Program-made: the position numbers and the translations under genes
The notes under the pieces: generated by a model
What the model saw: only the letters and a program-made list of their open reading frames with translations
What the model was told of the DNA's origin: nothing
Database searches by the model: none
IMG/VR virus record: IMGVR_UViG_3300021057_000274
Coordinates: 248,001 to 312,000 of that record
DNA from: a virus
DNA length: 64,000 nucleotides
Strand: one strand, 5' to 3'
In this document: positions 1 through 64,000 of the stretch, piece by piece
Layout of the letters: each line of letters opens with the position of its first letter
Numbering within the stretch: the first letter of the stretch is position 1

Positions 1-312
1 GGGAGGCAGAACATCGTGGTGACGCGTAACGCGAGCTACGAGGCTCCTGGAGCACAGATCGCTTCATCTCTAGATGAAGCGATCAAGCTCTGTAAGGCCG
101 TTGAAGCTCCGATCGCTTGGGTGATCGGTGGACAGCAGCTCTTCAAGGAAGCTCTCGACGTCGCGTCACTGATGAAGATCACCGTGATTCACCAAGACTT
201 TGAGGGTGACGCGTGGTTTCCGGAGTTCAAGCCTTGGATCTGGGAGGAGACGATGCGTGAGTCTTACGGCGGCCCGCTTCAGTTCGACTTCGTGACGTAC
301 GAGCTGCGTTAG
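1..312 (+). CDS. Dihydrofolate reductase, C-terminal part (cut by window edge)
   Basis: The reading frame is open from the first base and begins GRQNIVVTRN, which matches the DHFR segment after the active-site helix. It continues to the IGG nucleotide-binding motif (VIGGQQLFKEAL) and the GDAWFP strand typical of DHFR. The enzyme reduces dihydrofolate to tetrahydrofolate for thymidylate synthesis, consistent with the phage's own nrdA, nrdB and dCMP deaminase further along. The N-terminal half lies upstream of the window. The end overlaps the convergent membrane-protein gene by 4 bases. Confidence 0.88.
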   Translation, partial: GRQNIVVTRNASYEAPGAQIASSLDEAIKLCKAVEAPIAWVIGGQQLFKEALDVASLMKITVIHQDFEGDAWFPEFKPWIWEETMRESYGGPLQFDFVTYELR

Positions 313-635
313 ATCCCGCGGTCAGCTTCTTTCTTGCAGTGGTCAGGCTCAAGGATCACGTTGAGAATCGAGCAAATCACCTTGCAGAAGAGACAATCGC
401 TGCGCCCGCACTCCCACGAGATGGTCTTGTTACCGTTCCAACCGAAGAGAGCGGCGCCGGTGCGATCTAGGGTCTTGGCGATGTTGCTCGCGTAGGTGAA
501 GAGAACATCGGCAGCTGGATTTCCGAGCAAGTAGAGCAACAATCCGAACGCGACGGCTAGCAACGCGATCGGGCCAGAGATCAACGCTAGCACCGAAAAG
601 ATCAGCATCAACGCGATGACCGTCACGTACTTCAC
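309..635 (-). CDS. Small membrane protein with Cys-rich C-terminus
   Basis: The 108-residue protein has two hydrophobic segments (about residues 4-20 and 22-40) and then a soluble tail with the pattern KTISWECG...CLFCKVIC...HCKK. The GTG start overlaps the stop of the upstream lipoprotein gene, so the two are probably translationally coupled. A clear paralogue lies at 52029-52391 with the same arrangement (membrane segment, LDR, W-G-NxTIS-ECG, CxFC, GHCK). It belongs to the late minus-strand operon that starts near 2193. Function unknown; a virion or envelope-associated protein is possible. Confidence 0.65.
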   Translation of the reverse strand: MKYVTVIALMLIFSVLALISGPIALLAVAFGLLLYLLGNPAADVLFTYASNIAKTLDRTGAALFGWNGNKTISWECGRSDCLFCKVICSILNVILEPDHCKKEADRGI

Positions 636-952
636 GTGTGCACCGGGCCCTTCATGCAGTGCATGAGCTCATGACCGAGCGTCTCGACGCGACGGTGGTC
701 ATCGAAGCCCTTCGGCTCGAGGATGTAGATTCGGCAGACGTTTGAGGCTGGAGTTTGGAGCGCGCCGCCCTTGGAGCAACCGCGAAGCCCTTGCGCCTGG
801 TGGAGAACGTCGGTCGGACAGTGCTTGCGCAGCTCCTCTTCTGTCTTCACCATCGTCGTGATGACGTACATGCCGCCGCTCTCGCCCTGGGGCGGAGCCT
901 GATCACAGCTCATGAGGAGAGCCAGGGTCGGAAGGAGGAGAAGCTTTCTCAT
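632..952 (-). CDS. Putative lipoprotein with HExxH metallopeptidase-like motif
   Basis: The start chosen is the ATG at 952, which overlaps the stop of the upstream gene as ATGA; a TTG lies two codons earlier. The N-terminus is a lipoprotein signal peptide (MRKLLLLPTLALLMSC, lipobox LMSC). The mature part is about 90 residues with four more cysteines and a C-terminal GHELMHC, an HExxH zinc-protease signature. No third metal ligand is obvious in so short a protein, so activity is uncertain. It is the middle gene of the minus-strand late operon. It may act in the periplasm during lysis or entry. Confidence 0.6.
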   Translation of the reverse strand: MRKLLLLPTLALLMSCDQAPPQGESGGMYVITTMVKTEEELRKHCPTDVLHQAQGLRGCSKGGALQTPASNVCRIYILEPKGFDDHRRVETLGHELMHCMKGPVHT

Positions 953-2193
953 AGCCAACCGTACGTCTCGTAGTTGCCCTCGATGCGCTCGGGGACGATT
1001 GCTCCGCCCTTCATGGTAAGGTGGACCACGAGAGCGGTCGGCGGAAAATCGGTAGTCATCTTGGCATGGAGAAACTTGCCCTTCTCGCCCCCGGTGAGAC
1101 CCTTCTTCGTAGCTTCGGCCTCATACTCGTCATACTTGAGAGAAGCCTTCTTTCGCAGCTCCTTATAAGCTGCGGAGGCGCGATCGGCGTTGTACTCGAT
1201 CTTCGGCACTTCCCACGTGCGGTCGTTCTTGCCAGCGACCTTCTTCTTGAGCTCGTCGACGAAGATGCGAGCGTTGCCGATGTTGTAGACCATCTCGCCT
1301 AGACGAATCTTGTCGAGATAACCTTCTGACATGATCAGCTTGAGGAGCTCCTCGGGGCTATCCCCGCCAGGAGCCTTCGAGGACTTGAACTTGTCGAGGC
1401 GGGTCTTGATGTCTTGCGAAAGCTTGTCAGACCACGCTCTCTGGAGAGATTCAAAGTCTTGATACTTGCCTCCACCGACGCTGATCCTGTTACCCTTGAG
1501 GTTAGAGGTCTTCTTGTTCGACATGTCGGCGCCCTTGCGCCCCTCAGCGCGCTCGTCACGCTTTTGAGCGCGCTTTTTGTCAGCCATGACCGTCATGGAG
1601 CGAACATCTGCGTTCTCCTTGCGGGCAACCGTCAAGATCGCCTTGAAGAGCTTGCGGATCATCGCGACCGCGGTGATCGAGCTGACACCGTCTAGGAGGC
1701 GCTTCATCGTGAAGCCCTGATCCTCGTAGTCACGTCCGAGCTGGCCCGTGAGCTCACGGTACTCTTCCTCGGTAAAGACTCCCTTACCCTTCTCGCCCTT
1801 CTTGAAGAGCTCCGGCTCGGCGATCAGAGAGTAGACCTCAGCGTCACGTTGCTTACCGAACCCCCTGCGACCCTCCTTGATGACGGCGAGCACCTGGTCC
1901 TTGTTGTACTTGACAACGAGAGCGACCGCGCTCGGATTTTCCGTCAGGTTACGAAGCATCTCGTTAGGGTTGCCCTCAACGTTGATGACGACCTCTGAGT
2001 CTTGACCTAGCTCGTCACGAACGGAGGCGACTCGCTTTTCGCTCGAGTACGGAGTCCGCTTGCGGAGCATGCGGAGAAACGTTTTGTTCAGGACGTTGAG
2101 CTTGCCGAGCCCCTCGTAGAGCTCATAGTCGAGATCCTCTAGGGCGTCAAGGTTGCCGTTGATTTGGAGAAGCTCTACGAGAAGTTGGGTCAT
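949..2193 (-). CDS. Large protein of unknown function, probable internal head protein
   Basis: I place the start at the internal ATG (2193) rather than at 2220, because AGAGGATTTTC precedes it and a late-promoter box (2219-2227) overlaps the longer start. The N-terminus MTQLLVELLQING resembles the leucine- and acid-rich peptides of the other late accessory proteins here. The body (about 414 residues) is rich in Lys and Glu. It has a basic stretch around residues 200-235 and no enzyme motif that I recognise. It heads a three-gene operon with the lipoprotein and membrane protein. Confidence 0.6.
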   Translation of the reverse strand: MTQLLVELLQINGNLDALEDLDYELYEGLGKLNVLNKTFLRMLRKRTPYSSEKRVASVRDELGQDSEVVINVEGNPNEMLRNLTENPSAVALVVKYNKDQVLAVIKEGRRGFGKQRDAEVYSLIAEPELFKKGEKGKGVFTEEEYRELTGQLGRDYEDQGFTMKRLLDGVSSITAVAMIRKLFKAILTVARKENADVRSMTVMADKKRAQKRDERAEGRKGADMSNKKTSNLKGNRISVGGGKYQDFESLQRAWSDKLSQDIKTRLDKFKSSKAPGGDSPEELLKLIMSEGYLDKIRLGEMVYNIGNARIFVDELKKKVAGKNDRTWEVPKIEYNADRASAAYKELRKKASLKYDEYEAEATKKGLTGGEKGKFLHAKMTTDFPPTALVVHLTMKGGAIVPERIEGNYETYGWL

Positions 2194-2218
2194 GAAAATC
2201 CTCTGCTTGTGGATGACC

Positions 2219-2227
2219 ATATTTATG
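2219..2227 (-). promoter_or_regulatory. T4-type late promoter box (CATAAATAT)
   Basis: On the minus strand this reads CATAAATAT, close to the T4 late promoter TATAAATA. The expected start of transcription falls about 20 bases before the ATG at 2193, fitting the minus operon 2193-309. It forms a divergent pair with the plus-strand box at 2259. Confidence 0.6.
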
Positions 2228-2258
2228 TTTCACTTCAACAAGCTATTGCTAAAGACCG

Positions 2259-2266
2259 CTAAATAA
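2259..2266 (+). promoter_or_regulatory. Late promoter box (CTAAATAA)
   Basis: CTAAATAA is followed by tCTACC and then AGAGGAAC and the GTG start at 2286. It is one of a recurrent TAAATA set found in front of virion genes in this window. Confidence 0.6.
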
Positions 2267-2285
2267 TCTACCAGAGGAACTACAT

Positions 2286-3788
2286 GTGACATCTAGCGCC
2301 GACCTGATCAACGCACTACAGACCGAGGGAGCCCAGGTCTCGTTGAGCTTCACGAGATTGACGCCGACCACCGGAAAGCTGACCTGGACGCTTCCAGAGA
2401 CGCTGAAAGCTTATGACGGAATCTTGATCGTCAGCCACGTCGCTGAGATCAACCCCTCAAACTATCCGACCAACGGAGTCAAGTACACCGCGTCAGCCAA
2501 CTTGCTGACGCCAGCCGACTCGATCGGAAACGCACGCGTGGTCGCCGCGATCTACGGTGACAAGTCAACGAGCTCGGTCGACTTGACGGGGCTAGACTCC
2601 GGATCGGTCTATTACTTCGCTGGCTTCGCGGTCTCCAACGTTCGGTCATATCACCTCCCGGGGATCCGGTCTTACGGAGAGTCGCTCTCGGACGAGATCT
2701 ACGCAGGTGACATGCACAAGAGCTACGGCCCGCCTGCTAACCCGGTGGTCGGCGCGGTCTACTTTGATCGCGATCAGAAGCTCGTCTTCGTTTGGGACGG
2801 CTCAGCCTGGTTGCCGACCTCCGCCCACACCGTGATCACCGGGCAGTTTGACCCGGTGAGTCCGTTCACGGGGCTCCCTGAGGACTACCCGGCGCTGGGG
2901 GATTTTTACTTCAACACTACCCAGCAGATGCTCAAGGTTTGGAACGGCTCGGCGTGGCTTTCTGCTGAGTCGACCCAGGGCTCACCGAACTATGAGAAGC
3001 AAGGGGTAGGGACGACTGGCCGCGGATCAGCTCGAGTCAACATGATCGACATCCTCAAGCACCAGCTGGGTTACCCGAAGGTCTGCGTCGAGCTCACCGA
3101 CAGGCACTTCCAGATCGCGATCGACAACGCCCTCCAAGAGATTCGTCGGCGAACCGACTCGGCGTACAACAAGCAGTACTTCTTCATGAAGATGCACAAG
3201 AACCAGGGCATCTATTACTTGAACGACCCCTCGATCGGTACTGACAAGATCGTTGACGTTCTCAGGATTCACCGGCTCAACATGCTAGGCCTGGTCAACT
3301 TCGCGCCAGACAACATCTACGCGCAGCAGTTTCTCAACCAGTTCTTCGCGCCTGGCGTGCAATATGACCTCGTGTCGATTCACCTGATTCACTCGATGTC
3401 GGAGCTGTTCGGCCAGCTCTTCGCGGGTGAGGTCGCGTACAACTGGCGAGAAGCCTCCCGGCAGCTGTTCGTCCATCGCAACTTCGCGACCGACGAGAAG
3501 GTGATCGTTGAGACCTCCTGCGAGAAGCTCGAGGAGGAGATCCTGGTGGATCGCTGGATGCAGCAGTGGGTGCAGCAGTGGGCCGAGGCCGAGCTCATGA
3601 TGATGCTCTCTCACATCCGAGGCAAGTACGCGACGTTGCCAGGACCGGGAGGTGGCTTGTCGCTGAACGCGGCGGATCTTCGCTCCGAGGGACAGCGTTT
3701 GCAAGAGGATTGCGTGCAGCAGATCGCTGACATGCTAGTGGGTCAGCAGGGCCCTGACGGTTGGTACATTCCCATGGCGATCGGATAA
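2286..3788 (+). CDS. Neck protein, gp13-like, with extra N-terminal domains
   Basis: 500 residues from a GTG start with the ribosome site AGAGGAAC. T4 gp13 is about 309 residues, and the C-terminal half here (about residues 250-500) has the expected neck features: VNMIDILKHQLGYP, AIDNALQEIRRR, and a YYLNDP..DKIVDVLRIHR segment. The N-terminal half is extra. Residues about 15-130 look like a fibronectin-III-type beta domain. Residues 150-230 contain two copies of a short motif (FVWDGSAWLP and KVWNGSAWLS) seen in phage fibre and surface proteins. Position before gp14/gp15-like genes supports a head-tail connector role. The gp13 assignment rests on synteny plus these motifs. Confidence 0.6.
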   Translation: MTSSADLINALQTEGAQVSLSFTRLTPTTGKLTWTLPETLKAYDGILIVSHVAEINPSNYPTNGVKYTASANLLTPADSIGNARVVAAIYGDKSTSSVDLTGLDSGSVYYFAGFAVSNVRSYHLPGIRSYGESLSDEIYAGDMHKSYGPPANPVVGAVYFDRDQKLVFVWDGSAWLPTSAHTVITGQFDPVSPFTGLPEDYPALGDFYFNTTQQMLKVWNGSAWLSAESTQGSPNYEKQGVGTTGRGSARVNMIDILKHQLGYPKVCVELTDRHFQIAIDNALQEIRRRTDSAYNKQYFFMKMHKNQGIYYLNDPSIGTDKIVDVLRIHRLNMLGLVNFAPDNIYAQQFLNQFFAPGVQYDLVSIHLIHSMSELFGQLFAGEVAYNWREASRQLFVHRNFATDEKVIVETSCEKLEEEILVDRWMQQWVQQWAEAELMMMLSHIRGKYATLPGPGGGLSLNAADLRSEGQRLQEDCVQQIADMLVGQQGPDGWYIPMAIG

Positions 3789-3789
3789 C

Positions 3790-4416
3790 ATGAAGCTACA
3801 AGACATCCTAGAAGCGGCAGATGGCCGCATGCGTTTTAAGTATCGTGGCTTCGAGGTCTCGTTCTCCGAGGACGAGGATAACTTTTGGTGGATCAACTAC
3901 GAGCCGAACCTCCCATCGGAGTTTGACAAAAACAAGGTCTCCCACTGGCAAGACGGTGAGGAGAAGGCCAAGAAGGCGATCGACGCGTTTCTCGACTCGG
4001 GCGGTGACATCTCCAAGCTCAAGAAGACGAAGGTCGTCAAGCTGGGAGAGGGAGAGGACAAGTCAAGACACGAGCTCGAGTTGACCGCTGAAGAAGTGAA
4101 GCGCACGGTTCAGGGAGTCGCCAAGCTAACGATCAACGCGTGCCGGGAGGCTGTCGTCAATGACTACGAGGACGGTGATGAGTACTTCGAGACGGTGCCG
4201 TCGATCAAGCTCTCGTACGACTTTCACTACAAGAAGGGCGGCAAGGAGTATCACGAGGGTGAGATGACGGTCCACGTCTTCAGGCACCCGACCACTGGCT
4301 GGTACATCATCCGCGACGTCTACAGCGGCACGAGAGACATCGAGGTGGAGACCAAGGCCGAAGCTCTCCGAGAGCTCAAGAAGTACGTGTCGTCCTCTAA
4401 GCCGCGAGACCTCTGA
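3790..4416 (+). CDS. Probable internal head protein with capsid-targeting N-terminus
   Basis: The 208-residue product begins MKLQDILEAADG. This matches the pattern M-K-L-x-(E/D)-(L/I)-L-(x)-E-(A/G) shared by about 20 proteins in this window and resembling the T4 capsid-targeting sequence; cleavage by a gp21-type protease would be expected after ILE. The rest is acidic/basic mixed with aromatic-rich beta-like segments (around residues 20-40 and 130-190) and no known catalytic motif. It starts one base after the neck gene ends and ends on the ATG of the next gene, so it is co-transcribed with late genes. Confidence 0.6.
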   Translation: MKLQDILEAADGRMRFKYRGFEVSFSEDEDNFWWINYEPNLPSEFDKNKVSHWQDGEEKAKKAIDAFLDSGGDISKLKKTKVVKLGEGEDKSRHELELTAEEVKRTVQGVAKLTINACREAVVNDYEDGDEYFETVPSIKLSYDFHYKKGGKEYHEGEMTVHVFRHPTTGWYIIRDVYSGTRDIEVETKAEALRELKKYVSSSKPRDL

Positions 4417-5357
4417 TGAAGCTAGACGAGCTATTGCTTGAGGGTGCTGGAGACCAGCCCAAGCTAAACTGGGGGAAGCTCCTTGATCTCATCAAGGACT
4501 GGGTGATCGATTGGATCAAGAAGCACAACGCGAACATTCCGATCACTCTCGGGCCAGACGGTCGGAAGCTCAAGCTCCATGACCTTCTCAAGGACACCGA
4601 TGAAGTTCACCCGTCATTTAGCGATCACGACGTCAATCGCGCTTGGGAGCGAGTCAGTGAGCATGGCCCCGGCCCCTTCTACGACGCGATCGAAAATTGC
4701 GTCGGAGAGCTGGGAGGAAATGTATATGACCACTACGTGAACCTCACGGCTGACGCTGCACGGCGGCTAAGGGTGCCGTATGACGAGATCAGCGAGCACA
4801 CAGTTAAGATCAAGTATCCGAAGCACTACGACATTAAAGAGACAGAGATCAAGCAGATGATCTGGAAGCTCTCGCCAGACATCCACCACTTCTTGAGAAG
4901 GATGGAGGAGGAGATCAAAGTCGAGACCAAGAAGAAGGCGAAGGAGTACGATGCTAAGCTTAAGACCGAGGCCGACGGCGTTTCGGCGGAGGAGCACAAG
5001 CGCTTCGTCGACTTCATCAGAAATAACTTCGACAATGAGATGACAGATTTCATCAAGTGGGTCAATGTGCAGAGGGAAAAGGGCAGGCTCGGTGATCCCA
5101 AGTGGATTAGGTTCTTGGCATGGATGCCGAAGTCCGCGATCGAAAAGCTCTCGAAGCCCGCTGACTTTGCTCCATATTTCAAGAAGGTAGCGGCCAAGAA
5201 GTTGAAGGACGAGCTCCGCAACGCGTTCGTTGAGTCTGCACGCTTTCAAAAGGATGAAAAGCTTCTCGAGTTTATGCTAAACAGGCACCTCTGGAACGCG
5301 GCGTGGCCTGAGATCGAGAGCTTCCTCAAGGGATGGATCGAGAAGAACGGTGGCTGA
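4416..5357 (+). CDS. Probable internal head protein with capsid-targeting N-terminus
   Basis: 313 residues beginning MKLDELLLEGAG, one of the clearest examples of the shared N-terminal signal, with a predicted gp21-type cleavage site LLLE/G. The remainder is helix-rich and highly charged (for example KVETKKKAKEYDAKLK around residue 170). I recognise no enzyme family. Its start overlaps the preceding stop (TGATG) and its 3' end overlaps the GTG of the gp14-like gene by 8 bases, so it sits inside the late neck operon. Confidence 0.6.
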   Translation: MKLDELLLEGAGDQPKLNWGKLLDLIKDWVIDWIKKHNANIPITLGPDGRKLKLHDLLKDTDEVHPSFSDHDVNRAWERVSEHGPGPFYDAIENCVGELGGNVYDHYVNLTADAARRLRVPYDEISEHTVKIKYPKHYDIKETEIKQMIWKLSPDIHHFLRRMEEEIKVETKKKAKEYDAKLKTEADGVSAEEHKRFVDFIRNNFDNEMTDFIKWVNVQREKGRLGDPKWIRFLAWMPKSAIEKLSKPADFAPYFKKVAAKKLKDELRNAFVESARFQKDEKLLEFMLNRHLWNAAWPEIESFLKGWIEKNGG

Positions 5358-6921
5358 GAACCCGAAGCTTACCTTCGCCCACGACGGCGCCAGGGGCGGG
5401 AAGTACGTCGTTCCGAAGCAACAGCTCGGAACTCTCGATTACTCGACCTCTGACTGCGCGACCGAGGAGGCGAAGTACCTCGCGGAGCTGATGGCCGAAT
5501 CGCTCAACATTGCGGCTGGACCGGTCAACATCTTTCCGCTCCTCGGCCTCTACAGCCAAGGCTCGACGATCGACCAGGCGGTCAACGGTTTTCCGATCTC
5601 GTCAGGCACTCCGTCAGGGTATGACGCCGCAGCTGCCTTCAACGTCAACGACGACTCGTGGCGGTCGGTTCAGCAAGGCGCCGCGGTCCTGACCGCGCCG
5701 GCCTACATCGGCTACAACTTCGGCACCAAGAAGGTCTGGGACGGCTCTCAGGAGCGCTACGTTCCAGCCGAGCCTGTTCGCAAGAAGATCGGCACGCTCA
5801 AGATTCGCCAGGGCGTCGACTCGCGTAACCGAGCGACCCAGGTGCGCGTCGAGGCGTCGGATAACGGCACGACCTGGCATCGTGTCGACGTCGTCACGCT
5901 CCCCGACTCATCGGCGCTTGAGACCGTTGGCATCCAGGCCGTCGCCGAGTACGCCCAGTGGCGATTCATCCCGACGTTCTTCAACGGCGTCGCCAGCAAC
6001 TTCCAGTGGGAGGTGGTCGAGATGCACCTGCTCGAGGAGACCCAGGTGACGCTCAACGCGATCGAGGACTACATCTTCCTCGAGAACCGCGATCGCTCGT
6101 ACGCCCAGTCATCGACGATGATCAAGTGCTCGTACGACCTGCTTGACGTGCAATCCGAGCTGGCGAAGTTCGGCATCAACCTGCCTCAGACCTACATCTT
6201 CACTTGTGCGTTCTCGACCATGGTCGGCGCGCTCGGCCGGCCGGTCGTCGTCGGTGACATCGTCGAGCTTCCGGGAGAGGTGCAGTACGACGCGAACCTT
6301 CGTCCCGTGCGGAAGTGGCTCGAGGTGACCGACGCAGGCTGGAGCACCGAGGGCTATACCCCTGACTGGAAGCCTCAGCTTTACAGGTTCTACGCGCAGC
6401 CGGTCAACCCGTCAGCCGAGCACCAGGACATCCTCGGCTTGCCGGGCGTCACCAACTCTAACCAGTCTGACGACAGCATCCTCAAGGACGGCTTCCTCTC
6501 TGACGACCTCGGCGTCAAGGTTAGCCAGGCCGTTAGCCAGGCGTCAAAGGAGGCCTCGCCGCAGCTCGGTCAAGACTCCTCAGGGATCGCCAGCGGAAAG
6601 CCCTTGGTCGGCAAGCCAGGTGAGTATGACGGGAATGACCTCTACGCCGAGGACGCGATTCCGCCTGACAACGCGACCTACACGATCGGCGACACCTTGC
6701 CGCTCCCGAGCACGATCTCCGACGGGCACTATCACCGCCAGACCTACGCTCTGGTGCCGCAGCAGATTCGTCCGCCTGACCGACTGCTCCAGTGGAACGC
6801 GACGACTGCTCGCTGGATCGTGAGAGAGACCAACATCAGGTCCGAGCCGACCTCGCACAAGAGGACGATCGCGAAGATGATCGCGTCTGACTCTAAGCAC
6901 TTACCTGACCAGAAGCTGTGA
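5350..6921 (+). CDS. Neck protein, gp14-like candidate, with inserted discoidin-like domain
   Basis: 523 residues from a GTG start inside the previous gene. Position between the gp13-like and gp15 genes matches T4 gene 14 (256 residues), and the C-terminal part has a RPVVVGDIVELPGEV segment comparable to the gp14 region that enters a 'GDLIYFP' strand. Residues about 145-235 (TLKIRQG..., VRVEASDNGTTW, EYAQWRFI, WEVVEMHLLE) look like an F5/8-type discoidin domain, which normally binds carbohydrate. This insertion accounts for much of the extra length. The gp14 call is moderate because overall similarity is low. Confidence 0.5.
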   Translation: MAENPKLTFAHDGARGGKYVVPKQQLGTLDYSTSDCATEEAKYLAELMAESLNIAAGPVNIFPLLGLYSQGSTIDQAVNGFPISSGTPSGYDAAAAFNVNDDSWRSVQQGAAVLTAPAYIGYNFGTKKVWDGSQERYVPAEPVRKKIGTLKIRQGVDSRNRATQVRVEASDNGTTWHRVDVVTLPDSSALETVGIQAVAEYAQWRFIPTFFNGVASNFQWEVVEMHLLEETQVTLNAIEDYIFLENRDRSYAQSSTMIKCSYDLLDVQSELAKFGINLPQTYIFTCAFSTMVGALGRPVVVGDIVELPGEVQYDANLRPVRKWLEVTDAGWSTEGYTPDWKPQLYRFYAQPVNPSAEHQDILGLPGVTNSNQSDDSILKDGFLSDDLGVKVSQAVSQASKEASPQLGQDSSGIASGKPLVGKPGEYDGNDLYAEDAIPPDNATYTIGDTLPLPSTISDGHYHRQTYALVPQQIRPPDRLLQWNATTARWIVRETNIRSEPTSHKRTIAKMIASDSKHLPDQKL

Positions 6922-8183
6922 AGTTAGCCGATCTCCTCCTCGAAAAGAGCAGCTACGTGATCGATAAAAAAGATCTCGTTTTCCTGAGCCACGCTCTCGA
7001 CAAGTACGAGAAGGGAGCGTCTGACGAGTGCTTCTTGAACGCGCTAGTGCAAGCGATCAAAATCGCGACCGACGGACAGGTCAAGCTCTTGATGAGTGAC
7101 CTCGAAGAGATTCTCGCCAATGATCACGGAATAGTTCCGACCTTGCATTACGTAGATGTCAAGAAGAAGCTAAAGAAGAACGTCGTCACGACTCATGACA
7201 TGAACAAGGTTCACCTTGATCTTAAGCTTAAAACTGTCAAGCACCCCTCGGAGGTCATTCCCTTTCTGAAGCAGGGAATTCCGGTGATCATCTCGATCAA
7301 CATTAATGATGCATTTTGGGACAGCTACGGCGCGGTAGTGGGTTGGAGAACTGAATTAATGATCAGGTCAACGCTCTCTAAGTACGGGGACACGCTGCCG
7401 AAGTCATACTACAAGAAGCTCAAGGCTGGCATCATCCCTTACCCGACCGTCGAGATGATGGATAGAGTTACCAAGGCTGGAACAGACATCTTTCACGCGA
7501 TCTTATGCGTCGGGTATGACGCAAAGGACAAAGCGTTCATCTGTCGTGACAATCTCACGAAGGAACATAGGGTCAAGTTCAGCGGGCTCTTTAAGGTCGA
7601 GGAGCAGTTCTTCTGGGACACCGAGCTCAAGAAGCGAAACCTGGCGGTAGTGCGTCACGGGCTGGCGGTCGACGTCGTGGTCAGCCACGCGGAGGGCCCG
7701 TCTGATCGCGTCAAGGAGCGGCTTGAAAATGTTCGCGCGAAATACGATGACGTGTTTCCGCCGTTCTTCATCGAGCTCACTAGACACATGGTGAAACTCT
7801 ATAGGGATGAGGTGAGAGAGAAGCTCGTTAAGGCTGACTGGTCGAACATCAAGGATGAGATTCACAATTATCTGAATGATAACTCCGCTGGAGAGGCCAG
7901 ATACCAGCTCGCCTCAAAGGTCACGAAGCACTTCAACGTCGAAGGCTTTGAAATGGAGGTTCGGAAAAATATCGACCGTCACCTTTACGCGATGCGCGAT
8001 GCTATCGAATTTGCGCGTAAAGAACGGAGCTTTTTCAATCGAATCTTAACAGATATTGACGCGTACTTGGACAAGCTTGACGTTAACGCTCTAGTTCAAC
8101 ACGTACTGGATCGGCCTAAGCCAGAGACTAAGCCAGAATCCAAGCCTAGCAGCGAACCGCAGATCTTTGACAGCTCAACTTAA
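6918..8183 (+). CDS. Papain-like cysteine protease-type protein with capsid-targeting N-terminus
   Basis: 421 residues, GTG start overlapping the previous stop. The N-terminus MKLADLLLEKS carries the shared packaging-type signal (site LLLE/K). Behind it is a papain/C39-like arrangement: a candidate catalytic Cys38 in SDECFLNALVQA, then a segment IPVIISININD, then His193 in FHAILCVGYD and DN at 211-212 in ICRDNLT. The C-terminal 180 residues are helical and end in a Pro/Glu-rich tail. I infer a protease or peptide-bond enzyme carried in the head and injected with DNA; substrates are unknown. Confidence 0.55.
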   Translation: MKLADLLLEKSSYVIDKKDLVFLSHALDKYEKGASDECFLNALVQAIKIATDGQVKLLMSDLEEILANDHGIVPTLHYVDVKKKLKKNVVTTHDMNKVHLDLKLKTVKHPSEVIPFLKQGIPVIISININDAFWDSYGAVVGWRTELMIRSTLSKYGDTLPKSYYKKLKAGIIPYPTVEMMDRVTKAGTDIFHAILCVGYDAKDKAFICRDNLTKEHRVKFSGLFKVEEQFFWDTELKKRNLAVVRHGLAVDVVVSHAEGPSDRVKERLENVRAKYDDVFPPFFIELTRHMVKLYRDEVREKLVKADWSNIKDEIHNYLNDNSAGEARYQLASKVTKHFNVEGFEMEVRKNIDRHLYAMRDAIEFARKERSFFNRILTDIDAYLDKLDVNALVQHVLDRPKPETKPESKPSSEPQIFDSST

Positions 8184-8203
8184 AGGTTTACTTTTGGCAG
8201 CGG

Positions 8204-9103
8204 ATGGATAAAATCCAATCACGATTCCAGCTCTTCCTGAATGAAGGCGTGATCAAGCTCCCTCAGAAGCTGTTGAAGGACGCGACAGACCACTTCAATT
8301 ACTGGGCGCTGGCTCACGTCTTGCACCACGGGCTCAAGAAAGCTGGGAGAGATCGCGACGAGCAGCAATTTGTCCTCGCAGCGATCAAGAAGGCTGCCTT
8401 CGACGCCGGGGTCAAGATGCCGACCTCGACCGACATCGGGAAGGCAGGTCGGAACTCGACGCTCGTTCGTCGCTTCCAGCTGGGTGATCTGCCGGCGTCT
8501 TACCTCAAGAGCCTCACCCGCGTGAGCGGCGCGGAGGAGAGGGACGTCAAGCGACTCTTCGGCAGCATCGACATCAAGTTTAAGATCTTCTTCGTCCCCC
8601 ACTCTAAGACGAGAATCGGTCCGTACTGGTCGGCTGACGACCAAGAGATCGGAGTCTCGACCGTCCACGCGCACCTCTCCTCCAAGGACTTTAAGAACTT
8701 CTCGGATTACTCGCCTGCGACGATCTCGAAGCGGATGCACGTAGCTCTAGGGGACATCGAGCACGAGCTCACCCACGGAATCCAAGAGCTTGTGCTTCAA
8801 TTTCTGCACAAGGAGCAGAGCGACCCTAAGGGAGACTCCGCGCTTCACGGCAAGGGCGAGACCGAGTACTACTTGCTAGCTACCGAGTTCGACCCGTGGA
8901 TCAAGACCTCGGTGCGCCGCTTTAGAACGGTGGTGCAACACCACAAGGCGGAGCGCAACCTCACCAAGCAGAAGGAGCTCTTTCAGAGCTACTCTCAAGG
9001 TGACGGTAGCGACTTCTTCGCCGTTCTCAAGAAGCACGATCCGGAGCGCTGGAAGAAGGCGGTGCGGATCGCGTGGTCTAGCTACGAGGACAAGTACCTC
9101 TAA
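8204..9103 (+). CDS. HELTH zinc metalloprotease-type protein with capsid-targeting N-terminus
   Basis: 299 residues. The N-terminus MDKIQSRFQLFLNEG ends in FLNE/G, very like the FIAE/A cleavage site of T4 internal proteins. The centre holds an HExxH motif, DIEHELTHGIQ (His187, Glu188, His191). It is preceded by a beta-rich segment around residue 125-155, as in zincin-like peptidases. Glu residues downstream (for example GETEYY at about residue 216) could supply the third ligand. It lies between the cysteine-protease-like gene and gp15. A packaged protease acting on host proteins is the simplest inference. Confidence 0.55.
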   Translation: MDKIQSRFQLFLNEGVIKLPQKLLKDATDHFNYWALAHVLHHGLKKAGRDRDEQQFVLAAIKKAAFDAGVKMPTSTDIGKAGRNSTLVRRFQLGDLPASYLKSLTRVSGAEERDVKRLFGSIDIKFKIFFVPHSKTRIGPYWSADDQEIGVSTVHAHLSSKDFKNFSDYSPATISKRMHVALGDIEHELTHGIQELVLQFLHKEQSDPKGDSALHGKGETEYYLLATEFDPWIKTSVRRFRTVVQHHKAERNLTKQKELFQSYSQGDGSDFFAVLKKHDPERWKKAVRIAWSSYEDKYL

Positions 9104-9109
9104 GCACCA

Positions 9110-9117
9110 CTAAATAG
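9110..9117 (+). promoter_or_regulatory. Late promoter box (CTAAATAG)
   Basis: CTAAATAG followed by GTTC and the GTG start of the gp15 gene at 9122. The box is so close that transcripts started here would be nearly leaderless. Confidence 0.5.
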
Positions 9118-9121
9118 GTTC

Positions 9122-9883
9122 GTGAGTCTACGAGCCTATTACTACAACAAGCAGCTCAAGAAGTTCATCACGGCGTTCGCCAACGTCTTCACGGGCCTCG
9201 AGGTGAGGACCGGGAAGGGCAAGGACGGCAGCGTCTCAACGATCCAGGTGCCGATCGTCTACGGGTCACGTGACCGCGTCGTTCAAGCGATCGCGTCCTC
9301 ACACACCCAGAACAAGCTCTACACCTTGCCGATGATGGCGTGCTACCTGCAGGCGATCATCATCGATCCGACCAGGCTTCACGGCGTTAACCAGATGGAC
9401 CGACGCCGCTATCTCCCGCAGGGCGGTGTCATCCCTGACGACATCAAAGCGCTCGTTCGGGTGATGCCGATCCCGTACACGATGCAGATGGAGCTGTCGG
9501 TTCACGCGTCGAACACCGATCAGCTCTTCCAGATGATGGAGCAGATCCTGATTCTCTTCGACTATGACATGCAGGTCGAGTTCAATGACGCCGGGCCAGA
9601 CTGGGCTCGCATCACGAAGCTCGTGCTGACGTCGATCAACAACGAGGAGGTCTACCCGGCTGGCACTGAAAAGCGGGCTCTAGTCTGGTCTCTCACCTTC
9701 GACCTTCCCGTCTGGTTGTCGCCGCCGGCCGAGATCCGCACGAACATCATCAACGACATCAAGATCCGGTTCGGCAACATCGACGGCTTCGAGCTCAACG
9801 AGATCGACGCCGACGGAAACCCAGCTCCGTTCAACGAGATCTTCACGTCGATCGACATAGCTTCCGATGACGTGCTACCTTGA
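9122..9883 (+). CDS. 15: Tail sheath stabiliser and completion protein gp15
   Basis: 253 residues, near the 272 of T4 gp15. Family features are present: an N-terminal YYYNKQLKKFITAFANVFTGLEV, the VPIVYGSRDRVVQAI motif, NKLYTLPMMACYLQ, the IPYTMQMELSVHASNTDQLFQMMEQIL region and a WSLTFDLPVWL strand near the end. gp15 forms the ring terminating the tail that joins it to the neck. It is flanked upstream by neck genes and downstream by a tail-tube gene. Start is GTG with a late-promoter box immediately upstream. Confidence 0.9.
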   Translation: MSLRAYYYNKQLKKFITAFANVFTGLEVRTGKGKDGSVSTIQVPIVYGSRDRVVQAIASSHTQNKLYTLPMMACYLQAIIIDPTRLHGVNQMDRRRYLPQGGVIPDDIKALVRVMPIPYTMQMELSVHASNTDQLFQMMEQILILFDYDMQVEFNDAGPDWARITKLVLTSINNEEVYPAGTEKRALVWSLTFDLPVWLSPPAEIRTNIINDIKIRFGNIDGFELNEIDADGNPAPFNEIFTSIDIASDDVLP

Positions 9884-9902
9884 CCTGAAAATTCACTCCT
9901 AG

Positions 9903-9914
9903 ATAAATACCCTC
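9903..9914 (+). promoter_or_regulatory. Late promoter box (ATAAATACCCTC)
   Basis: ATAAATA followed by CCCTC, the fuller version of the window's late motif, 29 bases before the tail-tube ATG at 9943, which has its own ribosome site TAGGAGAAC. Confidence 0.7.
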
Positions 9915-9942
9915 GCTACCACTTGGAGCACTAGGAGAACGA

Positions 9943-10539
9943 ATGGGCACTCTCTCACAAATCGGCATTCCGGGCATCGGGAACACGATCCTTCACCCGA
10001 GGCAGAAGAACCGTTGGCGGGTCATCTTCAGCGGACTCGGCGGTCTTCTGGGAGCAAGCTCGACGGCTCCTAACGACCTCTCGCTCCAGCTGACCACCTT
10101 CACGCGTCCGAGCCTCTCGTACGAGGAGGTCCAGCTTGACCGCTACAACTCGCGCGTCTACGTCGCTGGCAAGCACACGTTTGACCCGTGCACCCTGACT
10201 GTTGAGGATGACATCACCAACCGCGCGGTGAGCGCGATCCAGAACCAGCTCGAGGCGCAGCAGCGCTTGATCGGCGCGACGGGCCCGTGGCTCAACACTG
10301 AAGCGACCGCGTTCGGCTACAAGTTCGGCATGATCTTCGAGGGCCTGGACGGCAACGAGACGGTCACCGAGACCTGGAAGTACGAGGGCTGCTTCATCCA
10401 AGCTGCTGACTTTGACCAGGGCGACTACGCGACCGGCGAGAAGTTCCTCATCACCGTCACCGTTCGTTACGACCACGTTCGTCATGACCTCGCCCCATCC
10501 GTCACCGGATCTGCCGTCGGCGGGTTGGTAAACGCGTAA
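9943..10539 (+). CDS. Tail tube protein, gp19-like
   Basis: 198 residues (T4 gp19 is 163). The tube-fold signature is visible: HPRQKNRWRVIFSGLG near the start, LQLTTFTRPSLSYEEVQLDRYNS, YVAGKHTFDPCTLTVEDDITN, and a C-terminal WKYEGCFIQAADF strand. gp19-type subunits polymerise into the rigid inner tail tube. It has its own late promoter and ribosome site, as expected for an abundant virion protein. Two further proteins in the window (13328 and 43514) have the same fold, so this is one of three paralogues. Confidence 0.75.
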   Translation: MGTLSQIGIPGIGNTILHPRQKNRWRVIFSGLGGLLGASSTAPNDLSLQLTTFTRPSLSYEEVQLDRYNSRVYVAGKHTFDPCTLTVEDDITNRAVSAIQNQLEAQQRLIGATGPWLNTEATAFGYKFGMIFEGLDGNETVTETWKYEGCFIQAADFDQGDYATGEKFLITVTVRYDHVRHDLAPSVTGSAVGGLVNA

Positions 10540-10555
10540 GTAAGGGAGGTCCCCG

Positions 10556-10936
10556 ATGGACCTCCTTCGGGAGCTTACCCAGATCCTCGAGGGTCTTGAG
10601 GATCATAAAAAGTATCCGCTCGTTGATCGGGTCAACGCCGACCTGGTCAACGAGTTTATGCACAAGAAGCCTGCCCGCTGGGCTGACCTTGACAGCTCTG
10701 CCAAGAAGATTCCGCTTGAGCGAGTCAAGGCGATCTTCGGCGGAGATCTTCGCCGTCGCTCCTTTACGATCAAGAGCCTCTGGGGTGAGCGCCCCGAGAG
10801 CCCCTCCTCAGAATTTGTCGACTCTTTTAGAAATTACAAGGAGCCGATCGTGGTCGTAGATGACAAAAAGCACCCCAAGTACGTGATTCACTCCGGTGGC
10901 TTCAATTATCCGCGCTACATGACGGCCGTCAAGTGA
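10556..10936 (+). CDS. Probable internal head protein, MDLLREL type
   Basis: 126 residues beginning MDLLRELTQILEGLED, a variant of the shared N-terminal signal that recurs at 59744 (MDLLRELINVSE) and 46368 (MELLRELIEIMS). A gp21-type site ILE/G follows. The body is basic with no motif that I recognise. It follows the tail tube gene with ribosome site GGGAGG and overlaps the next start. Confidence 0.5.
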   Translation: MDLLRELTQILEGLEDHKKYPLVDRVNADLVNEFMHKKPARWADLDSSAKKIPLERVKAIFGGDLRRRSFTIKSLWGERPESPSSEFVDSFRNYKEPIVVVDDKKHPKYVIHSGGFNYPRYMTAVK

Positions 10937-11886
10937 AACTTCTTGAAGAGCTCGTCCTCCTCCTAGAAGAGATCAGCGATCCCTACGTGGTTACGCTGGG
11001 GCGCCCTAAGAACTGGCGCCCGTTCAAGGATACGCCAGCAGGGGCGAACCTCGATGAAGATCCGCACACTTACTTGATGATCAAGACCAAGCAAACCGCT
11101 GGCATTCCCATGGCGGTGATCCGCGATCTGGGACTTAGTTACACAGACGGTGACGGCAAGATCCGGGGGAAGGCGCGCACTCTAGGGGTCGTGAAGGTGT
11201 CAACTCTAGAGGGCAAGGAAGCTGGCAAAAAGAGCCGGTCTGTCGGGTTCTACAGTTGGAAGCCTACCGGATTAGTTTTCTGGTTCAAGAATAAGTCTGA
11301 GAGCGAAGCTAAGGAAGCCATCGAGCAGCTGTTAGAGCCGGTGCTTAAGCGACAGAATAAGTACGTGGCCGCTCGAGAGAGGGCGAGAGAGACCGCGCCA
11401 CGGCGTCGAAAGGAAGCGGCAAAATATTATTCAGAGCGGCGCAAGAAGGAGCTTGAAGAGCTCAAGCAGAAATACGGAGCCGACATCGTGGAGCGAGTAA
11501 AGGTCAAGTCGATGTCCCACGAGGGTGATGACGGGTACCAATGGGCGATGTTCGTCGACGGCCGTCGAGTTCGATCAGGGATGAAGCAAGCCGAAGCTAG
11601 AGCCGCGCAACGCTCACAGTGGAGCTATCTGAAGCGGCTAAAGGAAATGACCCCCGAGGAGCGACTTAGGGAAATCAACGCCGCCCGCGGCCTGCAAGCT
11701 TACTTCATGCTTCAGGCTATGGAGGACGACGTTGATTTGCATCTCGCCGTGATCAAGCAGCACGCGAAAGAGCTAGTTGACGCGAACGACTTAGCCACTG
11801 ATACGATCGAGAACGCAAAGGTTAATGACGAACAGGCGAGGAAGATCTATAACGACCTCATCGCTAAGCTTAGGAAGAAGACATGA
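10933..11886 (+). CDS. Probable internal head protein with central coiled coil
   Basis: 317 residues from a GTG overlapping the previous stop. The N-terminus MKLLEELVLLLEEISD fits the packaging-type signal (LLLE/E). Residues about 130-190 form a strongly charged coiled coil (KYYSERRKKELEELKQKYG). After it a small segment (YQWAMFVDGRRVRSGMKQAEA) looks like a compact beta-hairpin DNA- or protein-binding unit. No enzyme family is recognised. Neighbours on both sides carry similar N-termini. Confidence 0.5.
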   Translation: MKLLEELVLLLEEISDPYVVTLGRPKNWRPFKDTPAGANLDEDPHTYLMIKTKQTAGIPMAVIRDLGLSYTDGDGKIRGKARTLGVVKVSTLEGKEAGKKSRSVGFYSWKPTGLVFWFKNKSESEAKEAIEQLLEPVLKRQNKYVAARERARETAPRRRKEAAKYYSERRKKELEELKQKYGADIVERVKVKSMSHEGDDGYQWAMFVDGRRVRSGMKQAEARAAQRSQWSYLKRLKEMTPEERLREINAARGLQAYFMLQAMEDDVDLHLAVIKQHAKELVDANDLATDTIENAKVNDEQARKIYNDLIAKLRKKT

Positions 11887-12224
11887 TCATCGTAGAACTG
11901 CTCGCCATCCTCGAGGCTAAGATCGATCCGAAGAAGTGGCCTGAGCTCAAGGCCTACTGGGACAAGTACGGCCACGGCACCAAGTTCGAAGACCTCGACG
12001 GTATCAAGGTACGAAGTGACGGCAACTACGTCGTCGTGCGCTGGAAGGAGGAGGGCGGCAAGGTAGGACTCGCCGACCTAGCGAAGTACACCGGAGGTCC
12101 GTGGGAGATGCAGAACGACAGCTTCGACGAGATCACCGAGGGTGACTGGCGGAAGCTGAAGATCGTTCCAGACTGCGACTGGTTCACGATTCCCGGCCAC
12201 CCCGACTACGACGAGGAAGAGTAA
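11883..12224 (+). CDS. Small acidic protein, probable internal head protein
   Basis: 113 residues beginning MIIVELLAILEAK (possible cleavage ILE/A), start overlapping the previous stop. The body is acidic with many Trp/Tyr/Asp residues (NYVVVRWKEEGGKVGLADLA, then a DYDEEE tail). Function unknown. Confidence 0.5.
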   Translation: MIIVELLAILEAKIDPKKWPELKAYWDKYGHGTKFEDLDGIKVRSDGNYVVVRWKEEGGKVGLADLAKYTGGPWEMQNDSFDEITEGDWRKLKIVPDCDWFTIPGHPDYDEEE

Positions 12225-12252
12225 GAAGCCTTGCACCACCAGGTCAGCTAGG

Positions 12253-12261
12253 CTAAATAGG
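12253..12261 (+). promoter_or_regulatory. Late promoter box (CTAAATAGG)
   Basis: CTAAATAGG lies 45 bases before the ATG at 12306. The leader between them contains a small hairpin, CCGCG-GTAGA-CGCGG. Confidence 0.5.
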
Positions 12262-12305
12262 TAACCACCTCCGCGGTAGACGCGGTTAGCACGGGAAAGC
12301 TCAAG

Positions 12306-13328
12306 ATGGCGTTGGAACTTCTACTAGAATTGCTGGATTCGACCAGCGAGAAGTCTCCTGAGATTCAGGAGATGGCGCCATTCATCCACGCCATCGCGAG
12401 ACTCTTGTTCGGTACTAAGGCTCGCGCCGTCAAGGACTCTAAGCGCGGCAAGGAAGCCAAGTTCTTCGGGGTCGCTCACGAGCGAAGCCGGATCAAGGAC
12501 CCGAAGGGAAAGCCGCTGATGCTCACCTTCGATAACAGCACCGACTCCGGCGAGTTCGAGATCAACTCGCTACTCAAGCTCGATATCGAAAAGGACGGCG
12601 ACATCGACCTGGAGATCAAGAAGCTCTTCAAGGAGTTTCAGGTCAAGTCCAAGAAGAAGATGAACTACGTCATGCAGGGCGACCGCTACGTTCTGCGCGA
12701 GATCCACCTGGGCAAAGAGATCAACGAGCTCACCGTCGCGATGGTCGAGAAGCTCCTCAAGTTGCTCAGCAACAAACCCGAGAAGGTCGAGGAAGCCATG
12801 ACCTCTGGCGAAATTGTTGAGTTTATCAAGAAAGAGACAAGAGAAACTCAAAACTCAGATCATCCGGCTGGCGATCGCGCTTACGCAAGGGCGATCGACG
12901 ATGTCATCAAGAAGGCTAGCAAAGCTGATTTAAAGTTTGCGCAAGAACAGCTAAATGCTGCGATTAAAGAGGGCAGCTTCGGAACCGACACCCTCACCCC
13001 AGCTGCTGCAGGTAAAGTTTGGGGTAAGTTTGCTGGATGGCGCGCTGCCGTAAAGTTTCTCGGAGGTAAGCTTCCCAAGGACGTAGAAAGCGCATCGTAC
13101 CTCGACGATCTTTGGGACATCAAGCCGGGAAGGGTCGAGGAAGCGATGACGAAGAGCTTCATCACAGAGGCTGACTTCAACTTGATTCTTGACTGGTTCT
13201 CGTCGACGTCTGGCGGCCCGCAGATGGCTGACTACGCGGACAAGATCAAAGAGCGGATGCCAGGCGTGCAGCCTTGGACCTGGAAGCAAAATAAGCACTC
13301 TCTCATCAAGAAGCTCTCCAAGAAATAA
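12306..13328 (+). CDS. Probable internal head protein with repeated EEAMT segments
   Basis: 340 residues beginning MALELLLELLDS. Two internal copies of a short segment, KVEEAMTSGE (about residue 160) and RVEEAMTKSFITEADF (about residue 277), separate three blocks. The second copy contains FITE/A, a close match to the T4 gp21 cleavage site, suggesting processing into several pieces. Blocks are helical and charged with no recognised enzyme motif. Ends as TAATG on the next gene. Confidence 0.45.
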   Translation: MALELLLELLDSTSEKSPEIQEMAPFIHAIARLLFGTKARAVKDSKRGKEAKFFGVAHERSRIKDPKGKPLMLTFDNSTDSGEFEINSLLKLDIEKDGDIDLEIKKLFKEFQVKSKKKMNYVMQGDRYVLREIHLGKEINELTVAMVEKLLKLLSNKPEKVEEAMTSGEIVEFIKKETRETQNSDHPAGDRAYARAIDDVIKKASKADLKFAQEQLNAAIKEGSFGTDTLTPAAAGKVWGKFAGWRAAVKFLGGKLPKDVESASYLDDLWDIKPGRVEEAMTKSFITEADFNLILDWFSSTSGGPQMADYADKIKERMPGVQPWTWKQNKHSLIKKLSKK

Positions 13329-14551
13329 TGGCGGTCAAGCAATCCGACGTCCCGCAGATCGCTCAGCAGGTCGGCGTCGACCTCTCGAGGTCGAGCGCTG
13401 AGAGCGCGTCTAACCTGACCGCGCAGATCGCCGCCTGGAACGACCAGAACGCCAGCCCGGGTGACATCCTCGCGGCGACCCGCGGGATCCCGGGCACGGT
13501 CGGCGGGATTCCGGGGATCGGTAGCTCGATCCCCCAGATCGGCCGAATTCCGCTCCCGACCGCCGAGATCCCGAACATCTTGGGGCCGCTCAACCAGATC
13601 AACCTCGGCGTCGCTGGAACATGGGAGGCGACCCACTACGCGAACGATCTCAACGCCCACCACCCGAAGTTTAAGTTTCTCTTTAAGGTCGAGTTCCAGG
13701 GCTTCACGGCGAAGAACTTCTACCGGTATGTCCATCGCATCGACAAGCCCAAGGTGCGCTTCAACCACCAGGACATGAACTATTACAACTTTCGGACTCG
13801 CGTCTTGACCCACATGACGTTCGAGCCCCTCGCGATCACGTTTCTCGACGAGATCGGCAACAGCGTCAACAACTTCTTCGCCACCTACATGGCCGAGCGC
13901 TCGGGGCAGGGCGAGGGCCACGCCGACACTGACGCTGGTTTGGGCAAGGCTACCTCGACGAAGTCTTATCCCAACGGATATTCAGCCGGTCGTAAGATCA
14001 TCGTCGAGCAGATCTTTGCGAACGGCACTCACTCGAACTGGTTCACCTTCATCAACCCCCGCATCGAGGCGTTTGACTTCGATGAGCTGAACATGGAGGA
14101 CAGCCTGGGCTCGCTGCTCACGGTGATGTTCTCCTATGACGCGTTGACCTGTGACACCCACGAGCGATCGCGACTTTACGGCTGGGGTGAGACTGACCTG
14201 CTCAAGGGCGGCGACTATCCCGGCAAGAACGCGGGCGACGAGAGCGGCATGTATCGAGCTGGAGCCATCTCCGCGACGGGGAAGCCGACAGGCCGAGAGG
14301 TTAAGCCACCGACGACCTCGTCGAACTACGCGGCGCCTGACCTCGGGGAGTATCCTGACGAGGCCACGCAATCCGCGGCGCTAGAGGGACTAACCGCGCC
14401 GACGTACGAGGGGCCAAATCCAGAGGGGGCGCCAGCCTGGGTTTCAGAGAACTCCACCGATACGATCATCAATCGTAACGTCCAAGAGACCTTTACCTCA
14501 GTTCGCTCCGGGCTTAACCTCAATCCCCTGCTAGGCATCACCGTCAAATAG
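13328..14551 (+). CDS. Large tail-tube-fold protein (gp19/gp54/gp48-type)
   Basis: 407 residues. The centre (about residues 105-295) carries a tube-type domain: HPKFKFLFKVEFQGF, VHRIDKPKVRFNHQDMNYYNFRTRV, MTFEPLAITFLDE, then WFTFINPRIEAFDFDELNMED and LLTVMFSYDAL. The N-terminal 100 residues are Gly/Pro/Ile-rich with repeated GIPG/IGS units and the C-terminal 100 residues are low-complexity. T4 gp48 and gp54 are longer relatives of the tube protein that start the tube on the baseplate, so an initiator or cap role is likely. Which of the two cannot be told from sequence alone. Confidence 0.6.
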   Translation: MAVKQSDVPQIAQQVGVDLSRSSAESASNLTAQIAAWNDQNASPGDILAATRGIPGTVGGIPGIGSSIPQIGRIPLPTAEIPNILGPLNQINLGVAGTWEATHYANDLNAHHPKFKFLFKVEFQGFTAKNFYRYVHRIDKPKVRFNHQDMNYYNFRTRVLTHMTFEPLAITFLDEIGNSVNNFFATYMAERSGQGEGHADTDAGLGKATSTKSYPNGYSAGRKIIVEQIFANGTHSNWFTFINPRIEAFDFDELNMEDSLGSLLTVMFSYDALTCDTHERSRLYGWGETDLLKGGDYPGKNAGDESGMYRAGAISATGKPTGREVKPPTTSSNYAAPDLGEYPDEATQSAALEGLTAPTYEGPNPEGAPAWVSENSTDTIINRNVQETFTSVRSGLNLNPLLGITVK

Positions 14552-14571
14552 CCTTCTAGATCTCGAAGCCG

Positions 14572-14583
14572 TTAAATATTCTA
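14572..14583 (+). promoter_or_regulatory. Late promoter box (TTAAATATTCTA)
   Basis: TTAAATATTCTA abuts the ATG at 14584. In ancestral order this box probably served gene 4 directly, before the insertion described next. Confidence 0.5.
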
Positions 14584-15090
14584 ATGGCTAAAGGAATCTA
14601 CACTCCAGAAAATCCAGCGAAGTATCACGGTGACGCACGCGCGTGTAAAGAATGCGGCTTCACCTTCAAGTCAGTAATGAGTCTTGCTCGTCACTTGACT
14701 CAAAAGCATGCAATAACTTGTCAAGCATACTGGGATAAGCACTTTCTGATTACGAATTGTATTGAATGTGGAAAACCAACCAAGTTCAAAGGCATTGGCA
14801 AAGGGTATGCTAAGGTATGCTCACATGTTTGTGGCGGGGTTAACTTTAGAAAGCAATTGAGAGCTGATCCTTACAAACAAGAGCAGTTTGCACGGCGAGT
14901 TTCATCTAATCAAAAAGCAATTTGGAGTCAACGTTCAGACAGCGAGAAGAAAGCTATTTTTGAGAAGATAGCCTATACTTCATTTAGATCTAAAATCGTT
15001 AATCGCCCAACAACGATCGTGTTTGACGACGCATGGTGGAAGTTACAAGCTCGTGTGTCACGAAATCTTGACGAGGTGTTCTTTGACTAA
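14584..15090 (+). CDS. Zinc-finger protein, homing-endonuclease-like, inserted before gene 4
   Basis: 168 residues. The first 17 residues (AKGIYTPENPAKYHGD) copy the start of head-completion protein gp4, whose own gene follows. Then comes a C2H2 finger (CKECGFTFKSVMSLARHLTQKH) and a second Cys4-type element (CIECGKPTKFKG...VCSHVC), the usual N-terminal modules of phage homing endonucleases. No nuclease core is visible, so it may be truncated. The stretch 14640-15060 is clearly richer in A+T than its neighbours. I infer a mobile element or its remnant that landed at the 5' end of gene 4 and captured its start. Confidence 0.6.
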   Translation: MAKGIYTPENPAKYHGDARACKECGFTFKSVMSLARHLTQKHAITCQAYWDKHFLITNCIECGKPTKFKGIGKGYAKVCSHVCGGVNFRKQLRADPYKQEQFARRVSSNQKAIWSQRSDSEKKAIFEKIAYTSFRSKIVNRPTTIVFDDAWWKLQARVSRNLDEVFFD

Positions 15091-15547
15091 TTTAGGAAAA
15101 AAGTCCAGGAACAGGGGAACGGCAAAGGGATTATTTAGACCTACCAATCCCCACAAATATCTGGGGGATCCATGCAAAATTCGCTTTCTCTCGAATTGGG
15201 AGCGCTTTTTCATGCAGTGGTGTGACCGAAACCCGAACATTCTCAGGTGGGGATCGGAGGAGTTTCGCATCCCCTACTTTCACCCTGTCAAGCAGAAGAT
15301 CTGCAACTACATTCCGGACTTCATCATCAAGTATCGGGACAAGGATGACCGCATCATCACCGAGATCCTCGAGGTGAAGCCGGCCAAGGAGGCCGTTCTC
15401 AACCTCCCGGGACGCAAGAAGATCTCGACCTACGACCAGGTTCAGCTGGCGATCAACAACGCAAAGTGGAAGGCCGCTAAGGAGTTCTGTGAGTCACACG
15501 GCATCAAGTTTCGTGTTCTCACCGAGCACCAGCTCTTTAGAAAATGA
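15083..15547 (+). CDS. 4: Head completion nuclease gp4
   Basis: The TTG at 15083 gives 154 residues, matching T4 gp4 (150), and has a GAGGT site upstream. The conserved family pattern is present: KGLFRPTNPHKYLGD, NWERFFMQWCDRNPNILRWGSEE, PDFIIKY and EILEVKP. The last two give a PD-(D/E)xK nuclease core. T4 gp4 finishes packaged heads before tails attach. The usual Met of the family is ACG here, so initiation has moved upstream and overlaps the inserted zinc-finger gene by 8 bases. Downstream comes gp16. Confidence 0.85.
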   Translation: MTNLGKKSRNRGTAKGLFRPTNPHKYLGDPCKIRFLSNWERFFMQWCDRNPNILRWGSEEFRIPYFHPVKQKICNYIPDFIIKYRDKDDRIITEILEVKPAKEAVLNLPGRKKISTYDQVQLAINNAKWKAAKEFCESHGIKFRVLTEHQLFRK

Positions 15548-16107
15548 CCAACAACTCAGATAACTCGCACGTTCTCAACGATCTCTTCAACGTCGGTGCC
15601 GCTCCGCCTCCTAAGGAGATCCAAGCGATCACCGACCCTGGCATCACGACCGCCCTCGTCCGTCCGTCGACCGGTGAGCGAGTCATCAGGCCTGAGGCTC
15701 CGCCAGCGGAAGAGGTGATCGCGGGTGAGGAGCGACTTGAGGATCTCGCGATCGACTCGAAGCTAGAACGGGTCCACGAGTCCGCGATCGAGGCTTACAA
15801 GTCACAGTTTAAGCTCTCTCAAGAGGTCGAGTCTCGCTTCTCAGCTAGAAACGCTGAGGTAGCCGCCCAGTACTTGAAGATCGCGCTCGACTCGGTCAGC
15901 CTGCGGGTTGACTCGAAGTTCAAGCGAAACAAGATCAAGCTCGCGCAGGAGAAGAAGGAGGAGGGGGCGAAGGGAAGGGGCACGATCCTCGTCGCGGACC
16001 GCAACGAGGTGCTTCGGGTCCTCAGTCAGGCGCTCCAGCAGAGCTCGCCGGCGGAGAAGACCGTCGAGGGTGAGGTGCTACCGGAGATGAAGAGTGAGGC
16101 TGAATGA
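15544..16107 (+). CDS. 16: Terminase small subunit, gp16-like
   Basis: 187 residues (T4 gp16 is 164). The middle (residues about 65-140) is helical with KLERVHESAIEAYKSQFKL, NAEVAAQYLKIALDSVSLRVDSKFKRNKIK, which fits the oligomerising helical core of gp16. The N-terminal 60 residues are Pro/Ala-rich. The small subunit recognises phage DNA ends and regulates the gp17 motor. Order gp4-gp16-(accessory genes)-gp17 supports the call. The start overlaps the gp4 stop. Confidence 0.65.
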   Translation: MTNNSDNSHVLNDLFNVGAAPPPKEIQAITDPGITTALVRPSTGERVIRPEAPPAEEVIAGEERLEDLAIDSKLERVHESAIEAYKSQFKLSQEVESRFSARNAEVAAQYLKIALDSVSLRVDSKFKRNKIKLAQEKKEEGAKGRGTILVADRNEVLRVLSQALQQSSPAEKTVEGEVLPEMKSEAE

Positions 16108-16801
16108 GCTCGTCGGAGTCAAGAAGCTCCAAAACTTTCGGACGGATGAGCTCGTCGACTTTCTAGATCTCTACACGCCCTACAAGCAATCTGGACGGGG
16201 TAATTTTTCGAGGGTCTTCGAGAAGGACGGAGAGATCTACAAGTTCTGGGCGCTTGACCCAGCTTATGAGCGCTTTGTCAAATATTGTTTGGCAAACAAG
16301 GGCAATAAGCATCTGCCGAGATTCTTATCTGACGTCAAGACCTTGACGGCGTTTCACACTAGGCACCGTGATCACCCGAGAAAGCTCAAGTACGTCAAGA
16401 TGGAGATCCTCGAGCCGTCTGAGATAAAGGACGCGTTCTTCAAGACCATTAACGATTACCTGTTCGGGCGTCCTCGTCGAGTGAGCGCCGACATCTTGAG
16501 GACTCGTGAAGAGGTATATCAAGAGTACGAGAAGCTTTACGGTAACAAGTATCAGAGCTTTCTTGAGACGGTTCTAGACGTGTGCGACCACGTGCGAAAG
16601 GGAGCTTCGTCGACCTTCTACCCCGACATCAGATCGGTAAACGTGATGGAGCGCGACGGGGTGCTAGTCCTCACGGATCCTGGGTATGACGAGAGGGAGA
16701 CGTACGACTGGGGAGACATCACTAGCCTCGAGGTTAGAAATCCCGACGAGCGAGTGAGCGGTCCGAAGCGTGACAAGAAAACTTTCAAGGGTACTCCATG
16801 A
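16094..16801 (+). CDS. Protein-kinase-like protein with capsid-targeting-type N-terminus
   Basis: 235 residues, GTG start inside the end of gene 16. After MRLNELVGVKK there is a kinase-like layout: a glycine-rich loop SGRGNFSRVF (33-42), a lysine in EIYKFW (Lys50), a catalytic-loop-like FYPDIRSVNVM (Asp178, Asn183) and a metal-binding-like VLTDPGY (Asp195). The usual His before the catalytic Asp is replaced by Tyr-Pro. If packaged and injected, it would phosphorylate host targets at once on infection. The kinase call is from motifs only. Confidence 0.5.
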   Translation: MRLNELVGVKKLQNFRTDELVDFLDLYTPYKQSGRGNFSRVFEKDGEIYKFWALDPAYERFVKYCLANKGNKHLPRFLSDVKTLTAFHTRHRDHPRKLKYVKMEILEPSEIKDAFFKTINDYLFGRPRRVSADILRTREEVYQEYEKLYGNKYQSFLETVLDVCDHVRKGASSTFYPDIRSVNVMERDGVLVLTDPGYDERETYDWGDITSLEVRNPDERVSGPKRDKKTFKGTP

Positions 16802-17991
16802 AATTTGCCGCATTCCTGCAGCTGAACGAGGGCCTCTCAGACGACCTGGACAAGGCCGTCAAGCAACTTCTACCTCACTTGAAAGCGCTTGACTACAAGA
16901 GCACCGAGGAGAAGGTGCTCGACGCGGTGCAGCTCTTGCGAGACGGACTCGAGAGCGGAAAGATCTACAACGTCGACTATAACACCGCGAAGCAAGACCT
17001 CTCGCGCGCTCTCTCGCTGATCTGGGACGCGCAGTATAACCACAAGGTTGAGAACCACGACGGTAACACGAATAGGTGGGTATCTGAGAAGATCGGTCAC
17101 GACTTCTACTACACCAACGTCCAGCTCAACACGCTAGCCAAGGCCAAGCGCTACCTGGACAAGGTCGACCGTCAGCAGCTAGTCGCTGACCACGGGGAGA
17201 GCGCGGGGAAGATCATCGACGGCTTCAGGGACATGCTTGAGGCTGGATTAGTGTTCAACGAGGCGGTCAAGCAACTTAAGCCAAAGATCGTGATGGGACG
17301 CAAGCCAGCTCAAAACGCCGATCCGAACGCCTTCGTGTCGAAGCTGGGGAGCGTCGAGTCCCAGCAGCTGATTCACGACTCGTTGCTCAAGAGCGTTGAG
17401 GCTCAGCTAGACTCTTACGAGAAGAACATCAAGGCCTGGCTGCAAGGCCAGCTTGACCAGATCGAGAACGCAGGCGAGTACGAGTATCCGACACACCGGC
17501 AACGCGATCCGCAAACGATCTTTTTGGTCCAGCGTTGCTTCGAGTTCAAGCACGAGTACATCAACGGCAAGGAGCGGGGCGCCAGGTACTCGAACCTCAA
17601 GCTGAACGAGACGGGAAAGCACTTCCCAGCGAAAGAGGCGAAGCAGATGCGTGACTTCATCCAGACGCGCTTCCTCAACAAGGCGATCAAGAAGCTGAGC
17701 GACATCGTCGACAAGAAGGGTAACCTCGAGAAGATCGAGGAGCTCCCGCGTCGACCGGTCCACGTCAGCCGCGGCTCGGCGACGGTCGAGTGCGCCTTCA
17801 AGTTCTCCTTCGCCGACGGCTCTCACTTCTCGGTGATCAACAAGGCCGTCTCGAAGTTCTCCTACACAGGCAAGCCGTTCGACCAGTACCCGACCACCTT
17901 CCACGACGTCGTCTTTCCTGACGGCAGCAAGCTGCGGATTCCGTCAGAGGAAAAGATGGTCAAGGTCTTCACCACCGGGAAGAACGAGTGA
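16798..17991 (+). CDS. Probable internal head protein with capsid-targeting N-terminus
   Basis: 397 residues beginning MKFAAFLQLNEGLS, with a gp21-type site QLNE/G. Long helical middle (residues 30-290) and a C-terminal beta-rich piece of about 80 residues (VECAFKFSFADGSHFSVINKAV, then SKLRIPSEE). I do not recognise the family. ATG overlaps the previous stop and the stop overlaps the next GTG, so it is within the gp16-gp17 late operon. Confidence 0.5.
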   Translation: MKFAAFLQLNEGLSDDLDKAVKQLLPHLKALDYKSTEEKVLDAVQLLRDGLESGKIYNVDYNTAKQDLSRALSLIWDAQYNHKVENHDGNTNRWVSEKIGHDFYYTNVQLNTLAKAKRYLDKVDRQQLVADHGESAGKIIDGFRDMLEAGLVFNEAVKQLKPKIVMGRKPAQNADPNAFVSKLGSVESQQLIHDSLLKSVEAQLDSYEKNIKAWLQGQLDQIENAGEYEYPTHRQRDPQTIFLVQRCFEFKHEYINGKERGARYSNLKLNETGKHFPAKEAKQMRDFIQTRFLNKAIKKLSDIVDKKGNLEKIEELPRRPVHVSRGSATVECAFKFSFADGSHFSVINKAVSKFSYTGKPFDQYPTTFHDVVFPDGSKLRIPSEEKMVKVFTTGKNE

Positions 17992-18575
17992 AGCTCTCAA
18001 GCCTCCTCGAGGCCCCGCTCGTTGACGTCTCTTACCACAAGGGCGAGACGAGTGACCGAGACTATCAAGGCTCTGGCTTCTCAAAGGCGGATCTTCAAGT
18101 GATCTTGAAGAACATTCGTGAGGAGACCTATCTCCGAAAGCTCAAGAAGATCCCGTTCGATCTCTACGTTTACTTCATCGACGACGAGAGGTTGAACGCG
18201 TTAGGTAGCATTTTCCCCGAGCGACCGATCGCTCATGGAGAGCTGCGCAAGCACTTAGATAACGCGAGAGAGCACTCGAAGTCGGGATCGATCGCCACAA
18301 AGATTCACGGAACGATCGCCCTCTTCATCGGAGAAAAGATCCTCGCGAGGCTCGACAAGGAGCCCACCTCGGTTCACTTCGTCATGGGAGACAATTATTC
18401 GGATACCCACCCGATCGCTCCCACCCCGTGGATCGTCGTCCACCGCTTCCTCCACGCGGTAGCTCAAGATACCGAGATGCTCAGCGTGAAGCCGATCGAA
18501 AATCTCAGATCACTCATTAGCAAAAACTACCGCAAGCTCGTGAAGCATCTTTCGGGGAAGATCTACTACATCTGA
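17988..18575 (+). CDS. Probable internal head protein, HxxxH family
   Basis: 195 residues, GTG start overlapping the previous stop. The N-terminus MKLSSLLEAPLVDV is closely matched by the minus-strand protein at 45351-46172 (MKISELLTEAPLEDV). Both also share a motif near the C-terminal third: TPWIVVHRFLHAV here, SGWGFVHDFLHTI there. The two histidines resemble a degenerate HExxH zinc site. Predicted cleavage would be after LLE. Function unknown. Confidence 0.5.
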   Translation: MKLSSLLEAPLVDVSYHKGETSDRDYQGSGFSKADLQVILKNIREETYLRKLKKIPFDLYVYFIDDERLNALGSIFPERPIAHGELRKHLDNAREHSKSGSIATKIHGTIALFIGEKILARLDKEPTSVHFVMGDNYSDTHPIAPTPWIVVHRFLHAVAQDTEMLSVKPIENLRSLISKNYRKLVKHLSGKIYYI

Positions 18576-19489
18576 TGAACCTTCTCGAGATCCTCAACAA
18601 GCCAGCGGACTACAAGATCGACGTTGCCAAGAACGATCGCTTCGTCGCATCTGCGGTGATCAAGGGTCGAGAGATCGTCTTCGCCGTTGAGCTGATCGGG
18701 CGTGTGGATCCAGACTCAAAGTGGGTAGTGCGTGATGGTGATCGCGGGCAAGATATTTGGGAGATGTCGTTCGCCGAGATGCAACCCACCCACGCCGGGA
18801 TGAAGAAAGGCACCTATCAGCTCACCAAGTCTGGCGGTGAGTTCGAGGTCTTCGCGACCTGGCGAAAGTTCATGGAGGAGTTTCTCCAGCGCTACCATCC
18901 TGGCAAGATCGTCTTCACGGCCGACAAGGATCACAGCCGAGCTGATCTCTACGCCAAGCTGCTCAAGCGCTTTAACATGCCTGGCTACAAGGTTAATCGC
19001 GAGGAGTTCGGCAAGGTTGACAAGTTCGTGATCATCAAGGAGAGCCGCGAGTCTTACCAATATCCACCCTTCAAGAACGGCGAGATAGTTACGAGGGAGA
19101 ACATCAAGGACTGGGCAGACGTAAACGACGATCTCGGCGAGGTCGTTGACGAGCTCGGTTCAGATCTTAAACTTGTTTACGAACTTGCAAGTTATGAGTC
19201 GCTCGGCAAGGTAGCAGCTTGGTGGGATACCTTCGAGAGGGGCGGAATCAAGGCGCTCGCGGAGGATAAGTGGTGGTACGGCCTCGAGGTAGATCGAATC
19301 AACGACGTCGTCGAAGCGGTCAAGAAGGACAAGAAGATCTGGTTAGTCTTCGTCGCTGGCGATGCCGGCGAGACGATGGCAGCGAAGGGAGACGTGATCA
19401 CCGGTTATCACAGGCTAGCAGCATATAAGATCCTCGGTCTCAAGAAGATTCCGGTGATCTACGCTTACAGGGACGAAGATGTCAAGTAA
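18575..19489 (+). CDS. GNAT-like plus ParB-like fusion, probable internal head protein
   Basis: 304 residues starting MNLLEILNKPADY. Residues about 85-155 resemble the end of a GNAT acetyltransferase (HSRADLYAKLLKRFNMPGYKV). The C-terminal 45 residues contain GYHRLAAYKILGLKKIPV, the core motif of ParB/Srx-type domains, which bind CTP or act as nucleases. The order acetyltransferase then ParB-like is unusual. The gene directly precedes and overlaps the terminase large subunit gene by 11 bases. Confidence 0.5.
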   Translation: MNLLEILNKPADYKIDVAKNDRFVASAVIKGREIVFAVELIGRVDPDSKWVVRDGDRGQDIWEMSFAEMQPTHAGMKKGTYQLTKSGGEFEVFATWRKFMEEFLQRYHPGKIVFTADKDHSRADLYAKLLKRFNMPGYKVNREEFGKVDKFVIIKESRESYQYPPFKNGEIVTRENIKDWADVNDDLGEVVDELGSDLKLVYELASYESLGKVAAWWDTFERGGIKALAEDKWWYGLEVDRINDVVEAVKKDKKIWLVFVAGDAGETMAAKGDVITGYHRLAAYKILGLKKIPVIYAYRDEDVK

Positions 19490-21023
19490 AGAGTTTACAA
19501 AGAAGCCAAATCAAGAATACGCGTATTCGGCGCACGAGCTAGATGAGCTCAAGAAGTGCATGGCCGATCCGGTCTACTTCATCAGTAACTACTGCTACAT
19601 CCAGAACCAGGAGCTGGGACGAATCCTCTTCAAGCTCCGCCCCTACCAGGTTCGGATCATCAGAGCGTTTCAAAACAATCAACGAAACATCCTTCTGATC
19701 GGACGCCAGTCAGGGAAGACCGAGACGACCGCCGCATACGCGTACTGGTTCGCGATCTTTCACCCCGACAAGAACGTCCTCGTCGCCTCGAACAAGCAAA
19801 AGGGAGCGACCGACATCATGAACCGAATTCGGTACATGTATGAGAGCACACCTGACTTTCTCCGGCCGGGCTGCCCGTTCTACAACCGCGGCTCGATCGA
19901 GTTTGACAACAAGTCAAAGATCTTCTCCGAGGCGACCACCGAGAACACCGGTCGCGGTAAGTCTAACGCGCTGTTCATCTGCGACGAGCTAGCCCACGTC
20001 AAGAAGCGCATCCAGAAGCCGATGTGGGTGTCGATCTACCCGACGATCTCCTCAGGGAAGCTCAAGTGCATCATCATGTCGACGCCGAACGGAGACACGG
20101 ACCTCTTCTCCGAGCTGTGGCGCCAAGCCCTGTCGGAGACGAACGGATTCCACGCGGAATACGTTGACCTCTCAGAGGTGCCCGGACGCGACGAGAAGTG
20201 GCAGAAGGCGCAGATCGCTGACATCGGAGAGCTCGAGTTCAGGCAAGAGTATAAGTGTGAGTTTCTCTCGTCGGATCCCCTCTTGATCAACTCGCTCGTT
20301 CTCAACAGGCTCAAGCCAGAAGCGCCGATGTACGTTGACCGCGGGTTCGCGTTCTGGAAGGAGCCTGACCCACGAAAGACCTACGTGATCGGGGTTGACG
20401 TCGCGGAGGGCGTCGTCCAAGACTTCTCGACGATCGTGGTCTTCGAGCTAGACACTCTCGACCAGGTCGCCGAGTTTCGCAGCAACAAGGTCAAGGAGAA
20501 TCAGCTCTATGACGCGATTTGTTGGCTAGTAGGCAAGCTGCTCTCGATTCGAGATCCCCAGACTCGCCGTCGCGCCCAGATCTTTTGGTCGTTTGAAAAC
20601 AACTCGGCTGGCGCCGCCCTCGGCGCTCTTCACCTTGACAATGACAAGTTTCCAGAGGAGGCTGAGCTGCTCAACAGCCGCAAGGAGCGCTTCGGCATGC
20701 GGACGGTCAACAAGGCCAAGATCGAGGCTTGCCGCTTGCTCAAGAACCTCATCGAAAAGAAGAAGGGACACTTCAACATCAAGTCTGAAAAGCTGATCCA
20801 CGAGCTCAAGAACTACATCTCGACCGGCGCGTCGTATCAAGCCAAGCACGGGTCGACCGATGACTTGATCGCCGCGATCTTGATCGTCTGCCGAGTCATC
20901 CAGCAGATGTCGACCTTCGAGCCTGAGGTCTTTGATAAGCTCTATCGTGACCAGGGAGAGCAATTCGACGAGGTCGAGGGTAGCAGCGGATACCTCGAAC
21001 CTATGCCGTTCATGGTGGTATAA
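19479..21023 (+). CDS. 17: Terminase large subunit gp17
   Basis: 514 residues (T4 gp17 is 610). ATPase motifs: Walker A GRQSGKT (75-81), Walker B FICDE (166-170) and the STPNG coupling motif around 201. The C-terminal nuclease domain starts at VIGVDVAEG (Asp307) and ends with the D-D-LIAA segment near residue 465. The enzyme pumps DNA into the prohead and cuts the concatemer. The gene ends immediately before a strong late promoter box. Confidence 0.95.
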   Translation: MSSKEFTKKPNQEYAYSAHELDELKKCMADPVYFISNYCYIQNQELGRILFKLRPYQVRIIRAFQNNQRNILLIGRQSGKTETTAAYAYWFAIFHPDKNVLVASNKQKGATDIMNRIRYMYESTPDFLRPGCPFYNRGSIEFDNKSKIFSEATTENTGRGKSNALFICDELAHVKKRIQKPMWVSIYPTISSGKLKCIIMSTPNGDTDLFSELWRQALSETNGFHAEYVDLSEVPGRDEKWQKAQIADIGELEFRQEYKCEFLSSDPLLINSLVLNRLKPEAPMYVDRGFAFWKEPDPRKTYVIGVDVAEGVVQDFSTIVVFELDTLDQVAEFRSNKVKENQLYDAICWLVGKLLSIRDPQTRRRAQIFWSFENNSAGAALGALHLDNDKFPEEAELLNSRKERFGMRTVNKAKIEACRLLKNLIEKKKGHFNIKSEKLIHELKNYISTGASYQAKHGSTDDLIAAILIVCRVIQQMSTFEPEVFDKLYRDQGEQFDEVEGSSGYLEPMPFMVV

Positions 21024-21026
21024 ATA
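21019..21026 (+). promoter_or_regulatory. Late promoter box (TATAAATA), exact T4 consensus
   Basis: TATAAATA is identical to the T4 late consensus and is followed by TTTGCTC and the ATG at 21036. Confidence 0.75.
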
Positions 21027-21035
21027 TTTGCTCTT

Positions 21036-21356
21036 ATGGCGACCGGCACTGTAGAAGTAAATTTTGGAGCTTTTCCAGGAGACTATGAGAAAACCGTGGA
21101 CGTCACTGGAGTAGCAGGATTCACCAGCACGTCTCTGCTCGAGGTGTGGGTGATGCCCATAGCCACGGCGACGCACACGGTCGACGAACACTTGATGGAG
21201 AGAATTCGAGTCCAAGCGTACTATCTCTCCGCAGGGTCGTTTCGAGTGGTAGCTCAGGATAACTCTGGGGTGATCTCGAAGCATCCGAACGATTCCCTGC
21301 AACCCCGCAAGCGGCGCTTGTATGGGTCTTATACGATAGGGTGGGCAACGACATGA
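21036..21356 (+). CDS. Small beta-rich protein, probable virion component
   Basis: 106 residues, all-beta appearance, no signal peptide. First gene of a three-gene late unit (21036, 21353, 21973) right after terminase, where T4 has the sheath gene 18. I do not recognise the family; structure and promoter suggest a minor virion or decoration protein. Confidence 0.55.
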   Translation: MATGTVEVNFGAFPGDYEKTVDVTGVAGFTSTSLLEVWVMPIATATHTVDEHLMERIRVQAYYLSAGSFRVVAQDNSGVISKHPNDSLQPRKRRLYGSYTIGWATT

Positions 21357-21970
21357 GCGCGCAGATCGCGGGAGATACCGGAGTACTGGTCGAGGTCGAT
21401 GAGGCGAAGAACTTGCAGGTGTTCCAGACTCATCCAGGCTATCCCTCCGCGGGGGGTTGGTACAGTGTTGCTGGCCGAAGCGGAACCGCGGCGATCGCCG
21501 CCGCGCTCGCCACCGACACCTCTCTCATGTCGGCTCGTCTATCCGTCTCCTCCACCCGCCGAGCGTATATCATGAGGATGCGAGTCAACATGGGAACGCT
21601 CACCGCAGGCGCAGCCGGTGGAGTTCCATCCATCTTAGGCTTGCAGAGATTCAACGGCGCTACCCCGTCCGGCGGCGTCCAGCGCACCGCGGCCCGTTTC
21701 GCTCTAAGCAAGGGCTCGGCATCGGACATCACCGACATCAGAGACAACAATGCGGCGCTGACGATGACGAGCGTAGCGTTTCTGGATGAGATCGCTTGGA
21801 CGTTGACTCCGACCAACGGCGCAGGTGTTTCAAACTATGACTGGATCATGGAACCGGATGCTCCGATCGAGCTAGCCCCGGGCGAAGGCCTCTGTCTTCG
21901 CACGAGGCAGGTCGGTCCAGCGACAGCGACGTGGTTTTTCACCTACTCAATGTATTGGTACGAAAGGTAA
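21353..21970 (+). CDS. Probable virion protein, beta-rich
   Basis: The ATG at 21353 overlaps the previous stop (ATGA) and is preferred to the one four codons upstream; this gives 205 residues. Composition is Ala/Gly/Thr/Ser-rich with segments such as RRAYIMRMRVNMGTLTAGAAGG and a C-terminal ATWFFTYSMYWYER strand, as in phage tail or capsid decoration proteins. Second in the late unit begun by the consensus late promoter. Exact role unknown. Confidence 0.55.
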   Translation: MSAQIAGDTGVLVEVDEAKNLQVFQTHPGYPSAGGWYSVAGRSGTAAIAAALATDTSLMSARLSVSSTRRAYIMRMRVNMGTLTAGAAGGVPSILGLQRFNGATPSGGVQRTAARFALSKGSASDITDIRDNNAALTMTSVAFLDEIAWTLTPTNGAGVSNYDWIMEPDAPIELAPGEGLCLRTRQVGPATATWFFTYSMYWYER

Positions 21971-21972
21971 AA

Positions 21973-22329
21973 ATGTCCCACAAGGAATACATCTCAGGAT
22001 CGGCTTTCACGACAGACGAGCTTCCGATGGATTGCATCCGTTGGATTCCGCCAGCAGGCGGGACGTATCACGTCACGATCGCAGTGGTCGGACGTCGCAT
22101 CGATGGGCCTGGCGACATCGCTTTTACTCAGTTGGCGCTGTACACCAGCCGTGACGGAGTTCTCTCGCAAGTCGGAAAAGCGCCAGAGTCGAAGGTAACT
22201 TCTCACAACCAATATGCCGTGGACGTGACGATCAACAACCCTGAGATCGTGGTCTCCGTCTCTGGGTTAGCAGGTCACACCATCCAGTGGCAGGGCGAGA
22301 TCAACGGGTTCCAGCTCGGGCCGTTTTAA
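21973..22329 (+). CDS. Probable virion protein, beta-rich
   Basis: Starting at the ATG at 21973 (preceded by GAAAGG) gives 118 residues; the upstream in-frame ATG lies inside the previous gene. The sequence is beta-rich and ends GFQLGPF. It is the third member of the late unit after terminase. No family recognised. Confidence 0.55.
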   Translation: MSHKEYISGSAFTTDELPMDCIRWIPPAGGTYHVTIAVVGRRIDGPGDIAFTQLALYTSRDGVLSQVGKAPESKVTSHNQYAVDVTINNPEIVVSVSGLAGHTIQWQGEINGFQLGPF

Positions 22330-22336
22330 GATCATT

Positions 22337-22348
22337 GTAAATAACCTC
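22337..22348 (+). promoter_or_regulatory. Late promoter box (GTAAATAACCTC)
   Basis: GTAAATAACCTC directly abuts the ATG at 22349, leaving no room for a ribosome site if this box is used. A nearly leaderless mRNA would result. Confidence 0.55.
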
Positions 22349-22648
22349 ATGTCAGATCTTCTCTTTCTTCTCGCAATCTGCGTCGTTGTCGGATTCTCTC
22401 TCTATTTTTTCTCGAGACGCGAGGACGAGCAAGATGAGGAGGTAATGAAGAAGACCGACGCGTTTAGGAGTCCTGATCCTGCCAAGGATGAGGTAGCTCC
22501 GAGCGTCGTCAAGGAAGAGGTCTGGCCCTTCCCGACGGTTCGCCCAGAAGATCTAGGCGCAATCATCGGGGATCCAGACGTCCCAGCCCCTAAGAAGAAG
22601 CGCGTCACACGCAAGCGTAAGCCTGTAGCAAAGAAGCCACCTAAGTAA
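22349..22648 (+). CDS. Single-pass membrane protein with basic tail
   Basis: 99 residues: an N-terminal hydrophobic segment (residues 3-21), an acidic linker, a Pro-rich region and a C-terminal tail with KKKRVTRKRKPVAKKPPK. Expected topology puts the charged tail in the cytoplasm, where it could bind nucleic acid. Late promoter immediately upstream. Function unknown. Confidence 0.55.
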   Translation: MSDLLFLLAICVVVGFSLYFFSRREDEQDEEVMKKTDAFRSPDPAKDEVAPSVVKEEVWPFPTVRPEDLGAIIGDPDVPAPKKKRVTRKRKPVAKKPPK

Positions 22649-22694
22649 CTCCAAGCTACTTGATCTAAGTTCTCAACCATGAGGAGATCGAGTA

Positions 22695-22931
22695 GTGTCC
22701 TACGTCATCGAAAGTTCTTGGAAGTGCATGCACTGTGGTCAAGTGACAGAGTTCAAGTATGCTGGTGCCAACCCCGAGTTTTGTAGCAACGTTTGCAAGT
22801 TTAGGTGGCGCGACGAGCGCTGGCAGATCGAGAAGTTAATCGCAGACCTCTCAAGAAAATTTCCCGGTACTAAATTGGCGGATAAGATGCTTTCGCTATG
22901 GGATTCACGACGCAAGAGCGAGAAGCGGTAG
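22695..22931 (+). CDS. Small zinc-ribbon protein
   Basis: 78 residues, GTG start with GAGGAGATCGAG upstream. CMHCGQ ... FCSNVC forms a four-cysteine zinc ribbon in the first 35 residues, followed by a basic helical tail. Possible nucleic-acid or transcription role. Overlaps the next gene by 34 bases. Confidence 0.6.
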   Translation: MSYVIESSWKCMHCGQVTEFKYAGANPEFCSNVCKFRWRDERWQIEKLIADLSRKFPGTKLADKMLSLWDSRRKSEKR

Positions 22932-23371
22932 TCGCGAGATATCAGCGCAGGATCGAGCTCGGGCGTCTCACGTTTGCACCGATCGGTGTCGGGAATTACT
23001 GCACCGGCACGATCGTGCTAGTGGGAGAGCAAGCTTCAAACCCGACGGAGAAGACCGCCAACCAGCAGCCCTTTTGCTCCGATAAGGGCTGCTCTGGCTG
23101 GTTGAACTTGCTTCTCGAGCAAGAGCAGATTCCAGAGGAGAAGCTCTTCTGGCTTAACGCCAAGAACAACGACGGCACGCTGATTGATCCCAAGGTGATC
23201 GAGAACATCGCACCGAAGGTGGTGATCACCCTGGGAAAGACAGCGTGCGACCTCCTCTCGAGGTCTAACATCTCTTACCTCCACCACTATCATCCGCAGT
23301 ATTGGAAGCGCTTTCGGAACAAGCAGCGTTACCCGCTCTTGGACACTCTCGACGCCTTCGTCAGATACTGA
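22898..23371 (+). CDS. Uracil-DNA-glycosylase-superfamily-like protein
   Basis: 157 residues. The pattern VLVGEQASNP near residue 45, then VVITLGKTACDLL near residue 112 and HYHPQYWKRF near residue 130 follows the order of motifs in family 4-type uracil-DNA glycosylases (GExPG, LG-x-A, HPS). Four cysteines that would hold an Fe-S cluster are not all apparent. It starts inside the zinc-ribbon gene. The enzyme family removes damaged or foreign bases from DNA; in phages it may help edit modified bases. The call rests on short motifs. Confidence 0.4.
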   Translation: MGFTTQEREAVVARYQRRIELGRLTFAPIGVGNYCTGTIVLVGEQASNPTEKTANQQPFCSDKGCSGWLNLLLEQEQIPEEKLFWLNAKNNDGTLIDPKVIENIAPKVVITLGKTACDLLSRSNISYLHHYHPQYWKRFRNKQRYPLLDTLDAFVRY

Positions 23372-23413
23372 GAAAATATCATTAAGCAAGTCAGCGGTTT
23401 AGTATGGCTCATG

Positions 23414-23422
23414 AATAAATAC
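23414..23422 (+). promoter_or_regulatory. Late promoter box before gene 32 (AATAAATAC)
   Basis: AATAAATAC sits 75 bases before the gp32 ATG. The leader contains a hairpin GCATC-GAGC-GATGC (23432-23445) and an A/T-rich unstructured run before AAGGGAAAG. This recalls the autoregulated leader of T4 gene 32. Confidence 0.6.
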
Positions 23423-23496
23423 TTCGTGAACGCATCGAGCGATGCCCACACATTCATAACTGTGTAAGACCGCAATAATCGTAATAAGGGAAAGTC

Positions 23497-24408
23497 ATGG
23501 CTCTTGACCTCGCGCAGCTGAAAGCTGCATTCGCAAAGAAGTCCGAAACTTCCGGTGGTGAAAACACCGGCTTCTGGGATAAGTTCTATCCCTTCTACAA
23601 GATGGGCTTCGACGAGACGGTCGTCTTCCGCTTCCTTCCGGATCTGGATGACGAGAACCCGCTGGCGTTCATCGTCGAAAACATGTATCACAAGTTCAAG
23701 GTGAACGGTCAGGACAAGCGAGTTGCTTGCCTGAAGATGTACGGTGAGAAGTGCCCGGCCTGCGACCTGTCCAAGCAATTCTACGACCAGGGCAACAACG
23801 ACATGGGCCTGATGTTCTGGAGGAAGATCGATTACATCGCCCAGGGCCTGGTGCTGTCGTCTCCGTTCGAGTACCCGATCGCTCCGACCGAAAATCCGGT
23901 TCGCATGGTCTCGCTCATGAAGAAGATCTACAAGAAGATCGAGACCGAGATCGTCAAGGGCGACATGGACCAGATTCCGTGGGACCTGGTCAACGGATAC
24001 AACTTCAACATCAACAAGACCAAGCAAGGCGAATACGCCGACTACTCTGGCTCCGCCTTCGCCCGTCGGTCGTCAGCGATTCCCGAGGACCTGATCGCGC
24101 GCATGGAGCTTCACGACCTCAAGAAGTTCCGCTACGCCAAGGTCGAGCGCGAGCAGATCGAGGCGATGATCGAGGCCGCTCTCACCGGAAAGTCCTACGA
24201 GGCTGAGAAGGGCGCAGCGTCGCCGGCCGTCCAGGCGGCGATCAACGCGCCGAAGGCTGCTCAACCGGCTGAGGCCGTCGTGCAAGCGATGACCCAGGCA
24301 ACTCCGGCGGCGGCACCGACCGCAGCTGAGGCAGGCGGACAGAAGCTCTCCGCCTCCGAGATCCTGAAGAAGCTGAAAGAACGTTCGGCTGCTCAGCAGA
24401 GCAAGTAA
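23497..24408 (+). CDS. 32: Single-stranded DNA-binding protein gp32
   Basis: 303 residues (T4 gp32 is 301). Three parts are visible: a basic N-terminal segment for cooperativity (LKAAFAKKSE), an OB core (residues about 25-240) with zinc ligands His65, Cys78, Cys86 and Cys89 (T4 uses 64, 77, 87, 90), and a C-terminal tail. The tail here is Ala/Pro/Gln-rich and less acidic than in T4, ending LKERSAAQQSK. The protein coats ssDNA and coordinates replication and recombination. Own promoter, leader and terminator indicate independent, high expression. Confidence 0.95.
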   Translation: MALDLAQLKAAFAKKSETSGGENTGFWDKFYPFYKMGFDETVVFRFLPDLDDENPLAFIVENMYHKFKVNGQDKRVACLKMYGEKCPACDLSKQFYDQGNNDMGLMFWRKIDYIAQGLVLSSPFEYPIAPTENPVRMVSLMKKIYKKIETEIVKGDMDQIPWDLVNGYNFNINKTKQGEYADYSGSAFARRSSAIPEDLIARMELHDLKKFRYAKVEREQIEAMIEAALTGKSYEAEKGAASPAVQAAINAPKAAQPAEAVVQAMTQATPAAAPTAAEAGGQKLSASEILKKLKERSAAQQSK

Positions 24409-24417
24409 CGAACGCGC

Positions 24418-24447
24418 GAGGCTACCTGTCTCACGACAGGTAGCCTC
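24418..24447 (+). terminator. Intrinsic terminator after gene 32
   Basis: A perfect 13-bp stem GAGGCTACCTGTC / GACAGGTAGCCTC with TCAC loop, 9 bases after the gp32 stop. The following TCATCTCTCT is only moderately T-rich. Confidence 0.85.
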
Positions 24448-24468
24448 TCATCTCTCTAAGGATTCACG

Positions 24469-25557
24469 ATGTCGAAGGTAGTTCTTCCCTTTCTCAAGAA
24501 GTTTAAGAAGCAGATCTCTGACCTCGAGAACGTCTCGCTCGAGTTTCGCCCACCCGCGTATTGGTACTCGACCGGAAACTACGCGGTCAACCGCATCCTC
24601 AGCGGTGACTACTTCAGAGGCATCCCGCAGGGGCGTGCGACGATCCTCGCCGGACCGTCAGATTCGGGCAAGTCCTTCCTCCTGAGCAACATCTATCGCG
24701 AGGCTCAAAAGGCCGGCGCGTTCATCCTCTCGATCGACTCAGAGGGTGCGCTTGACCCGACGTACCTCGGTAAGCTCGGCATCGACGTCAGCGAGGACAG
24801 GTTCCTCCCCGTCCAGGTCGTCACCGTCTCGGACGTCATCAAGGTCATCTCCGACTTCATCAAGCAGTACCAGGACACCTACGGCAAGTGGAACTTCAAC
24901 GCGCCTCAAGTCGTCATCGGCGTCGACTCACTCGACATGCTCCTCACGGACACCGAGGACGAGAACGTCAACAAGGGCGTGCAGAAGGGCGACCAGGGCC
25001 AACGGGCCAAGCAGCTCAAGGCGTTTCTCCGCGGCAACGTCGTCTCGCGGATCAAAGCGTTGCCGATGTCCTTCATCGGCACGCACCAGGTCTATCCGGC
25101 TGACGTGCTGGAGGGTGAGGGCAAGTGGAAGATCAACGGAGCGATCCGCTACTCCGCGTCACAGATCGCCCTCACCACCAAGCTCAAGCTGAAGGCTGAG
25201 GACCAGGTCACCGGCATCAGGATGTACGTCGAGACCTTCAAGTCGCGCTTCGCGAAGCTCGGATCGAAGGTTGAGGTGCTGGTCCCGTACGACAAGGGCA
25301 TGGCTCCGATGTCCGGGCTGACCGAGCTGCTCAAGCTTGACGGCGTCATCACCGAGCCGTCCAAGGGCTGGATGGCGGCTGAGTTTCCAGGCGAACCCGT
25401 CATGAAGTTTCAACGTAGCGACGTCGACGAGAAGCTCGCGATGAAGCTCCTCACTCACCCAGCTCTCAAGCGGATGGCTGCTCAGTTCGACGAGCTAGTC
25501 TCGACGCCAGAGCTAGATGTAACCGAAGAAGATGACGTGAAGGTGGTCACCGCATGA
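24469..25557 (+). CDS. uvsX: UvsX recombinase (RecA-like)
   Basis: 362 residues (T4 UvsX is 391). Walker A GPSDSGKS at 62-69, IDSEGAL at about 84, Walker B VVIGVDSLDML near residue 150, and GTHQVYP near residue 203. It catalyses strand exchange on gp32-coated DNA and drives recombination-dependent replication. uvsY and uvsW lie 0.7 and 2.7 kb downstream in the same orientation. A ribosome site CTAAGGATT precedes the ATG. Confidence 0.95.
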   Translation: MSKVVLPFLKKFKKQISDLENVSLEFRPPAYWYSTGNYAVNRILSGDYFRGIPQGRATILAGPSDSGKSFLLSNIYREAQKAGAFILSIDSEGALDPTYLGKLGIDVSEDRFLPVQVVTVSDVIKVISDFIKQYQDTYGKWNFNAPQVVIGVDSLDMLLTDTEDENVNKGVQKGDQGQRAKQLKAFLRGNVVSRIKALPMSFIGTHQVYPADVLEGEGKWKINGAIRYSASQIALTTKLKLKAEDQVTGIRMYVETFKSRFAKLGSKVEVLVPYDKGMAPMSGLTELLKLDGVITEPSKGWMAAEFPGEPVMKFQRSDVDEKLAMKLLTHPALKRMAAQFDELVSTPELDVTEEDDVKVVTA

Positions 25558-25802
25558 AAGCTACCGAATTTTGCTACTGGCTCCAAGGGTTCTTCGAGCT
25601 CTCTTCTGCCGGGCACCAAGTTGGAGGCCTCACTGCTCACCAGGCGGCGATGATCAAGAAGCATCTTGATCTGGTGTTCAAGCACGAGATCGACCCGTCG
25701 TATCCGACTCACCAGCAGGAGGAGCTGAACGCGATCCATGCCCCCAGCGGAGGCAGCGGAGTGATCAACCCAGGGATGTTCGACGGCCTGATTAGGTGCT
25801 GA
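25554..25802 (+). CDS. Small conserved phage protein (FCYWLQGFFEL family)
   Basis: 82 residues, ATG overlapping the uvsX stop. The N-terminal EFCYWLQGFFEL followed by LTAHQAAMIKKHLDLVF is a pattern I recognise from small proteins of many unrelated phages. Their function is not established. Confidence 0.65.
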   Translation: MKATEFCYWLQGFFELSSAGHQVGGLTAHQAAMIKKHLDLVFKHEIDPSYPTHQQEELNAIHAPSGGSGVINPGMFDGLIRC

Positions 25803-25803
25803 C

Positions 25804-26088
25804 ATGAAGGGAATGCTACGTGACCTAGTGATGATCCTTCCGATCTCGGAGGGAATGGGACAGACCGAGTCTGGAATCACGGTCGTCACCCATGACAAGG
25901 GGCCTAAGAAGGGCGTCGTCGTCGCGGTCGGACCAGGCAAGATGGTCAAGGGAAAGTTCGTCCCGACCACCGTCAAGCCAGGAGATCAGATCGTCTACGT
26001 TCTCAACAACTTGCAAGAGGTCAAGGTCAAGGGCGACGTCCTCCACGTCGTTCCAGAGACCGAGGTCCTCGCGACGCTTGCGCCGTGA
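25804..26088 (+). CDS. GroES-like co-chaperonin (gp31-type)
   Basis: 94 residues. GroES-like features: RDLVMILPISE at the start, SGITVV at 23-28, then KKGVVVAVGPGK, VKPGDQIVYV and a C-terminal EVLATLAP. A mobile loop of the GroES type would be around residues 15-30. In T4, gp31 replaces GroES so that GroEL can fold the major capsid protein; this gene probably does the same. It is placed between uvsX and uvsY in a tight operon, overlapping the next GTG. Confidence 0.75.
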   Translation: MKGMLRDLVMILPISEGMGQTESGITVVTHDKGPKKGVVVAVGPGKMVKGKFVPTTVKPGDQIVYVLNNLQEVKVKGDVLHVVPETEVLATLAP

Positions 26089-26291
26089 AATCGAAACCGC
26101 GGATAAAGCTGACGACGGTGGCACAAGCCGAGAGATCGGTCATCCACGCAGCCAAGCGATTGGTCAACGAGCGCATCGGGTACGAAGACTACGATAACCT
26201 TCTCCCCGGGGGAGTCGTAGGTGCGCTAGAAAAGCTGGAACGCTCCGTGGCTAAACTCGTCCGAATTCGCCGGGCTCAGGGAGCTAAGTGA
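26085..26291 (+). CDS. Small basic protein of unknown function
   Basis: 68 residues from a GTG overlapping the co-chaperonin stop; the 3' end overlaps the uvsY start. Basic, with AERSVIHAAKRLVNERIGYEDY helical part. No motif recognised. Confidence 0.5.
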   Translation: MKSKPRIKLTTVAQAERSVIHAAKRLVNERIGYEDYDNLLPGGVVGALEKLERSVAKLVRIRRAQGAK

Positions 26292-26761
26292 GCCGCCTCA
26301 TCGCCGACGCGAAGCGTGCGATCAAGCAGAACCAGGTGCCTGCCAAGATCGCCGAATATGAGTTGCTGATCGACGAGTCAGAGAAGCTCTTCGAGCTCAA
26401 CGGCAAGAAGCTCGAGGACTCGGTCAAGAATCACGCCAAGGACCTCATGTTCTACGACATGATGCTCCAGGAGTGCAAGACGATCGAGTACATCGTCAAG
26501 CAAGAGATGGAGGCCGTTGAGTCGAACCTCTTCACCAAGCTGACGAGCATCGGTCACGGTCAGCGAGCGATCGGTACCAGGGAGGCACCCCAATACATCA
26601 AGGGAGATCCGGCGTACGTGAACCTCTACCAGATCTTGATCGAGGTGCAGTACACCCGCACGAGGTTAGAGGCTGTCGTCGAGGCTCTCAAGAGCATGGC
26701 GTACTCGCTCAACAACATCGTCAAGATTCGAGTGTCACAGCTCGAACATACCACACTGTGA
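26288..26761 (+). CDS. uvsY: UvsY-like recombination mediator
   Basis: 157 residues (T4 UvsY is 137), all-helical and charged. It fits UvsY by size, by helical pattern (AKRAIKQNQVPAKIAEYELLIDESEKL, YTRTRLEAVVEALKSMAYSLNNIVKIR) and by position between uvsX and uvsW. UvsY loads UvsX on ssDNA by displacing gp32. The start overlaps the previous stop. Confidence 0.65.
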   Translation: MSRLIADAKRAIKQNQVPAKIAEYELLIDESEKLFELNGKKLEDSVKNHAKDLMFYDMMLQECKTIEYIVKQEMEAVESNLFTKLTSIGHGQRAIGTREAPQYIKGDPAYVNLYQILIEVQYTRTRLEAVVEALKSMAYSLNNIVKIRVSQLEHTTL

Positions 26762-26768
26762 GAAAAGC

Positions 26769-27266
26769 ATGAAAGATAATCTAGAAGAGATCGGCGTCAA
26801 GCTAGAAACGCTCGAGAGTTTTCGTGAAACGATCAGGAGATTCTTTTCTGAGGCTGAAGTGATTCCGGTTCGCGGACCCTCTTTCGAGGTGCGTGACGGC
26901 AAGTATACGAAAACTCTCACCACTCGAGCGTTCGGGATCCAGGGAAAAGCTCCCTACAACCACACCATTCGCCCGGTCAGCGGCTACTGGATGGAAGATG
27001 ACTCGGAGAGGTCACGCTCGTTGCTCATCGAGCTCTGGTACTCTCACTTCGCTGAGCAATTCAAGAGCGCGAGGCAGATCTTCGTCAATCAGTTGCCGAA
27101 GGCAACGATCATTCCCTACTACACGATCTCGCCAGAGATCTACGAGAAGGTAGAGATGGAGACGTCGGAGAAGCACGTTCTCATCGACCAGCCGATCTTC
27201 TCCTTCAAGGACGTTCACCCCGTGTACATCGGTACGTGCTACGCGTCGCTCCACGTGATCTCATGA
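26769..27266 (+). CDS. Hypothetical protein
   Basis: 165 residues, ATG 7 bases after the uvsY stop. N-terminal helix (LEEIGVKLETLESFRETIRRF) then alternating beta-like segments (TLTTRAFGIQGKAPYNHTIRPVSGYW). No motif recognised. Ends as ATGA with the next gene. Confidence 0.55.
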   Translation: MKDNLEEIGVKLETLESFRETIRRFFSEAEVIPVRGPSFEVRDGKYTKTLTTRAFGIQGKAPYNHTIRPVSGYWMEDDSERSRSLLIELWYSHFAEQFKSARQIFVNQLPKATIIPYYTISPEIYEKVEMETSEKHVLIDQPIFSFKDVHPVYIGTCYASLHVIS

Positions 27267-27424
27267 GCCCAGACGTCATCGAAGAGCTCCTCGAGAGGAT
27301 CATCGATCGCATCGACAACAGCTCACTCCTCGGAGCGGCGTGGGACTGCCACTACGCGGATGAGCAAGAGAAGTTCAAGAACAGGCTGCGGAAAACTCTA
27401 AGGGAGGTACTAAGTGGAAGGTGA
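27263..27424 (+). CDS. Small hypothetical protein
   Basis: The ATG at 27263 overlaps the previous stop and is preferred to an upstream in-frame ATG that lies inside the previous gene; this gives 53 helical, charged residues (IEELLERIIDRID). Overlaps the next GTG. Confidence 0.5.
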   Translation: MSPDVIEELLERIIDRIDNSSLLGAAWDCHYADEQEKFKNRLRKTLREVLSGR

Positions 27425-27701
27425 ACAATTGACTCTACCCGGGATCGAAGTTCAGAGCTTTTGCCCGGTTGGCTTGACGGGTGAGGACAAGGATAAGACC
27501 ATCGAGGAGCTTCAGCGGATGCTCTCGCTACAGTTCGAGGTCATCGACTCGGTGCTCAAGCTCAACGATCAGCTCTTGAAGATGCTTGAGGCAGAGATTC
27601 TCTCACTGGAGAAGAAGCTTGGAGACCAGAGACCCGAAGAGCGAAAGCAACAGCTCTCTCAGCTCCGCGCCCAGCAGCTCGACCGTCCCTTCTTCCGGTA
27701 G
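27414..27701 (+). CDS. Small coiled-coil protein
   Basis: 95 residues from a GTG. Near the N-terminus is QLTLPGIE, similar to clamp-binding QLxL(F/P) peptides, then a long coiled coil (LQRMLSLQFEVIDSVLKLNDQLLKMLEAEILSLEKK spans about residues 33-70). May be a replication or recombination accessory; function not established. Confidence 0.5.
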   Translation: MEGEQLTLPGIEVQSFCPVGLTGEDKDKTIEELQRMLSLQFEVIDSVLKLNDQLLKMLEAEILSLEKKLGDQRPEERKQQLSQLRAQQLDRPFFR

Positions 27702-27951
27702 AGTCGTCAACCTTCGGGTTGACGACTTCGACGTTTACATCGGTCGCGGCACGAAGTGGGGCAACCCCTTCGTCGTCGGCCGAGACGGAAGTCGGTCCAA
27801 GTGCGTCAAGCTCTACGCGGAGTGGCTGGCGACTCAGCATGAGCTGGTCGCCCAGGTTCGAGAGCTCAGGGGAAAGGTGCTCGGCTGCTATTGCAAGCCG
27901 AAGGCGTGTCACGGAGATCTTCTAGTAGAGCTAGCTAATGCTGACGACTGA
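27619..27951 (+). CDS. DUF4326-like protein
   Basis: The C-terminal 80 residues hold the DUF4326 pattern: VVNLRVDDFDVYIGRG, TKWGNPFVVG, CVKLYAEWL and LRGKVLGCYCKPKACHGD. Role unknown; some members may bind metal through the CYC..ACHGD cysteines and histidine. Start is uncertain: a TTG at 27619 follows GGAGAAGAAGC, while an ATG at 27586 lies further inside the previous gene. The first 30 residues overlap the coiled-coil gene and are Ser-rich. Confidence 0.6.
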   Translation: METRDPKSESNSSLSSAPSSSTVPSSGRVVNLRVDDFDVYIGRGTKWGNPFVVGRDGSRSKCVKLYAEWLATQHELVAQVRELRGKVLGCYCKPKACHGDLLVELANADD

Positions 27952-28306
27952 GAAGCTGATGAAGATGTTCGAGAGCCAACTCTCCAGGGCCATGGCTTTT
28001 CAAGAGAGTCAAATCCCGACGGTCTCAGACTTGACCGCAGAGCAACTCGAGATCTCAAAGAAGGTATACGGTGACGACTTGAGCGACGAGACGCTACGAG
28101 CTCGCTACGAGTCATGGGTCGGGAAAAAGCAACTCTTTTTCATGGCCGAGACATTCGTTGATGGTTTACTCAAGATTCAGGTCTTGGAAGTGCATGACAC
28201 CGATATTCCTAGCATGGCGGACAAGTGGGTAATCTCTCCATACGCTAACGACGACGGAATGGACAAACACGCTATCACGCTACCGCGGCTGAGAGAGCGT
28301 GTCTAA
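27938..28306 (+). CDS. Hypothetical protein
   Basis: 122 residues, ATG overlapping the DUF4326 gene and end overlapping uvsW. N-terminal helical half and a C-terminal acidic half. No recognised motif. Confidence 0.5.
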   Translation: MLTTEKLMKMFESQLSRAMAFQESQIPTVSDLTAEQLEISKKVYGDDLSDETLRARYESWVGKKQLFFMAETFVDGLLKIQVLEVHDTDIPSMADKWVISPYANDDGMDKHAITLPRLRERV

Positions 28307-29714
28307 GATCTGCACCATCCACGTCCACGACGAGGTCAACTGCCGCGTCGACGGGCTTCAACCCCAGGACCTCCAGGTCATCTGGGAGAAGTTCGGGATC
28401 TTCGTTGACGGCTACTTTCACATGCCTGCGTACCAGCTCAGGCGGTGGGACGGGAAGATCCGGTTCTTCGACAAGAACGGCAAGACCTACACCAAGCTTC
28501 TTGACGAGATCGTTCCCTACCTTGACACGTGGGGCTACGAGGTCAAGCTAGAGGATCACCGCGTTCAAGCGCCGGTGATCACCGACAGGATCGGAGAGGA
28601 GTTCTTCAATCTCGACGACGGGTGGAAGCTCCGCCCCTACCAGGTCGAGGTCGTCAACGCGCTTCTCTCGGAGGGCTCAGGCTTCGCGGTCTGCGCGACC
28701 GGCGCTGGCAAGACGAGCATGTGCGCGGCGCTCGCGACCGTCCTCTACCTGAACGGTCTCCAGGTCCTCGTCATCGTGCCGTCATCCGACCTGGTCACTC
28801 AGACCGTCGATGACTTTCGTGACAAGCTCAGGATGTATCCGATCACGGTCGGCGAGTACTCCGGAAGCGACAAGGACATCGATCACCCGATCGTCGTCGG
28901 CACCTGGCAAGCGCTTCAAAATGTGCCGCACTACATGCAGTTCTTTCAAGCAGTTCTCGTTGACGAGGCGCACGGCGCGAAGGCGAACGTCATCAAGGAC
29001 TTGCTGAACAACCACGGAAAGCACATCTCTCACAGATATGGCTTCACCGGAACGTTTCCGAAGCCCAAGGCTGACCAGTATAACCTCAAGGCGTCGATCG
29101 GCCAGATCATTCGTGAGGTCACCGCGCGCTGGCTGATCGACCACGGCTACCTAGCGGAAATCGAGATCATCCCTGTCGAGACGGTCGACGAGGATCCTGA
29201 CCTACCCGACTACGCCTCAGAGCAGGCCTACCTCGCGAAGCACGGCGAGCGGACCGCCGCGATCGCGGCGTTCATCGCTGAGAAGCGCGCTGAGCTAGGC
29301 AACACTCTCGTGCTGATCAACCAACAGAAGCTCCAGCAGGGACGCGAGATGGCGGAGATGATCGACGGCGCGGTCTACATGGCGGGCGAGACGAAGAAGG
29401 ACTTTCGGCGCGAGTACTACGACCGCTTTGACACCAACGACCACGAGTGCGGGGTGCTGTCGGCGGGGATCGCGGCGGTTGGGATCGACATCCCACGGAT
29501 CTTCTGCGGTGCTCTGGTCGACGCACCGAAGTCGTTCGTCAAGTGCATCCAGGGCGTCGGGCGGACGCTCCGCAAGGCGGATGACAAGAACAGAGTCGTC
29601 GTCTTCGACGTCTACTCGAAGTTGAAGTACAGCAAGAAGCACTGGAGAGAGCGCAAGAAGTACTACGCTGAGGCGGAGTATCCGGTCAGCGACACCATCA
29701 AGCTGAGGTATTGA
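28299..29714 (+). CDS. uvsW: UvsW helicase
   Basis: 471 residues from GTG (T4 UvsW is 587). An N-terminal UvsW-type domain (KFGIFVDGYFHMPAYQLRRWDGKIRFF) precedes the SF2 motor. Motor motifs: Q-like RPYQVEVV, motif I CATGAGKTS (132-140), motif II VDEAHG, motif III FTGTF, motif VI QGVGRTLRK. UvsW unwinds branched DNA and R-loops, switching origin-dependent to recombination-dependent replication. It lies downstream of uvsX and uvsY. Confidence 0.93.
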   Translation: MSKICTIHVHDEVNCRVDGLQPQDLQVIWEKFGIFVDGYFHMPAYQLRRWDGKIRFFDKNGKTYTKLLDEIVPYLDTWGYEVKLEDHRVQAPVITDRIGEEFFNLDDGWKLRPYQVEVVNALLSEGSGFAVCATGAGKTSMCAALATVLYLNGLQVLVIVPSSDLVTQTVDDFRDKLRMYPITVGEYSGSDKDIDHPIVVGTWQALQNVPHYMQFFQAVLVDEAHGAKANVIKDLLNNHGKHISHRYGFTGTFPKPKADQYNLKASIGQIIREVTARWLIDHGYLAEIEIIPVETVDEDPDLPDYASEQAYLAKHGERTAAIAAFIAEKRAELGNTLVLINQQKLQQGREMAEMIDGAVYMAGETKKDFRREYYDRFDTNDHECGVLSAGIAAVGIDIPRIFCGALVDAPKSFVKCIQGVGRTLRKADDKNRVVVFDVYSKLKYSKKHWRERKKYYAEAEYPVSDTIKLRY

Positions 29715-29715
29715 C

Positions 29716-30021
29716 ATGCAAACTTTAAAGTTGGCGCCTGAGTTGTTTCTGGCGCTAGAGAGAGGCATCAAGAAGGTTACCATCCGCCTGGGTCAACGCG
29801 ATGTCACGCTCGGACGTTTGCTTTTTGAGAGCACGACAAACGTTGACGTCAAGAAGTCGGTTTTCGTGAGAAGTGTCACCCTCACGCGCTTTATCGATCT
29901 CTCCCCTGATGTTGTACAAGCCGAGGGAGCTAAAGATCTAGATGAGCTCTACGAGGCGATGCGGAAGTTCTATCCTAACCTCATGTGGCATGACGTCGTC
30001 ACGGTGATCACATGGCTCTAA
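29716..30021 (+). CDS. ASCH/PUA-like domain protein
   Basis: 101 residues, ATG one base after uvsW. LKLAPELFLALERGIKKVTIRLG at the start, GRLLFES and a later YPNLMWHDVVTVITW fit the small ASCH fold (PUA-like), which binds RNA or modified bases. Such genes are common in T4-like phages. The role here is unproven. Confidence 0.55.
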   Translation: MQTLKLAPELFLALERGIKKVTIRLGQRDVTLGRLLFESTTNVDVKKSVFVRSVTLTRFIDLSPDVVQAEGAKDLDELYEAMRKFYPNLMWHDVVTVITWL

Positions 30022-30287
30022 GCGTATCGCCGAGTCGCAAGATCTACTACGTATTCTCTGAGGCTGGAGGCGAGGTCGAAGCGATGTTCGACGAGCACGA
30101 TAACATGTTCTCGTACTGGTATTGCAATGACGCTCACTGGCGCAACGAATATTTCGGACACTTCATGAAACAGCTCGGTGTCGAGGTGATCGTGGCTTCC
30201 AGACATCCCGAAATCTATGAGCGACTGTTCCAGATCTTGAAGCGAGAACTCATCAAGGACGGAAACTGGAACGAGGAGGACGAGTGA
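30012..30287 (+). CDS. Hypothetical protein
   Basis: 91 residues, overlapping both neighbours. Aromatic-rich (FSYWYCNDAHWRNEYFGHF) and acidic C-terminus. No family recognised. Confidence 0.5.
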   Translation: MALSVSPSRKIYYVFSEAGGEVEAMFDEHDNMFSYWYCNDAHWRNEYFGHFMKQLGVEVIVASRHPEIYERLFQILKRELIKDGNWNEEDE

Positions 30288-30535
30288 GCATCCTCTCCCA
30301 TCACGGACCAAAATCCAAGTGCTTCGCTCCCTGCCAGCCCGGCACCTTCTGCGCGTGCACAGGCAAGATGATTCCCTACGAGCTCGCCGCGCTCCCCTCA
30401 GAGAGCAGCCTCATCGCGACGGCTCTCACGATGTACGCCGAGTGGGTGCACGTGCATGACGGTGATTCTCAGCTAGAGGAGAAGCTCTGGGAGCTAGCCA
30501 CTAAGTATCGAAAGAAGCCCAACGATGAGACGTAA
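30284..30535 (+). CDS. Small Cys-rich protein
   Basis: 83 residues from GTG. HHGPKSKCFAPCQPGTFCACTGK gives four cysteines in a short stretch, consistent with a metal-binding knuckle. Overlaps both neighbours. Function unknown. Confidence 0.5.
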   Translation: MSILSHHGPKSKCFAPCQPGTFCACTGKMIPYELAALPSESSLIATALTMYAEWVHVHDGDSQLEEKLWELATKYRKKPNDET

Positions 30536-30848
30536 GATCTGCGTTCAGATTCAACCGAAGAAGACCGGACCGTACGGAGCCGCGATCGCGATCACGCGCT
30601 TGCTCGAGCTCGGCAAGAACGATGACATTCGTGAGCTCTTCATGTACCGCGGACGAGACCACGTCACCTTTACGTTCGTCGCGCGCAAGACAAGCTTGAT
30701 CATCAGAGAGATTCGCACGATTGAAAAGATCCTCTGGAAACAAGCCGAAAACGGAGGGATGATCGCGGTGCGAGAAGGCTCTCGCGGCTGGGATAATTAC
30801 ACCATGCTCTACGGCAAGGGTGGAGCCTACATCAAGGAGAACACATGA
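30525..30848 (+). CDS. Hypothetical protein
   Basis: 107 residues, basic, ATG inside the previous gene and stop overlapping the next ATG. No motif recognised. Confidence 0.5.
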   Translation: MRRKICVQIQPKKTGPYGAAIAITRLLELGKNDDIRELFMYRGRDHVTFTFVARKTSLIIREIRTIEKILWKQAENGGMIAVREGSRGWDNYTMLYGKGGAYIKENT

Positions 30849-31120
30849 AGATCACGATCGCAGATTTTGACTACACCAAGTCCGACGGCGACACGACCCA
30901 CCGTCGCATCCTCGTGCTCGGCCGGCCGTCCGACTCTTACTTCGGCGTCGAGGTTGACTCGGAGAAGGACATTGACCGCTACGCCGCTTACCTTCTCGAG
31001 AAGGAGGAGATGGACGAGAAGCTCAAGAAGAAGCACAAGATCAACGACGCGACCGTGAGGTATCGTCGCTTCAAGGAGGACGGGATCACGGTCCTCGCCG
31101 AGGACAAGCGAGAGGTCTGA
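30845..31120 (+). CDS. Hypothetical protein
   Basis: 91 residues with a beta-rich N-terminal half and a highly charged helical C-terminal half (LLEKEEMDEKLKKKHK). Ends as TGATG with the next gene. No motif recognised. Confidence 0.5.
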   Translation: MKITIADFDYTKSDGDTTHRRILVLGRPSDSYFGVEVDSEKDIDRYAAYLLEKEEMDEKLKKKHKINDATVRYRRFKEDGITVLAEDKREV

Positions 31121-31302
31121 TGGCTAAGAAAAAACGGCCTCCTGAGATGCAGGAGGCCGTTGACCTCTTCATGAAGTTTCTCAACGAGGTCATGGAGGAG
31201 GACTTTCGCCGCATGCGCGCGGGTTACGAGACGATCGCCGAGCGCTCAGAGCGACTCTCTCGACGCGACGCGCGCGGGCGCTGGAAGAAAGCCGAGTCCT
31301 AA
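31120..31302 (+). CDS. Small basic protein; 5' end encodes a strong hairpin
   Basis: 60 residues, MAKKKRPPEMQEAVDLF. The codons right after the start form a perfect 12-bp inverted repeat (31133-31161), which would be expected to hinder translation on the sense strand. Basic C-terminus (SRRDARGRWKK). Function unknown. Confidence 0.5.
   Translation: MAKKKRPPEMQEAVDLFMKFLNEVMEEDFRRMRAGYETIAERSERLSRRDARGRWKKAES
31128..31161 (-). terminator. Intrinsic-terminator-like hairpin on the minus strand
   Basis: AACGGCCTCCTG / CAGGAGGCCGTT, 12 bp, 5-base loop. Read on the minus strand it is followed by TTTTTTCTT, a canonical rho-independent terminator. On the plus strand there is no U-run. It lies inside the start of a plus-strand gene. 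Confidence 0.55.
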
Positions 31303-31330
31303 ACTAACAATTTTCTTTCACGGAAATTTG

Positions 31331-31340
31331 AGTTACAATC
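31331..31340 (+). promoter_or_regulatory. Extended -10 promoter (AGTTACAATC)
   Basis: TTACAAT at 31333-31339 in the A/T-rich gap 31303-31361, 22 bases before the ATG at 31362, with CAAAGGGA as ribosome site. It is part of the window's early-type set. Confidence 0.5.
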
Positions 31341-31361
31341 TCAAGGTCCAATCCAAAGGGA

Positions 31362-31874
31362 ATGATGCAATTCTTAGCTGACTTCAAATTTCCATACATC
31401 ATCGACAACGTCTCAGGTCCCGTCGTTCCGAAGTATTGCTGGTACTACGACGTTGAGGTCAACGACTTCCTCCTCAGGCCGATCCACCTTCTCGAGGAGA
31501 CCACTGGCCCGACGGTAACGGTGATGATCAACGGACTCACCTTCAAGGTTCCCGCCTCGTGGAACCTTCTCGTGGTCGACGAGGAGACCAAGCTCGTCGA
31601 CACGGTGCAGATCACGCAGTGCACCTCTAGCAACTACCAGGCGTTTCTGATGCACCCTGACGAAAACCGTCCCGCGTTCTCGTCGGTCGTGTTGCTTGAC
31701 CTCTCGATGAGAGAGGCCTGCGTTCACGTCACGATCCCGAAGATGCACATGATCCTCCACCCGGTCGGACCGATCACCAACGGTACCAAGGACCGCAACT
31801 TCTCTTGCTTGCTCTCGCCCCAAGACCTCGGCAAGCACATGATCGGGATGACGGCGATGGAGGTGTTGATCTGA
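31362..31874 (+). CDS. Hypothetical protein
   Basis: 170 residues with a beta-rich pattern (YCWYYDVEVNDFLLRPIHLL; VTVMINGLTFKVPASWNLLVVD). The middle could be an oligonucleotide-binding or regulator fold, but I recognise no family. Preceded by an early-type promoter and CAAAGGGA. First gene of the Acb1 operon. Confidence 0.55.
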   Translation: MMQFLADFKFPYIIDNVSGPVVPKYCWYYDVEVNDFLLRPIHLLEETTGPTVTVMINGLTFKVPASWNLLVVDEETKLVDTVQITQCTSSNYQAFLMHPDENRPAFSSVVLLDLSMREACVHVTIPKMHMILHPVGPITNGTKDRNFSCLLSPQDLGKHMIGMTAMEVLI

Positions 31875-31999
31875 ACCCGTACCTCTCGCCGAAAGCGATC
31901 AAGTTAGCCTCTACGTCTAGCAAGAGAGCCTCAATCATGAGGCTACAACGTGCTGGAATTCTCACGAAGACCGGCAGATTGGCAAAGCCTTACCGATGA
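31871..31999 (+). CDS. Small protein (LQRAGILTKTGRLAKPYR), non-standard start
   Basis: The frame encodes about 42 residues ending MRLQRAGILTKTGRLAKPYR, a tail I associate with small phage proteins. No ATG/GTG/TTG lies at the beginning: CTG at 31871 follows GGAGGTGTTGAT at good spacing and overlaps the previous stop. The alternative is the ATG at 31937, giving 20 residues. Ends as GATGA with the next gene. Confidence 0.4.
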   Translation: MNPYLSPKAIKLASTSSKRASIMRLQRAGILTKTGRLAKPYR

Positions 32000-32193
32000 A
32001 AAAATACGAACAGCTCCAAACCCCCCGAGAGAAAGCGGCGCACCTCGAGGATCTCATGACTACTCTCTACAGCGGCCTGCGCGGCTGCTGTGGGCAGCTC
32101 CACGCGTACTCAGATAACCGCGAGCTCATCAAGCGCCTGCTCCAGGGAGAGCTAGAGCGCCAACAAGCCATCGCAAAGTGCAGAAGTACCTAG
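31996..32193 (+). CDS. Small helical protein
   Basis: 65 residues, ATG overlapping the previous stop, overlapping the next GTG by 16 bases. Two helices with Cys-Cys at the centre (LRGCCGQLH). Function unknown. Confidence 0.5.
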   Translation: MKKYEQLQTPREKAAHLEDLMTTLYSGLRGCCGQLHAYSDNRELIKRLLQGELERQQAIAKCRST

Positions 32194-32717
32194 GACCAGA
32201 ACGCCGTGAAGGCACCTACGTAAGCGCAAAGTATAAGCAGAAGTCAGCGATCGATCTAATGGCCTGGGCAACTCTCTGCGGCATCCCCGAGCCGCTCCCG
32301 TTCGCGAAGTATCACACCACGATCCTCTACAGCCGAGTTCAGCTCCCCGCCGCTCACGGCCTCATCTATGACTCACGGAAGAGCGATGAGGTTTGGGAGT
32401 GTATGCCGATCGAGCTCAAGCTCTTCGAGTCACGCGGCCGTCTCGGCGAGGTCGGAAAAGCAGCGCTCTGCCTCGTTCTCAGCGCTCCTCAGATCGAGAA
32501 CATCCACGTGCAACTCCGCGCTGCAGGCGGCACCCACGACTTCGATGACTATGTTCCTCACCTCACCCTCACCTATAAGTGCCCACCCGACTTCGACCTC
32601 ACGAGCCTGCCACTCCCGACCGAGGCTCTCCTGGTAGATCAAGTCAAGGCTGAGCCGCTTGATCTAGAGTGGGCTGAAAAGAAGAAGGTAAAGACCGATG
32701 AGAAGCAAGCCAACTAA
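32178..32717 (+). CDS. acb1: Acb1-type 2H phosphoesterase (anti-CBASS)
   Basis: 179 residues from GTG. Two HxT motifs typical of 2H phosphoesterases are present: YHTTILYSR (His46, Thr48) and PHLTLTY (His128, Thr130). Between them is the T4-like pattern of a beta strand, a variable loop and LQLRAAGGTHDF-type segment (here VQLRAAGGTHDFDDY). The end PLDLEW also fits the family. T4 Acb1 cleaves cyclic di- and trinucleotides made by CBASS defence, stopping the suicide response. It lies among small early genes, as expected for a counter-defence gene. Confidence 0.75.
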   Translation: MQKYLGPERREGTYVSAKYKQKSAIDLMAWATLCGIPEPLPFAKYHTTILYSRVQLPAAHGLIYDSRKSDEVWECMPIELKLFESRGRLGEVGKAALCLVLSAPQIENIHVQLRAAGGTHDFDDYVPHLTLTYKCPPDFDLTSLPLPTEALLVDQVKAEPLDLEWAEKKKVKTDEKQAN

Positions 32718-32961
32718 CTCAAACTACCGCGACAACTATGACGCGATCTTCGGCAAGAAGAAGCCAGAGGTGACCTATGAGCTCTGGCAAGATCATCCCG
32801 GGAGCAACTCCTTCACGTTCATCAGCGAGACGAACGAGTCGTCTAGACGCTCCCTCGCGCCAGACGCGATCCTCCTAACGAAGATCACGTCGTCGTCGTT
32901 CTACCGCGCGAATCAGCTCAAGAACTCCTTCCTCAAGGAGTACACGAAGGAGCACAAGTGA
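32698..32961 (+). CDS. Hypothetical protein
   Basis: 87 residues, ATG within the end of acb1, stop overlapping the next GTG. Polar; C-terminal helix rich in Lys. No motif recognised. Confidence 0.5.
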   Translation: MRSKPTNSNYRDNYDAIFGKKKPEVTYELWQDHPGSNSFTFISETNESSRRSLAPDAILLTKITSSSFYRANQLKNSFLKEYTKEHK

Positions 32962-34103
32962 AGGCCGCGATCGACCTGATCTGCCGCAAGCTCGCGTCGA
33001 GCGAGTACTCTCACCAGGTGAGCTGGGCTCACCTCAGGGCCAACCAGCTCCGCAACATCGCGAGAGAGAACCCCGGCTGCGGGATCCCTGAGACGATCGA
33101 GGTCCAGGACTTTGACGGCCCTCGCCACTCCCGCGACTGGTCAGAGTACGACGTCGTCTACATCTACCACGGGATGGACTACAAGCCAGGCCCGTACATC
33201 AACGTCTTCGACGGTTTGGTCGAGCACGCCGCCAAGTTCTTCGAGCGCCTGATCTGGCCGCAGCATCGCCACATCAAGTTCGTCTCGCTCGACATCGAGA
33301 TGCCACCCTACGGTCGTCTCTGTCGAGACAAGAAGGGTACCCGCTCTGCCTACTGGGCGAACGTCGACTGGAACGCGGTGCAAGCCAAGTGCGAAGCGAT
33401 CACCGAGGTCGTCCGCGACCCATGCAAGCACTTCGCGCCGGGCAAGTACCGACATCTCGTGATCGGCGACTCTCACGCGCACTCGGCCTACAAGGCTACC
33501 TCGATGGTTCTCCGCAAGGACGAGCGTACTCTCGCTGGCGTGCTGCGCAAGGGCATCGAGAACGAGATCAAGGAGTACGGCGGTTGGGACATGAGCGAGA
33601 TCGACTCGCTCACTTGTTACTGGGGAAACATCGACATCCGTCACCACCTCTGCCGCACCGCTGATCCGCTTCAGGCGACTCGCGACCTGCTCAAGACCTA
33701 TGAGGACGCGTTGCTCAAGTTGAATCGTCCGATCGAGCTCGTGACGATGCTACCGATCGAGGATGAGTCGCGCCCCCTCCCAAAGTCGGGCTATTACGGT
33801 GATCGCTCTGACAACAAAACGCCCTTCTTTGGCTCTCGCGCTGAGCGCATCAAGGTCATGACCGCCTTCAATGATCTCCTTCGCGAGATGGCTGCGAGAA
33901 ACTCAGGCTGGACGATCTACGAGTGGCCCAAGCTCTGGTACGAAATGGACGGCGTCGAGTTCATGGACACGATCATGGAGCGCCCACGCTCGGTGCATCT
34001 AGCGAGAAAGTACTATCGTTGGGACCTCCTCAACAACGTACCCAACCCGAACCACGCGCCCGCCGCTGTGCCTGTCCCAAAGAAGAGCCTCCTCGAGTTC
34101 TGA
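32958..34103 (+). CDS. SGNH-hydrolase-like protein with clamp-like C-terminal tail
   Basis: 381 residues from GTG. The segment HLVIGDSHAHSAYKA near residue 165 is the block I signature of SGNH hydrolases (GDSH), and LTCYWGNIDIRHHLCR near 215 matches the GxID(C/V)R block found in such proteins. The 150 residues before it form another domain (VVYIYHGMDYKPGPYINVFDG). The protein ends KKSLLEF; the proteins at 39063 and 44146 end KGLLEF and ALLSF. It opens the enzyme cluster. It could remove or transfer acyl or sugar groups; substrate unknown. Confidence 0.5.
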   Translation: MKAAIDLICRKLASSEYSHQVSWAHLRANQLRNIARENPGCGIPETIEVQDFDGPRHSRDWSEYDVVYIYHGMDYKPGPYINVFDGLVEHAAKFFERLIWPQHRHIKFVSLDIEMPPYGRLCRDKKGTRSAYWANVDWNAVQAKCEAITEVVRDPCKHFAPGKYRHLVIGDSHAHSAYKATSMVLRKDERTLAGVLRKGIENEIKEYGGWDMSEIDSLTCYWGNIDIRHHLCRTADPLQATRDLLKTYEDALLKLNRPIELVTMLPIEDESRPLPKSGYYGDRSDNKTPFFGSRAERIKVMTAFNDLLREMAARNSGWTIYEWPKLWYEMDGVEFMDTIMERPRSVHLARKYYRWDLLNNVPNPNHAPAAVPVPKKSLLEF

Positions 34104-34104
34104 G

Positions 34105-34503
34105 ATGAGCGCTCGGCTCTACAAGTCGCACACCTACGTCGATGACTACACGGTCGTCGTACATGCCACCGGGTTTGACTTGAACGACCACCCGGACCTG
34201 CAAAATGATCTCCACATCAAGTGCGAAGCTATCTTCACTAAGTCGTTTGCGATATTTGACGGCATCGGGATGCTTGAGAACCTTCACACCGCGGAGACCG
34301 CGAGGGCTCTCCTCGATCGGCTCTCTAGCATCTTGACGGAGCAGATGGGGATTGAGGTTAAGATCATTGACTTTCAAGCCTCTTTAGACTTGCTGCACAT
34401 GAGGAATCTCGCTTACTTCAAGGTCAGCATCGATCCAGAGGTCTATAAGAACGCCGGAGCTAAGAGGTTGCTTGAGCTCCTCTGTCAACCAGCTCAAGAA
34501 TAA
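34105..34503 (+). CDS. 6-pyruvoyl-like or unknown small protein
   Basis: 132 residues, ATG one base after the previous stop. The order HTYVDDYTVVVHATGFDL / HIKCEAIFTKSFAIFDG and a long helix (ALLDRLSSILTEQMGIEVKIIDF) loosely resembles T-fold or 6-pyruvoyl-tetrahydropterin-synthase-like proteins, but zinc ligands are not clear. I would treat it as unknown. Confidence 0.4.
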   Translation: MSARLYKSHTYVDDYTVVVHATGFDLNDHPDLQNDLHIKCEAIFTKSFAIFDGIGMLENLHTAETARALLDRLSSILTEQMGIEVKIIDFQASLDLLHMRNLAYFKVSIDPEVYKNAGAKRLLELLCQPAQE

Positions 34504-34510
34504 ATACCCT
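34499..34510 (+). promoter_or_regulatory. Late promoter box (AATAAATACCCT)
   Basis: AATAAATACCCTC overlaps the stop codon of the preceding gene and starts a 205-base leader before 34717. Confidence 0.6.
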
Positions 34511-34716
34511 CACGATGCGTTGCTTGTTAGAATAGCATCGTCGACCTACTCTCTGCTGAGCACAGTCTCGGACGAGCCAAAAGCCGGCAACACCAGGTGG
34601 TGTTGATCGTCGTAAAACTGATTCCGGTTCATAGCGGTCATCTAGGTTCATCCTCCTTGATCGTCGACGCAACGGCCGTGTAGCCGTTTTGAGCAACAGA
34701 CGTACAGGAAGCCAAA
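34511..34716 (+). promoter_or_regulatory. Long structured leader with second promoter before inositol phosphate synthase
   Basis: 206 bases without a gene. It holds an extended -10 box TGTTAGAAT (34525-34533) lying inside an inverted repeat ACGATGC...GCATCGT (34512-34541), and a hairpin CAACACC-AGGT-GGTGTTG (34588-34605). The ribosome site ACAGGAAG precedes ATG 34717. This is the longest leader in the window apart from the nrdA leader and suggests control at RNA level. Confidence 0.5.
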
Positions 34717-35859
34717 ATGTCTAAGAAAATTCGTGTCGCCGTAGCAGGCATCGGAAATTGCTTTTCCTCTCTCTATCAGGGTCTCGAGTTCTACAAGGAC
34801 ACCGACCCGGACAGCGGGATCATTCCGGGCGTGATGCACATGCGCATCGGTGGCTATCATCCGGCCGATATCCAGATCGTTGCGGCATTCGACGTCGATC
34901 GACGCAAGGTCGGTCGCCCCGTCGGCGAGGCGATCTTCGCTGCACCGAACTGCGCTCGCGTGTTCTGTCAGGATGTTCCGGACGGACCGATTGTGCAGAT
35001 GGGTCCGGTCATGGATGGGGTGTCGGATTACATGCAAGAGCAGCCAGAGAAGATCGGCTTTCGCGTCTCGAACGAGGAGCCGGTCAACATCGTTCAGGTT
35101 CTTCAAGATACGAAGGCAGACATTCTGATCAACTACCTCCCGGTCGGCTCCGAGACCGCCTCTAAGCATTACGCTCAGTGCGCGATCGCTGCTGGGGTCG
35201 CTTTCATGAATTGCATCCCGGTCTTCATCGCCTCTGATCCGGAGTGGGAGAAACGGTTCATCGAGGCTGGGCTTCCGATCATCGGCGATGACATGCGCAG
35301 CCAGTTCGGGGCGTCGATCATGTCGCAGATCCTCCAAGAGACCGCCTTCGATCGCGGCTGTGACGTGCTCTACCACCAGCAGATCAACATCGGGGGCAAC
35401 ACGGACTTCAACAACATGATGGTGCAAAGTCGGCTGAAGTCAAAGAAGATCTCGAAGGAGAACGTGATTCGCGCTCAGAACGACCTGCGCGGAATCCCGG
35501 TTGACCCCGACGCGCTCTTCGCCGGGCCCTCGACGTTCATCCCGTACCTCAAGGACAACAAGGTCGCGTACATCAATCACCGTCTGCTCGGGTTCGGCGG
35601 CGCTCCGATCGACATCGACGTCAAGCTCTCGGTGCAAGACTCCGAGAACTCGGCGGGGGTGGTGATCGACGCGGTGCGCTACCTCAAGGTCGCGAGAGAA
35701 GAGGGGATCGTCGGCGCTCTGCGCGGACCGTCGGCCTTCACCCAGAAGACCCCTCCACAGCAGATGCGCCTCAACGACGCGAAGGAGGAGTGTGACGCGT
35801 TCGCGAGGCGCGACCTGGCGGCGCTCAAGGCGGTCAACAAGTTCAAGAGCAAGATCTAA
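34717..35859 (+). CDS. Myo-inositol-1-phosphate synthase
   Basis: 380 residues, similar in size to the compact actinobacterial type (about 365). A Rossmann start VAVAGIGNCFSSLYQG, the NYLPVGSE motif near residue 147, CIPVFIAS, GDDMRSQFGAS near 200 and NIGGNTDFNNM near 230 are conserved signatures of the family. The last is the synthase active-site block. The NAD-dependent enzyme makes inositol phosphate from glucose 6-phosphate. It is rare in phages. Dual promoters and a long leader point to regulated expression. It may feed a sugar-like donor to the neighbouring glycosyltransferase and other modification enzymes. Confidence 0.88.
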   Translation: MSKKIRVAVAGIGNCFSSLYQGLEFYKDTDPDSGIIPGVMHMRIGGYHPADIQIVAAFDVDRRKVGRPVGEAIFAAPNCARVFCQDVPDGPIVQMGPVMDGVSDYMQEQPEKIGFRVSNEEPVNIVQVLQDTKADILINYLPVGSETASKHYAQCAIAAGVAFMNCIPVFIASDPEWEKRFIEAGLPIIGDDMRSQFGASIMSQILQETAFDRGCDVLYHQQINIGGNTDFNNMMVQSRLKSKKISKENVIRAQNDLRGIPVDPDALFAGPSTFIPYLKDNKVAYINHRLLGFGGAPIDIDVKLSVQDSENSAGVVIDAVRYLKVAREEGIVGALRGPSAFTQKTPPQQMRLNDAKEECDAFARRDLAALKAVNKFKSKI

Positions 35860-35870
35860 CCAAGGAATCA

Positions 35871-37097
35871 ATGAGCACCAACTCGATCTACAACTTCAAC
35901 GTCGGAGTACACAGCGCAGAGGAAGCGGCAGGCATGTCGATCCTGGCGATGCAGGAGCGCTTTCGCAAGCTCGGCGTCTCGTTCTTCAGCTGGGAGAAGG
36001 AGATGGTCGTTAACATGCCGAAGAAGCTCTTTCTCGACGAGGTGCTCAGGATCATCGAGGAGCTAGACGAGAGCATCAGCTACACCAACGTGATGGTGCT
36101 CTCGCCTGGCATCGTCGAGATAACGCTCTCGAAGCAACGGCCAGAGAGCATGCTCGAGACCCAGGACGAGCTTCGAGTCTACATCAAGCTCAACAGCTGG
36201 GAGTACTACGACGAGTACGGTGAGGAGACTCAGTTCCCCTTCGTCACCCAAAAGGACGAGATGGTCTGCGTCGCGAACATCGAGGTGATGGGACAGAGCT
36301 GGCTCGCCGAGATCTTCATCCCGAAGCTGCTCGAGTGCGTCAATCAGCACCGCCAGTCCGACAAGATCTCGCTCATCAAGTGGCTCTACTCGTCTCAGCA
36401 TGGCACCGCGAGCAAGGTCTTTCAGATTCGCAAGGACTGGGAGATCAACCCCGTCTACTACCCGTGGCTCAAGCAGCATCTCAGCGAGCTAAACATCGCT
36501 GGGGAGGAGAGCCTTCGTCCCTACTACCACGCCTTCCTCAAGAGCCAGTCACAGATCCTCGTGCTCTTCGGTGAACCTGGCACCGGCAAGACGTCGTTCA
36601 TCCGTGACATGATCTGCGAGATGGGACTCAACGCGCTCATCTCGTACGACCTCAAGGTGCTGACGTCGGATCACACGTTCATCGAGTACCTGACGAGCGA
36701 CATCTTCGACCTGATCGTGGTCGAGGACGCTGACGACCTGCTCACCTCCTCCCGGAGCGAGAACAACAAGGTCATCTCGAAGATCCTCAACGTCTCGGAC
36801 GGCATCATCAAGCTCCCCAAGAAAAAGATGATCTTCACGACGAACTTGCGCGACGTCAGCGAGATCGACAACGCGGTCTACCGTCTCGGTCGCTGCTTCG
36901 ACGTCGTTAACTTCAGAAAGCTCGACCACGTTGAGGCTCAGAGCGTCGCTGACGCGCTTGACATCAAGCTTCCAGAGAAGAAGGGCGACAGCTACGCATT
37001 GTCAGACCTCTTCTTCTTGAAGAACCTCGGGAACAGCGATGATCCGTTCGTCAAGCGCAACGAGGAGCGTCTCAAGAAGAAGCTAGGCTTCGTTTGA
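35871..37097 (+). CDS. AAA+ ATPase (BCS1-like)
   Basis: 408 residues, ATG with CAAGGAATC upstream. The N-terminal 210 residues form a separate domain (no known motif). The ATPase part has Walker A GEPGTGKT (234-241), Walker B LIVVEDADDL, sensor-type KKMIFTTNLRD near 308 and an arginine-finger-like RLGRCFDV near 325. BCS1-like AAA+ proteins remodel or translocate protein; the client here is unknown. It follows inositol phosphate synthase by 11 bases. Confidence 0.75.
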   Translation: MSTNSIYNFNVGVHSAEEAAGMSILAMQERFRKLGVSFFSWEKEMVVNMPKKLFLDEVLRIIEELDESISYTNVMVLSPGIVEITLSKQRPESMLETQDELRVYIKLNSWEYYDEYGEETQFPFVTQKDEMVCVANIEVMGQSWLAEIFIPKLLECVNQHRQSDKISLIKWLYSSQHGTASKVFQIRKDWEINPVYYPWLKQHLSELNIAGEESLRPYYHAFLKSQSQILVLFGEPGTGKTSFIRDMICEMGLNALISYDLKVLTSDHTFIEYLTSDIFDLIVVEDADDLLTSSRSENNKVISKILNVSDGIIKLPKKKMIFTTNLRDVSEIDNAVYRLGRCFDVVNFRKLDHVEAQSVADALDIKLPEKKGDSYALSDLFFLKNLGNSDDPFVKRNEERLKKKLGFV

Positions 37098-37693
37098 CGA
37101 TTCACAATCTCTTTCCGATCCCAATCGGCTCTTACAAGATCGGAAGAGAGCTGACGCTTGATGAGCTAAAGTATCTCGACGGCTTACTAAGACGACCGAA
37201 CGTCGGAAACGCTACCAGTTGCAGCTCAACGATCCTTGAGAGCCAGGAGCTGAGCGAGCTTACAAGGTTCATCCTCGGATCACTTAAGAGCTACTTCATC
37301 CAGGTCTACGACCCGCTCCACGACGTTAAGCTCAAGATCACCCAGAGCTGGTGCAACTACACGAAGCCCGGTCAGCATCACCACAAGCACAACCACGGCA
37401 ACAGCTTCATCTCAGGCGTGTTCTACGTCAAGGCCGACAAGATGATCGATAAGCTTTACTTTTATCAGGACGCGTATCAGCAACTCCAAATTCAGCCCAA
37501 AGTTTGGAATCTCTGGAACGCGCGCTCGTGGTGGCTAGAGGTAGGAGCTGGTGACTTACTCCTCTTCCCCTCTGCCTTGACCCACGAAGTAGCCGCGGTT
37601 GAGGGCACCGAAGAGCGAATCAGCATCTCCTTCAACACCTTCCCCATCGGAATCCTCGGGGACGAGAGAGATCTAACGCTGGTAAAAGTTTAG
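37094..37693 (+). CDS. 2OG-Fe(II) oxygenase (phage type)
   Basis: 199 residues; TTG start overlapping the previous stop. The facial triad is visible: HKHNHGNSFISGVFYV gives the first histidine region, and later LTHEVAAVEGTEERISISFN contains the distal His and the Arg that binds 2-oxoglutarate. The pattern LFPSALTHEV is typical of the phage prolyl-hydroxylase-like group. Such enzymes hydroxylate proteins, nucleotides or bases. Its place beside modification-type genes makes a DNA or sugar substrate possible. The 3' end overlaps the convergent ATP-grasp gene. Confidence 0.75.
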   Translation: MTIHNLFPIPIGSYKIGRELTLDELKYLDGLLRRPNVGNATSCSSTILESQELSELTRFILGSLKSYFIQVYDPLHDVKLKITQSWCNYTKPGQHHHKHNHGNSFISGVFYVKADKMIDKLYFYQDAYQQLQIQPKVWNLWNARSWWLEVGAGDLLLFPSALTHEVAAVEGTEERISISFNTFPIGILGDERDLTLVKV

Positions 37694-38470
37694 CAGAGCT
37701 TGAAAGAGCTTAGGTCTGTCGCACGCGTACATCCCAGCGCAGTTTAGGCAATTGTATTCAATCACCTTGAAGCTGCCGTCGGTCATCCGCACGAAGTCGA
37801 CAACGTAGTTTCGAGCTGGCGCGTAGTGAAGCTTGACGACGTTGAAGAACGACGTGACGTCTCGCACCTCGCTAGGCGTCAAGCGCTCGTAAGTGATCTT
37901 CGCTCCGATCTTGTAGACCGAAGAGGTGATAAGCTTGCCGTCAACGACGAAGTTGCGGTACTCCCTCTCCATCCCGTCGACGAGAGTTGCGCACAGCACT
38001 TGCTCGTCGTTCGGATGGTCGGAGAACGATGAGTCTTGGATCGACTTGCCAAAGATCGCGGCGTAGGGAGTTTGACCCTCCTCAACGATCGTGCCGGCGA
38101 ACGCTTTCAAGTCCCGCGTCGGCTTGATGAAGACGGGAGCAGTGACTGGCACGTCGCGAATCGTGCCGAAGCGCGCGAAGAAGGCGTGCGAGTTGAGGAG
38201 CAACTTTCCGAGGGCCTTGTGGTAGAAGGCCTGATCAAACGCGAGCGGGTCATAGTTCACGACGGCGCTGTGCGGAAGCACGCCGCGCTCCCGCATCTTC
38301 AGCATCTTCGTCGATCCGAGCATGATGACTCGGTCGTACTCGTAAAACTTCTCGAGCTCGACGATCTCGTCACTGAATGGGATTAACCCGAACCAGATCG
38401 GATCATGAACTCCGATCGACTGGAGCGCGAGCTGGTTCTCCATCAGCTCTTGCTCGCGCATGTGACTCAA
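37673..38470 (-). CDS. ATP-grasp ligase (R2K-like)
   Basis: 265 residues from a TTG preceded by CGGAG. ATP-grasp features: VFIKPTRDLKAFAGTIV (nucleotide-binding lysine), EYRNFVVDGKLITSSVYKIG and the C-terminal VVDFVRMTDGSFKVIEYNCLN metal-binding strand. Phage R2K-type ATP-grasps form peptide-like bonds, probably on proteins, peptides or modified bases. It is the only large minus-strand gene in the enzyme cluster. A tiny possible zinc-ribbon frame (38490-38582) precedes it in the same transcript. Confidence 0.7.
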   Translation of the reverse strand: MSHMREQELMENQLALQSIGVHDPIWFGLIPFSDEIVELEKFYEYDRVIMLGSTKMLKMRERGVLPHSAVVNYDPLAFDQAFYHKALGKLLLNSHAFFARFGTIRDVPVTAPVFIKPTRDLKAFAGTIVEEGQTPYAAIFGKSIQDSSFSDHPNDEQVLCATLVDGMEREYRNFVVDGKLITSSVYKIGAKITYERLTPSEVRDVTSFFNVVKLHYAPARNYVVDFVRMTDGSFKVIEYNCLNCAGMYACDRPKLFQALLNFYQR

Positions 38471-38489
38471 CTGAACTCCGAAGGTGATC

Positions 38490-38582
38490 TTAGGGATGTG
38501 ATTTTCTCCAGGGACACCAAACGGATGGCCATTGCGGATGACTAAAGATCGAGCGCTTGCAGTGCTTGCACACGGGGATCAT
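38490..38582 (-). CDS. Tiny zinc-ribbon-like ORF
   Basis: 30 codons starting MIPVCKHCKR and ending with a WCPW segment, giving CxxC plus a distant Cys. It begins 5 bases after an extended -10 box (minus strand ATGTTACAAT, 38588-38597), so it would be leaderless. No homologue is known to me. It may simply be part of the ATP-grasp leader. Confidence 0.3.
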   Translation of the reverse strand: MIPVCKHCKRSIFSHPQWPSVWCPWRKSHP

Positions 38583-38587
38583 GAGAA

Positions 38588-38597
38588 ATTGTAACAT
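38588..38597 (-). promoter_or_regulatory. Extended -10 promoter, minus strand (ATGTTACAAT)
   Basis: Reads ATGTTACAAT on the minus strand; serves the tiny ORF and the ATP-grasp gene. Divergent from the box at 38631-38640. Confidence 0.55.
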
Positions 38598-38630
38598 CTC
38601 CGTCAACTATTGTACATCGCGTCAAGATCT

Positions 38631-38640
38631 ATGTTAGAAT
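38631..38640 (+). promoter_or_regulatory. Extended -10 promoter (ATGTTAGAAT)
   Basis: ATGTTAGAAT with TTGTAC about 18 bases upstream. The -10 ends 6 bases before the ATG at 38647, so transcription should begin at or next to the start codon. Confidence 0.65.
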
Positions 38641-38646
38641 TTGACG

Positions 38647-39090
38647 ATGGTAGAGTTGAGAGATCTCGAGCTGAAAGATACAGCGGAGCTTTACGCGCTG
38701 ATCGAGATCTCGCGCAAGGATCTTCTCAATCTCTGGTGGGCGGAGTCAGCGACGTTCGAGTCGACAGCCCAGTTCATCGAGAACGCTAGACGGAGCTCGA
38801 ATCACGTCAAGGCGATCGTCGTTGACGGTCAGATCGCCGGCTGCATCTCTCTCATCGACATGCCAGACGGGAGCTTTCAGCTCGGGTACTGGTTAGGGAC
38901 TCCGCATCGCGGAAAGAGACACATTCAGCACGCGGTCGAGAAGATCAAGACCTTAGCAGAAGCGTACAGGCGTCAGATCATCGTGCGCATCAAGTCCAAG
39001 AACGTGAAGAGCCTGAGCGTCGTCAAGGGCGCAGGCTTCACGCATGTTGGCAACGACGGAGAGTGGACCTGGCACGTTTGGCGGCCGTAA
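38647..39090 (+). CDS. GNAT acetyltransferase
   Basis: The ATG at 38647 gives 147 residues; the TTG six bases earlier lies in the promoter. A GNAT core is present: VKAIVVDGQIAGCISL (strand and CoA site), YWLGTPHRGKRHIQHAVEKI (Q/RxxGxG/A-like loop, here HRGKRH) and a C-terminal NVKSLSVVKGAGFTHVG. It acetylates an amine on an unknown target. Leaderless expression is expected. It directly precedes the helix-hairpin-helix hypermodification-type gene. Confidence 0.78.
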   Translation: MVELRDLELKDTAELYALIEISRKDLLNLWWAESATFESTAQFIENARRSSNHVKAIVVDGQIAGCISLIDMPDGSFQLGYWLGTPHRGKRHIQHAVEKIKTLAEAYRRQIIVRIKSKNVKSLSVVKGAGFTHVGNDGEWTWHVWRP

Positions 39091-40232
39091 ACATTCTTCC
39101 CGACTTCAAGCAAGATCTGGATCGTAGCCTCATCCCGCAGATCCAGCGCTTCTGGACCAAGATCAACGAGCGTCAGCTCCACTTCATGGGAGTGCCAGGC
39201 TTTGAGACCTACGACACCGACGGAGATGAAGCTCTCGGGCGAGACGTCGAGTTCTTCCACTTCAGCATCTGCGCTGATGCCCGCATGCGCTACCTCGGAG
39301 AGAACTTCGTTCTCAACGATGATCAGCTCCTTGACCCCGTCAACAAGCTCTCTAACGCGGTCGTCGCGCACCTGTACGGCGGCCGTCGGATTTACTCGCT
39401 CTTCACGGGCGTCACTGACCCTCGCAAGGCGTACCTGGACTTTTCGCGAGTGGGAAGTGACCCTGACTACGTCAGGATGGTGCGTAGCAACGCTGAATAC
39501 GCGAAGCTACACGGTTTCAAGTTCTACGGCACAACGGAGCTACACACGTCTCTCCAGACTGCTGCGCGAAATTTCTGCCGAGACAAGTATGGTGATCCTG
39601 GCCGACCCGCAAGCAATGTCGACATTATCGAGTGGATCGCCTCCTGGCGCGACAAGGGGTTATTTGAAGCGCTTCTCGGGGCGACATCACTGGGAGAGAC
39701 CTTTGAGCACATCAAGTCCCTACCAGGAGTTGGCGCATACTACGGATACCACCTCGCCGTAGATTGCTCGCTCTTCCCGTTCACGAGATACCACCATGAC
39801 GAGCCGTTTTGCGTGCCCGGCGGCGGTTGCCAAACGACGTTGAAGATGCTCTTCCCGAGGCTCACCGCGTCGAAGAAGTTTCCCTTCGGCGAGGCGGTGG
39901 TCTGGATCGAGCAGAACCAGAAGGACCTGTTTCCGACGCTCCAGTTCCATCCGGCCCTTTGGAACATCGAGCGAGACGGGAAGAAGGTCTTTCCCTTCGA
40001 GCAGAACAAGCTGATGGTCTACGGTCTCGAGGTCGGGCTTTGCCAATTCGGAGTTTATTGCCACCTCAAGAAGAATCCTCACCTGATCGAGCGCCGCAAG
40101 GTCGGCGTCGATCCTGACCTGACGCCCCTCATCCTGCGAGAGCAGGGCGCGCCAGTTACCCCCGAGGAGCTGCGTGAGCTTCAGAGCGAAGCCGCGGCCC
40201 CGACGGCCACGAAGGGTCTCCTGGAGTTCTGA
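39063..40232 (+). CDS. HhH protein resembling phage base-hypermodification (pyrophosphorylase/kinase helical) family
   Basis: 389 residues from a GTG inside the GNAT gene; a TTG at 39078 is an alternative. An all-helical core has DVEFFHFSICADARMRYLG, and near residue 224 a helix-hairpin-helix-like SLPGVGAYYGYHLAVD. This fits the LPGIGPFxAYxxxxD motif of the alpha-glutamyl/putrescinyl-thymine pyrophosphorylase and hmdU-kinase helical group. The segment FTRYHHDEPFCVPGG follows. In known phages these proteins act on hydroxymethyluracil to build hypermodified thymines. It ends TKGLLEF, a possible clamp-binding tail. The assignment is from motifs and neighbours only. Confidence 0.45.
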   Translation: MDLARLAAVNILPDFKQDLDRSLIPQIQRFWTKINERQLHFMGVPGFETYDTDGDEALGRDVEFFHFSICADARMRYLGENFVLNDDQLLDPVNKLSNAVVAHLYGGRRIYSLFTGVTDPRKAYLDFSRVGSDPDYVRMVRSNAEYAKLHGFKFYGTTELHTSLQTAARNFCRDKYGDPGRPASNVDIIEWIASWRDKGLFEALLGATSLGETFEHIKSLPGVGAYYGYHLAVDCSLFPFTRYHHDEPFCVPGGGCQTTLKMLFPRLTASKKFPFGEAVVWIEQNQKDLFPTLQFHPALWNIERDGKKVFPFEQNKLMVYGLEVGLCQFGVYCHLKKNPHLIERRKVGVDPDLTPLILREQGAPVTPEELRELQSEAAAPTATKGLLEF

Positions 40233-40432
40233 TGGGTCACTACTCTGAGCAGTACGAAGCTTCCGCTCGCGAGGAAGCGAAGCGCGAGAAGAAGCGTGCT
40301 CGACAGCAGCTGACGGCGATGGCGGAATTTCGCGACCAGCTGATCGGCAACATCGGTGCCGACGGCATCTCGCCGCGGCACCTGGACGCTTTTCAAGACA
40401 TGATGAACGAGACGAAGCTGCGCGCGAGATGA
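40232..40432 (+). CDS. Small basic protein
   Basis: 66 residues, TGATG overlap with the previous stop. Charged helix AREEAKREKKRARQQ then ISPRHLDAFQDMM. Function unknown. Confidence 0.5.
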   Translation: MGHYSEQYEASAREEAKREKKRARQQLTAMAEFRDQLIGNIGADGISPRHLDAFQDMMNETKLRAR

Positions 40433-40665
40433 AGCACAGCGAGCTTTTTTTAGACGTGTACATCAAGCCCGTCCAACCAGTCGAGTACTTTACCGTCTCG
40501 GTAGATGTCGGTGACGGCGAGGTGATCGTGCGAGATCTCACGATCTTGAAGAGCCGTAACGCAGATCTAACGCCAGAGCAGGAGAAGCTCTGGGAGATCT
40601 TCGCCTCCGCTGGATTCGTAGCCAGTCGCAAATTTTCAATTAACAAAGACCTCAAGATAGGATAA
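40429..40665 (+). CDS. Small hypothetical protein
   Basis: 78 residues, ATGA overlap with the previous gene. Beta-rich N-terminal part (YFTVSVDVGDGEVIVRDL). Function unknown. Confidence 0.5.
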   Translation: MKHSELFLDVYIKPVQPVEYFTVSVDVGDGEVIVRDLTILKSRNADLTPEQEKLWEIFASAGFVASRKFSINKDLKIG

Positions 40666-40668
40666 AAT
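40659..40668 (+). promoter_or_regulatory. Possible -10 promoter (AGGATAAAAT)
   Basis: AGGATAAAAT overlaps the end of the previous gene and lies 10 bases before the ATG at 40678 with no ribosome site between. Confidence 0.4.
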
Positions 40669-40677
40669 CTAACAAAT

Positions 40678-41400
40678 ATGCTCACTGGCTCTTACTATAA
40701 GAAGGGCGAGGGGTTCGTGGATGTACCCCTTAAGCAACACAAGACCGGGCTCTACTTCCGTCCTGGCTCCCACGATCGCGCGGCGATCGTCGACTGTACC
40801 GGCGGGCGCGACTACGTCACCGTCAACTGCGCTGGGCACCGCGTCCTCGACCTGGGCGGCAACATCGGCGCGTTCATCTTCAAGGCCGCTAGGGAGGGAG
40901 CAGAGCGAGTACTCTCGTTCGAGCCCGAGCCCAGCAACTTCAAGGTGCTCCAGGCCAACCTCGAGCACGCGATCAAGCCGCTCAACAGCTCGACGATCGT
41001 CGAGGCTCGCCAGCAGGCGGTCGCCGACAAGCATGACAAGCTCGAGCTGATCGTCGGCGGCAGCTACAGCACGGGCACCCCGTCGCTGACCGCCAAGAAG
41101 GGCAAGGACAAGGTCGGCATCCTCGTTGACGTCGTGCCGTTCAAGGAGGTCTGCGAGGAGTTCAAGCCGACGCTCCTCAAGATGGACATTGAGGGCGCCG
41201 AGTACTCGTTCATCTTCGACGGCCTTCCGGAGTCGATCCGCGAGTTCGTCTTCGAGATCCACGGTCAGAACGCTCGCGAGAACGAGCTGATGCACAAGTG
41301 CTGGGAGATGTACACGAGGGACTGGGACGTCGTCTCACGCTTCGATCGCAAGTTCTTCGGTAAGACCCACCTGATCATCGCTCACCTCAAGCGGAAGTGA
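40678..41400 (+). CDS. FkbM-family methyltransferase
   Basis: 240 residues. SAM motif VLDLGGNIGAF (about 58-68), SFEPEPSNFKVLQANL (motif II/post I region) and LKMDIEGAEYSF (about 166) are clear FkbM signatures. FkbM enzymes O-methylate sugars. Beside a glycosyltransferase and inositol phosphate synthase, it could methylate a sugar decoration on DNA or on a surface glycan. A weak promoter precedes it. Confidence 0.8.
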   Translation: MLTGSYYKKGEGFVDVPLKQHKTGLYFRPGSHDRAAIVDCTGGRDYVTVNCAGHRVLDLGGNIGAFIFKAAREGAERVLSFEPEPSNFKVLQANLEHAIKPLNSSTIVEARQQAVADKHDKLELIVGGSYSTGTPSLTAKKGKDKVGILVDVVPFKEVCEEFKPTLLKMDIEGAEYSFIFDGLPESIREFVFEIHGQNARENELMHKCWEMYTRDWDVVSRFDRKFFGKTHLIIAHLKRK

Positions 41401-41633
41401 CCACGACGCCGATCCTCCCGACCGCGGGGGAGGAGATGACTGGGAATGAGCTGATCGCTCAGCTGCGTGAGCATCAGCTCACGCACAAGATCTGGGCAGA
41501 GTGGTTCGAAGCGCATCCGGAAGATCCTCGACAACACACCGAGGGAATCGGCGACGCGGTCTTCCATCGGCAGATCGAGGCGAAGTACTCAGAGATGATC
41601 CGCTGTGTGCAACGATTGATGAGTGAAGCCTGA
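41397..41633 (+). CDS. Small hypothetical protein
   Basis: 78 residues from GTG overlapping the FkbM stop; ends ATG-overlapped with the glycosyltransferase gene. No motif recognised. Confidence 0.5.
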   Translation: MTTTPILPTAGEEMTGNELIAQLREHQLTHKIWAEWFEAHPEDPRQHTEGIGDAVFHRQIEAKYSEMIRCVQRLMSEA

Positions 41634-42925
41634 TGCGCGTCGTGATCATCGGACAGCAGCTGAACCGCAACCACGCGGATCGGTTAAAGGGCGGCATTCA
41701 GACCTGTGAGCGCCTCCACGTCAAGCTGCTCAACGAGCTCGGGCACGAGATCCACTTCATCGCGGCCGCCGACACCGAACCCTTCACTCCCCACGCCAAG
41801 CTTCACCTCCTGGAGCTGCCGTCCGAAGAGACGCTCGGCGAGCTCTCGAGAGCTGACAAGGCTAAGGTCAGCCGCCAGAAGACCGTTGAGATCCGTGACA
41901 CGATCAGCGAGATTCGTCCTGACTTCATCATCAACCACAGCTACTCGAGCTCGCACGTCCGACTGCTCGCTGATCACGTCGAGCAGGGAATTCCGGGAAT
42001 CTTCTTCAACCACCAAAATCCAGTCGTCGCGAGCGACATCAGTCTGATCGCCAAGCTCGAGCAGTACATTCGCATGACTAAGCTTGGAGGAGCGCTTGTC
42101 TGCGTCTCTCCGTTCTCCCGTGACCTCTGGCGGAGGGCGATCCGCAAGCGCCTCAAGTCAGCGTCGTTCGCCTTCGTCGAGGAGGAGATGATCGACCAGG
42201 TTTATAACATGGTCTGCCCGCCAGCGTATATCGACCAGGTTAAGGTGTGGCGCTCTGATCCGAGCAACATCTTCGTGATCATCAGTCGCCCGACCAGGGA
42301 GAAGAACGTCGCTGGCTTTCTTGAGGTCTACGAGAGATCGCGTCTTAAGAATCCGGTGGTCATCTTTCTCGCTGTCGGCGGTGACCTCGAGAGCAACGAG
42401 TACTGGTTAGCCGAGCTGAAACCGATCATCGAGAGGCTCAAGGAGCAAGGTGTTCCGATCAAGGTGCGATCGAACGCTCCGCGCGCTGACGTCCTCTCTG
42501 CGCTTGAGACGGCCGCCTTCAACGTCATCCCGTGGGTCGACGAGTCGGCCTCGATCGTCGCGCTTGAGGGGGCTCAGTACGGCACGATCCCGCTCATGAT
42601 GTCGAAGACGCGTGAGGACGGATCACTGACCGGTCACGCGGCCCAATCACTCATCCAGCTCAACTCCCCCTACCTCGAGATGCTCCCAGCAGGTCGCAAG
42701 CATCAAGAGCGCGCGGCAGCCAGGCTTCGCGACACGGTTCAAAGCTACGAGATGAGTTCGCCCGACGAGCAGTACAAGATCAGAAACTATTTGCGAGATC
42801 GTACTCTACGAAAGCACTCGCTTACGTGCCGAGTTAATGATCTTGCTGACATCATGGCTGAGGTGAGATTTCGCGTGAGCTCGCATGCGACGATTCCAGC
42901 CATCGTACGTTTATTGGAGATGTGA
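41633..42925 (+). CDS. Glycosyltransferase, GT4-like
   Basis: 430 residues. N-terminal GGIQTCERLHVKLLNELGHEIHFI is the acceptor-side GT-B start. The donor side has IFVIISRPTREKNVAGFLEVYE, then VKVRSNAPRADVLSALETAAFNVIPWVDE and VIPW..SAxIVALEGAQYGTIP, matching GT4 Rossmann features. It would transfer a sugar from a nucleotide donor. The acceptor is unknown; the surrounding genes make modified DNA bases or a phage/host glycan plausible. Overlap TGATG links it to the next small gene. Confidence 0.75.
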   Translation: MRVVIIGQQLNRNHADRLKGGIQTCERLHVKLLNELGHEIHFIAAADTEPFTPHAKLHLLELPSEETLGELSRADKAKVSRQKTVEIRDTISEIRPDFIINHSYSSSHVRLLADHVEQGIPGIFFNHQNPVVASDISLIAKLEQYIRMTKLGGALVCVSPFSRDLWRRAIRKRLKSASFAFVEEEMIDQVYNMVCPPAYIDQVKVWRSDPSNIFVIISRPTREKNVAGFLEVYERSRLKNPVVIFLAVGGDLESNEYWLAELKPIIERLKEQGVPIKVRSNAPRADVLSALETAAFNVIPWVDESASIVALEGAQYGTIPLMMSKTREDGSLTGHAAQSLIQLNSPYLEMLPAGRKHQERAAARLRDTVQSYEMSSPDEQYKIRNYLRDRTLRKHSLTCRVNDLADIMAEVRFRVSSHATIPAIVRLLEM

Positions 42926-43095
42926 TGACTTTTGATTACGGCCTCATGGCGCAAACGGTGAAAGCTTTCTCAGACGTGATGGAGCAGATCCAGAAATCTG
43001 AGCAGTGTTCTACCGCGATTCGGGTCGGTGCGCTCCAAGCTCAAGCTGGTCTTACTCCGCTGATGAGGGCGATCCTGGAAGAGTATAAGAAGTGA
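42925..43095 (+). CDS. Small helical protein
   Basis: 56 codons, MTFDYGLMAQTVKAF..., in the gap between the glycosyltransferase and HAD genes. ATG overlaps the previous stop, and the stop overlaps the following GTG (GTGA), which supports it being a real gene. Contains one Cys and an amphipathic helix. Function unknown. Confidence 0.55.
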   Translation: MTFDYGLMAQTVKAFSDVMEQIQKSEQCSTAIRVGALQAQAGLTPLMRAILEEYKK

Positions 43096-43475
43096 ACTCG
43101 TTCGACATCGACGGTGTTATCTACATCAGCGCTGAGTTAGGCGGAATCTTTCCAGGACCGCATGACGTGATCATCACCGGGCGCAGCTTCGAGGAGGCTC
43201 CTGAGACGATCGCGATGCTCACTAAGCGTGGCATCTCGAACTACGTCTACTTCAACCCGCTCCCGTTCGCTCAAAAGACTCGGGTATCGTCTGGAGAGCA
43301 CAAGGCCCGCATCTTAAATAATCTAAGAGAACAAGGCATCAAGGTCGGCATTCACTTCGAGGATGACCCGATCCAGGCTCAAGTGATCGCTGATCAAGCC
43401 CCACACGTCGCGATCGTTCTCCTCCAGCATGACCTGACAGAGAGGGAAAATGTCCGTCACCCGATGCCAGACTGA
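43092..43475 (+). CDS. HAD-like phosphatase
   Basis: 127 residues from GTG. Motif I FDIDGVIY (the nucleophile Asp is followed by Ile-Asp), motif II ITGRS, a basic residue in the HKARIL segment and motif IV IHFEDDPIQA. These are HAD-fold signatures. Small HADs dephosphorylate metabolites; here perhaps an inositol or sugar phosphate made nearby. That link is inference from position. Confidence 0.65.
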   Translation: MNSFDIDGVIYISAELGGIFPGPHDVIITGRSFEEAPETIAMLTKRGISNYVYFNPLPFAQKTRVSSGEHKARILNNLREQGIKVGIHFEDDPIQAQVIADQAPHVAIVLLQHDLTERENVRHPMPD

Positions 43476-43487
43476 CATTTTCTGGGG

Positions 43488-43500
43488 AATAAATAAGCTC
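43488..43500 (+). promoter_or_regulatory. Late promoter box (AATAAATAAGCTC)
   Basis: AATAAATAAGCTC, full motif with CTC, 13 bases before the ATG at 43514, which has ATAGGAGAC as ribosome site. Confidence 0.7.
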
Positions 43501-43513
43501 ATAGGAGACTTAT

Positions 43514-44149
43514 ATGATCCCAGATCTTCCCGAAAATGGCATTCTCATGCCTAAGATGGTCAACCGGTTTCGTGTCACTTTTCATCGATGTCACAACCTC
43601 AAGCGCGTCGCTGAGGGGCTCAGCCTTCAGGTTCTCGACGTCTCCCTGCCGTCCGTTGATCGGCTCCTCTCCACCTCGCGGAGTCGAGGTAAGAAGGTCT
43701 ACGGGCTCGAGACCGAGGAGGGGGCTCTAACCCTCACGTTTGAGGATGACCTCCAGTCTCGCGCGATCACGGCGATTTATGACGAGCTGATCGTTGATGA
43801 GGGAAACAGCTTCACCGTTCGCGTCGACTTCTTTAACGGCAACGGAGACGTGACCGAGACGTATGAGTTTAGAGGATCAGTCGGACCGATCACCGGCCCG
43901 ATCTTTGATTATTCTGGCGGTGACTCAGGAAATCGCTCCGCCTCGATCAGGTTTCCGAGCTATGTGAACACGACAACCGACGCGCTCAGCAAAGAAACGC
44001 TCGCTCTCATGAAGTTGATCTCGACCGCTGAGCTTAATTACGGTTGGGGTGAGAAGAGGCCGGGGGTAGTGCGCCGTAGCTTGAGCATCAACGTCGGGAA
44101 CGCCTTCACTCACTCCATCGTCACCAAGCGTCCGACGGAGGCGAAATGA
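43514..44149 (+). CDS. Third tail-tube-fold protein (gp19-like)
   Basis: 211 residues. Same layout as the gene at 9943: N-RFRVTFHRC, LQVLDVSLPSVDRLLSTS, YGLETEEGALTLTFEDDLQSRA and ETYEFRGSVGPI. An LTLTFEDD strand echoes the TLTVEDD of the other. It is far from the main morphogenesis block, yet has its own late promoter. It could be a variant tube subunit, a terminator or a gp54-type component. It overlaps the methyltransferase gene start by 4 bases. Confidence 0.6.
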   Translation: MIPDLPENGILMPKMVNRFRVTFHRCHNLKRVAEGLSLQVLDVSLPSVDRLLSTSRSRGKKVYGLETEEGALTLTFEDDLQSRAITAIYDELIVDEGNSFTVRVDFFNGNGDVTETYEFRGSVGPITGPIFDYSGGDSGNRSASIRFPSYVNTTTDALSKETLALMKLISTAELNYGWGEKRPGVVRRSLSINVGNAFTHSIVTKRPTEAK

Positions 44150-45354
44150 GCTTGAAGTGGGGAACGATCGTTCCGCTCATCGGCGGGCTCACCTTGGCTG
44201 GAAAGCGAGCGACCGGCCAGGACCCAAACTTCCTCCTGACATATACGCCGTTCGGAGAGAACGAGAAGAACGTGCGCGCCTACTTCCCGAACGTTCCCTA
44301 TCACCAGCTCGACACCGAGGACCGCGGCGGCTTCGACGTCGCGGCGAACAGAGACGTTGACTTCGTTCAGGCCCTCTGTCCCTGCGCCGGACTCTCGCTG
44401 CTGAGCTCAGGCTCCCCCGAGCAGCGCGCTAAGCAAAACTACTGGATGCTCGAGACCGCCAAGTTCATGACGGGCGAGCTTCGTCCGCGGGTCTTCTGGG
44501 GCGAGAACGCTCCGGGTCTCTATAGCAACACCGGCGAGCACGTGCGTAACGAGCTCCGCCAGATCGGGGAGAGGAACGGCTACTCGTTCTCCGTCTACGC
44601 GACGTCAACTCACTTCCACGGAATTCCTCAGACCCGCAAGCGCACGTTCTACTTCTTCTGGCGTGACGGTGAGGCGCCGGTGATGGAGTACTACCGAAAG
44701 CCTGTCAAGAACTTCACCGAGTACATGCGTGAGGTGCCGAAGGACTCGATTCACCACACCGCCGACGACATCCAGGCGGCGCGTGACACTCTCAACACCA
44801 ACCCGTTCATCATGTTCCTCCAGGAGAAGCATGACGGCAAGGGCATCGAGAAGATGCGCGAGTGGCTGGTGCGAAAGGACATGAAGAGCTTCACCCTCAA
44901 CACTTACCTGTTGCTCAGCGAGCAGTTCGAGGAGTGCATGGACTGGCTGAAGCAGCGCGGCCACGACAAGCACCTTCGTCTCGCTCAAAAGGTCTGGGAG
45001 AAGGTGACCTCGAAGGGCGGCTTCTGGGACGGCAGCTTCCCGATGTATCGCGGCGACCTGATGTTCGCGACCCTCATCTCTCGGACGCTCTACGCGATTC
45101 ACCCTGAGGAGGAGCGCGTTCTGACGACACGCGAGATGATGCATCTGATGGGGATGCCGCATGACCTGCCGTTGGTGACGGGCGGCTTGAATCACATCTG
45201 CCAGAACGTGCCGGTGTCGACGGGCGCTGACATGACTAACGAGGTGATCGCTTACCTGAGGGGCGAGCGGGAGAGCAGCGGGGCGCGGTTCACGATGCAG
45301 AGCAACATCACCCAGCGCATTGACCACAGCGAGTCGGCGCTGCTAAGCTTTTAG
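44146..45354 (+). CDS. C5-cytosine DNA methyltransferase-like protein
   Basis: 402 residues. Motif I PLIGGLTLAGK (10-20), motif IV CPCAGLS with Cys80 in place of PPCQPFS, motif VI ENAPGL (120-125), motif VIII QTRKRTFYFF (162-171) and motif X NVPVSTGAD near residue 361. The order I-IV-VI-VIII-X with catalytic Cys is that of m5C methyltransferases, but sequences differ, so it may act on a modified substrate or as a hydroxymethyl-type enzyme. It ends SALLSF, like two other enzymes of this cluster. It is translated from within the tube gene end (ATGA overlap). Confidence 0.75.
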   Translation: MSLKWGTIVPLIGGLTLAGKRATGQDPNFLLTYTPFGENEKNVRAYFPNVPYHQLDTEDRGGFDVAANRDVDFVQALCPCAGLSLLSSGSPEQRAKQNYWMLETAKFMTGELRPRVFWGENAPGLYSNTGEHVRNELRQIGERNGYSFSVYATSTHFHGIPQTRKRTFYFFWRDGEAPVMEYYRKPVKNFTEYMREVPKDSIHHTADDIQAARDTLNTNPFIMFLQEKHDGKGIEKMREWLVRKDMKSFTLNTYLLLSEQFEECMDWLKQRGHDKHLRLAQKVWEKVTSKGGFWDGSFPMYRGDLMFATLISRTLYAIHPEEERVLTTREMMHLMGMPHDLPLVTGGLNHICQNVPVSTGADMTNEVIAYLRGERESSGARFTMQSNITQRIDHSESALLSF

Positions 45355-46172
45355 ATCCCCTGGTCGAACTTGGTGACGTAGACGCCCCTCGCTTCGGCTA
45401 GGATCTTCTCAAAGATCCTAGCTCCGCTCTCTGCGAGCTTATCTAAGCCTCGTTGAAGGACCTCGTTCTTCGCCTTGGCGAACTCGACCTTGTCCTTGAA
45501 CATGTATTGAGTGAAGAGCTCCGTGGTCAGCTCCTCTTGTTGCACGTCGATCAAGTGCTGCTTCGACTTCGTGATCACGAAGTTCTTGATGAACCAATCC
45601 ATGGGCGTAGAGTCCTCGCTAGGTTCGTCACCCCAGCGGCTTGAAGCCCAATCGTCGATCTCTTGCTCGTACTTCTCTAGCTCCTTGGCCATCTGTGACG
45701 TCGAGAGCGTGATGGTGTGGAGGAAGTCGTGCACGAATCCCCAACCCGAGTAGTGAGTGATGTCCTCGTACCCCCTCTTTGGTCCGTGATCCTCGAAGAC
45801 GTAGACGTTGATCGCGTTAGAGTGATAGGGCAGGAGCGCTTTGACACGCTCTGAAGAAGAGTTGATGAGATGTGCGATCGCAACGGCTAGATACTCGAAG
45901 TCAACCTTAAGGTAGAAGAAGTCGTTAGTCGCGTCGCGAATCCGCTCTGGGTTGTGTTGCTTAGCGTCTTTCCAGATCTCGTTGTAGGTAACGCCGCGCA
46001 CGAGGTTGTAGTAGATCGGCGTCTTGACCTTTCCGAGCACTCGCTTAGCGACCTTTAAGACCGACTCATCTGTCATCTTGCCGATCTTGGATTTCGCGTA
46101 GCGCGGCGCCCTGAGTTGAACGTGGTTGACGTCCTCTAGAGGCGCCTCTGTGAGGAGCTCAGAGATCTTCAC
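45351..46172 (-). CDS. Probable internal head protein, HxxxH family
   Basis: 273 residues beginning MKISELLTEAPLEDV; the gp21-type cleavage site would be LLTE/A. A relative of the product at 17988 (MKLSSLLEAPLVDV). Shared motif SGWGFVHDFLHTI contains an H-x3-H pair, resembling a degenerate zinc site. The ATG overlaps the end of the preceding minus-strand gene. Convergent with the methyltransferase gene (4-base overlap). Confidence 0.55.
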   Translation of the reverse strand: MKISELLTEAPLEDVNHVQLRAPRYAKSKIGKMTDESVLKVAKRVLGKVKTPIYYNLVRGVTYNEIWKDAKQHNPERIRDATNDFFYLKVDFEYLAVAIAHLINSSSERVKALLPYHSNAINVYVFEDHGPKRGYEDITHYSGWGFVHDFLHTITLSTSQMAKELEKYEQEIDDWASSRWGDEPSEDSTPMDWFIKNFVITKSKQHLIDVQQEELTTELFTQYMFKDKVEFAKAKNEVLQRGLDKLAESGARIFEKILAEARGVYVTKFDQGI

Positions 46173-46368
46173 GAGCGGGGTGCTTGGGCTTGCGACGAAA
46201 CTGGGTCTGATCGCGAAAAGATCGGCCGCTAGGGATCGGCGGGCGGCGAGAGCCTGGCGTGCGCTTGCAGTTCGACGAGTGCTTCTCCGTCGTCGTCTTG
46301 CAATCGGGGCAAGGTTGGATTCTCAATTTCCCGCTCATGATCTCGATCAGCTCTCTCAGCAATTCCAT
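46159..46368 (-). CDS. Small zinc-motif protein, MELLREL type
   Basis: 69 residues beginning MELLRELIEIMSG, then CPDCKTTTEKHSSNC (three cysteines and a histidine, possible zinc knuckle) and a basic Arg/Pro-rich tail. The N-terminus resembles MDLLREL at 10556 and 59744. Ribosome site TAGGAGAAG and a late promoter precede it. Likely a DNA-binding internal head protein. Confidence 0.5.
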   Translation of the reverse strand: MELLRELIEIMSGKLRIQPCPDCKTTTEKHSSNCKRTPGSRRPPIPSGRSFRDQTQFRRKPKHPAREDL

Positions 46369-46380
46369 GTCTTCTCCTAA

Positions 46381-46394
46381 GAGCTTATTTACCT
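46381..46394 (-). promoter_or_regulatory. Late promoter box, minus strand (AGGTAAATAAGCTC)
   Basis: On the minus strand AGGTAAATAAGCTC precedes TTAGGAGAAGAC-ATG of the gene starting at 46368. Confidence 0.65.
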
Positions 46395-46456
46395 CTAGAC
46401 GAGGTGAGAAATCATCTCTGGCTCAGTCCTGTACAGGTCCTCAACTCCAGCTTAGG

Positions 46457-46651
46457 CATAAATATCCTAGGATCGCAACCAAGGTTAGAATAACTCAAGC
46501 TGTAACGTTTGACCGCTTAGCGGCTCAGAACAAGTACAGGTCAAGTAAGAATAATTGCCTTGCCGGCGATCCTAACAATAAAAAGACTGCGGTCGAGCAT
46601 GTGACCAGCGGACCGGCGCAAGCGGCGATTGCCCTTCACAGCGAGAGCTGA
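46457..46651 (+). ncRNA. Candidate noncoding RNA or long leader between late promoter and terminator
   Basis: A late box CATAAATATCC (46457-46467), a -10-like GGTTAGAAT (46484-46492) and a strong terminator at 46651-46702 define a unit of about 230 bases. It has no good start codon for any frame; the only frame open over most of it lacks ATG/GTG/TTG in the right place. The sequence is A/T-richer than its neighbours at first and then GC-rich. The whole gap 46395-46734 has no confident gene. It could be a noncoding RNA or an nrdA leader. Confidence 0.3.
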
Positions 46652-46702
46652 TTTAGGAGCTGCCGTGTTCATGAAAAGTGATCACGGAGCTCCTTTTCTT
46701 TT
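46651..46702 (+). terminator. Intrinsic terminator before nrdA
   Basis: AGGAGCTGCCGTG...CACGGAGCTCCT (one bulge) followed by TTTCTTTTT. It ends upstream transcription before nrdA. Confidence 0.75.
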
Positions 46703-46734
46703 TCGCTGTGCGACATAGCGACAGAGAATGAGAG

Positions 46735-49092
46735 ATGTCGATCCAAGTTACGAAGCGCAACGGAGAGCGCGAACCGCTCGACGTTGAGAAGATGCACCGG
46801 GTGTTGGAGTGGGCCTGCGAGGAGCTAGCAGGTGTTTCGGTCTCCGACATCGAGATGAAGTCCCACATTCAATTTTACGACGGAATCGCTACCTCAGAGA
46901 TTCACGACATCACCACCTCGGCGGCCGAGGACCTGATCTCGGAGGAGCGCCCCAACTACCAGTACGTCGCCGCGCGAATGATGATCTTCGACCTGCGGAA
47001 GAAGGTCTTCGGCTCGTACGAGCCCATCCGCCTTCTCGACATCGTCAAGCGCAACGCTGAGAGGGGCATCTACGACAAGAACATCCTGTCATGGTATACC
47101 GAGGAGGAGTGGCTCAAGCTAGGCTCCTATCTCAAGCATGAGCGTGACTTCAAGCTGACGGCGGCGGCGGTCAAGCAGATCAAGGATAAGTACCTCATCC
47201 AGGACCGGTCGACACGTACCTACTACGAGACCCCGCAGATCGCGTTCATGTTGATCGCGGCGACTGGCTTTCACAAGTACCCGAAGGCGACCAGGCTCCA
47301 GTACGTGCGCGACATGTACGACGCCATCTCGAAGTTTCAGGTCTCCCTCCCCACTCCGATCCTCGGTGGCCTTCGCTCGAGCATCAAGCAGTTCAGCTCG
47401 TGCGTCTTGATCGATGTCGGTGACAGCCTTGAGTCGCTGACCGACGCGACCAAGATGATGACCAAGTACGTCTCGAAGCGAGCCGGACTTGGCATCAACG
47501 GCGGGAGGATTCGTGCGCTCGGGTCGAAGGTCGGCAAGGGTGAGATCGTCCACACCGGCGTCACCCCGTACTATCGGATGTTCGAGTCGGCGATCAAGAG
47601 CTGTTCAGCTGGCGGCATCCGTGACGCCGCGGCGACGCTCTACGCTCCCGTTTGGCATCGCGAGATCGAGGACATCATGGTCCTCAAGAACAACAAGGGC
47701 ACTCACGAGACCCGAGTGCGTCGCCTTGATTACGCGATCCAGTGGGACACCTATCTGCTTCGCCGGGCGGCCAAGAAGCAACCGATCACCCTGTTCTCTC
47801 CCCATGAGGTTCCTGATCTCTATGAGGCGTACTTTGGCAAGGATCGCAAGAAGTTCGAGGAGCTCTACGAGAGCTACGAGAGAGATCCAGCGATCAAGTA
47901 CAAGAAGGTGGTTGACGGGCGTGAGCTACTGACGACGTTTCTCAAGGAGTCACAAGAGACCGGTCGTCTCTATGGGTTCCTCGCGGACAACGTCAACCTC
48001 CACACCCCGTTCAAGGACCCGATCTTCATGTCGAACCTGTGCGTCGAGATCTGTCTCCCGACGACTCCAGTTCTCAACAAGTACTCGAACTTTGAGGAGC
48101 GTGACGACTTCGCCAAGGACGCGACGGTAGACTTCGAGGGACTCATCCAGCTCTGCACGCTCGCGGCGGTTAACCTCGGGAGCCTCAACCTCGACGAGAC
48201 GCACGACATGGAGAAGCGGATGGATCTCCTCGTGCGCTTCCTCAACGAGCTGATCGACTATCAGGACTACCCGGTGCCTCAAGCCTACCGAGCGACGATG
48301 AAGTACCGTCCGCTCGGCATCGGCGCGATCAACTACGCGTACCTCCTGGCGAAGAACGGACTCAAGTACTCCGACCCGGAGAGCCACAACCTGACTCACC
48401 GTGTCGCCGAGCAGATGTACTACTTCGCGCTCAAGGCGTCAAACAACTTGGCCAAGGAGCGAGGCGCTTGCAACGGCTTCGTTGACACGATCTACGCGGA
48501 CGGCAAGCTCTTGATCGACACCTACGCCAGGACGGTCGACGAGGTGCACACCGAAAAGCTCCATCTCGCGTGGGACGAGCTTCGCCGAGAGGTCAAGGAG
48601 CACGGCGTGCGCAACGCGACGCTCCTCGCTTTCATGCCGTCAGAGTCATCTAGCTCTGTTTCAAACGCGACGAGCGGGGTCGATCCGATCCGCTCCGTCG
48701 TCACCCGAAAGGCGAACAAGAAGACGTCGTTCGTTCAGGTCGCGCCCGAGGCGATGCGATTGAAGAACCAATATCACCTGCTCTGGGACATGACCGCGAG
48801 GGACATGGACGGCGTCATCAAGAACATGGCCGTGCTTCAAAAGTTTACGTGCCAGTCGATCTCGACCAACTTCTCCTACAACCCAGAGCACTACCCCGAG
48901 AAGAAGATCCCTCTCGAGGTGCTGATCAACCACTTTCTCCTGGCGACAAAGCTAGGCCTGAAGACCAGGTACTACGTCAACACCAAGGGAGAGCGTGACC
49001 ACACCGAGGAAGCTGAGAAGCAACCCGCCACCGTCGTTGAAGTCACCCCTGAGCTAGCCCCCGAGGGTGACTGCGACTCTTGCAAGATCTGA
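46735..49092 (+). CDS. nrdA: Ribonucleotide reductase class Ia, large subunit NrdA
   Basis: 785 residues (T4 NrdA 754). ATP-cone N-terminus TKRNGEREPLDVEKMHRVL, active-site region SCVLIDVGDSLESL, the catalytic NLCVEICLPT (Cys about 432), VNLGSLNLDETHD and LMPSESSSSVSNATSGVDP region near the end (here FMPSESSSSVSN). The C-terminal DCDSCKI gives the CxxC redox pair. The enzyme makes dNTPs, with NrdB following at once. The start is ATG with GAATGAGAG upstream. Confidence 0.95.
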   Translation: MSIQVTKRNGEREPLDVEKMHRVLEWACEELAGVSVSDIEMKSHIQFYDGIATSEIHDITTSAAEDLISEERPNYQYVAARMMIFDLRKKVFGSYEPIRLLDIVKRNAERGIYDKNILSWYTEEEWLKLGSYLKHERDFKLTAAAVKQIKDKYLIQDRSTRTYYETPQIAFMLIAATGFHKYPKATRLQYVRDMYDAISKFQVSLPTPILGGLRSSIKQFSSCVLIDVGDSLESLTDATKMMTKYVSKRAGLGINGGRIRALGSKVGKGEIVHTGVTPYYRMFESAIKSCSAGGIRDAAATLYAPVWHREIEDIMVLKNNKGTHETRVRRLDYAIQWDTYLLRRAAKKQPITLFSPHEVPDLYEAYFGKDRKKFEELYESYERDPAIKYKKVVDGRELLTTFLKESQETGRLYGFLADNVNLHTPFKDPIFMSNLCVEICLPTTPVLNKYSNFEERDDFAKDATVDFEGLIQLCTLAAVNLGSLNLDETHDMEKRMDLLVRFLNELIDYQDYPVPQAYRATMKYRPLGIGAINYAYLLAKNGLKYSDPESHNLTHRVAEQMYYFALKASNNLAKERGACNGFVDTIYADGKLLIDTYARTVDEVHTEKLHLAWDELRREVKEHGVRNATLLAFMPSESSSSVSNATSGVDPIRSVVTRKANKKTSFVQVAPEAMRLKNQYHLLWDMTARDMDGVIKNMAVLQKFTCQSISTNFSYNPEHYPEKKIPLEVLINHFLLATKLGLKTRYYVNTKGERDHTEEAEKQPATVVEVTPELAPEGDCDSCKI

Positions 49093-49093
49093 G

Positions 49094-50251
49094 ATGACCA
49101 ACACCGTCTTCAACCTCAACAAGGTTGACCTCAACGAGCAACCGATGTTTTTCGGCAAGAAGGCGAACATCGCTCGCTACGACCAGGAGAAGTATCCCGC
49201 CTTTTCAAAGGCTACCAAGACCATGAAGAGCTTCTTCTGGAACCCCGAGGAGATCAACCTCCAGAAGGACGCATCGGACTTCAAGGCGTTATCAGACCAC
49301 GAGAAGCACATCTTCACGAAAAACATCGCGTACCAGGTGCTGCTTGACAGCGTTCAGGAGCGCGGCCCGCTCTATGCCTTTTTGCCGTGGTGCACTCTCC
49401 CGGAGCTCGAAGCCTCACTGATCTGGTGGGCGGCGTTCGAGCAGATCCACAGCCAGTCCTACCAATGGATCTTGCAAAACCTCTTTCCGGACCCCGCGAC
49501 GATCTTCGACACGATCATGGACGACTCGAACATCATGACCCGGGCCGGCGCGATCATCAAGTACTACGATGACTTCGTCCAGTACTCCGAGCAGTACCGT
49601 GTGCTGGGGCCGGGCACTCACCGCCTGATCACGTATCCTGAAGGGCCGCACGCGCCCCAGACCAAGGAGGACTTCGAGCTCTCGGAGTACGAGCTGAAGC
49701 GCAAGCTCTACCTCGCGCTCGTCTCGGTCTACGCTCTCGAGTCGATCCGCTTCTACGTCTCGTTCGCGTGCAGCTTCGCGTTCGGGCAGCAAGGCAAGAT
49801 GAAGGGGAACGCAGACATCATCAAGCTGATCGCGAAGGATGAGGCGCAGCACGTCGGGATCACAGTAAACATCCTCCGCAACTTGATGCGCAAGGAGGGC
49901 GACAAGGACTTCGTCAAGATCGCCAAGGACGAGGAGGAAACGGTCTACCAGATCTTCGACGAGGTGGTCAGCCAAGAGAAGGAGTGGGCGGCATACCTGT
50001 TCAAGGATGGCTCGATCGTCGGCTTGAACGAGACGCTCCTCTGTCAGTATCTCGAGTATCTGGCGAATAAGCGCCTTCGCGGTCTCGGCTTGAAGTCGCG
50101 CTATGACGCGAACGTCAATCCGTTCGGCTGGATCACGACCTGGCTCTCCTCCGAGGACGAGCAGGTGGCCCCGCAGGAGAAGGAGGTTACCTCCTACCTG
50201 GTGAACGTGCTCGACACGAACGTCAACGAAGAAAACCTGATCGAAATTTGA
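49094..50251 (+). CDS. nrdB: Ribonucleotide reductase class Ia, small subunit NrdB
   Basis: The ATG at 49094 lies one base after the nrdA stop and gives 385 residues (T4 388); an upstream in-frame start lies in nrdA. Diiron ligands sit in LEASLIWWAAFEQIHSQSYQ and, later, KDEAQHVG, with Tyr in the region between. N-terminal MFFGKKANIARYDQEKYP is typical. With NrdA it supplies deoxynucleotides. The two genes form a tight operon. Confidence 0.93.
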   Translation: MTNTVFNLNKVDLNEQPMFFGKKANIARYDQEKYPAFSKATKTMKSFFWNPEEINLQKDASDFKALSDHEKHIFTKNIAYQVLLDSVQERGPLYAFLPWCTLPELEASLIWWAAFEQIHSQSYQWILQNLFPDPATIFDTIMDDSNIMTRAGAIIKYYDDFVQYSEQYRVLGPGTHRLITYPEGPHAPQTKEDFELSEYELKRKLYLALVSVYALESIRFYVSFACSFAFGQQGKMKGNADIIKLIAKDEAQHVGITVNILRNLMRKEGDKDFVKIAKDEEETVYQIFDEVVSQEKEWAAYLFKDGSIVGLNETLLCQYLEYLANKRLRGLGLKSRYDANVNPFGWITTWLSSEDEQVAPQEKEVTSYLVNVLDTNVNEENLIEI

Positions 50252-50252
50252 C

Positions 50253-50597
50253 ATGAAGTTAAACGAGCTCCAGCGAAAATTCTATCACGTGACGTTCGCC
50301 CAGAACGTGTCAAGCATCTTACGGCATGGGTTGGGTGGCAAGAGAGCTACCCAGCGCTGGAGCTTCTCGAATGGAAGGGTTTGTCTAGCCGATTCGATTG
50401 AGAAGGCTAAGAGATATGCGAACTCGGTCGGACAGCCAGATGAGTGGGATGGAAAGTTCGTTGTTATAGAGGTCGAGATTCCAGATGAGTCGAAACTCAG
50501 CCAAGACTCGAACATCGACGGCAAGACCGCCGATGGATACTTTGAGTATGACGGCGTGATTCCTCCCTCACATCTCAAGGTGCACGACACTTACTAG
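50253..50597 (+). CDS. ADP-ribosyltransferase/KptA-like small protein with MKLNEL N-terminus
   Basis: 114 residues, ATG one base after nrdB. MKLNEL matches the shared N-terminal peptide, though the cleavage Glu is missing. FYHVTFAQNVSSILRHGLGGK (Tyr11-His12-Val-Thr14) followed by VCLADSIEKAKRYA and VVIEVEIPDESKL is the layout of small ADP-ribosyltransferase-fold proteins (KptA/DarT-like). Expected activity: ADP-ribosylation of protein, RNA or DNA. T4 Alt is a precedent for a packaged ADP-ribosyltransferase. Confidence 0.55.
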   Translation: MKLNELQRKFYHVTFAQNVSSILRHGLGGKRATQRWSFSNGRVCLADSIEKAKRYANSVGQPDEWDGKFVVIEVEIPDESKLSQDSNIDGKTADGYFEYDGVIPPSHLKVHDTY

Positions 50598-50613
50598 TTT
50601 GAGATGGGTGGAG

Positions 50614-50625
50614 CTAAATATGCTC
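50614..50625 (+). promoter_or_regulatory. Late promoter box (CTAAATATGCTC)
   Basis: CTAAATATGCTC ends one base before the ATG at 50627; short or no leader is expected. Confidence 0.6.
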
Positions 50626-50626
50626 C

Positions 50627-51025
50627 ATGAAGATCTCCGAGCTCTACGAGTCAAGGTGGATTGAGAGCCCCAGGCTTGACGTCTCTACTGAGGGTAACTC
50701 CAAGCGAGTCTTCTTCACCGCTAAGCTGAAGAAGGACCACCGTCGTGATTGGGACAAGGACGAGGTAGCTGTCGAGGCGACCGTTGACCTTGACAAGCCA
50801 GTCGCTCGCATCAACCAGATCAACGCGTGGATGTCACACCGTAGCCTCGGGCAAGAGCTTCTCTCGCACATCCTCTTTCACCTCAAGAAGAACGGCTATA
50901 AGAAGGTGACCGCTTACACCGAGCGGTTCAACTTCAATCCGCAATCCATGGTCAAGCGGCTCGGAGCTGTTGAGACAGGGAAGACCGAGCACGGCGTGAC
51001 CTGGGAGTGGGACCTTGAGGCTTGA
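50627..51025 (+). CDS. GNAT-like protein with capsid-targeting N-terminus
   Basis: 132 residues beginning MKISELYESRW, cleavage after LYE or YE predicted. The body has a GNAT look: EATVDLDKPVARINQI, HRSLGQELLSHILFHLKKNGYKKVTAYTERFN and MVKRLGAVETG, where LGQELL is the CoA-loop region. It may acetylate a host protein. Late promoter directly upstream; the next gene starts inside its end. Confidence 0.55.
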   Translation: MKISELYESRWIESPRLDVSTEGNSKRVFFTAKLKKDHRRDWDKDEVAVEATVDLDKPVARINQINAWMSHRSLGQELLSHILFHLKKNGYKKVTAYTERFNFNPQSMVKRLGAVETGKTEHGVTWEWDLEA

Positions 51026-52001
51026 TGAGATCTCGCAGCGCGCCAGCAGCTGGGAGGATCTGCCGTTCAGAGCTGCTACCGGTGAGGGGCCCTCTCTAGA
51101 GGACGTCGTTCCTGAGCGCGCCCCGAACGGCGATTTCATCTTCTACCACGGTACGTCTCTCACAACCGCCGAGAAGATCGTCAAGGACAAGATGATCATG
51201 CGAGACGACCTCGGTTACTCAGGGATAGGTACTACCCGCGGAGCCGTTAGCGTCTACGGCATCATGAAAGCTTCTAAGGAAAATCTCCGTCGCAGACTCA
51301 AGATGGTGCCAGGGATGATGCATGACGACCCAAAGGCTGAAAAGAGCGCGGTTCTTCGAGTGCGCATCTCCCGAGATTGGTTCAAGGCCCATCCAGATTC
51401 GGTCTCTAGAGAGACCGGAGGCTCTGGAAAGAACCAGTTCTTGATTCGCCCGCCGCGCGGAGAAAAGGGTGTGCCGCTAGAGCACGCTGAGATCGTACGG
51501 GCAGCTGGAGAGGAGCTGCGCGAGACGGTCAAGAGCCAGGACGTCGGAGTCTTCGTCACTTCTGCCTTCGAGAACGCGGGGATCAAGAACGTCAAGATCG
51601 TCGGGTCGCTGATGCGAAAGGGCAAGGGAAACGACATCGACGTCAAGGTCGACGCACCAGGGAGATTTGAGGCCGTCGAGTCAAGGGCCTTCAGCGTCGC
51701 TCACAAGCTGTCCAAGATGATCGGCGAGTACTCGAGAGGAAAGCATGATCGCGTCGACGTCTTCTTGAAGATGCAACCAGAGTGGGTCAATGACCGCGCG
51801 ACCGCTAAGCTGATCATCAGGCGGTACCTGGATGACCATGACGAAAACTTCCCGAACTACGGCGGATCTGACGGGATCTATCATGAGCCTGAGGTCGTGG
51901 ACATCAACAAGGTCAAGTACTTGATCATCTCCGTCGGCGGAGGGTGGATGATCCAACGTGGATATTGGCTCCATGAACCTGAAGATACGGTCAAGGGGTA
52001 A
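51015..52001 (+). CDS. ADP-ribosyltransferase-like plus nucleotidyltransferase-like fusion
   Basis: 328 residues, TTG start inside the previous gene; the N-terminus MRLDEISQRASS fits the shared family only loosely. FIFYHGTSLTTAEKIVKDKM (Tyr44-His45-Gly46-Thr47) is an ADP-ribosyltransferase-fold start and SGIGTTRGA follows. In the C-terminal half, IVGSLMRKGKGNDIDVKVD (Gly197-Ser198, Asp207, Asp209) is a nucleotidyltransferase-fold motif. Two toxin-like catalytic cores in one late protein suggests an injected effector. Both calls rest on motifs. Confidence 0.5.
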   Translation: MRLDEISQRASSWEDLPFRAATGEGPSLEDVVPERAPNGDFIFYHGTSLTTAEKIVKDKMIMRDDLGYSGIGTTRGAVSVYGIMKASKENLRRRLKMVPGMMHDDPKAEKSAVLRVRISRDWFKAHPDSVSRETGGSGKNQFLIRPPRGEKGVPLEHAEIVRAAGEELRETVKSQDVGVFVTSAFENAGIKNVKIVGSLMRKGKGNDIDVKVDAPGRFEAVESRAFSVAHKLSKMIGEYSRGKHDRVDVFLKMQPEWVNDRATAKLIIRRYLDDHDENFPNYGGSDGIYHEPEVVDINKVKYLIISVGGGWMIQRGYWLHEPEDTVKG

Positions 52002-52005
52002 ATAG
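51998..52005 (+). promoter_or_regulatory. Late promoter box (GTAAATAG)
   Basis: GTAAATAG overlaps the previous stop and precedes GGGGAGAGTGTC and the ATG at 52029. Confidence 0.55.
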
Positions 52006-52028
52006 CTAGCAACCGCGGGGAGAGTGTC

Positions 52029-52391
52029 ATGAGCGTGAACTGGAAGCGCTGGAGAGCGAAGGTCAAGCTCTACTTCATTAGGCTCTTCGTGTTGTGGCTT
52101 CCGTTCTCGCTGGGTTGCTTGGTCGCGATCCCGGTCTCCCTCGTCGCCGTTCTCAGCAACAGCACCTACGCGAAAAACATGTTGCTCGGCATGGATCGGC
52201 TCGCGGCGTCGGTCCTCCATTGGACCGGCAAGAACACGATCAGCGCCGAGTGCGGTGCGGTTCTACAACCCCCGCTTACCTTCGCTGAGCTCTCGATGCG
52301 TTGCATCTTCTGCATGCTTCTCTGCAGGATGATCGAGCTGTTTGACGCTGGACACTGTAAAAACAACGCGATCGATGAAAAACTCATCTAG
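52029..52391 (+). CDS. Membrane protein with Cys-rich C-terminus (paralogue of 309-635)
   Basis: 120 residues. A basic N-terminus (WKRWRAKVKLYFIR), two hydrophobic segments, then LDRLAASVLHWTGKNTISAECG ... CIFCMLLCRM...GHCKNN, shared in order with the product at 309-635. The spacing of the paired cysteines is conserved. Two late copies suggest a shared structural role at the membrane. Function unknown. Confidence 0.6.
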   Translation: MSVNWKRWRAKVKLYFIRLFVLWLPFSLGCLVAIPVSLVAVLSNSTYAKNMLLGMDRLAASVLHWTGKNTISAECGAVLQPPLTFAELSMRCIFCMLLCRMIELFDAGHCKNNAIDEKLI

Positions 52392-52404
52392 AAGTGATCT
52401 CGTA

Positions 52405-52416
52405 GATAAATACTGG
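52405..52416 (+). promoter_or_regulatory. Late promoter box (GATAAATACTGG)
   Basis: GATAAATACTGG, 41 bases before the ATG at 52458, which has CAGGAGATC as ribosome site. Confidence 0.65.
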
Positions 52417-52457
52417 TCGAATCGGTCGCAGGACCGTAACCTACTCAGGAGATCTAC

Positions 52458-52781
52458 ATGACTGCAGGAAAGCTTTGGACCGTCGAGGTCACCGATACGG
52501 GCGGCGGTGTCCTTCGCCTCGATTCAGCGTTGTACGAGGATGTGAACTACAACGCCGTTGCGCCGCACAACGCGTCACACGTCGTTCAGGTTCGCCAGAA
52601 CCTCATCAAGGACATGAAGCCCTTCACGACTAGCAACACCGCCGTCAAGGCGTCGTACAAGGTCGAGAAGTTTCTCATCGCAGGTGACCTTGCGGCTCAC
52701 GTCGCTAAGTCGCTCACGACGCTCACCTCTGACGCGGGTACCGACATCGGTGCCGCGGGTTACACCGTCAGCGCCGCCTAA
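52458..52781 (+). CDS. Small virion-type protein with its own promoter and terminator
   Basis: 107 residues, Ala/Thr/Val-rich with a regular beta-like pattern. A late promoter upstream, a strong ribosome site and a terminator 22 bases after the stop make it monocistronic and probably abundant. This is what one would expect of a head decoration or similar protein. No family recognised. Confidence 0.55.
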   Translation: MTAGKLWTVEVTDTGGGVLRLDSALYEDVNYNAVAPHNASHVVQVRQNLIKDMKPFTTSNTAVKASYKVEKFLIAGDLAAHVAKSLTTLTSDAGTDIGAAGYTVSAA

Positions 52782-52802
52782 TAGCGGTTCAGCAGATGTG
52801 AC

Positions 52803-52827
52803 AAAGGCCACCCTCGGGTGGCCTTTT
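52803..52827 (+). terminator. Intrinsic terminator
   Basis: AAAGGCCACC-CTCG-GGTGGCCTTT followed by TCATTT. It ends the preceding late transcript and may also serve the convergent minus-strand gene at 52844. Confidence 0.8.
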
Positions 52828-52843
52828 CATTTGGCGCGGTAGC

Positions 52844-53191
52844 CTAAGATTTTATCGCGTAGTTGATCTCGTGGTACGCGCGCTCAAGATTTTCAAGCGC
52901 TTCTGCGATCGTGTTATGGGTGTCGATGAGATAGCCCTTATAGTTGGACGGGGCATGATCGCCGTGCGCGATGCCGTTAGGCTTCTTGGGGAAGTCGGCT
53001 TCATGCCTCAGGCGATTCGCGATCTCACGATGCTTAGCAGCCTCCGTGAGAAGAGCCTTTTGATCACAGATCGTGGCGAGGGCTTTCGCGAGCCTGTCGT
53101 ACTCTTTGAAGCCCTCCATGTCACGTCCCTTTTTAGGTTTCGAGGGAATTCCCTTGGGCCAGGCTTCAACGAGAAAAGCTTTAAGTTTCAT
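52844..53191 (-). CDS. Probable internal head protein with capsid-targeting N-terminus
   Basis: The start is placed at the ATG at 53191, preceded by GAAAGGAAATCACC, rather than 16 codons upstream; this gives 115 residues beginning MKLKAFLVEAWPKG, with cleavage FLVE/A. Highly basic N-terminal part (SKPKKGRDMEGFKEY) and helical C-terminal part (AEALENLERAYHEINYA). No enzyme motif. It has a minus-strand late promoter. Confidence 0.6.
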   Translation of the reverse strand: MKLKAFLVEAWPKGIPSKPKKGRDMEGFKEYDRLAKALATICDQKALLTEAAKHREIANRLRHEADFPKKPNGIAHGDHAPSNYKGYLIDTHNTIAEALENLERAYHEINYAIKS

Positions 53192-53205
53192 GGTGATTTC
53201 CTTTC

Positions 53206-53218
53206 GTCTATTTACCGC
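53206..53218 (-). promoter_or_regulatory. Late promoter box, minus strand (GCGGTAAATAGAC)
   Basis: Minus-strand GCGGTAAATAGAC, 15 bases before the ATG at 53191. It supports the shorter start. Confidence 0.6.
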
Positions 53219-53388
53219 AAGTTCTTTCCTATAGCCCAACCATTAGCCAAATAAGCAGCCAATTCAATTATCACCGCCGAGGGCTTTTGGGATAATGTGA
53301 TGGCGCTCTTTGTAACCTTTGATCTTACGGGCTTTGGATCGATGACAGATCTCGAGATACCATTTTGTGTACTTATTATCTAAGAACA

Positions 53389-53397
53389 TGATACTAT
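53389..53397 (+). promoter_or_regulatory. Early-type -10 promoter (TGATACTAT)
   Basis: TGATACTAT ends 7 bases before the ATG at 53405, with no ribosome site in between; leaderless expression is likely. Confidence 0.5.
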
Positions 53398-53404
53398 ACC
53401 CGAT

Positions 53405-54712
53405 ATGGCGATCGTAAACAAAAAGCGGCTCAAACAATATCTAGAAGCAGAGCAAAACGTGCTTTTTCGGGGTGCGCACGGCATCGGCAAAACGGCTATC
53501 GTTAAGGAGATATTTGCCGAGGGCGGAGGGAAGTGGAAATATTTTTCAGCGTCCACTATGGATCCTTGGGTTGACTTTGTCGGTGTGCCGAAAGTGATTA
53601 CAGATTTGTCTGGAAATCATTCTCTAGAGCTTGTTCGCCCTACCGAATTTGATGATGTTGAATACTTATTCTTCGACGAGTTCAACCGCGCGCCTGACAA
53701 GGTGCTCAACGCGACGATGGAGCTCATCCAGTTCAAGAGCATCAACGGTCACAAGCTCAAGCGCCTCAAGGTGATCTGGGCGGCGATCAACCCCGAGGAC
53801 GACGCCGACACCTACAAGGTCAACCACCTCGACCCCGCGCACCTCGATCGATTTCAAGTTCACATCGACCTGCCGTACGACGTTGACGTTGACTACTTCA
53901 AGGGAAAGTATCCCACGCTGTGGAAGGCGTTCGTTGACTGGTGGAAGGATCTCCCGGAGGACGTCAAGAAGGAGGTCTCACCTCGGCGCCTCGACTACGC
54001 CGCGACCGCTTACCAGAAGGACTTTCGCCTCGAGGACTTTCTCCCGTTCAAGTCGAACGTCAAGAAGCTTCGAGACATGCTCAAGTCGATCCCGTTCGCC
54101 GAGGAGCTGAGCCAGATCAAGAACGGCACCGAGGCGCACTCGTTCCTCAAGAACCCGAACAACACCCTGCAGCTCCTCAAGATGGTGCGGCAGAACGACT
54201 CGAACGCGACAGACTTCTTCACGAAGTACGCGTACGGCATGCCCCAGGAGCTTGCGGCGCCGTTCACCGAGCTCCTCGAGGCCAGGAACATGGGCTTCAT
54301 GCGGAAAGAGGTCACCACCCTAGCAGCCATCCTGGAGAAGATTCCAGTCACTGGCGCTAGCTCGTCGGGTACCCTCGTCGCCGGAATGATCAACGCCGTC
54401 GATTGGGACGTCATCATGAAGGGGAAGTCACCCGAGAACGAGATGCGCGCCCTGCTGACGACGAAGGGGCATCTGGTCTCCAGGTTCACGAATCGAGCGA
54501 GCGACGCCTTTCAGAACGCGACCAAAGCGCAGCTCGAGCGCATCTTGTGGGGCCCCCTCGGGAGGGTCGGCAACGAGATCTCGAACTTCCAGGTCATGCT
54601 CGCCGCGGCTAGCAAGATCAGAGCGTTTGACAACGCGAACGAGGTGCGGATGATCAACGCCAAGCTCGAGGCGACCGGGCTCTTGGACTGGAAAATCATC
54701 TCTCCGCCGTGA
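53405..54712 (+). CDS. MoxR-type AAA+ ATPase
   Basis: 435 residues. Walker A FRGAHGIGKT (21-30), a FVGVPKV loop, Walker B VEYLFFDEFNRAP near residue 85, sensor-like VIWAAINPEDD and an arginine in LDRFQVHIDLP are MoxR-like features. MoxR ATPases work with VWA-domain proteins to insert metals or remodel complexes. The next gene is such a VWA protein. The 5' part (53405-53670) is clearly less GC-rich than the rest. Confidence 0.8.
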   Translation: MAIVNKKRLKQYLEAEQNVLFRGAHGIGKTAIVKEIFAEGGGKWKYFSASTMDPWVDFVGVPKVITDLSGNHSLELVRPTEFDDVEYLFFDEFNRAPDKVLNATMELIQFKSINGHKLKRLKVIWAAINPEDDADTYKVNHLDPAHLDRFQVHIDLPYDVDVDYFKGKYPTLWKAFVDWWKDLPEDVKKEVSPRRLDYAATAYQKDFRLEDFLPFKSNVKKLRDMLKSIPFAEELSQIKNGTEAHSFLKNPNNTLQLLKMVRQNDSNATDFFTKYAYGMPQELAAPFTELLEARNMGFMRKEVTTLAAILEKIPVTGASSSGTLVAGMINAVDWDVIMKGKSPENEMRALLTTKGHLVSRFTNRASDAFQNATKAQLERILWGPLGRVGNEISNFQVMLAAASKIRAFDNANEVRMINAKLEATGLLDWKIISPP

Positions 54713-56055
54713 TCAAGCCTGTCCCCGAGAAGGAGCTCCTCAAGATCGCGGCGGCTCTAGAGGACTACCACAAGATCTTCTACACCTTCTGGGAGATGTC
54801 GGACGTCTTGTATGACGACTCTCTCCCGACCGCGGCCGTCGAGTTCTTGAAGGGGGAGCGAAAGCCTCGGCTGTTGATCAACGAGGAGTTCTGGAAGAAG
54901 CTCAACCACCGGGAGCGGCTGTTCGTCGCTTGCCACGAGTGCCTCCACGTCATCCTCGATCACGGACAACGCAACGGGAGGGAGGTCAAGGGATCGACCC
55001 CGCACCTGGTCAACGTCGCCCAGGACATCACGATCAACGAGATGATCGTCGACGTCTTCGGTTACGAGCGCAAGGACTTCAGGAAGTGGAAGGATCTCTG
55101 CTGGATCGACACGTGCTTCGATGACCCGACGATCGTCAAGCGAAACCAGAAGTTCACGTATTACCTCGAGATGCTGATCAAGCACGGGAAGAAAGATCTT
55201 CCGAAGGTCTTCGATCGGCACCAGCCCTCTCAGTCTGACGAGAAGAAGTCGGGATCTCAGCCCAGTGACCCGAAGCCAAGCCCCGGCGACCCGAAGTCTG
55301 CTGATCCTGCGCCGACGGGTGAAGAGGAGTCTCAAGAGCAGCGTGACGCCAGGCAATCGGCGGCTGAGAAGCTCGCGGCTGATCTCTCGCCTGAGGAGAT
55401 CCATGACATCATGGAGGCTGGCGAGCTGGGCGGTGACCTGGCCGCCGCGATAAACGCGGTCCTCGGCGACAAGAAGGAGCGAGCTCGGGTGAGGTTCGCG
55501 AAGATGGTCGCTCGGCTGAAGCGGACACGAATGAAGCTCAAGGAGAGCGAATTCGAGACGTTCTCCCGAGATGATCGGCGCTTCGACGATGTCGTGCGAT
55601 CGTACGGCGCCGTGCTTCCCGGGAAGGGTGAGGCCTTCAGGCCCGCCAAGGATCGCATCCTCGCGTACGTCTACATGGACGTCTCGATGTCGTGCGTCGC
55701 GTATCTGCCGATCTTCGAGAAGATCTGGGCCGCGTTTGACGCCGAAAAGGACATCTTCGAGTGTGAGACGTACATCTTCGACACGAAGGTGACCCCTCAC
55801 AAGCCGGGAGACGACGCGCGCGTCGGCGGAGGGACCTGGTTCAACATCATCGAGGAGAGCGTTCTCGGGCGCAAGGCCGAGACAGGCCGCTACCCCGACG
55901 CGGTCTTCGTCATCACCGACGGCGACTGCGCGCCGAGTACCGCGGTCGACCCGCTGGTGCCTGAGCGATGGGTCTGGCTGCTGATCGATCGCGCCGAGCT
56001 CAAGTACATCCCGAAAGGATCTAGGTGGTACTGGATCAAGGACGTAGTTTTCTAA
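54709..56055 (+). CDS. VWA-like protein with DUF2201-type metallopeptidase-like N-terminus
   Basis: 448 residues from GTG overlapping the MoxR stop. The N-terminal domain has VACHECLHVILDHG (HExxH: His-Glu-Cys-Leu-His), as in DUF2201 proteins. Residues 165-235 form a disordered Ser/Pro/Glu-rich linker. The C-terminal domain contains YVYMDVSMSC (MIDAS-like DxSxS), DAVFVITDGD and GGTWFN, typical of VWA folds. A MoxR-VWA pair suggests a chaperone/co-chaperone system. Confidence 0.8.
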   Translation: MIKPVPEKELLKIAAALEDYHKIFYTFWEMSDVLYDDSLPTAAVEFLKGERKPRLLINEEFWKKLNHRERLFVACHECLHVILDHGQRNGREVKGSTPHLVNVAQDITINEMIVDVFGYERKDFRKWKDLCWIDTCFDDPTIVKRNQKFTYYLEMLIKHGKKDLPKVFDRHQPSQSDEKKSGSQPSDPKPSPGDPKSADPAPTGEEESQEQRDARQSAAEKLAADLSPEEIHDIMEAGELGGDLAAAINAVLGDKKERARVRFAKMVARLKRTRMKLKESEFETFSRDDRRFDDVVRSYGAVLPGKGEAFRPAKDRILAYVYMDVSMSCVAYLPIFEKIWAAFDAEKDIFECETYIFDTKVTPHKPGDDARVGGGTWFNIIEESVLGRKAETGRYPDAVFVITDGDCAPSTAVDPLVPERWVWLLIDRAELKYIPKGSRWYWIKDVVF

Positions 56056-56067
56056 ATCACCGCCTGA

Positions 56068-56076
56068 TGTTACAAT
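56068..56076 (+). promoter_or_regulatory. Extended -10 promoter (TGTTACAAT)
   Basis: TGTTACAAT ends 7 bases before ATG 56084. Transcription would start at the start codon. Confidence 0.6.
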
Positions 56077-56083
56077 CTATCCG

Positions 56084-56491
56084 ATGGTAGGCACGAAGCT
56101 CTGGTCGCGGTTGAGGAAGCGTCGCGAAGCGGTTAAGGCGCAGACGCCGAAGCTCGAGAAGCCAAACTGGAGAGAGGTTCAAGTTTCAGCGGCGAGGTTT
56201 CAGGCCCAGCAAGCTCGTGAGGTCGCGAAGCGCCGAGAGCTCAATCCTGATCTCAGCCACGTGCCCAGCCTCGGCGAGTACGTGCCGCAGCCGATCGTCG
56301 ATCCGCTCGCGCACGTGCCGCCGGAGGACCGGGAGGAGTATCGCCGCCGCGAGGAGATCGCTCGCCGCGAGACGGCTGAGAAGATGAAGAAAGTGGCGCC
56401 GCTCTACAACAAGGGCGGTCCGCAGTACATCGGTGACGACCCGCAGCTCGTCGGTAGCGTCGCGTCAGGAACAAACAGGAGACGAAGCTGA
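56084..56491 (+). CDS. Basic, Arg/Glu/Pro-rich protein
   Basis: 135 residues, strongly charged, with a Pro-rich middle (GEYVPQPIVDPLAHVPPEDREEY). Likely disordered. First gene of a small-gene operon of four that ends at 57336. Function unknown. Confidence 0.5.
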   Translation: MVGTKLWSRLRKRREAVKAQTPKLEKPNWREVQVSAARFQAQQAREVAKRRELNPDLSHVPSLGEYVPQPIVDPLAHVPPEDREEYRRREEIARRETAEKMKKVAPLYNKGGPQYIGDDPQLVGSVASGTNRRRS

Positions 56492-56658
56492 TGCTCAGCT
56501 GGTCGATCGGATTTTTCATCATCGCTGTCATCTCAGCCGTCTACGGATTTTCGAACATTGACCCGGCTGGCGCGCCTGAGATCGCGAGGATCATCTTCGT
56601 GGTCTCCGTCGTGTTGTTCATGTTCTCGCTGCTCGCAGAGCTGTTTCGTCGGCCATGA
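56491..56658 (+). CDS. DUF1328/YtjA-like small membrane protein
   Basis: 55 residues, MLSWSIGFFIIAVISAVYGF..., with two hydrophobic helices and a central SNIDPAGAPEIARI, matching the small DUF1328/YtjA layout. It starts on the stop of the previous gene. Role unknown, probably in the inner membrane. Confidence 0.6.
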   Translation: MLSWSIGFFIIAVISAVYGFSNIDPAGAPEIARIIFVVSVVLFMFSLLAELFRRP

Positions 56659-56822
56659 GACTGAGCTTGCTCTTGCTCGTCCTCCTGGGAGGATGCTCGC
56701 CGATCGTGGTTCATGAGGACGCGATCATCACCTGCTGGGCGAATGATCGTGTCGACGCCGACTGGATGTACTGCAAGCGAAAGCCGCGCTTTGACGGCAC
56801 TACTGGCGATCCTTCGAAGTGA
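56655..56822 (+). CDS. Small lipoprotein
   Basis: 55 residues, ATGA overlap with the previous gene. Lipobox LGGC at residues 11-14 after MRLSLLLLVL, then two cysteines and a short soluble tail. It resembles small outer-membrane lipoproteins such as o-spanins, but it is not nested with an i-spanin. Function unknown. Confidence 0.55.
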   Translation: MRLSLLLLVLLGGCSPIVVHEDAIITCWANDRVDADWMYCKRKPRFDGTTGDPSK

Positions 56823-56923
56823 AGCGTTTGATCGGTGACCTCTTATTCATCGTCGGAACGTTTACTCTCTTTCTAGTCTTGATCGCGCCGCCGGGTTCAA
56901 TTCTCTACAGGTGGCTTCATTGA
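56819..56923 (+). CDS. Tiny single-pass membrane protein
   Basis: 34 residues from a GTG overlapping the previous stop: one hydrophobic helix (LLFIVGTFTLFLVLIA) with a basic N-terminal end. Function unknown. Confidence 0.45.
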   Translation: MKRLIGDLLFIVGTFTLFLVLIAPPGSILYRWLH

Positions 56924-57336
56924 AGATCATCGAGACCGGCCATGTCTACGACCTGAAGAACCTGGAGTCGCCTGGGTTCCAGAGGCTCACGTTCATCAAG
57001 CGGTCAGGCGGCGCGATTCAGTACGCTGACGAGCATCCGGGCACGAACACTCAAGAGGTGCTTCGCGCGCTGATCGAGCGCACCGAGTATCTCAACTCGG
57101 TCATTCCCTGCGCCGAGACTCAGGACGCAGTTTACTTTTTGCGAATGGCGCTGTACAGCTACGAGGTGAGAGCCTGGCGAAGGAAGCAAGAAAAGCTGAA
57201 CAAGAAGGCGCCGCAGCACAACGACGCGGCGACGATGAGCGCTCACCGCGACGATTTCAAGGATATTCCCTTTTCATGGCACAACATCGAGGAGTTACCC
57301 GTGGGAGAGGACGGACATGTCATTGTACAGACCTGA
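56911..57336 (+). CDS. Hypothetical protein
   Basis: 141 residues from GTG. Helical C-terminal half (YSYEVRAWRRKQEKLNKK). No motif recognised. Overlaps the membrane ORF and the next gene. Confidence 0.5.
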   Translation: MASLKIIETGHVYDLKNLESPGFQRLTFIKRSGGAIQYADEHPGTNTQEVLRALIERTEYLNSVIPCAETQDAVYFLRMALYSYEVRAWRRKQEKLNKKAPQHNDAATMSAHRDDFKDIPFSWHNIEELPVGEDGHVIVQT

Positions 57337-57835
57337 AGAGTTTGCTCTGGCGTTAGCTAGAGAGGTCATCGACGCCGAGGCGAAGGGTCACACTCACACC
57401 ATCTCGACTCTCGCGCTCGCGAGAGTGCTCACGGAGCAAGTGAGCACTCACACCGCGCTGACGCTCGCCCGCGCCGTTCTCAAGCTGAAAAATCCTTTGG
57501 CTCCCACGCGAGAGGATATAGAATATTTCGACCGGCGCCGCGATGAGGCGTTCGAGAACTTGAAGCTCCCTCAATTCAGGAGGAAGGATGCTGATCTCAA
57601 GAGAGGCGATCGAGGCCTTCCTAGCAAGGCCAAAGCCCAGGATGCCAGCGCACATGCTAGAGACCTATCTCCTGGAGCTGGAGGCGCGAATGCGCCTCAA
57701 CCCGTCGAGCTACACGAGGGAGACGGAGGACGGTCCAGCGCTCTTCAACGGGAACCCGGACCTGTCGTATCCGGTGATCTCGGACACTCTCCTGATCATC
57801 GAAATCCTGAAGAAAAGGTACCCGGACCTGACTGA
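57317..57835 (+). CDS. Hypothetical protein overlapping the next gene
   Basis: 172 residues. Residues 1-90 look like a normal helical protein (FALALAREVIDAEAK...). The final 80 residues, which overlap the next gene by 248 bases, are Gly/Pro/Ala-rich and unlike the first part. Either the overlap is genuine or an older stop was lost and the tail is out-of-frame DNA. Confidence 0.45.
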   Translation: MSLYRPEEFALALAREVIDAEAKGHTHTISTLALARVLTEQVSTHTALTLARAVLKLKNPLAPTREDIEYFDRRRDEAFENLKLPQFRRKDADLKRGDRGLPSKAKAQDASAHARDLSPGAGGANAPQPVELHEGDGGRSSALQREPGPVVSGDLGHSPDHRNPEEKVPGPD

Positions 57836-57884
57836 CGAGGAGAAGCAAAAGGGTTGCTTGCGTCCAGTCTGGAGGGACATGTGA
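57588..57884 (+). CDS. Hypothetical protein
   Basis: 98 residues starting with a strong CAGGAGGAAGG ribosome site at ATG 57588, well inside the previous frame. Helical, charged. The good ribosome site and normal composition mark it as real. Stop overlaps the following GTG. Confidence 0.6.
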   Translation: MLISREAIEAFLARPKPRMPAHMLETYLLELEARMRLNPSSYTRETEDGPALFNGNPDLSYPVISDTLLIIEILKKRYPDLTDEEKQKGCLRPVWRDM

Positions 57885-58087
57885 AGATCACGGTAACCGC
57901 GCGCACGGTTAAGCCCGAGATAGAGTCTGGTGACTGGACTCCTGAGGGGCAAAAACGCAGGGAGGGTCGATGGAACCAAGTCGGAGAGATCACCAATCGG
58001 TCAGACTCGCACGGCACCGTCTACGAGCTGACGTTCAAGGACAAGCATAAGGCTTGGTACGAGCCCCGGGAGCTGATCCTGGAGTGA
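57881..58087 (+). CDS. Small beta-rich protein
   Basis: 68 residues from a GTG that overlaps the previous stop (upstream ATG lies inside the previous gene). Segments KITVTARTVKPEIESGDW and TVYELTFKDKHKAWYEP look like an SH3-like barrel. Function unknown. Confidence 0.5.
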   Translation: MKITVTARTVKPEIESGDWTPEGQKRREGRWNQVGEITNRSDSHGTVYELTFKDKHKAWYEPRELILE

Positions 58088-58106
58088 ACATTCTAAGGTA
58101 AAGGGC

Positions 58107-58868
58107 ATGAGCAGAGACGACATCGGTGACAGGTTCAAGGACTACGAGGCGAGCTTCGACTATACGCTCCCTCGGCGAGTGCCCATGATCATCAGGGTAG
58201 ACGGACGAGCGTTTCACGGCATCAACCTCGAGAAGCCCTTCGACGAGCAGTTTTGGGAGTACATGGCCGCGACCGCGGTGGCCCTCTGCAAGGAGATCCA
58301 GGGCGCAGTCATGGCCTACTTCCAGTCAGACGAGATCTCGATCGTCGTGCGAGACGACTTTGACGATCGCACCGAAGCGTGGATGAAGAAGCGCTTGTCC
58401 AAGATCTTAAGCCTCTCGGCGGCGACCGCGTCGGTCTCGTTCAACGCCGCGGTGCGCGGCGCGCTGATTCAGCGTAACATCGGTGATCGCCAGTTTGACA
58501 GCCGGGTGCTCCTGGTGCCGAGCGTGTCCGAGGTGGTCAATTACATGATCTGGCGTCAACAAGACGCGATGCGCAACTCGATCAGCATGGTCGCCCAATC
58601 GATCTTTACCCAGGGGCAGCTCAACGGAGTGCCGACGATCGATCTGCTCGAGATGATTCGTGACGCCGGCCACCCTTGGGAGGATTACGCTCTCAAGTTT
58701 CAACGCGGGTGTGTCGTGCACAAGATCGCGACGATCTCTCCCTTCGTCGATCCCCGCAACGGGAGCGTCGTGACACCGACCCGAAGACACTGGAACGTGG
58801 ACATCGGGACTCCGATCTTCACGGAGCATCGTGACTACCTCAAGAGCATCTACGAAAATCACCCGTGA
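58107..58868 (+). CDS. Thg1-like 3'-5' polymerase (tRNA-His guanylyltransferase family)
   Basis: 253 residues (Thg1 about 260). RVPMIIRVDGRAFH, PFDEQFWEYM, then VMAYFQSDEISIVV form the palm-domain motifs with two metal-binding aspartates (RVDG and QSDE). GAxxAYxQSDEIS is diagnostic. The family adds nucleotides to RNA 5' ends in reverse direction, fixing tRNA-His or truncated tRNAs. In a phage it may repair tRNAs cut by host anticodon nucleases. Confidence 0.85.
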   Translation: MSRDDIGDRFKDYEASFDYTLPRRVPMIIRVDGRAFHGINLEKPFDEQFWEYMAATAVALCKEIQGAVMAYFQSDEISIVVRDDFDDRTEAWMKKRLSKILSLSAATASVSFNAAVRGALIQRNIGDRQFDSRVLLVPSVSEVVNYMIWRQQDAMRNSISMVAQSIFTQGQLNGVPTIDLLEMIRDAGHPWEDYALKFQRGCVVHKIATISPFVDPRNGSVVTPTRRHWNVDIGTPIFTEHRDYLKSIYENHP

Positions 58869-59068
58869 CGTTTTACGTCCTGCTCGCGGTGATCCAGATT
58901 CTCCCTTCTCACCCTGACTTCGGCACCCTCAAGCTCCCGGCGGTCTCTCTCACGGAGATCGTAGCTAGCTCAACCGAGTGCTACGCTAAGCTGAGGACGA
59001 TCGCCGCTAACGTTGAAGCCGAGGGCAATCTCAAGATTCGCGAAGCGAGGTGCAGCCGCTTTGAGTAG
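58865..59068 (+). CDS. Small protein with N-terminal hydrophobic segment
   Basis: 67 residues from GTG overlapping the Thg1 stop. MTFYVLLAVIQILPSH may be a signal or membrane segment. Two cysteines. Function unknown. Confidence 0.5.
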   Translation: MTFYVLLAVIQILPSHPDFGTLKLPAVSLTEIVASSTECYAKLRTIAANVEAEGNLKIREARCSRFE

Positions 59069-59093
59069 GATGTTTACTTTCTCGGCAGCTTGA

Positions 59094-59101
59094 TGTACAA
59101 T
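59094..59101 (+). promoter_or_regulatory. Extended -10 promoter (TGTACAAT)
   Basis: TGTACAAT ends 8 bases before an ATG at 59110 that opens only 17 codons (a leader peptide or nothing), and 36 bases before the phosphoesterase TTG. Confidence 0.5.
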
Positions 59102-59137
59102 AATCGGGCATGAATAACATTCCAAAAAGAAAAAAGA

Positions 59138-59728
59138 TTGATCCAAAAAGAAGAACAAGCTAACGATTGGTTTAGCTCCGACCCGCACTACCACCACTCT
59201 AAGATCATCCAGTATTGCAACAGACCGTACGCCTCCAAGCAGGAGATGAACGAAGCGCTGATCGCCAACTGGAACGCGGTTGTCAAGCCTCAGGATAACG
59301 CTTATTGCCTGGGCGACTTTGTCTTCGGTGACGAGCGAGACGCGATCAAGATCGTCAATCGGCTTAACGGTAACAAGCGTTGGATCCGAGGGAATCATGA
59401 CAGCAAGCTGTGGCGAAGCAAGGAGCTGCGCTCGCTCTTCTCGTGGACCGGTGACTACCTCGAGCTGAAGATCGCTGACCCCGACGCCGATCGCGGAATC
59501 CAGATGATCTGCTTGTTCCACTACCCGATGATCGTGTGGAACAAGTCACACCGCGGCTCGTGGCACCTGCATGGCCACTGCCACAACAAGCTCAAGTACC
59601 CGTTCGAGGCTCGCATCCTCGACGTCGGTGTCGACGGTCACGGATATCGCCCGATCTCATATCAGGAGGTCAAGGCGATCATGAGAAAGAAGAAGTTCAC
59701 CGCGGTAGACCATCACGTAGAGCTCTGA
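59138..59728 (+). CDS. Calcineurin-like metallophosphoesterase
   Basis: 196 residues from TTG. DWFSSDPHYHHSKII (D-x-H), LGDFVFGDE, RGNHDSK, LFHYPM and WHLHGHCH are the five metal-site motifs. It cleaves phosphoesters; small phage relatives may act on nucleotides or 2',3'-cyclic ends. An in-frame upstream start is blocked by TGA at 59111, but a single-base shift would fuse the 17-codon ATG frame at 59110 to this one. Confidence 0.85.
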   Translation: MIQKEEQANDWFSSDPHYHHSKIIQYCNRPYASKQEMNEALIANWNAVVKPQDNAYCLGDFVFGDERDAIKIVNRLNGNKRWIRGNHDSKLWRSKELRSLFSWTGDYLELKIADPDADRGIQMICLFHYPMIVWNKSHRGSWHLHGHCHNKLKYPFEARILDVGVDGHGYRPISYQEVKAIMRKKKFTAVDHHVEL

Positions 59729-59731
59729 GAT

Positions 59732-59743
59732 GTAAATAGGCTC
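59732..59743 (+). promoter_or_regulatory. Late promoter box (GTAAATAGGCTC)
   Basis: GTAAATAGGCTC abuts ATG 59744. It places the two internal-protein-type genes at 59744 and 60307 under late control inside an early-gene region. Confidence 0.65.
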
Positions 59744-60310
59744 ATGGATCTCCTCCGTGAACTTATCAACGTTTCAGAAGCTACAGAGAAAGAGCTGATC
59801 GACCAGTTTGAGGACTGGGACGACAAGCAGCTCAAGCAAGCCGCTGAGATGGGCAACGAGGAGGCCGGGCGTGAGCTGTCTCGACGCGCAAAGTTCGGCA
59901 CTAGAAACTACGACAAGCCGGGTCAAAAGCCCTTCATGGAGGCGACGATCGACGCCTTCAAGCAGATGACCGAGATTAAGTTTGATCCAGATCGCACCGA
60001 TCCGGCCGACATCTTCATCGAGATGCGCAAGATCATCGCTCAGGTGGCATATACCTTCCTGGTACACGAGAAACAGCAACACGACAAGCGCCAAGCGCAT
60101 GATGAGGACGAGGACAAGACCGAGTTCAACTTCTCGTTCGACGCGCTCGCCGACGAATGCCAAGACGTGTGGCGTCAAGTCAAGACCTTCGCGGATGACA
60201 GAATGAACAGCCACAGTGACTGGCTCGAGTACATCCATGACGGCACCTTCCTAGATCTTCCGAAGGATCCTCCGCTGTCAGGTTTTGCTGGAAAAAAGAA
60301 GTCCAAGTGA
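59744..60310 (+). CDS. Probable internal head protein, MDLLREL type
   Basis: 188 residues beginning MDLLRELINVSEATE, with a predicted cleavage VSE/A. Acidic, helix-rich, with histidine/glutamine-rich middle (HEKQQHDKRQAHDEDED). Late promoter directly upstream. No enzyme motif. Confidence 0.55.
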   Translation: MDLLRELINVSEATEKELIDQFEDWDDKQLKQAAEMGNEEAGRELSRRAKFGTRNYDKPGQKPFMEATIDAFKQMTEIKFDPDRTDPADIFIEMRKIIAQVAYTFLVHEKQQHDKRQAHDEDEDKTEFNFSFDALADECQDVWRQVKTFADDRMNSHSDWLEYIHDGTFLDLPKDPPLSGFAGKKKSK

Positions 60311-60645
60311 AGCTCAAGACGTTTCTAGCTGAGGGGAAGGGCAAGCTCACCGAGAGGGACGTCGGCCGAGACGCTGAGGTGATCTTCCGCATCACCACGA
60401 ACGCCGTGAAGTTCGACGACGACATCTATGGCTTCGGCTACTTTGGTAAGATCATCGAGGTCACTGACAAGCACGTAGTGTTCGAGGCGGAGCGCGCTGG
60501 TCAGTATACGGCTTACACCGCTCCTGGAAACGGCGTCGAGCTCAAGGGCAGTCACAAGATCAAGATCACGATGGATCTAGATAAGGCGAGTCGCGTTGAC
60601 GCGCATCCAGACGATGACTTCATCGCAATTCACTTTGCTGCTTAA
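60307..60645 (+). CDS. Probable internal head protein with capsid-targeting N-terminus
   Basis: 112 residues from GTG, beginning MKLKTFLAEGKGK. FLAE/G is almost identical in layout to the FIAE/A site of T4 internal proteins. The body (KIIEVTDKHVVFEAERAGQYTAYTAP) is beta-rich. It overlaps the preceding gene and is in the same late operon. Function unknown. Confidence 0.6.
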   Translation: MKLKTFLAEGKGKLTERDVGRDAEVIFRITTNAVKFDDDIYGFGYFGKIIEVTDKHVVFEAERAGQYTAYTAPGNGVELKGSHKIKITMDLDKASRVDAHPDDDFIAIHFAA

Positions 60646-60677
60646 TTTCACTAAAATCCGTATCACTCTTCTCAAAA

Positions 60678-60688
60678 TGTGATACAAT
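60678..60688 (+). promoter_or_regulatory. Extended -10 promoter (TGTGATACAAT)
   Basis: TGTGATACAAT, 28 bases before the TTG at 60717, which has a GGAGG site at good spacing. Confidence 0.6.
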
Positions 60689-60716
60689 CGCTCTGATATT
60701 CAGAACGGAGGCGTTC

Positions 60717-61757
60717 TTGAAGGCAGAGATCAAGTGGAACGGCACCAGAGGGAAGTACGAGCTGGTCGCCAAGGGCAAGGTCCTCTCCCGCTCAAAGCGG
60801 TTTGAACACTTAGAGTACCTGGTCCGCACCCAAAAGTACGACAAGATCGTCAAGGCGGGAGTCACCGACTGCGAGGTCGTGTCACATCCTGGAGACGGCG
60901 TGACCGTCTCGACCCCAGACGCGACGGAGGTTTACGCGGGCTTCTCGATCGATGAGCGCTTCGCTCACACCGAGCAGCTCGTTTACATGGTCATCAACGG
61001 CACGGCGAAGTCTTGCCTGATCACCGGTGAGGGCGGCGTCGGAAAGACGTACCTCGTCGTCAAGTGCCTCGAGACCGCCGGCAAGGTCAACGTCAACAAG
61101 TGCGCGCCGACGATCGAAGAGCTCGAGGAGGTCAAGGTCTCCGTCGAGGACGACGAGATCGTCATCGAGCAGAAGGTCGCCAAAGCGATGAACCGTCCGA
61201 CAGGTGACTTCGTCGTCGTCAAGGGCTACGCCTCGGCCGCGGCGCTCTACCGCATTCTCTGGGAGAACCGCAACCGCATCATCATCTTCGATGACTGCGA
61301 CTCGGTGTTCAAGCACACTGACGCGCTGATGCTGCTCAAGTCAGCGCTCGACTCCTACGAGGAGCGTTGGGTAGCATGGAACGTCGAGCGCCAGCGAGAG
61401 ACCGACCTTCCGGACTCGTTTCAGTTCAAGGGAGCGATCATCTTCATCTCTAACCTCCCCCTCGAGAAGATCGATGAGGCGGTGCGCACACGCTGCTTCA
61501 AGGTCGACATCTCGATGACCAAGCAGCAGCGGATCGCTCGGATTCGCTCACAGCTTCCGAACGTCATGATCGAGAATCCAAAGGTCACGCCGCAGGTTCG
61601 CGAGGAGGCTCTCGCCCTGATGGAGAAGCACCTCAAGGTGATCAAGGATGTCAACTTCCGGTCGCTGATGAACGTCATCTCGGTGAGAATCGACCCGAAC
61701 GTCGGACAGAAGCCCGACTGGGAGAAGCTCGGTCTCTTTGTTCTCTTGGAGCGCTGA
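60717..61757 (+). CDS. AAA+ ATPase (phage replication-associated type)
   Basis: 346 residues from a TTG start. Walker A GEGGVGKT (104-111), Walker B IIIFDDCDSVF, sensor GAIIFISNLPLE and arginine-finger-like AVRTRCFKVDIS. The N-terminal 90 residues form a separate small domain. It lies apart from the DNA replication core but with the dCMP deaminase group. Partner unknown. Confidence 0.75.
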   Translation: MKAEIKWNGTRGKYELVAKGKVLSRSKRFEHLEYLVRTQKYDKIVKAGVTDCEVVSHPGDGVTVSTPDATEVYAGFSIDERFAHTEQLVYMVINGTAKSCLITGEGGVGKTYLVVKCLETAGKVNVNKCAPTIEELEEVKVSVEDDEIVIEQKVAKAMNRPTGDFVVVKGYASAAALYRILWENRNRIIIFDDCDSVFKHTDALMLLKSALDSYEERWVAWNVERQRETDLPDSFQFKGAIIFISNLPLEKIDEAVRTRCFKVDISMTKQQRIARIRSQLPNVMIENPKVTPQVREEALALMEKHLKVIKDVNFRSLMNVISVRIDPNVGQKPDWEKLGLFVLLER

Positions 61758-61758
61758 C

Positions 61759-62106
61759 ATGAAGGCGACGATGGAGCAGTACTTGGTATGGTGGGTCAAT
61801 CAGGTGGATTGCGAGGCGATCGGTGAGAAGCTCAACCAGGCTCTCCCGACGGCGCCGGTCTACTTGCAGACCCAGTACATCTCCAGATATGGCCGCGGCG
61901 GCAGAGGGAGACTCTGGATCTCTCCGCTGTTGAACTTGCCCAGCGACGTCGCGATCGACCCGTGGCCATCCACTCCGCTCGGAGAGGTTCTCGCCGGCGA
62001 TTACGGCGGCATCGTCATCAAGGCCGAGGACGCGCCGTGGGCGCTGCCAGGCGTCATCACCGATCTCAAGCTGCGCCGAGTCTACCCGATTACCGTGGAG
62101 CGCTAA
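61759..62106 (+). CDS. Hypothetical protein
   Basis: The ATG at 61759 follows the AAA+ stop by one base (an upstream in-frame start lies in that gene); 115 residues. No motif recognised. Confidence 0.55.
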   Translation: MKATMEQYLVWWVNQVDCEAIGEKLNQALPTAPVYLQTQYISRYGRGGRGRLWISPLLNLPSDVAIDPWPSTPLGEVLAGDYGGIVIKAEDAPWALPGVITDLKLRRVYPITVER

Positions 62107-62109
62107 ATC

Positions 62110-62673
62110 ATGTCCTCTCTCCGTGAGCAACTCCTCCAGCTTCTGGCCAACAAGGGGCACTCGCCCGTCGTCGAGGTCATCGGCATCATCTTCGATGACC
62201 AGTATCTCGAGAAGGGCATGCAAGCTCGCGTAGTCGAGATTCATGAGGGGGTCGAGGGCGATCCCCAGATGGACGAGATCATCCTCGACTTCAGCGACTT
62301 TGTCAGATCGAACCGGGCTCTCGAGCGACCCTCCTACTACGATCGAGCTGGCGTGCCGCGCTTGACCGCGACGGAGTCAGGGCACGTCCCGAAGAACAAT
62401 CGGGAAGAGATCTACATCATGCACGACCAGTACGACAAGTGCTTGAAGCTCAACGACCGCCCGCTCTTCTTCGAATATCTTCGTCTGGTCGAGAGCGGAG
62501 ACATCGGTAGATCGACTCCGATGGTCACCTACGTTGAGTGGCTTGAGCGCGGCGACGCGGCGTTTCGCAAGGCGGCCGAGATCGTGCGCGAGCAGGGTAA
62601 GCTCCACAGGTGCAGCGCGCTCTCGATCGAGAGCACTTGCGCGGCGCTCTACGCGGCGAAGCTCGATGGCTAA
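62110..62673 (+). CDS. Hypothetical protein
   Basis: 187 residues. N-terminal helices, a beta-rich middle (EVIGIIFDDQYLEKGM) and a helical C-terminus. No family recognised. Confidence 0.5.
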   Translation: MSSLREQLLQLLANKGHSPVVEVIGIIFDDQYLEKGMQARVVEIHEGVEGDPQMDEIILDFSDFVRSNRALERPSYYDRAGVPRLTATESGHVPKNNREEIYIMHDQYDKCLKLNDRPLFFEYLRLVESGDIGRSTPMVTYVEWLERGDAAFRKAAEIVREQGKLHRCSALSIESTCAALYAAKLDG

Positions 62674-62893
62674 GGAGCACTTGAAGCTTCCCGAGTTCGA
62701 CAGGGTCGAGAAAGAGCTCGAGCTCATCTCGAGCGACTCCAACGTTCGCCTCGTGGTTGACTTCGACGACGTTAACCATGACGTCGTGGAGGAGCTGACG
62801 AAGCTGATCGTCAAGGCGGTCAATAACATTCCCGTCGAGGAGTGGAGAGGGGCTGTCAAGGCGGGTAGAGATCGTCATCGGGAAGATCACTAA
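62666..62893 (+). CDS. Small acidic protein
   Basis: 75 residues, MAKEHLKLPEFDRVEKELE..., ATG overlapping the previous gene; a longer open frame upstream is an artefact. LVVDFDDVNHDVVEE. Function unknown. Confidence 0.5.
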   Translation: MAKEHLKLPEFDRVEKELELISSDSNVRLVVDFDDVNHDVVEELTKLIVKAVNNIPVEEWRGAVKAGRDRHREDH

Positions 62894-62912
62894 ATTCCTA
62901 GCTCTTCCAGAG

Positions 62913-62923
62913 TGTGTTAGAAT
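62913..62923 (+). promoter_or_regulatory. Extended -10 promoter (TGTGTTAGAAT)
   Basis: TGTGTTAGAAT ends 8 bases before the GTG at 62932, so the dCMP deaminase mRNA would be leaderless. Confidence 0.6.
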
Positions 62924-62931
62924 TTCACTCT

Positions 62932-63486
62932 GTGAGACAACGAAAATCTCTCGATGAAACTTATCTCAGAATGGCTGAGGAGCTGGCGGACGGTAGAGTC
63001 TACGCCACCCGAGCTCAGGTCGGCGCCCTCCTGGTCAAGAACAAGACCATCATCGCCGAGGGATACAACGGCATGCCCGAGGGGTTTCCGAACGAGGACG
63101 TCGAGTACGTTGACGCGGAGGGGAACCTCCGTACGAGTCCCCTCGTTATTCACGCCGAGGCCAACATCTTCGACAAGCTCTCGAAGAACGGCTCGAACGC
63201 TGGTGCTCGTGACGCTACTCTCTATTGTAGCTTTTCTCCTTGCGTTCCCTGCGCTCTCCGCATCATCAATAACAGGGTCAAGAGGGTCGTCTTTCGAAAC
63301 CTATATCGGGACGTCACTTGCTTCGAGTATCTCAAGAAGGCCAACATCGAGATCGTTCACCTGCCATCCAGGGAGACCGTAGATGTCGAATCAGTGCGCG
63401 CTTCTCCACCCTATTTCTCGCGGAGTTGGAAGTTTCTCGCCGAGATTATCGCTCGTGTCAGTCGTCGTGGATCGCGAGCGTCGTAA
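62932..63486 (+). CDS. dCMP deaminase
   Basis: The GTG at 62932 is preferred to one 18 bases upstream that lies within the promoter; this gives 184 residues (T4 dCMP deaminase is 193). Zinc motifs are HAEANIFDKL (HxE) and SPCVPC (PCxxC), with GYNGMPEGFPNED in between. It turns dCMP into dUMP, the precursor of dTMP, feeding thymidylate synthesis with DHFR at the other end. The last 30 residues overlap the next ORF. Confidence 0.9.
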   Translation: MRQRKSLDETYLRMAEELADGRVYATRAQVGALLVKNKTIIAEGYNGMPEGFPNEDVEYVDAEGNLRTSPLVIHAEANIFDKLSKNGSNAGARDATLYCSFSPCVPCALRIINNRVKRVVFRNLYRDVTCFEYLKKANIEIVHLPSRETVDVESVRASPPYFSRSWKFLAEIIARVSRRGSRAS

Positions 63487-63673
63487 CAAGATCTACGCGA
63501 TCATTCGCGAGAGCCGAAAGGTCTTTCCCAAGGCCGAAGAGCAAGCGCGGCGAAAGAAGTGGGTGAGAGCTCGCCTCTTCATGACGTTCAGGGGCATCAA
63601 GGAGGTCAAGGTCCGCATGGACGGCGCGAGGAACGTCACGACCGCGCGCAGCTTGCCAGGGCTTGAGCTCTAA
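63383..63673 (+). CDS. Small basic protein overlapping dCMP deaminase
   Basis: 96 residues; 104 bases overlap the deaminase end. RERRNKIYAIIRESRKVFPKAEEQARRKKWVRARLFM is a basic helical core. Start may lie further in (near 63467), giving a shorter, less overlapping product. Function unknown. Confidence 0.45.
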   Translation: MSNQCALLHPISRGVGSFSPRLSLVSVVVDRERRNKIYAIIRESRKVFPKAEEQARRKKWVRARLFMTFRGIKEVKVRMDGARNVTTARSLPGLEL

Positions 63674-64000
63674 GCCTCTCGACCTCGGAGACCGGCTCCT
63701 CTGGCCTGACGGCGTCAGCACGGTAACGCCAGAGAAGCTTTCCGACTACATCGTCAAGGTCGGAGCTAGTAAGCTGGCGGTGACGGAGCTCACGCCAGAG
63801 ATCGAGCAGTTCAACCAGACCTCCGACGCTCAGATCGGCGTCAAGACCGACGTTGACCCGACTCTCTTTCCTCCAGCATGGACGCTTCCAGAGCGGTATA
63901 AATATCTGGATCTTGAGTCGTACCTTGTCGGGCTAGCTGATAAGATCGAGCGAGACGAGCTCTACGAGAAGCGATTGCAACGCCTCTCGGAGGAGATCGA
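63663..64000 (+). CDS. Conserved phage protein, N-terminal part (cut by window edge)
   Basis: TTG start overlapping the previous stop; the frame stays open to the window end. DLGDRLLWPDGVSTVTPEKLS, IEQFNQTSDAQIGVKTDVDP and WTLPERYKYLDLESYLV form a pattern I recognise from large phage proteins of uncertain role. The TATAAATA at 63897 lies inside this coding frame. Confidence 0.6.
   Translation, partial: MSSKPLDLGDRLLWPDGVSTVTPEKLSDYIVKVGASKLAVTELTPEIEQFNQTSDAQIGVKTDVDPTLFPPAWTLPERYKYLDLESYLVGLADKIERDELYEKRLQRLSEEI

Follow-up and report, generated by a model that had tools for sequence, protein, structure and literature searches.

A short N-terminal peptide common to otherwise unrelated T4-superfamily jumbo phage proteins, and its likeness to the T4 capsid-targeting sequence

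Why do proteins with different bodies begin alike in one 64,000-nucleotide stretch of a phage genome (hereafter the window)? In T4, the internal proteins (IPs) and Alt carry a short N-terminal capsid-targeting sequence that ends in FIAE/A and is cut by gp21; the slash marks the cleavage position, a predicted one outside T4, here and below. The source record is that of a 389-kb jumbo phage of the T4 superfamily, distantly related to XacN1 and RAS14, and megablast detected no phage match for positions 1–25000 of the window. The original prediction was that about 21 proteins between 949 and 60645 share an N-terminus matching the T4 capsid-targeting/gp21 site, forming a set far larger than that of T4.

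Recurrence of the start peptide

Genes were called in 184 kb of the record, and pattern searches were run genome-wide. The start MK-Φ-x-x-Φ-Φ-x(0-2)-E is present in 14 of the 234 called proteins, compared with chance means of 0.1 (residues 2–20 shuffled) and 0.6 (columns permuted), and at none of 854 internal methionines, which bears out the likeness of unrelated N-termini between 949 and 60645. Genome-wide, a strict DNA pattern gave eight matches versus zero reversed, and a relaxed pattern gave 31 versus four in the control. A looser variable-gap DNA pattern was dropped, since its control matches equalled the real ones in several phages. As a positive control, a pattern of T4 length retrieved only two MKTYQEFIAE proteins among 252 T4 ORFs. 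Syntenic relatives have the tag in 23 of 361 proteins, and at none of 1569 internal methionines.

A T4-type propeptide should be a short N-terminal peptide (about 10–20 residues) common to unrelated proteins of one phage, with hydrophobic targeting residues and an L/I-x-E junction. The former holds here, and the latter holds for the first of the three tiers listed below, although not for the third, which has no L-x-E end. The variable P1' residue speaks against a T4-type site: Ala or Gly is not universal, and Lys, Arg, Ser and Asp also occur. Starts of another subtype, M[DE]LLxEL, are like MELITEL of T4 Alt; this start and that of the IPs were taken from the T4 sequence itself. The proposed match to the T4 site is upheld by a position-by-position fit to the T4 IP sequence, and orthologues in other phages keep the L-x-E junction while the remaining propeptide changes. 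The tagged set extends beyond the window, and our estimate of 35–40 tagged proteins genome-wide, against four in T4, agrees with its predicted size.

Tagged proteins of the window

Tier 1 comprises clear IP-type carriers, together with 8204 and 16798, which were placed here on the strength of their orthologues.

3790–4416 (+): tagged, 208 aa, MKLQDILE/AADG; IP-type N-terminus
4416–5357 (+): tagged, 313 aa, MKLDELLLE/GAG; strict match in protein and DNA
6918–8183 (+): tagged, 421 aa, MKLADLLLE/KSS; strict match
8204–9103 (+): tagged HExxH protein, 299 aa, ...FQLFLNE/GVIKLP; motif and orthologues
16798–17991 (+): tagged, 397 aa, MKFAAFLQLNE/GLSD; orthologues
17988–18575 (+): tagged, HxxxH family, 195 aa, MKLSSLLE/APLVDV; motif match
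45351–46172 (−): tagged, HxxxH family, 273 aa, MKISELLTE/APLEDV; strict match
50627–51025 (+): tagged, GNAT-like, 132 aa, MKISELYE/SRW; RimI match of an orthologue
52844–53191 (−): tagged, 115 aa, MKLKAFLVE/AWPK; strict match; start at an internal ATG of ORF 52844–53239
60307–60645 (+): tagged, 112 aa, MKLKTFLAE/GKGK; strict match

Family-profile searches gave no family match for the 3790 protein, and no relatives of 45351 were found in viral contigs. The 6918 protein is a possible C39-like cysteine peptidase (PF13529, E=9e-4, below the cut-off). Orthologues of 16798 start MKFKAYMLTE/ATT, MHIFKELLQE/SQT and MKLAILLE/SLD, and the 50627 orthologue L053, which starts MKFKIFLE/DAP, matches RimI at E=3e-5.

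Judged by its motif, the 8204 protein is a putative zincin-type metallopeptidase. Among seven phage sequences of this family, H187, E188, H191 and E228 are invariant, as are F8, L12 and E14, and the rest of the propeptide changes (XacN1, MKTSFRQFLAE/S; RAS14, MTQSFKQFLIE/A; L045, MKSFKEFLIE/G). In the AF2 model the body is well folded and residues 1–16 have pLDDT<50. A Foldseek search of this model against PDB folds gave nothing significant; its top entry, a minimal metallopeptidase (E=2.4), was not counted. The protein matches phrog_22033 (virion structural), and XbC2 carries its zincin inside a longer structural protein. PDB sequence searches gave no useful match for the 8204 protein, the kinase-like protein at 16094 or two ADP-ribosyltransferase (ART) candidates.

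Tier 2 consists of starts of the Alt type, M[DE]LL.EL or similar; the last ORF below also fits this type.

949–2193 (−): Alt-type tagged, 414 aa, MTQLLVELLQING; orthologues; TAAATA upstream
10556–10936 (+): Alt-type tagged, 126 aa, MDLLRELTQILE/GLED; start sequence
10933–11886 (+): Alt-type tagged, 317 aa, MKLLEELVLLLEE; start sequence
11883–12224 (+): tagged, 113 aa, MIIVELLAILE/AKID; motif match
12306–13328 (+): tagged, 340 aa, MALELLLELLDSTSE; orthologues; TAAATA 52 nt upstream
59744–60310 (+): Alt-type tagged, 188 aa, MDLLRELINVSE/ATEK; start sequence; TAAATA 11 nt upstream
46159–46368 (−): doubtful short ORF, 69 aa, MELLRELIEIMSG

ORF 949–2220 has an internal ATG at 2193 (−). This is probably the true start, because orthologues aligning from about there begin MKLLQELL (they start MKLLQELLTISD). 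Orthologues of 12306, with about 50% body identity, start MKLQELLE/AA and MKICELFE/EK. The ORF at 46368 (−) overlaps the next gene and was not called by codon usage.

Tier 3 proteins begin with the same residues but have no L-x-E end, and may be targeted but uncut, or mis-assigned.

16094–16801 (+): T7 gp0.7-like, protein-kinase-like, 235 aa, MRLNELVGVKK, with just the targeting half of the tag; phrog_15752, E=6e-7
18575–19489 (+): MNLLEILNK start, ParB/SerK-like C-terminal part, 304 aa; NF053625, E=4e-4
50253–50597 (+): MKLNEL start, PARP/ART-like, 114 aa; PF00644, E=0.004; phrog_11974
51015–52001 (+): MRLDEI start, FYHGTS (ART-like) and GS..DIDV (nucleotidyltransferase-like), 328 aa; motifs by eye

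The start is conserved among orthologues of 16094 and 18575: the former family (four phage sequences) retains M[KR]LxELxG[VI]KK together with D178, S181, N183 and D195, and the latter has MNLYEILDK and MNLQELLNT. A Vibrio phage protein annotated as PARP aligns with the 50253 protein, and YHGTS of 51015 is retained in L067; the AF2 model of 51015 (pLDDT 40) is too poor for use. Every coordinate in the original list of about 21 carriers is an ORF start or an in-ORF ATG, but four carriers lack the cleavage site and 46368 (−) is doubtful. Three of those four (50253, 51015 and 16094) had been recognized from the outset as loose fits, and 18575 is likewise one.

Genome setting and possible roles of the tag

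The genome encodes a gp21-type protease (PF03420, E=1e-29; phrog_207) 11 kb upstream, so that absence of such an enzyme, which would have refuted the original prediction, does not apply. A gp23-type capsid gene (phrog_138) and a scaffold candidate, whose XacN1 and RAS14 homologues directly precede the capsid gene, lie just upstream. A protease, a capsid protein and a candidate scaffold of a T4-type system are all encoded here. Within the window the tagged genes have the following neighbours:

2286–3788 (+): head-tail adaptor; phrog_211, E=1e-61
9943–10539 (+): tail tube protein; phrog_4542, E=1e-40
19479–21023 (+): large terminase; phrog_36964, E=4e-73

Late-type promoter motifs precede several isolated tagged genes, including 50627 (TAAATA 12 nt upstream) and 52844–53191 (−), each of which has its own. 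Immediately ahead of tagged genes, late promoters are only modestly enriched (p=0.04), because most tagged genes sit within operons.

We consider it highly probable that the common start is a capsid-targeting propeptide of the T4 type whose carriers are packaged, cut and injected, although every step from docking through cleavage and packaging to injection, like any activity on the host, is inferred. The tagged proteins would be made late in infection, together with head and tail parts, and the hydrophobic face of the tag (positions 3, 6 and 7, which correspond in the IP tag of T4 to Y4, F7 and I8) would dock them on the prohead scaffold core. The gp21-type serine protease of the phage would then cut after the Glu of L-x-E and free the mature proteins inside the head, ahead of DNA packaging. 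In the next infection they would enter the host with the DNA, a step suggested by analogy with T4 Alt and IPI, and would act before phage gene expression. The tag fits the gp21 motif from the literature, L/I-x-E, as well as the published IPIII residues for targeting (4 and 7) and processing (8 and 10) (PMC9026906), and we count this in support of the propeptide. A fusion experiment on peptide-driven entry of a foreign protein into heads has been done in T4 (PMC9026906). In PA5oct, a distant relative, gp333 (MKINDIITE/G) and gp246 (MKIKDILVE/S) are annotated in the record as ESI-MS/MS structural proteins, and three proteins with such starts are marked there as detected by mass spectrometry. However, the sample is unstated and metabolic enzymes are also marked, so that some may be contaminants.

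The tag might instead bring head-assembly or DNA-condensing parts, rather than injected effectors, to the prohead scaffold. T4 IPIII influences head form (PMC9026906), several tagged proteins have no recognizable enzyme domain, and some tagged genes lie within tail and packaging operons. Yet many bodies resemble the enzymes of injected phage effectors, and the tagged set, unlike the retained structural genes, turns over fast from one relative to the next, leaving this alternative rather unlikely. The bodies appear host-directed (zincin, kinase-like, GNAT, ART-like, ParB-like and others, also with phosphoribosyltransferase likeness), several of them on weak evidence; the ART-like ones in this genome are G25120, G375815, 50253 and 51015. 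A PADLOC search gave nothing useful.

Another localization signal, such as one for membrane association or phage-nucleus import, is conceivable inasmuch as proteins with a short amphipathic helix at the N-terminus could attach to a membrane or be recognized by an import receptor. We regard it as very improbable: the tag ends at a conserved site of the encoded prohead-protease type, it matches IP and Alt of T4, a phage without a nucleus, and head proteins have the same start, the PA5oct protein in the scaffold position beginning MTVKFEHILNE. Scarcely any weight remains for the idea that the likeness is a feature of DNA or mRNA at translation starts, or that one gene was recently duplicated, even though every tag copy is at a start codon and one paralogous trio exists (17988, 45351 and L008:7885). 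The bodies are mostly unrelated and most genes of the same genome lack the tag. The same tag residues are written with diverse codons, all six in the case of Leu3; this rules out conservation at the DNA level and indicates that selection acts on the peptide.

Significance and comparison with known systems

The majority of jumbo-phage genes are of unknown function, and the internal-protein system of T4 is best known in T-even phages. If the tag marks packaged and injected proteins, each such phage would offer a testable shortlist of first-strike proteins for anti-defence or takeover, including ones without a recognizable fold; a single tag would address all of them, and the injected proteome could be read directly from the genome. 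We lean, with reserve, towards a lineage of T4-superfamily jumbo phages that carries an injected arsenal of some 30–40 small effectors under one short cleavable tag, and that has repeatedly recruited new bodies to it. This would suggest that the T4 system is a general, expandable delivery platform. We found no description of such a jumbo-phage set in the open-access literature (subscription papers were outside the search), and no mention of a capsid-targeting sequence in the jumbo-phage reviews searched.

The tag shares with that of T4 IPI, IPII and IPIII (MKTYQEFIAE/A) the order of charged and hydrophobic residues, the position of the cleaved Glu, a gp21-type protease and fast-changing bodies behind a conserved tag. 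It is one residue shorter (MKL versus MKTY), and its carriers number in the tens, many of them enzyme-like, compared with three IPs in T4. The M[DE]LLxEL subtype resembles the start of T4 Alt (MELITELF), itself an ADP-ribosyltransferase; the ART-like proteins here are also tagged but, unlike Alt, bear the MKL type, and none is a close Alt homologue. In phiKZ and SPN3US, head-protein propeptides are cut by a T4-related protease, as proposed here, although several propeptides of their ejection proteins exceed 100 residues (PMC5694885), versus about 8–25 in this phage. Polyvalent proteins and MuF-fused effectors, which are thought to be injected, contain similar domain classes, namely zincin, ART and GNAT (Iyer et al. 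2017, PMC5512222). However, they are joined in one long polypeptide, whereas the proteins described here are small, separate and individually tagged.

A shared N-terminus in unrelated late proteins

Genes were called by codon usage over 184 kb, namely the window and six 20-kb stretches elsewhere in the record (L003-L008), and some starts may be wrong. Among the 234 resulting proteins of at least 60 residues, 14 begin with M[KR][LIF]xx[LIFV][LFYV]x(0-2)E, compared with means of 0.11 after shuffling of residues 2-20 and 0.57 after permutation of columns, and none of 854 internal methionines in the 184 kb shows this pattern. A strict nine-codon DNA pattern has eight matches in the whole genome versus none reversed, and a relaxed six-codon pattern has 31 versus four in the control. 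These counts confirm the original prediction that unrelated proteins share an MKLxELLxE-like start. Six different codons are used for Leu3 and adjoining positions are just as free, so conservation is at the protein level. In T4, a pattern of T4 length detects only two proteins (MKTYQEFIAE) in 252 ORFs. From about 20 window proteins and about 17-20 from sampled stretches and pattern matches, we estimate 35-40 tagged proteins genome-wide, some possibly chance matches; 46368(-) is probably not a gene, and 16094, 50253, 51015 and 18575 have only the targeting half of the tag.

The window covers bases 248001-312000 of a virus record 389,331 bases long. The closest named phages by capsid protein are Xanthomonas phage XacN1 (52%) and Stenotrophomonas phages CM1/RAS14 (49%), followed by GAP32, CBB and PA5oct (about 40%). 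Just upstream of the window, at 233-241 kb, are a portal gene, a scaffold candidate, a gp23-type capsid gene and a gp21-type protease, the homologue that had been sought elsewhere in the genome. Tagged genes in the window are interspersed between those for head-tail adaptor, tail sheath stabiliser, tail tube and terminase. The tail-tube family phrog_4542 has two window members (9943-10539 and 13328-14551), with four tagged genes between them.

The T4-like late promoter element NTAAATA also recurs: in the window plus L003-L008, 25 genes have a sense-strand TAAATA in the 60 nt before them, versus three with an antisense copy. Genes preceded by the element include those for portal, protease and tube and several tagged ones, among them the isolated 53191(-), L007:10218 and G25120, a distribution that fits T4-type late transcription; other tagged genes are mostly internal to late operons.

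Orthologues and the predicted junction

Comparison of orthologues provides the strongest evidence, at the level of sequence, for the propeptide reading. In seven phage sequences of the 8204 family the first 20 residues share only F8, L12, E14, I17 and P20, and the segment preceding Glu differs in both sequence and length (slash, predicted cut):
MDKIQSRFQLFLNE/GVIKLP
MGSTFALYLNE/GLIKLP
MTFKPFLAE/GLIKLP
MKSFKEFLIE/GLIKLP
XacN1, MKTSFRQFLAE/SKIQIP, close to the T4 tag itself
RAS14, MTQSFKQFLIE/ARIAAP

A propeptide that is removed by cleavage would be expected to show this pattern, cleavage itself being inferred from T4. In the GNAT-like 50627, the ParB-like L004:10216, 16798 and 12306, the body is kept and the propeptide remade, usually with Glu at the junction. 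The proposed reading as a T4-type capsid-targeting/gp21 site is supported by the presence of the protease gene and by a junction conserved across phages.

In 32 loci of relatives near protease, terminase or tube genes, 23 of 361 proteins have the pattern, versus none of 1569 internal methionines; for 18 of these 23, the proteins sampled from this phage include no counterpart. Whole genomes gave 30 matches versus five reversed in one relative (G001) and 28 versus four in Salicola phage SCTP-2. Structural genes match those of XacN1/RAS14 at 31-52%, whereas no match to the tagged genes was found in the XacN1/RAS14 head-tail regions, and the tagged set therefore has a fast turnover.

Proteins annotated with ESI-MS/MS in the PA5oct record include gp333 (MKINDIITE/G), gp246 (MKIKDILVE/S) and gp254 (MRLDEIQ). 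In XacN1 and RAS14 the place of gp333, between portal and protease, is taken by proteins with ...KFSEYLAE/S and SFREHLAE/N, respectively. The PA5oct protein in the scaffold position starts MTVKFEHILNE and lacks ESI-MS/MS detection. Because the measured sample is unstated and the annotation is also attached to enzymes such as ribonucleotide reductase, it counts as support, not proof. PA5oct gp212 (L022:40350-41021), distant from the head cluster, is annotated as a second head maturation protease.

Putative cargo domains

Window:
8204, HExxH protein with conserved Glu downstream
16094, T7 gp0.7-kinase-like (phrog E=6e-7)
50627, GNAT-like (orthologue matches RimI, 3e-5)
50253, PARP/ART-like (weak)
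51015, YHGTS and nucleotidyltransferase-like motifs (by eye)
18575, ParB/SerK-like
6918, possible C39 peptidase (weak)
17988-18575 and 45351-46172(-), HxxxH family

Outside the window:
L008:7885-8769(-), third HxxxH member
G25120, R-S-E pattern as in Alt-type ARTs, formed by LYRS, FTTS and EHE (by eye)
G375815, YHGTS
G2674, nucleotidyltransferase-like (by eye)
L004:16875, phosphoribosyltransferase (PF00156, 3e-10)
L003:9493-10269(-), NMN adenylyltransferase-type nucleotidyltransferase; start MKLTEL without L-x-E, domain from about residue 33; possibly packaged NAD metabolism

The HxxxH proteins are a diverged paralogous trio with W..xHxFxH in common; their start, MK[LI]..LL.EAP[LI].D, is strongly conserved. 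A row of tagged genes, all annotated hypothetical, adjoins the SCTP-2 terminase (203000-216000), and three have YHGT/HHGT/YHNT motifs. In Mimasvirus XbC2 the zincin lies within a much longer protein annotated as structural (XbC2_318), with LDEA just N-terminal to the domain; this is possibly a polyvalent form of the 8204 effector.

Comparison with T4 and polyvalent effectors

The T4 internal proteins start MKTYQEFIAE/A, and the tag here, MK-LxELLxE followed by A, G or S, is one residue shorter; all remaining positions are matched, including the acidic residue preceding the hydrophobic pair. Targeting of T4 IPIII is directed by residues 4 and 7 and its processing by residues 8 and 10, and gp21 cleaves after L/I-x-E (PMC9026906). 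A smaller group here starts M[DE]LL[RL]EL, resembling MELITELF of T4 Alt. Scaffold binding, cutting, packaging and injection of the tagged proteins are inferred by analogy with T4. The domain classes overlap with those of polyvalent effectors (Iyer et al., PMC5512222), but the cargo here consists of separate small proteins. On this reading the tagged set is a large, lineage-wide expansion of an already known mechanism.
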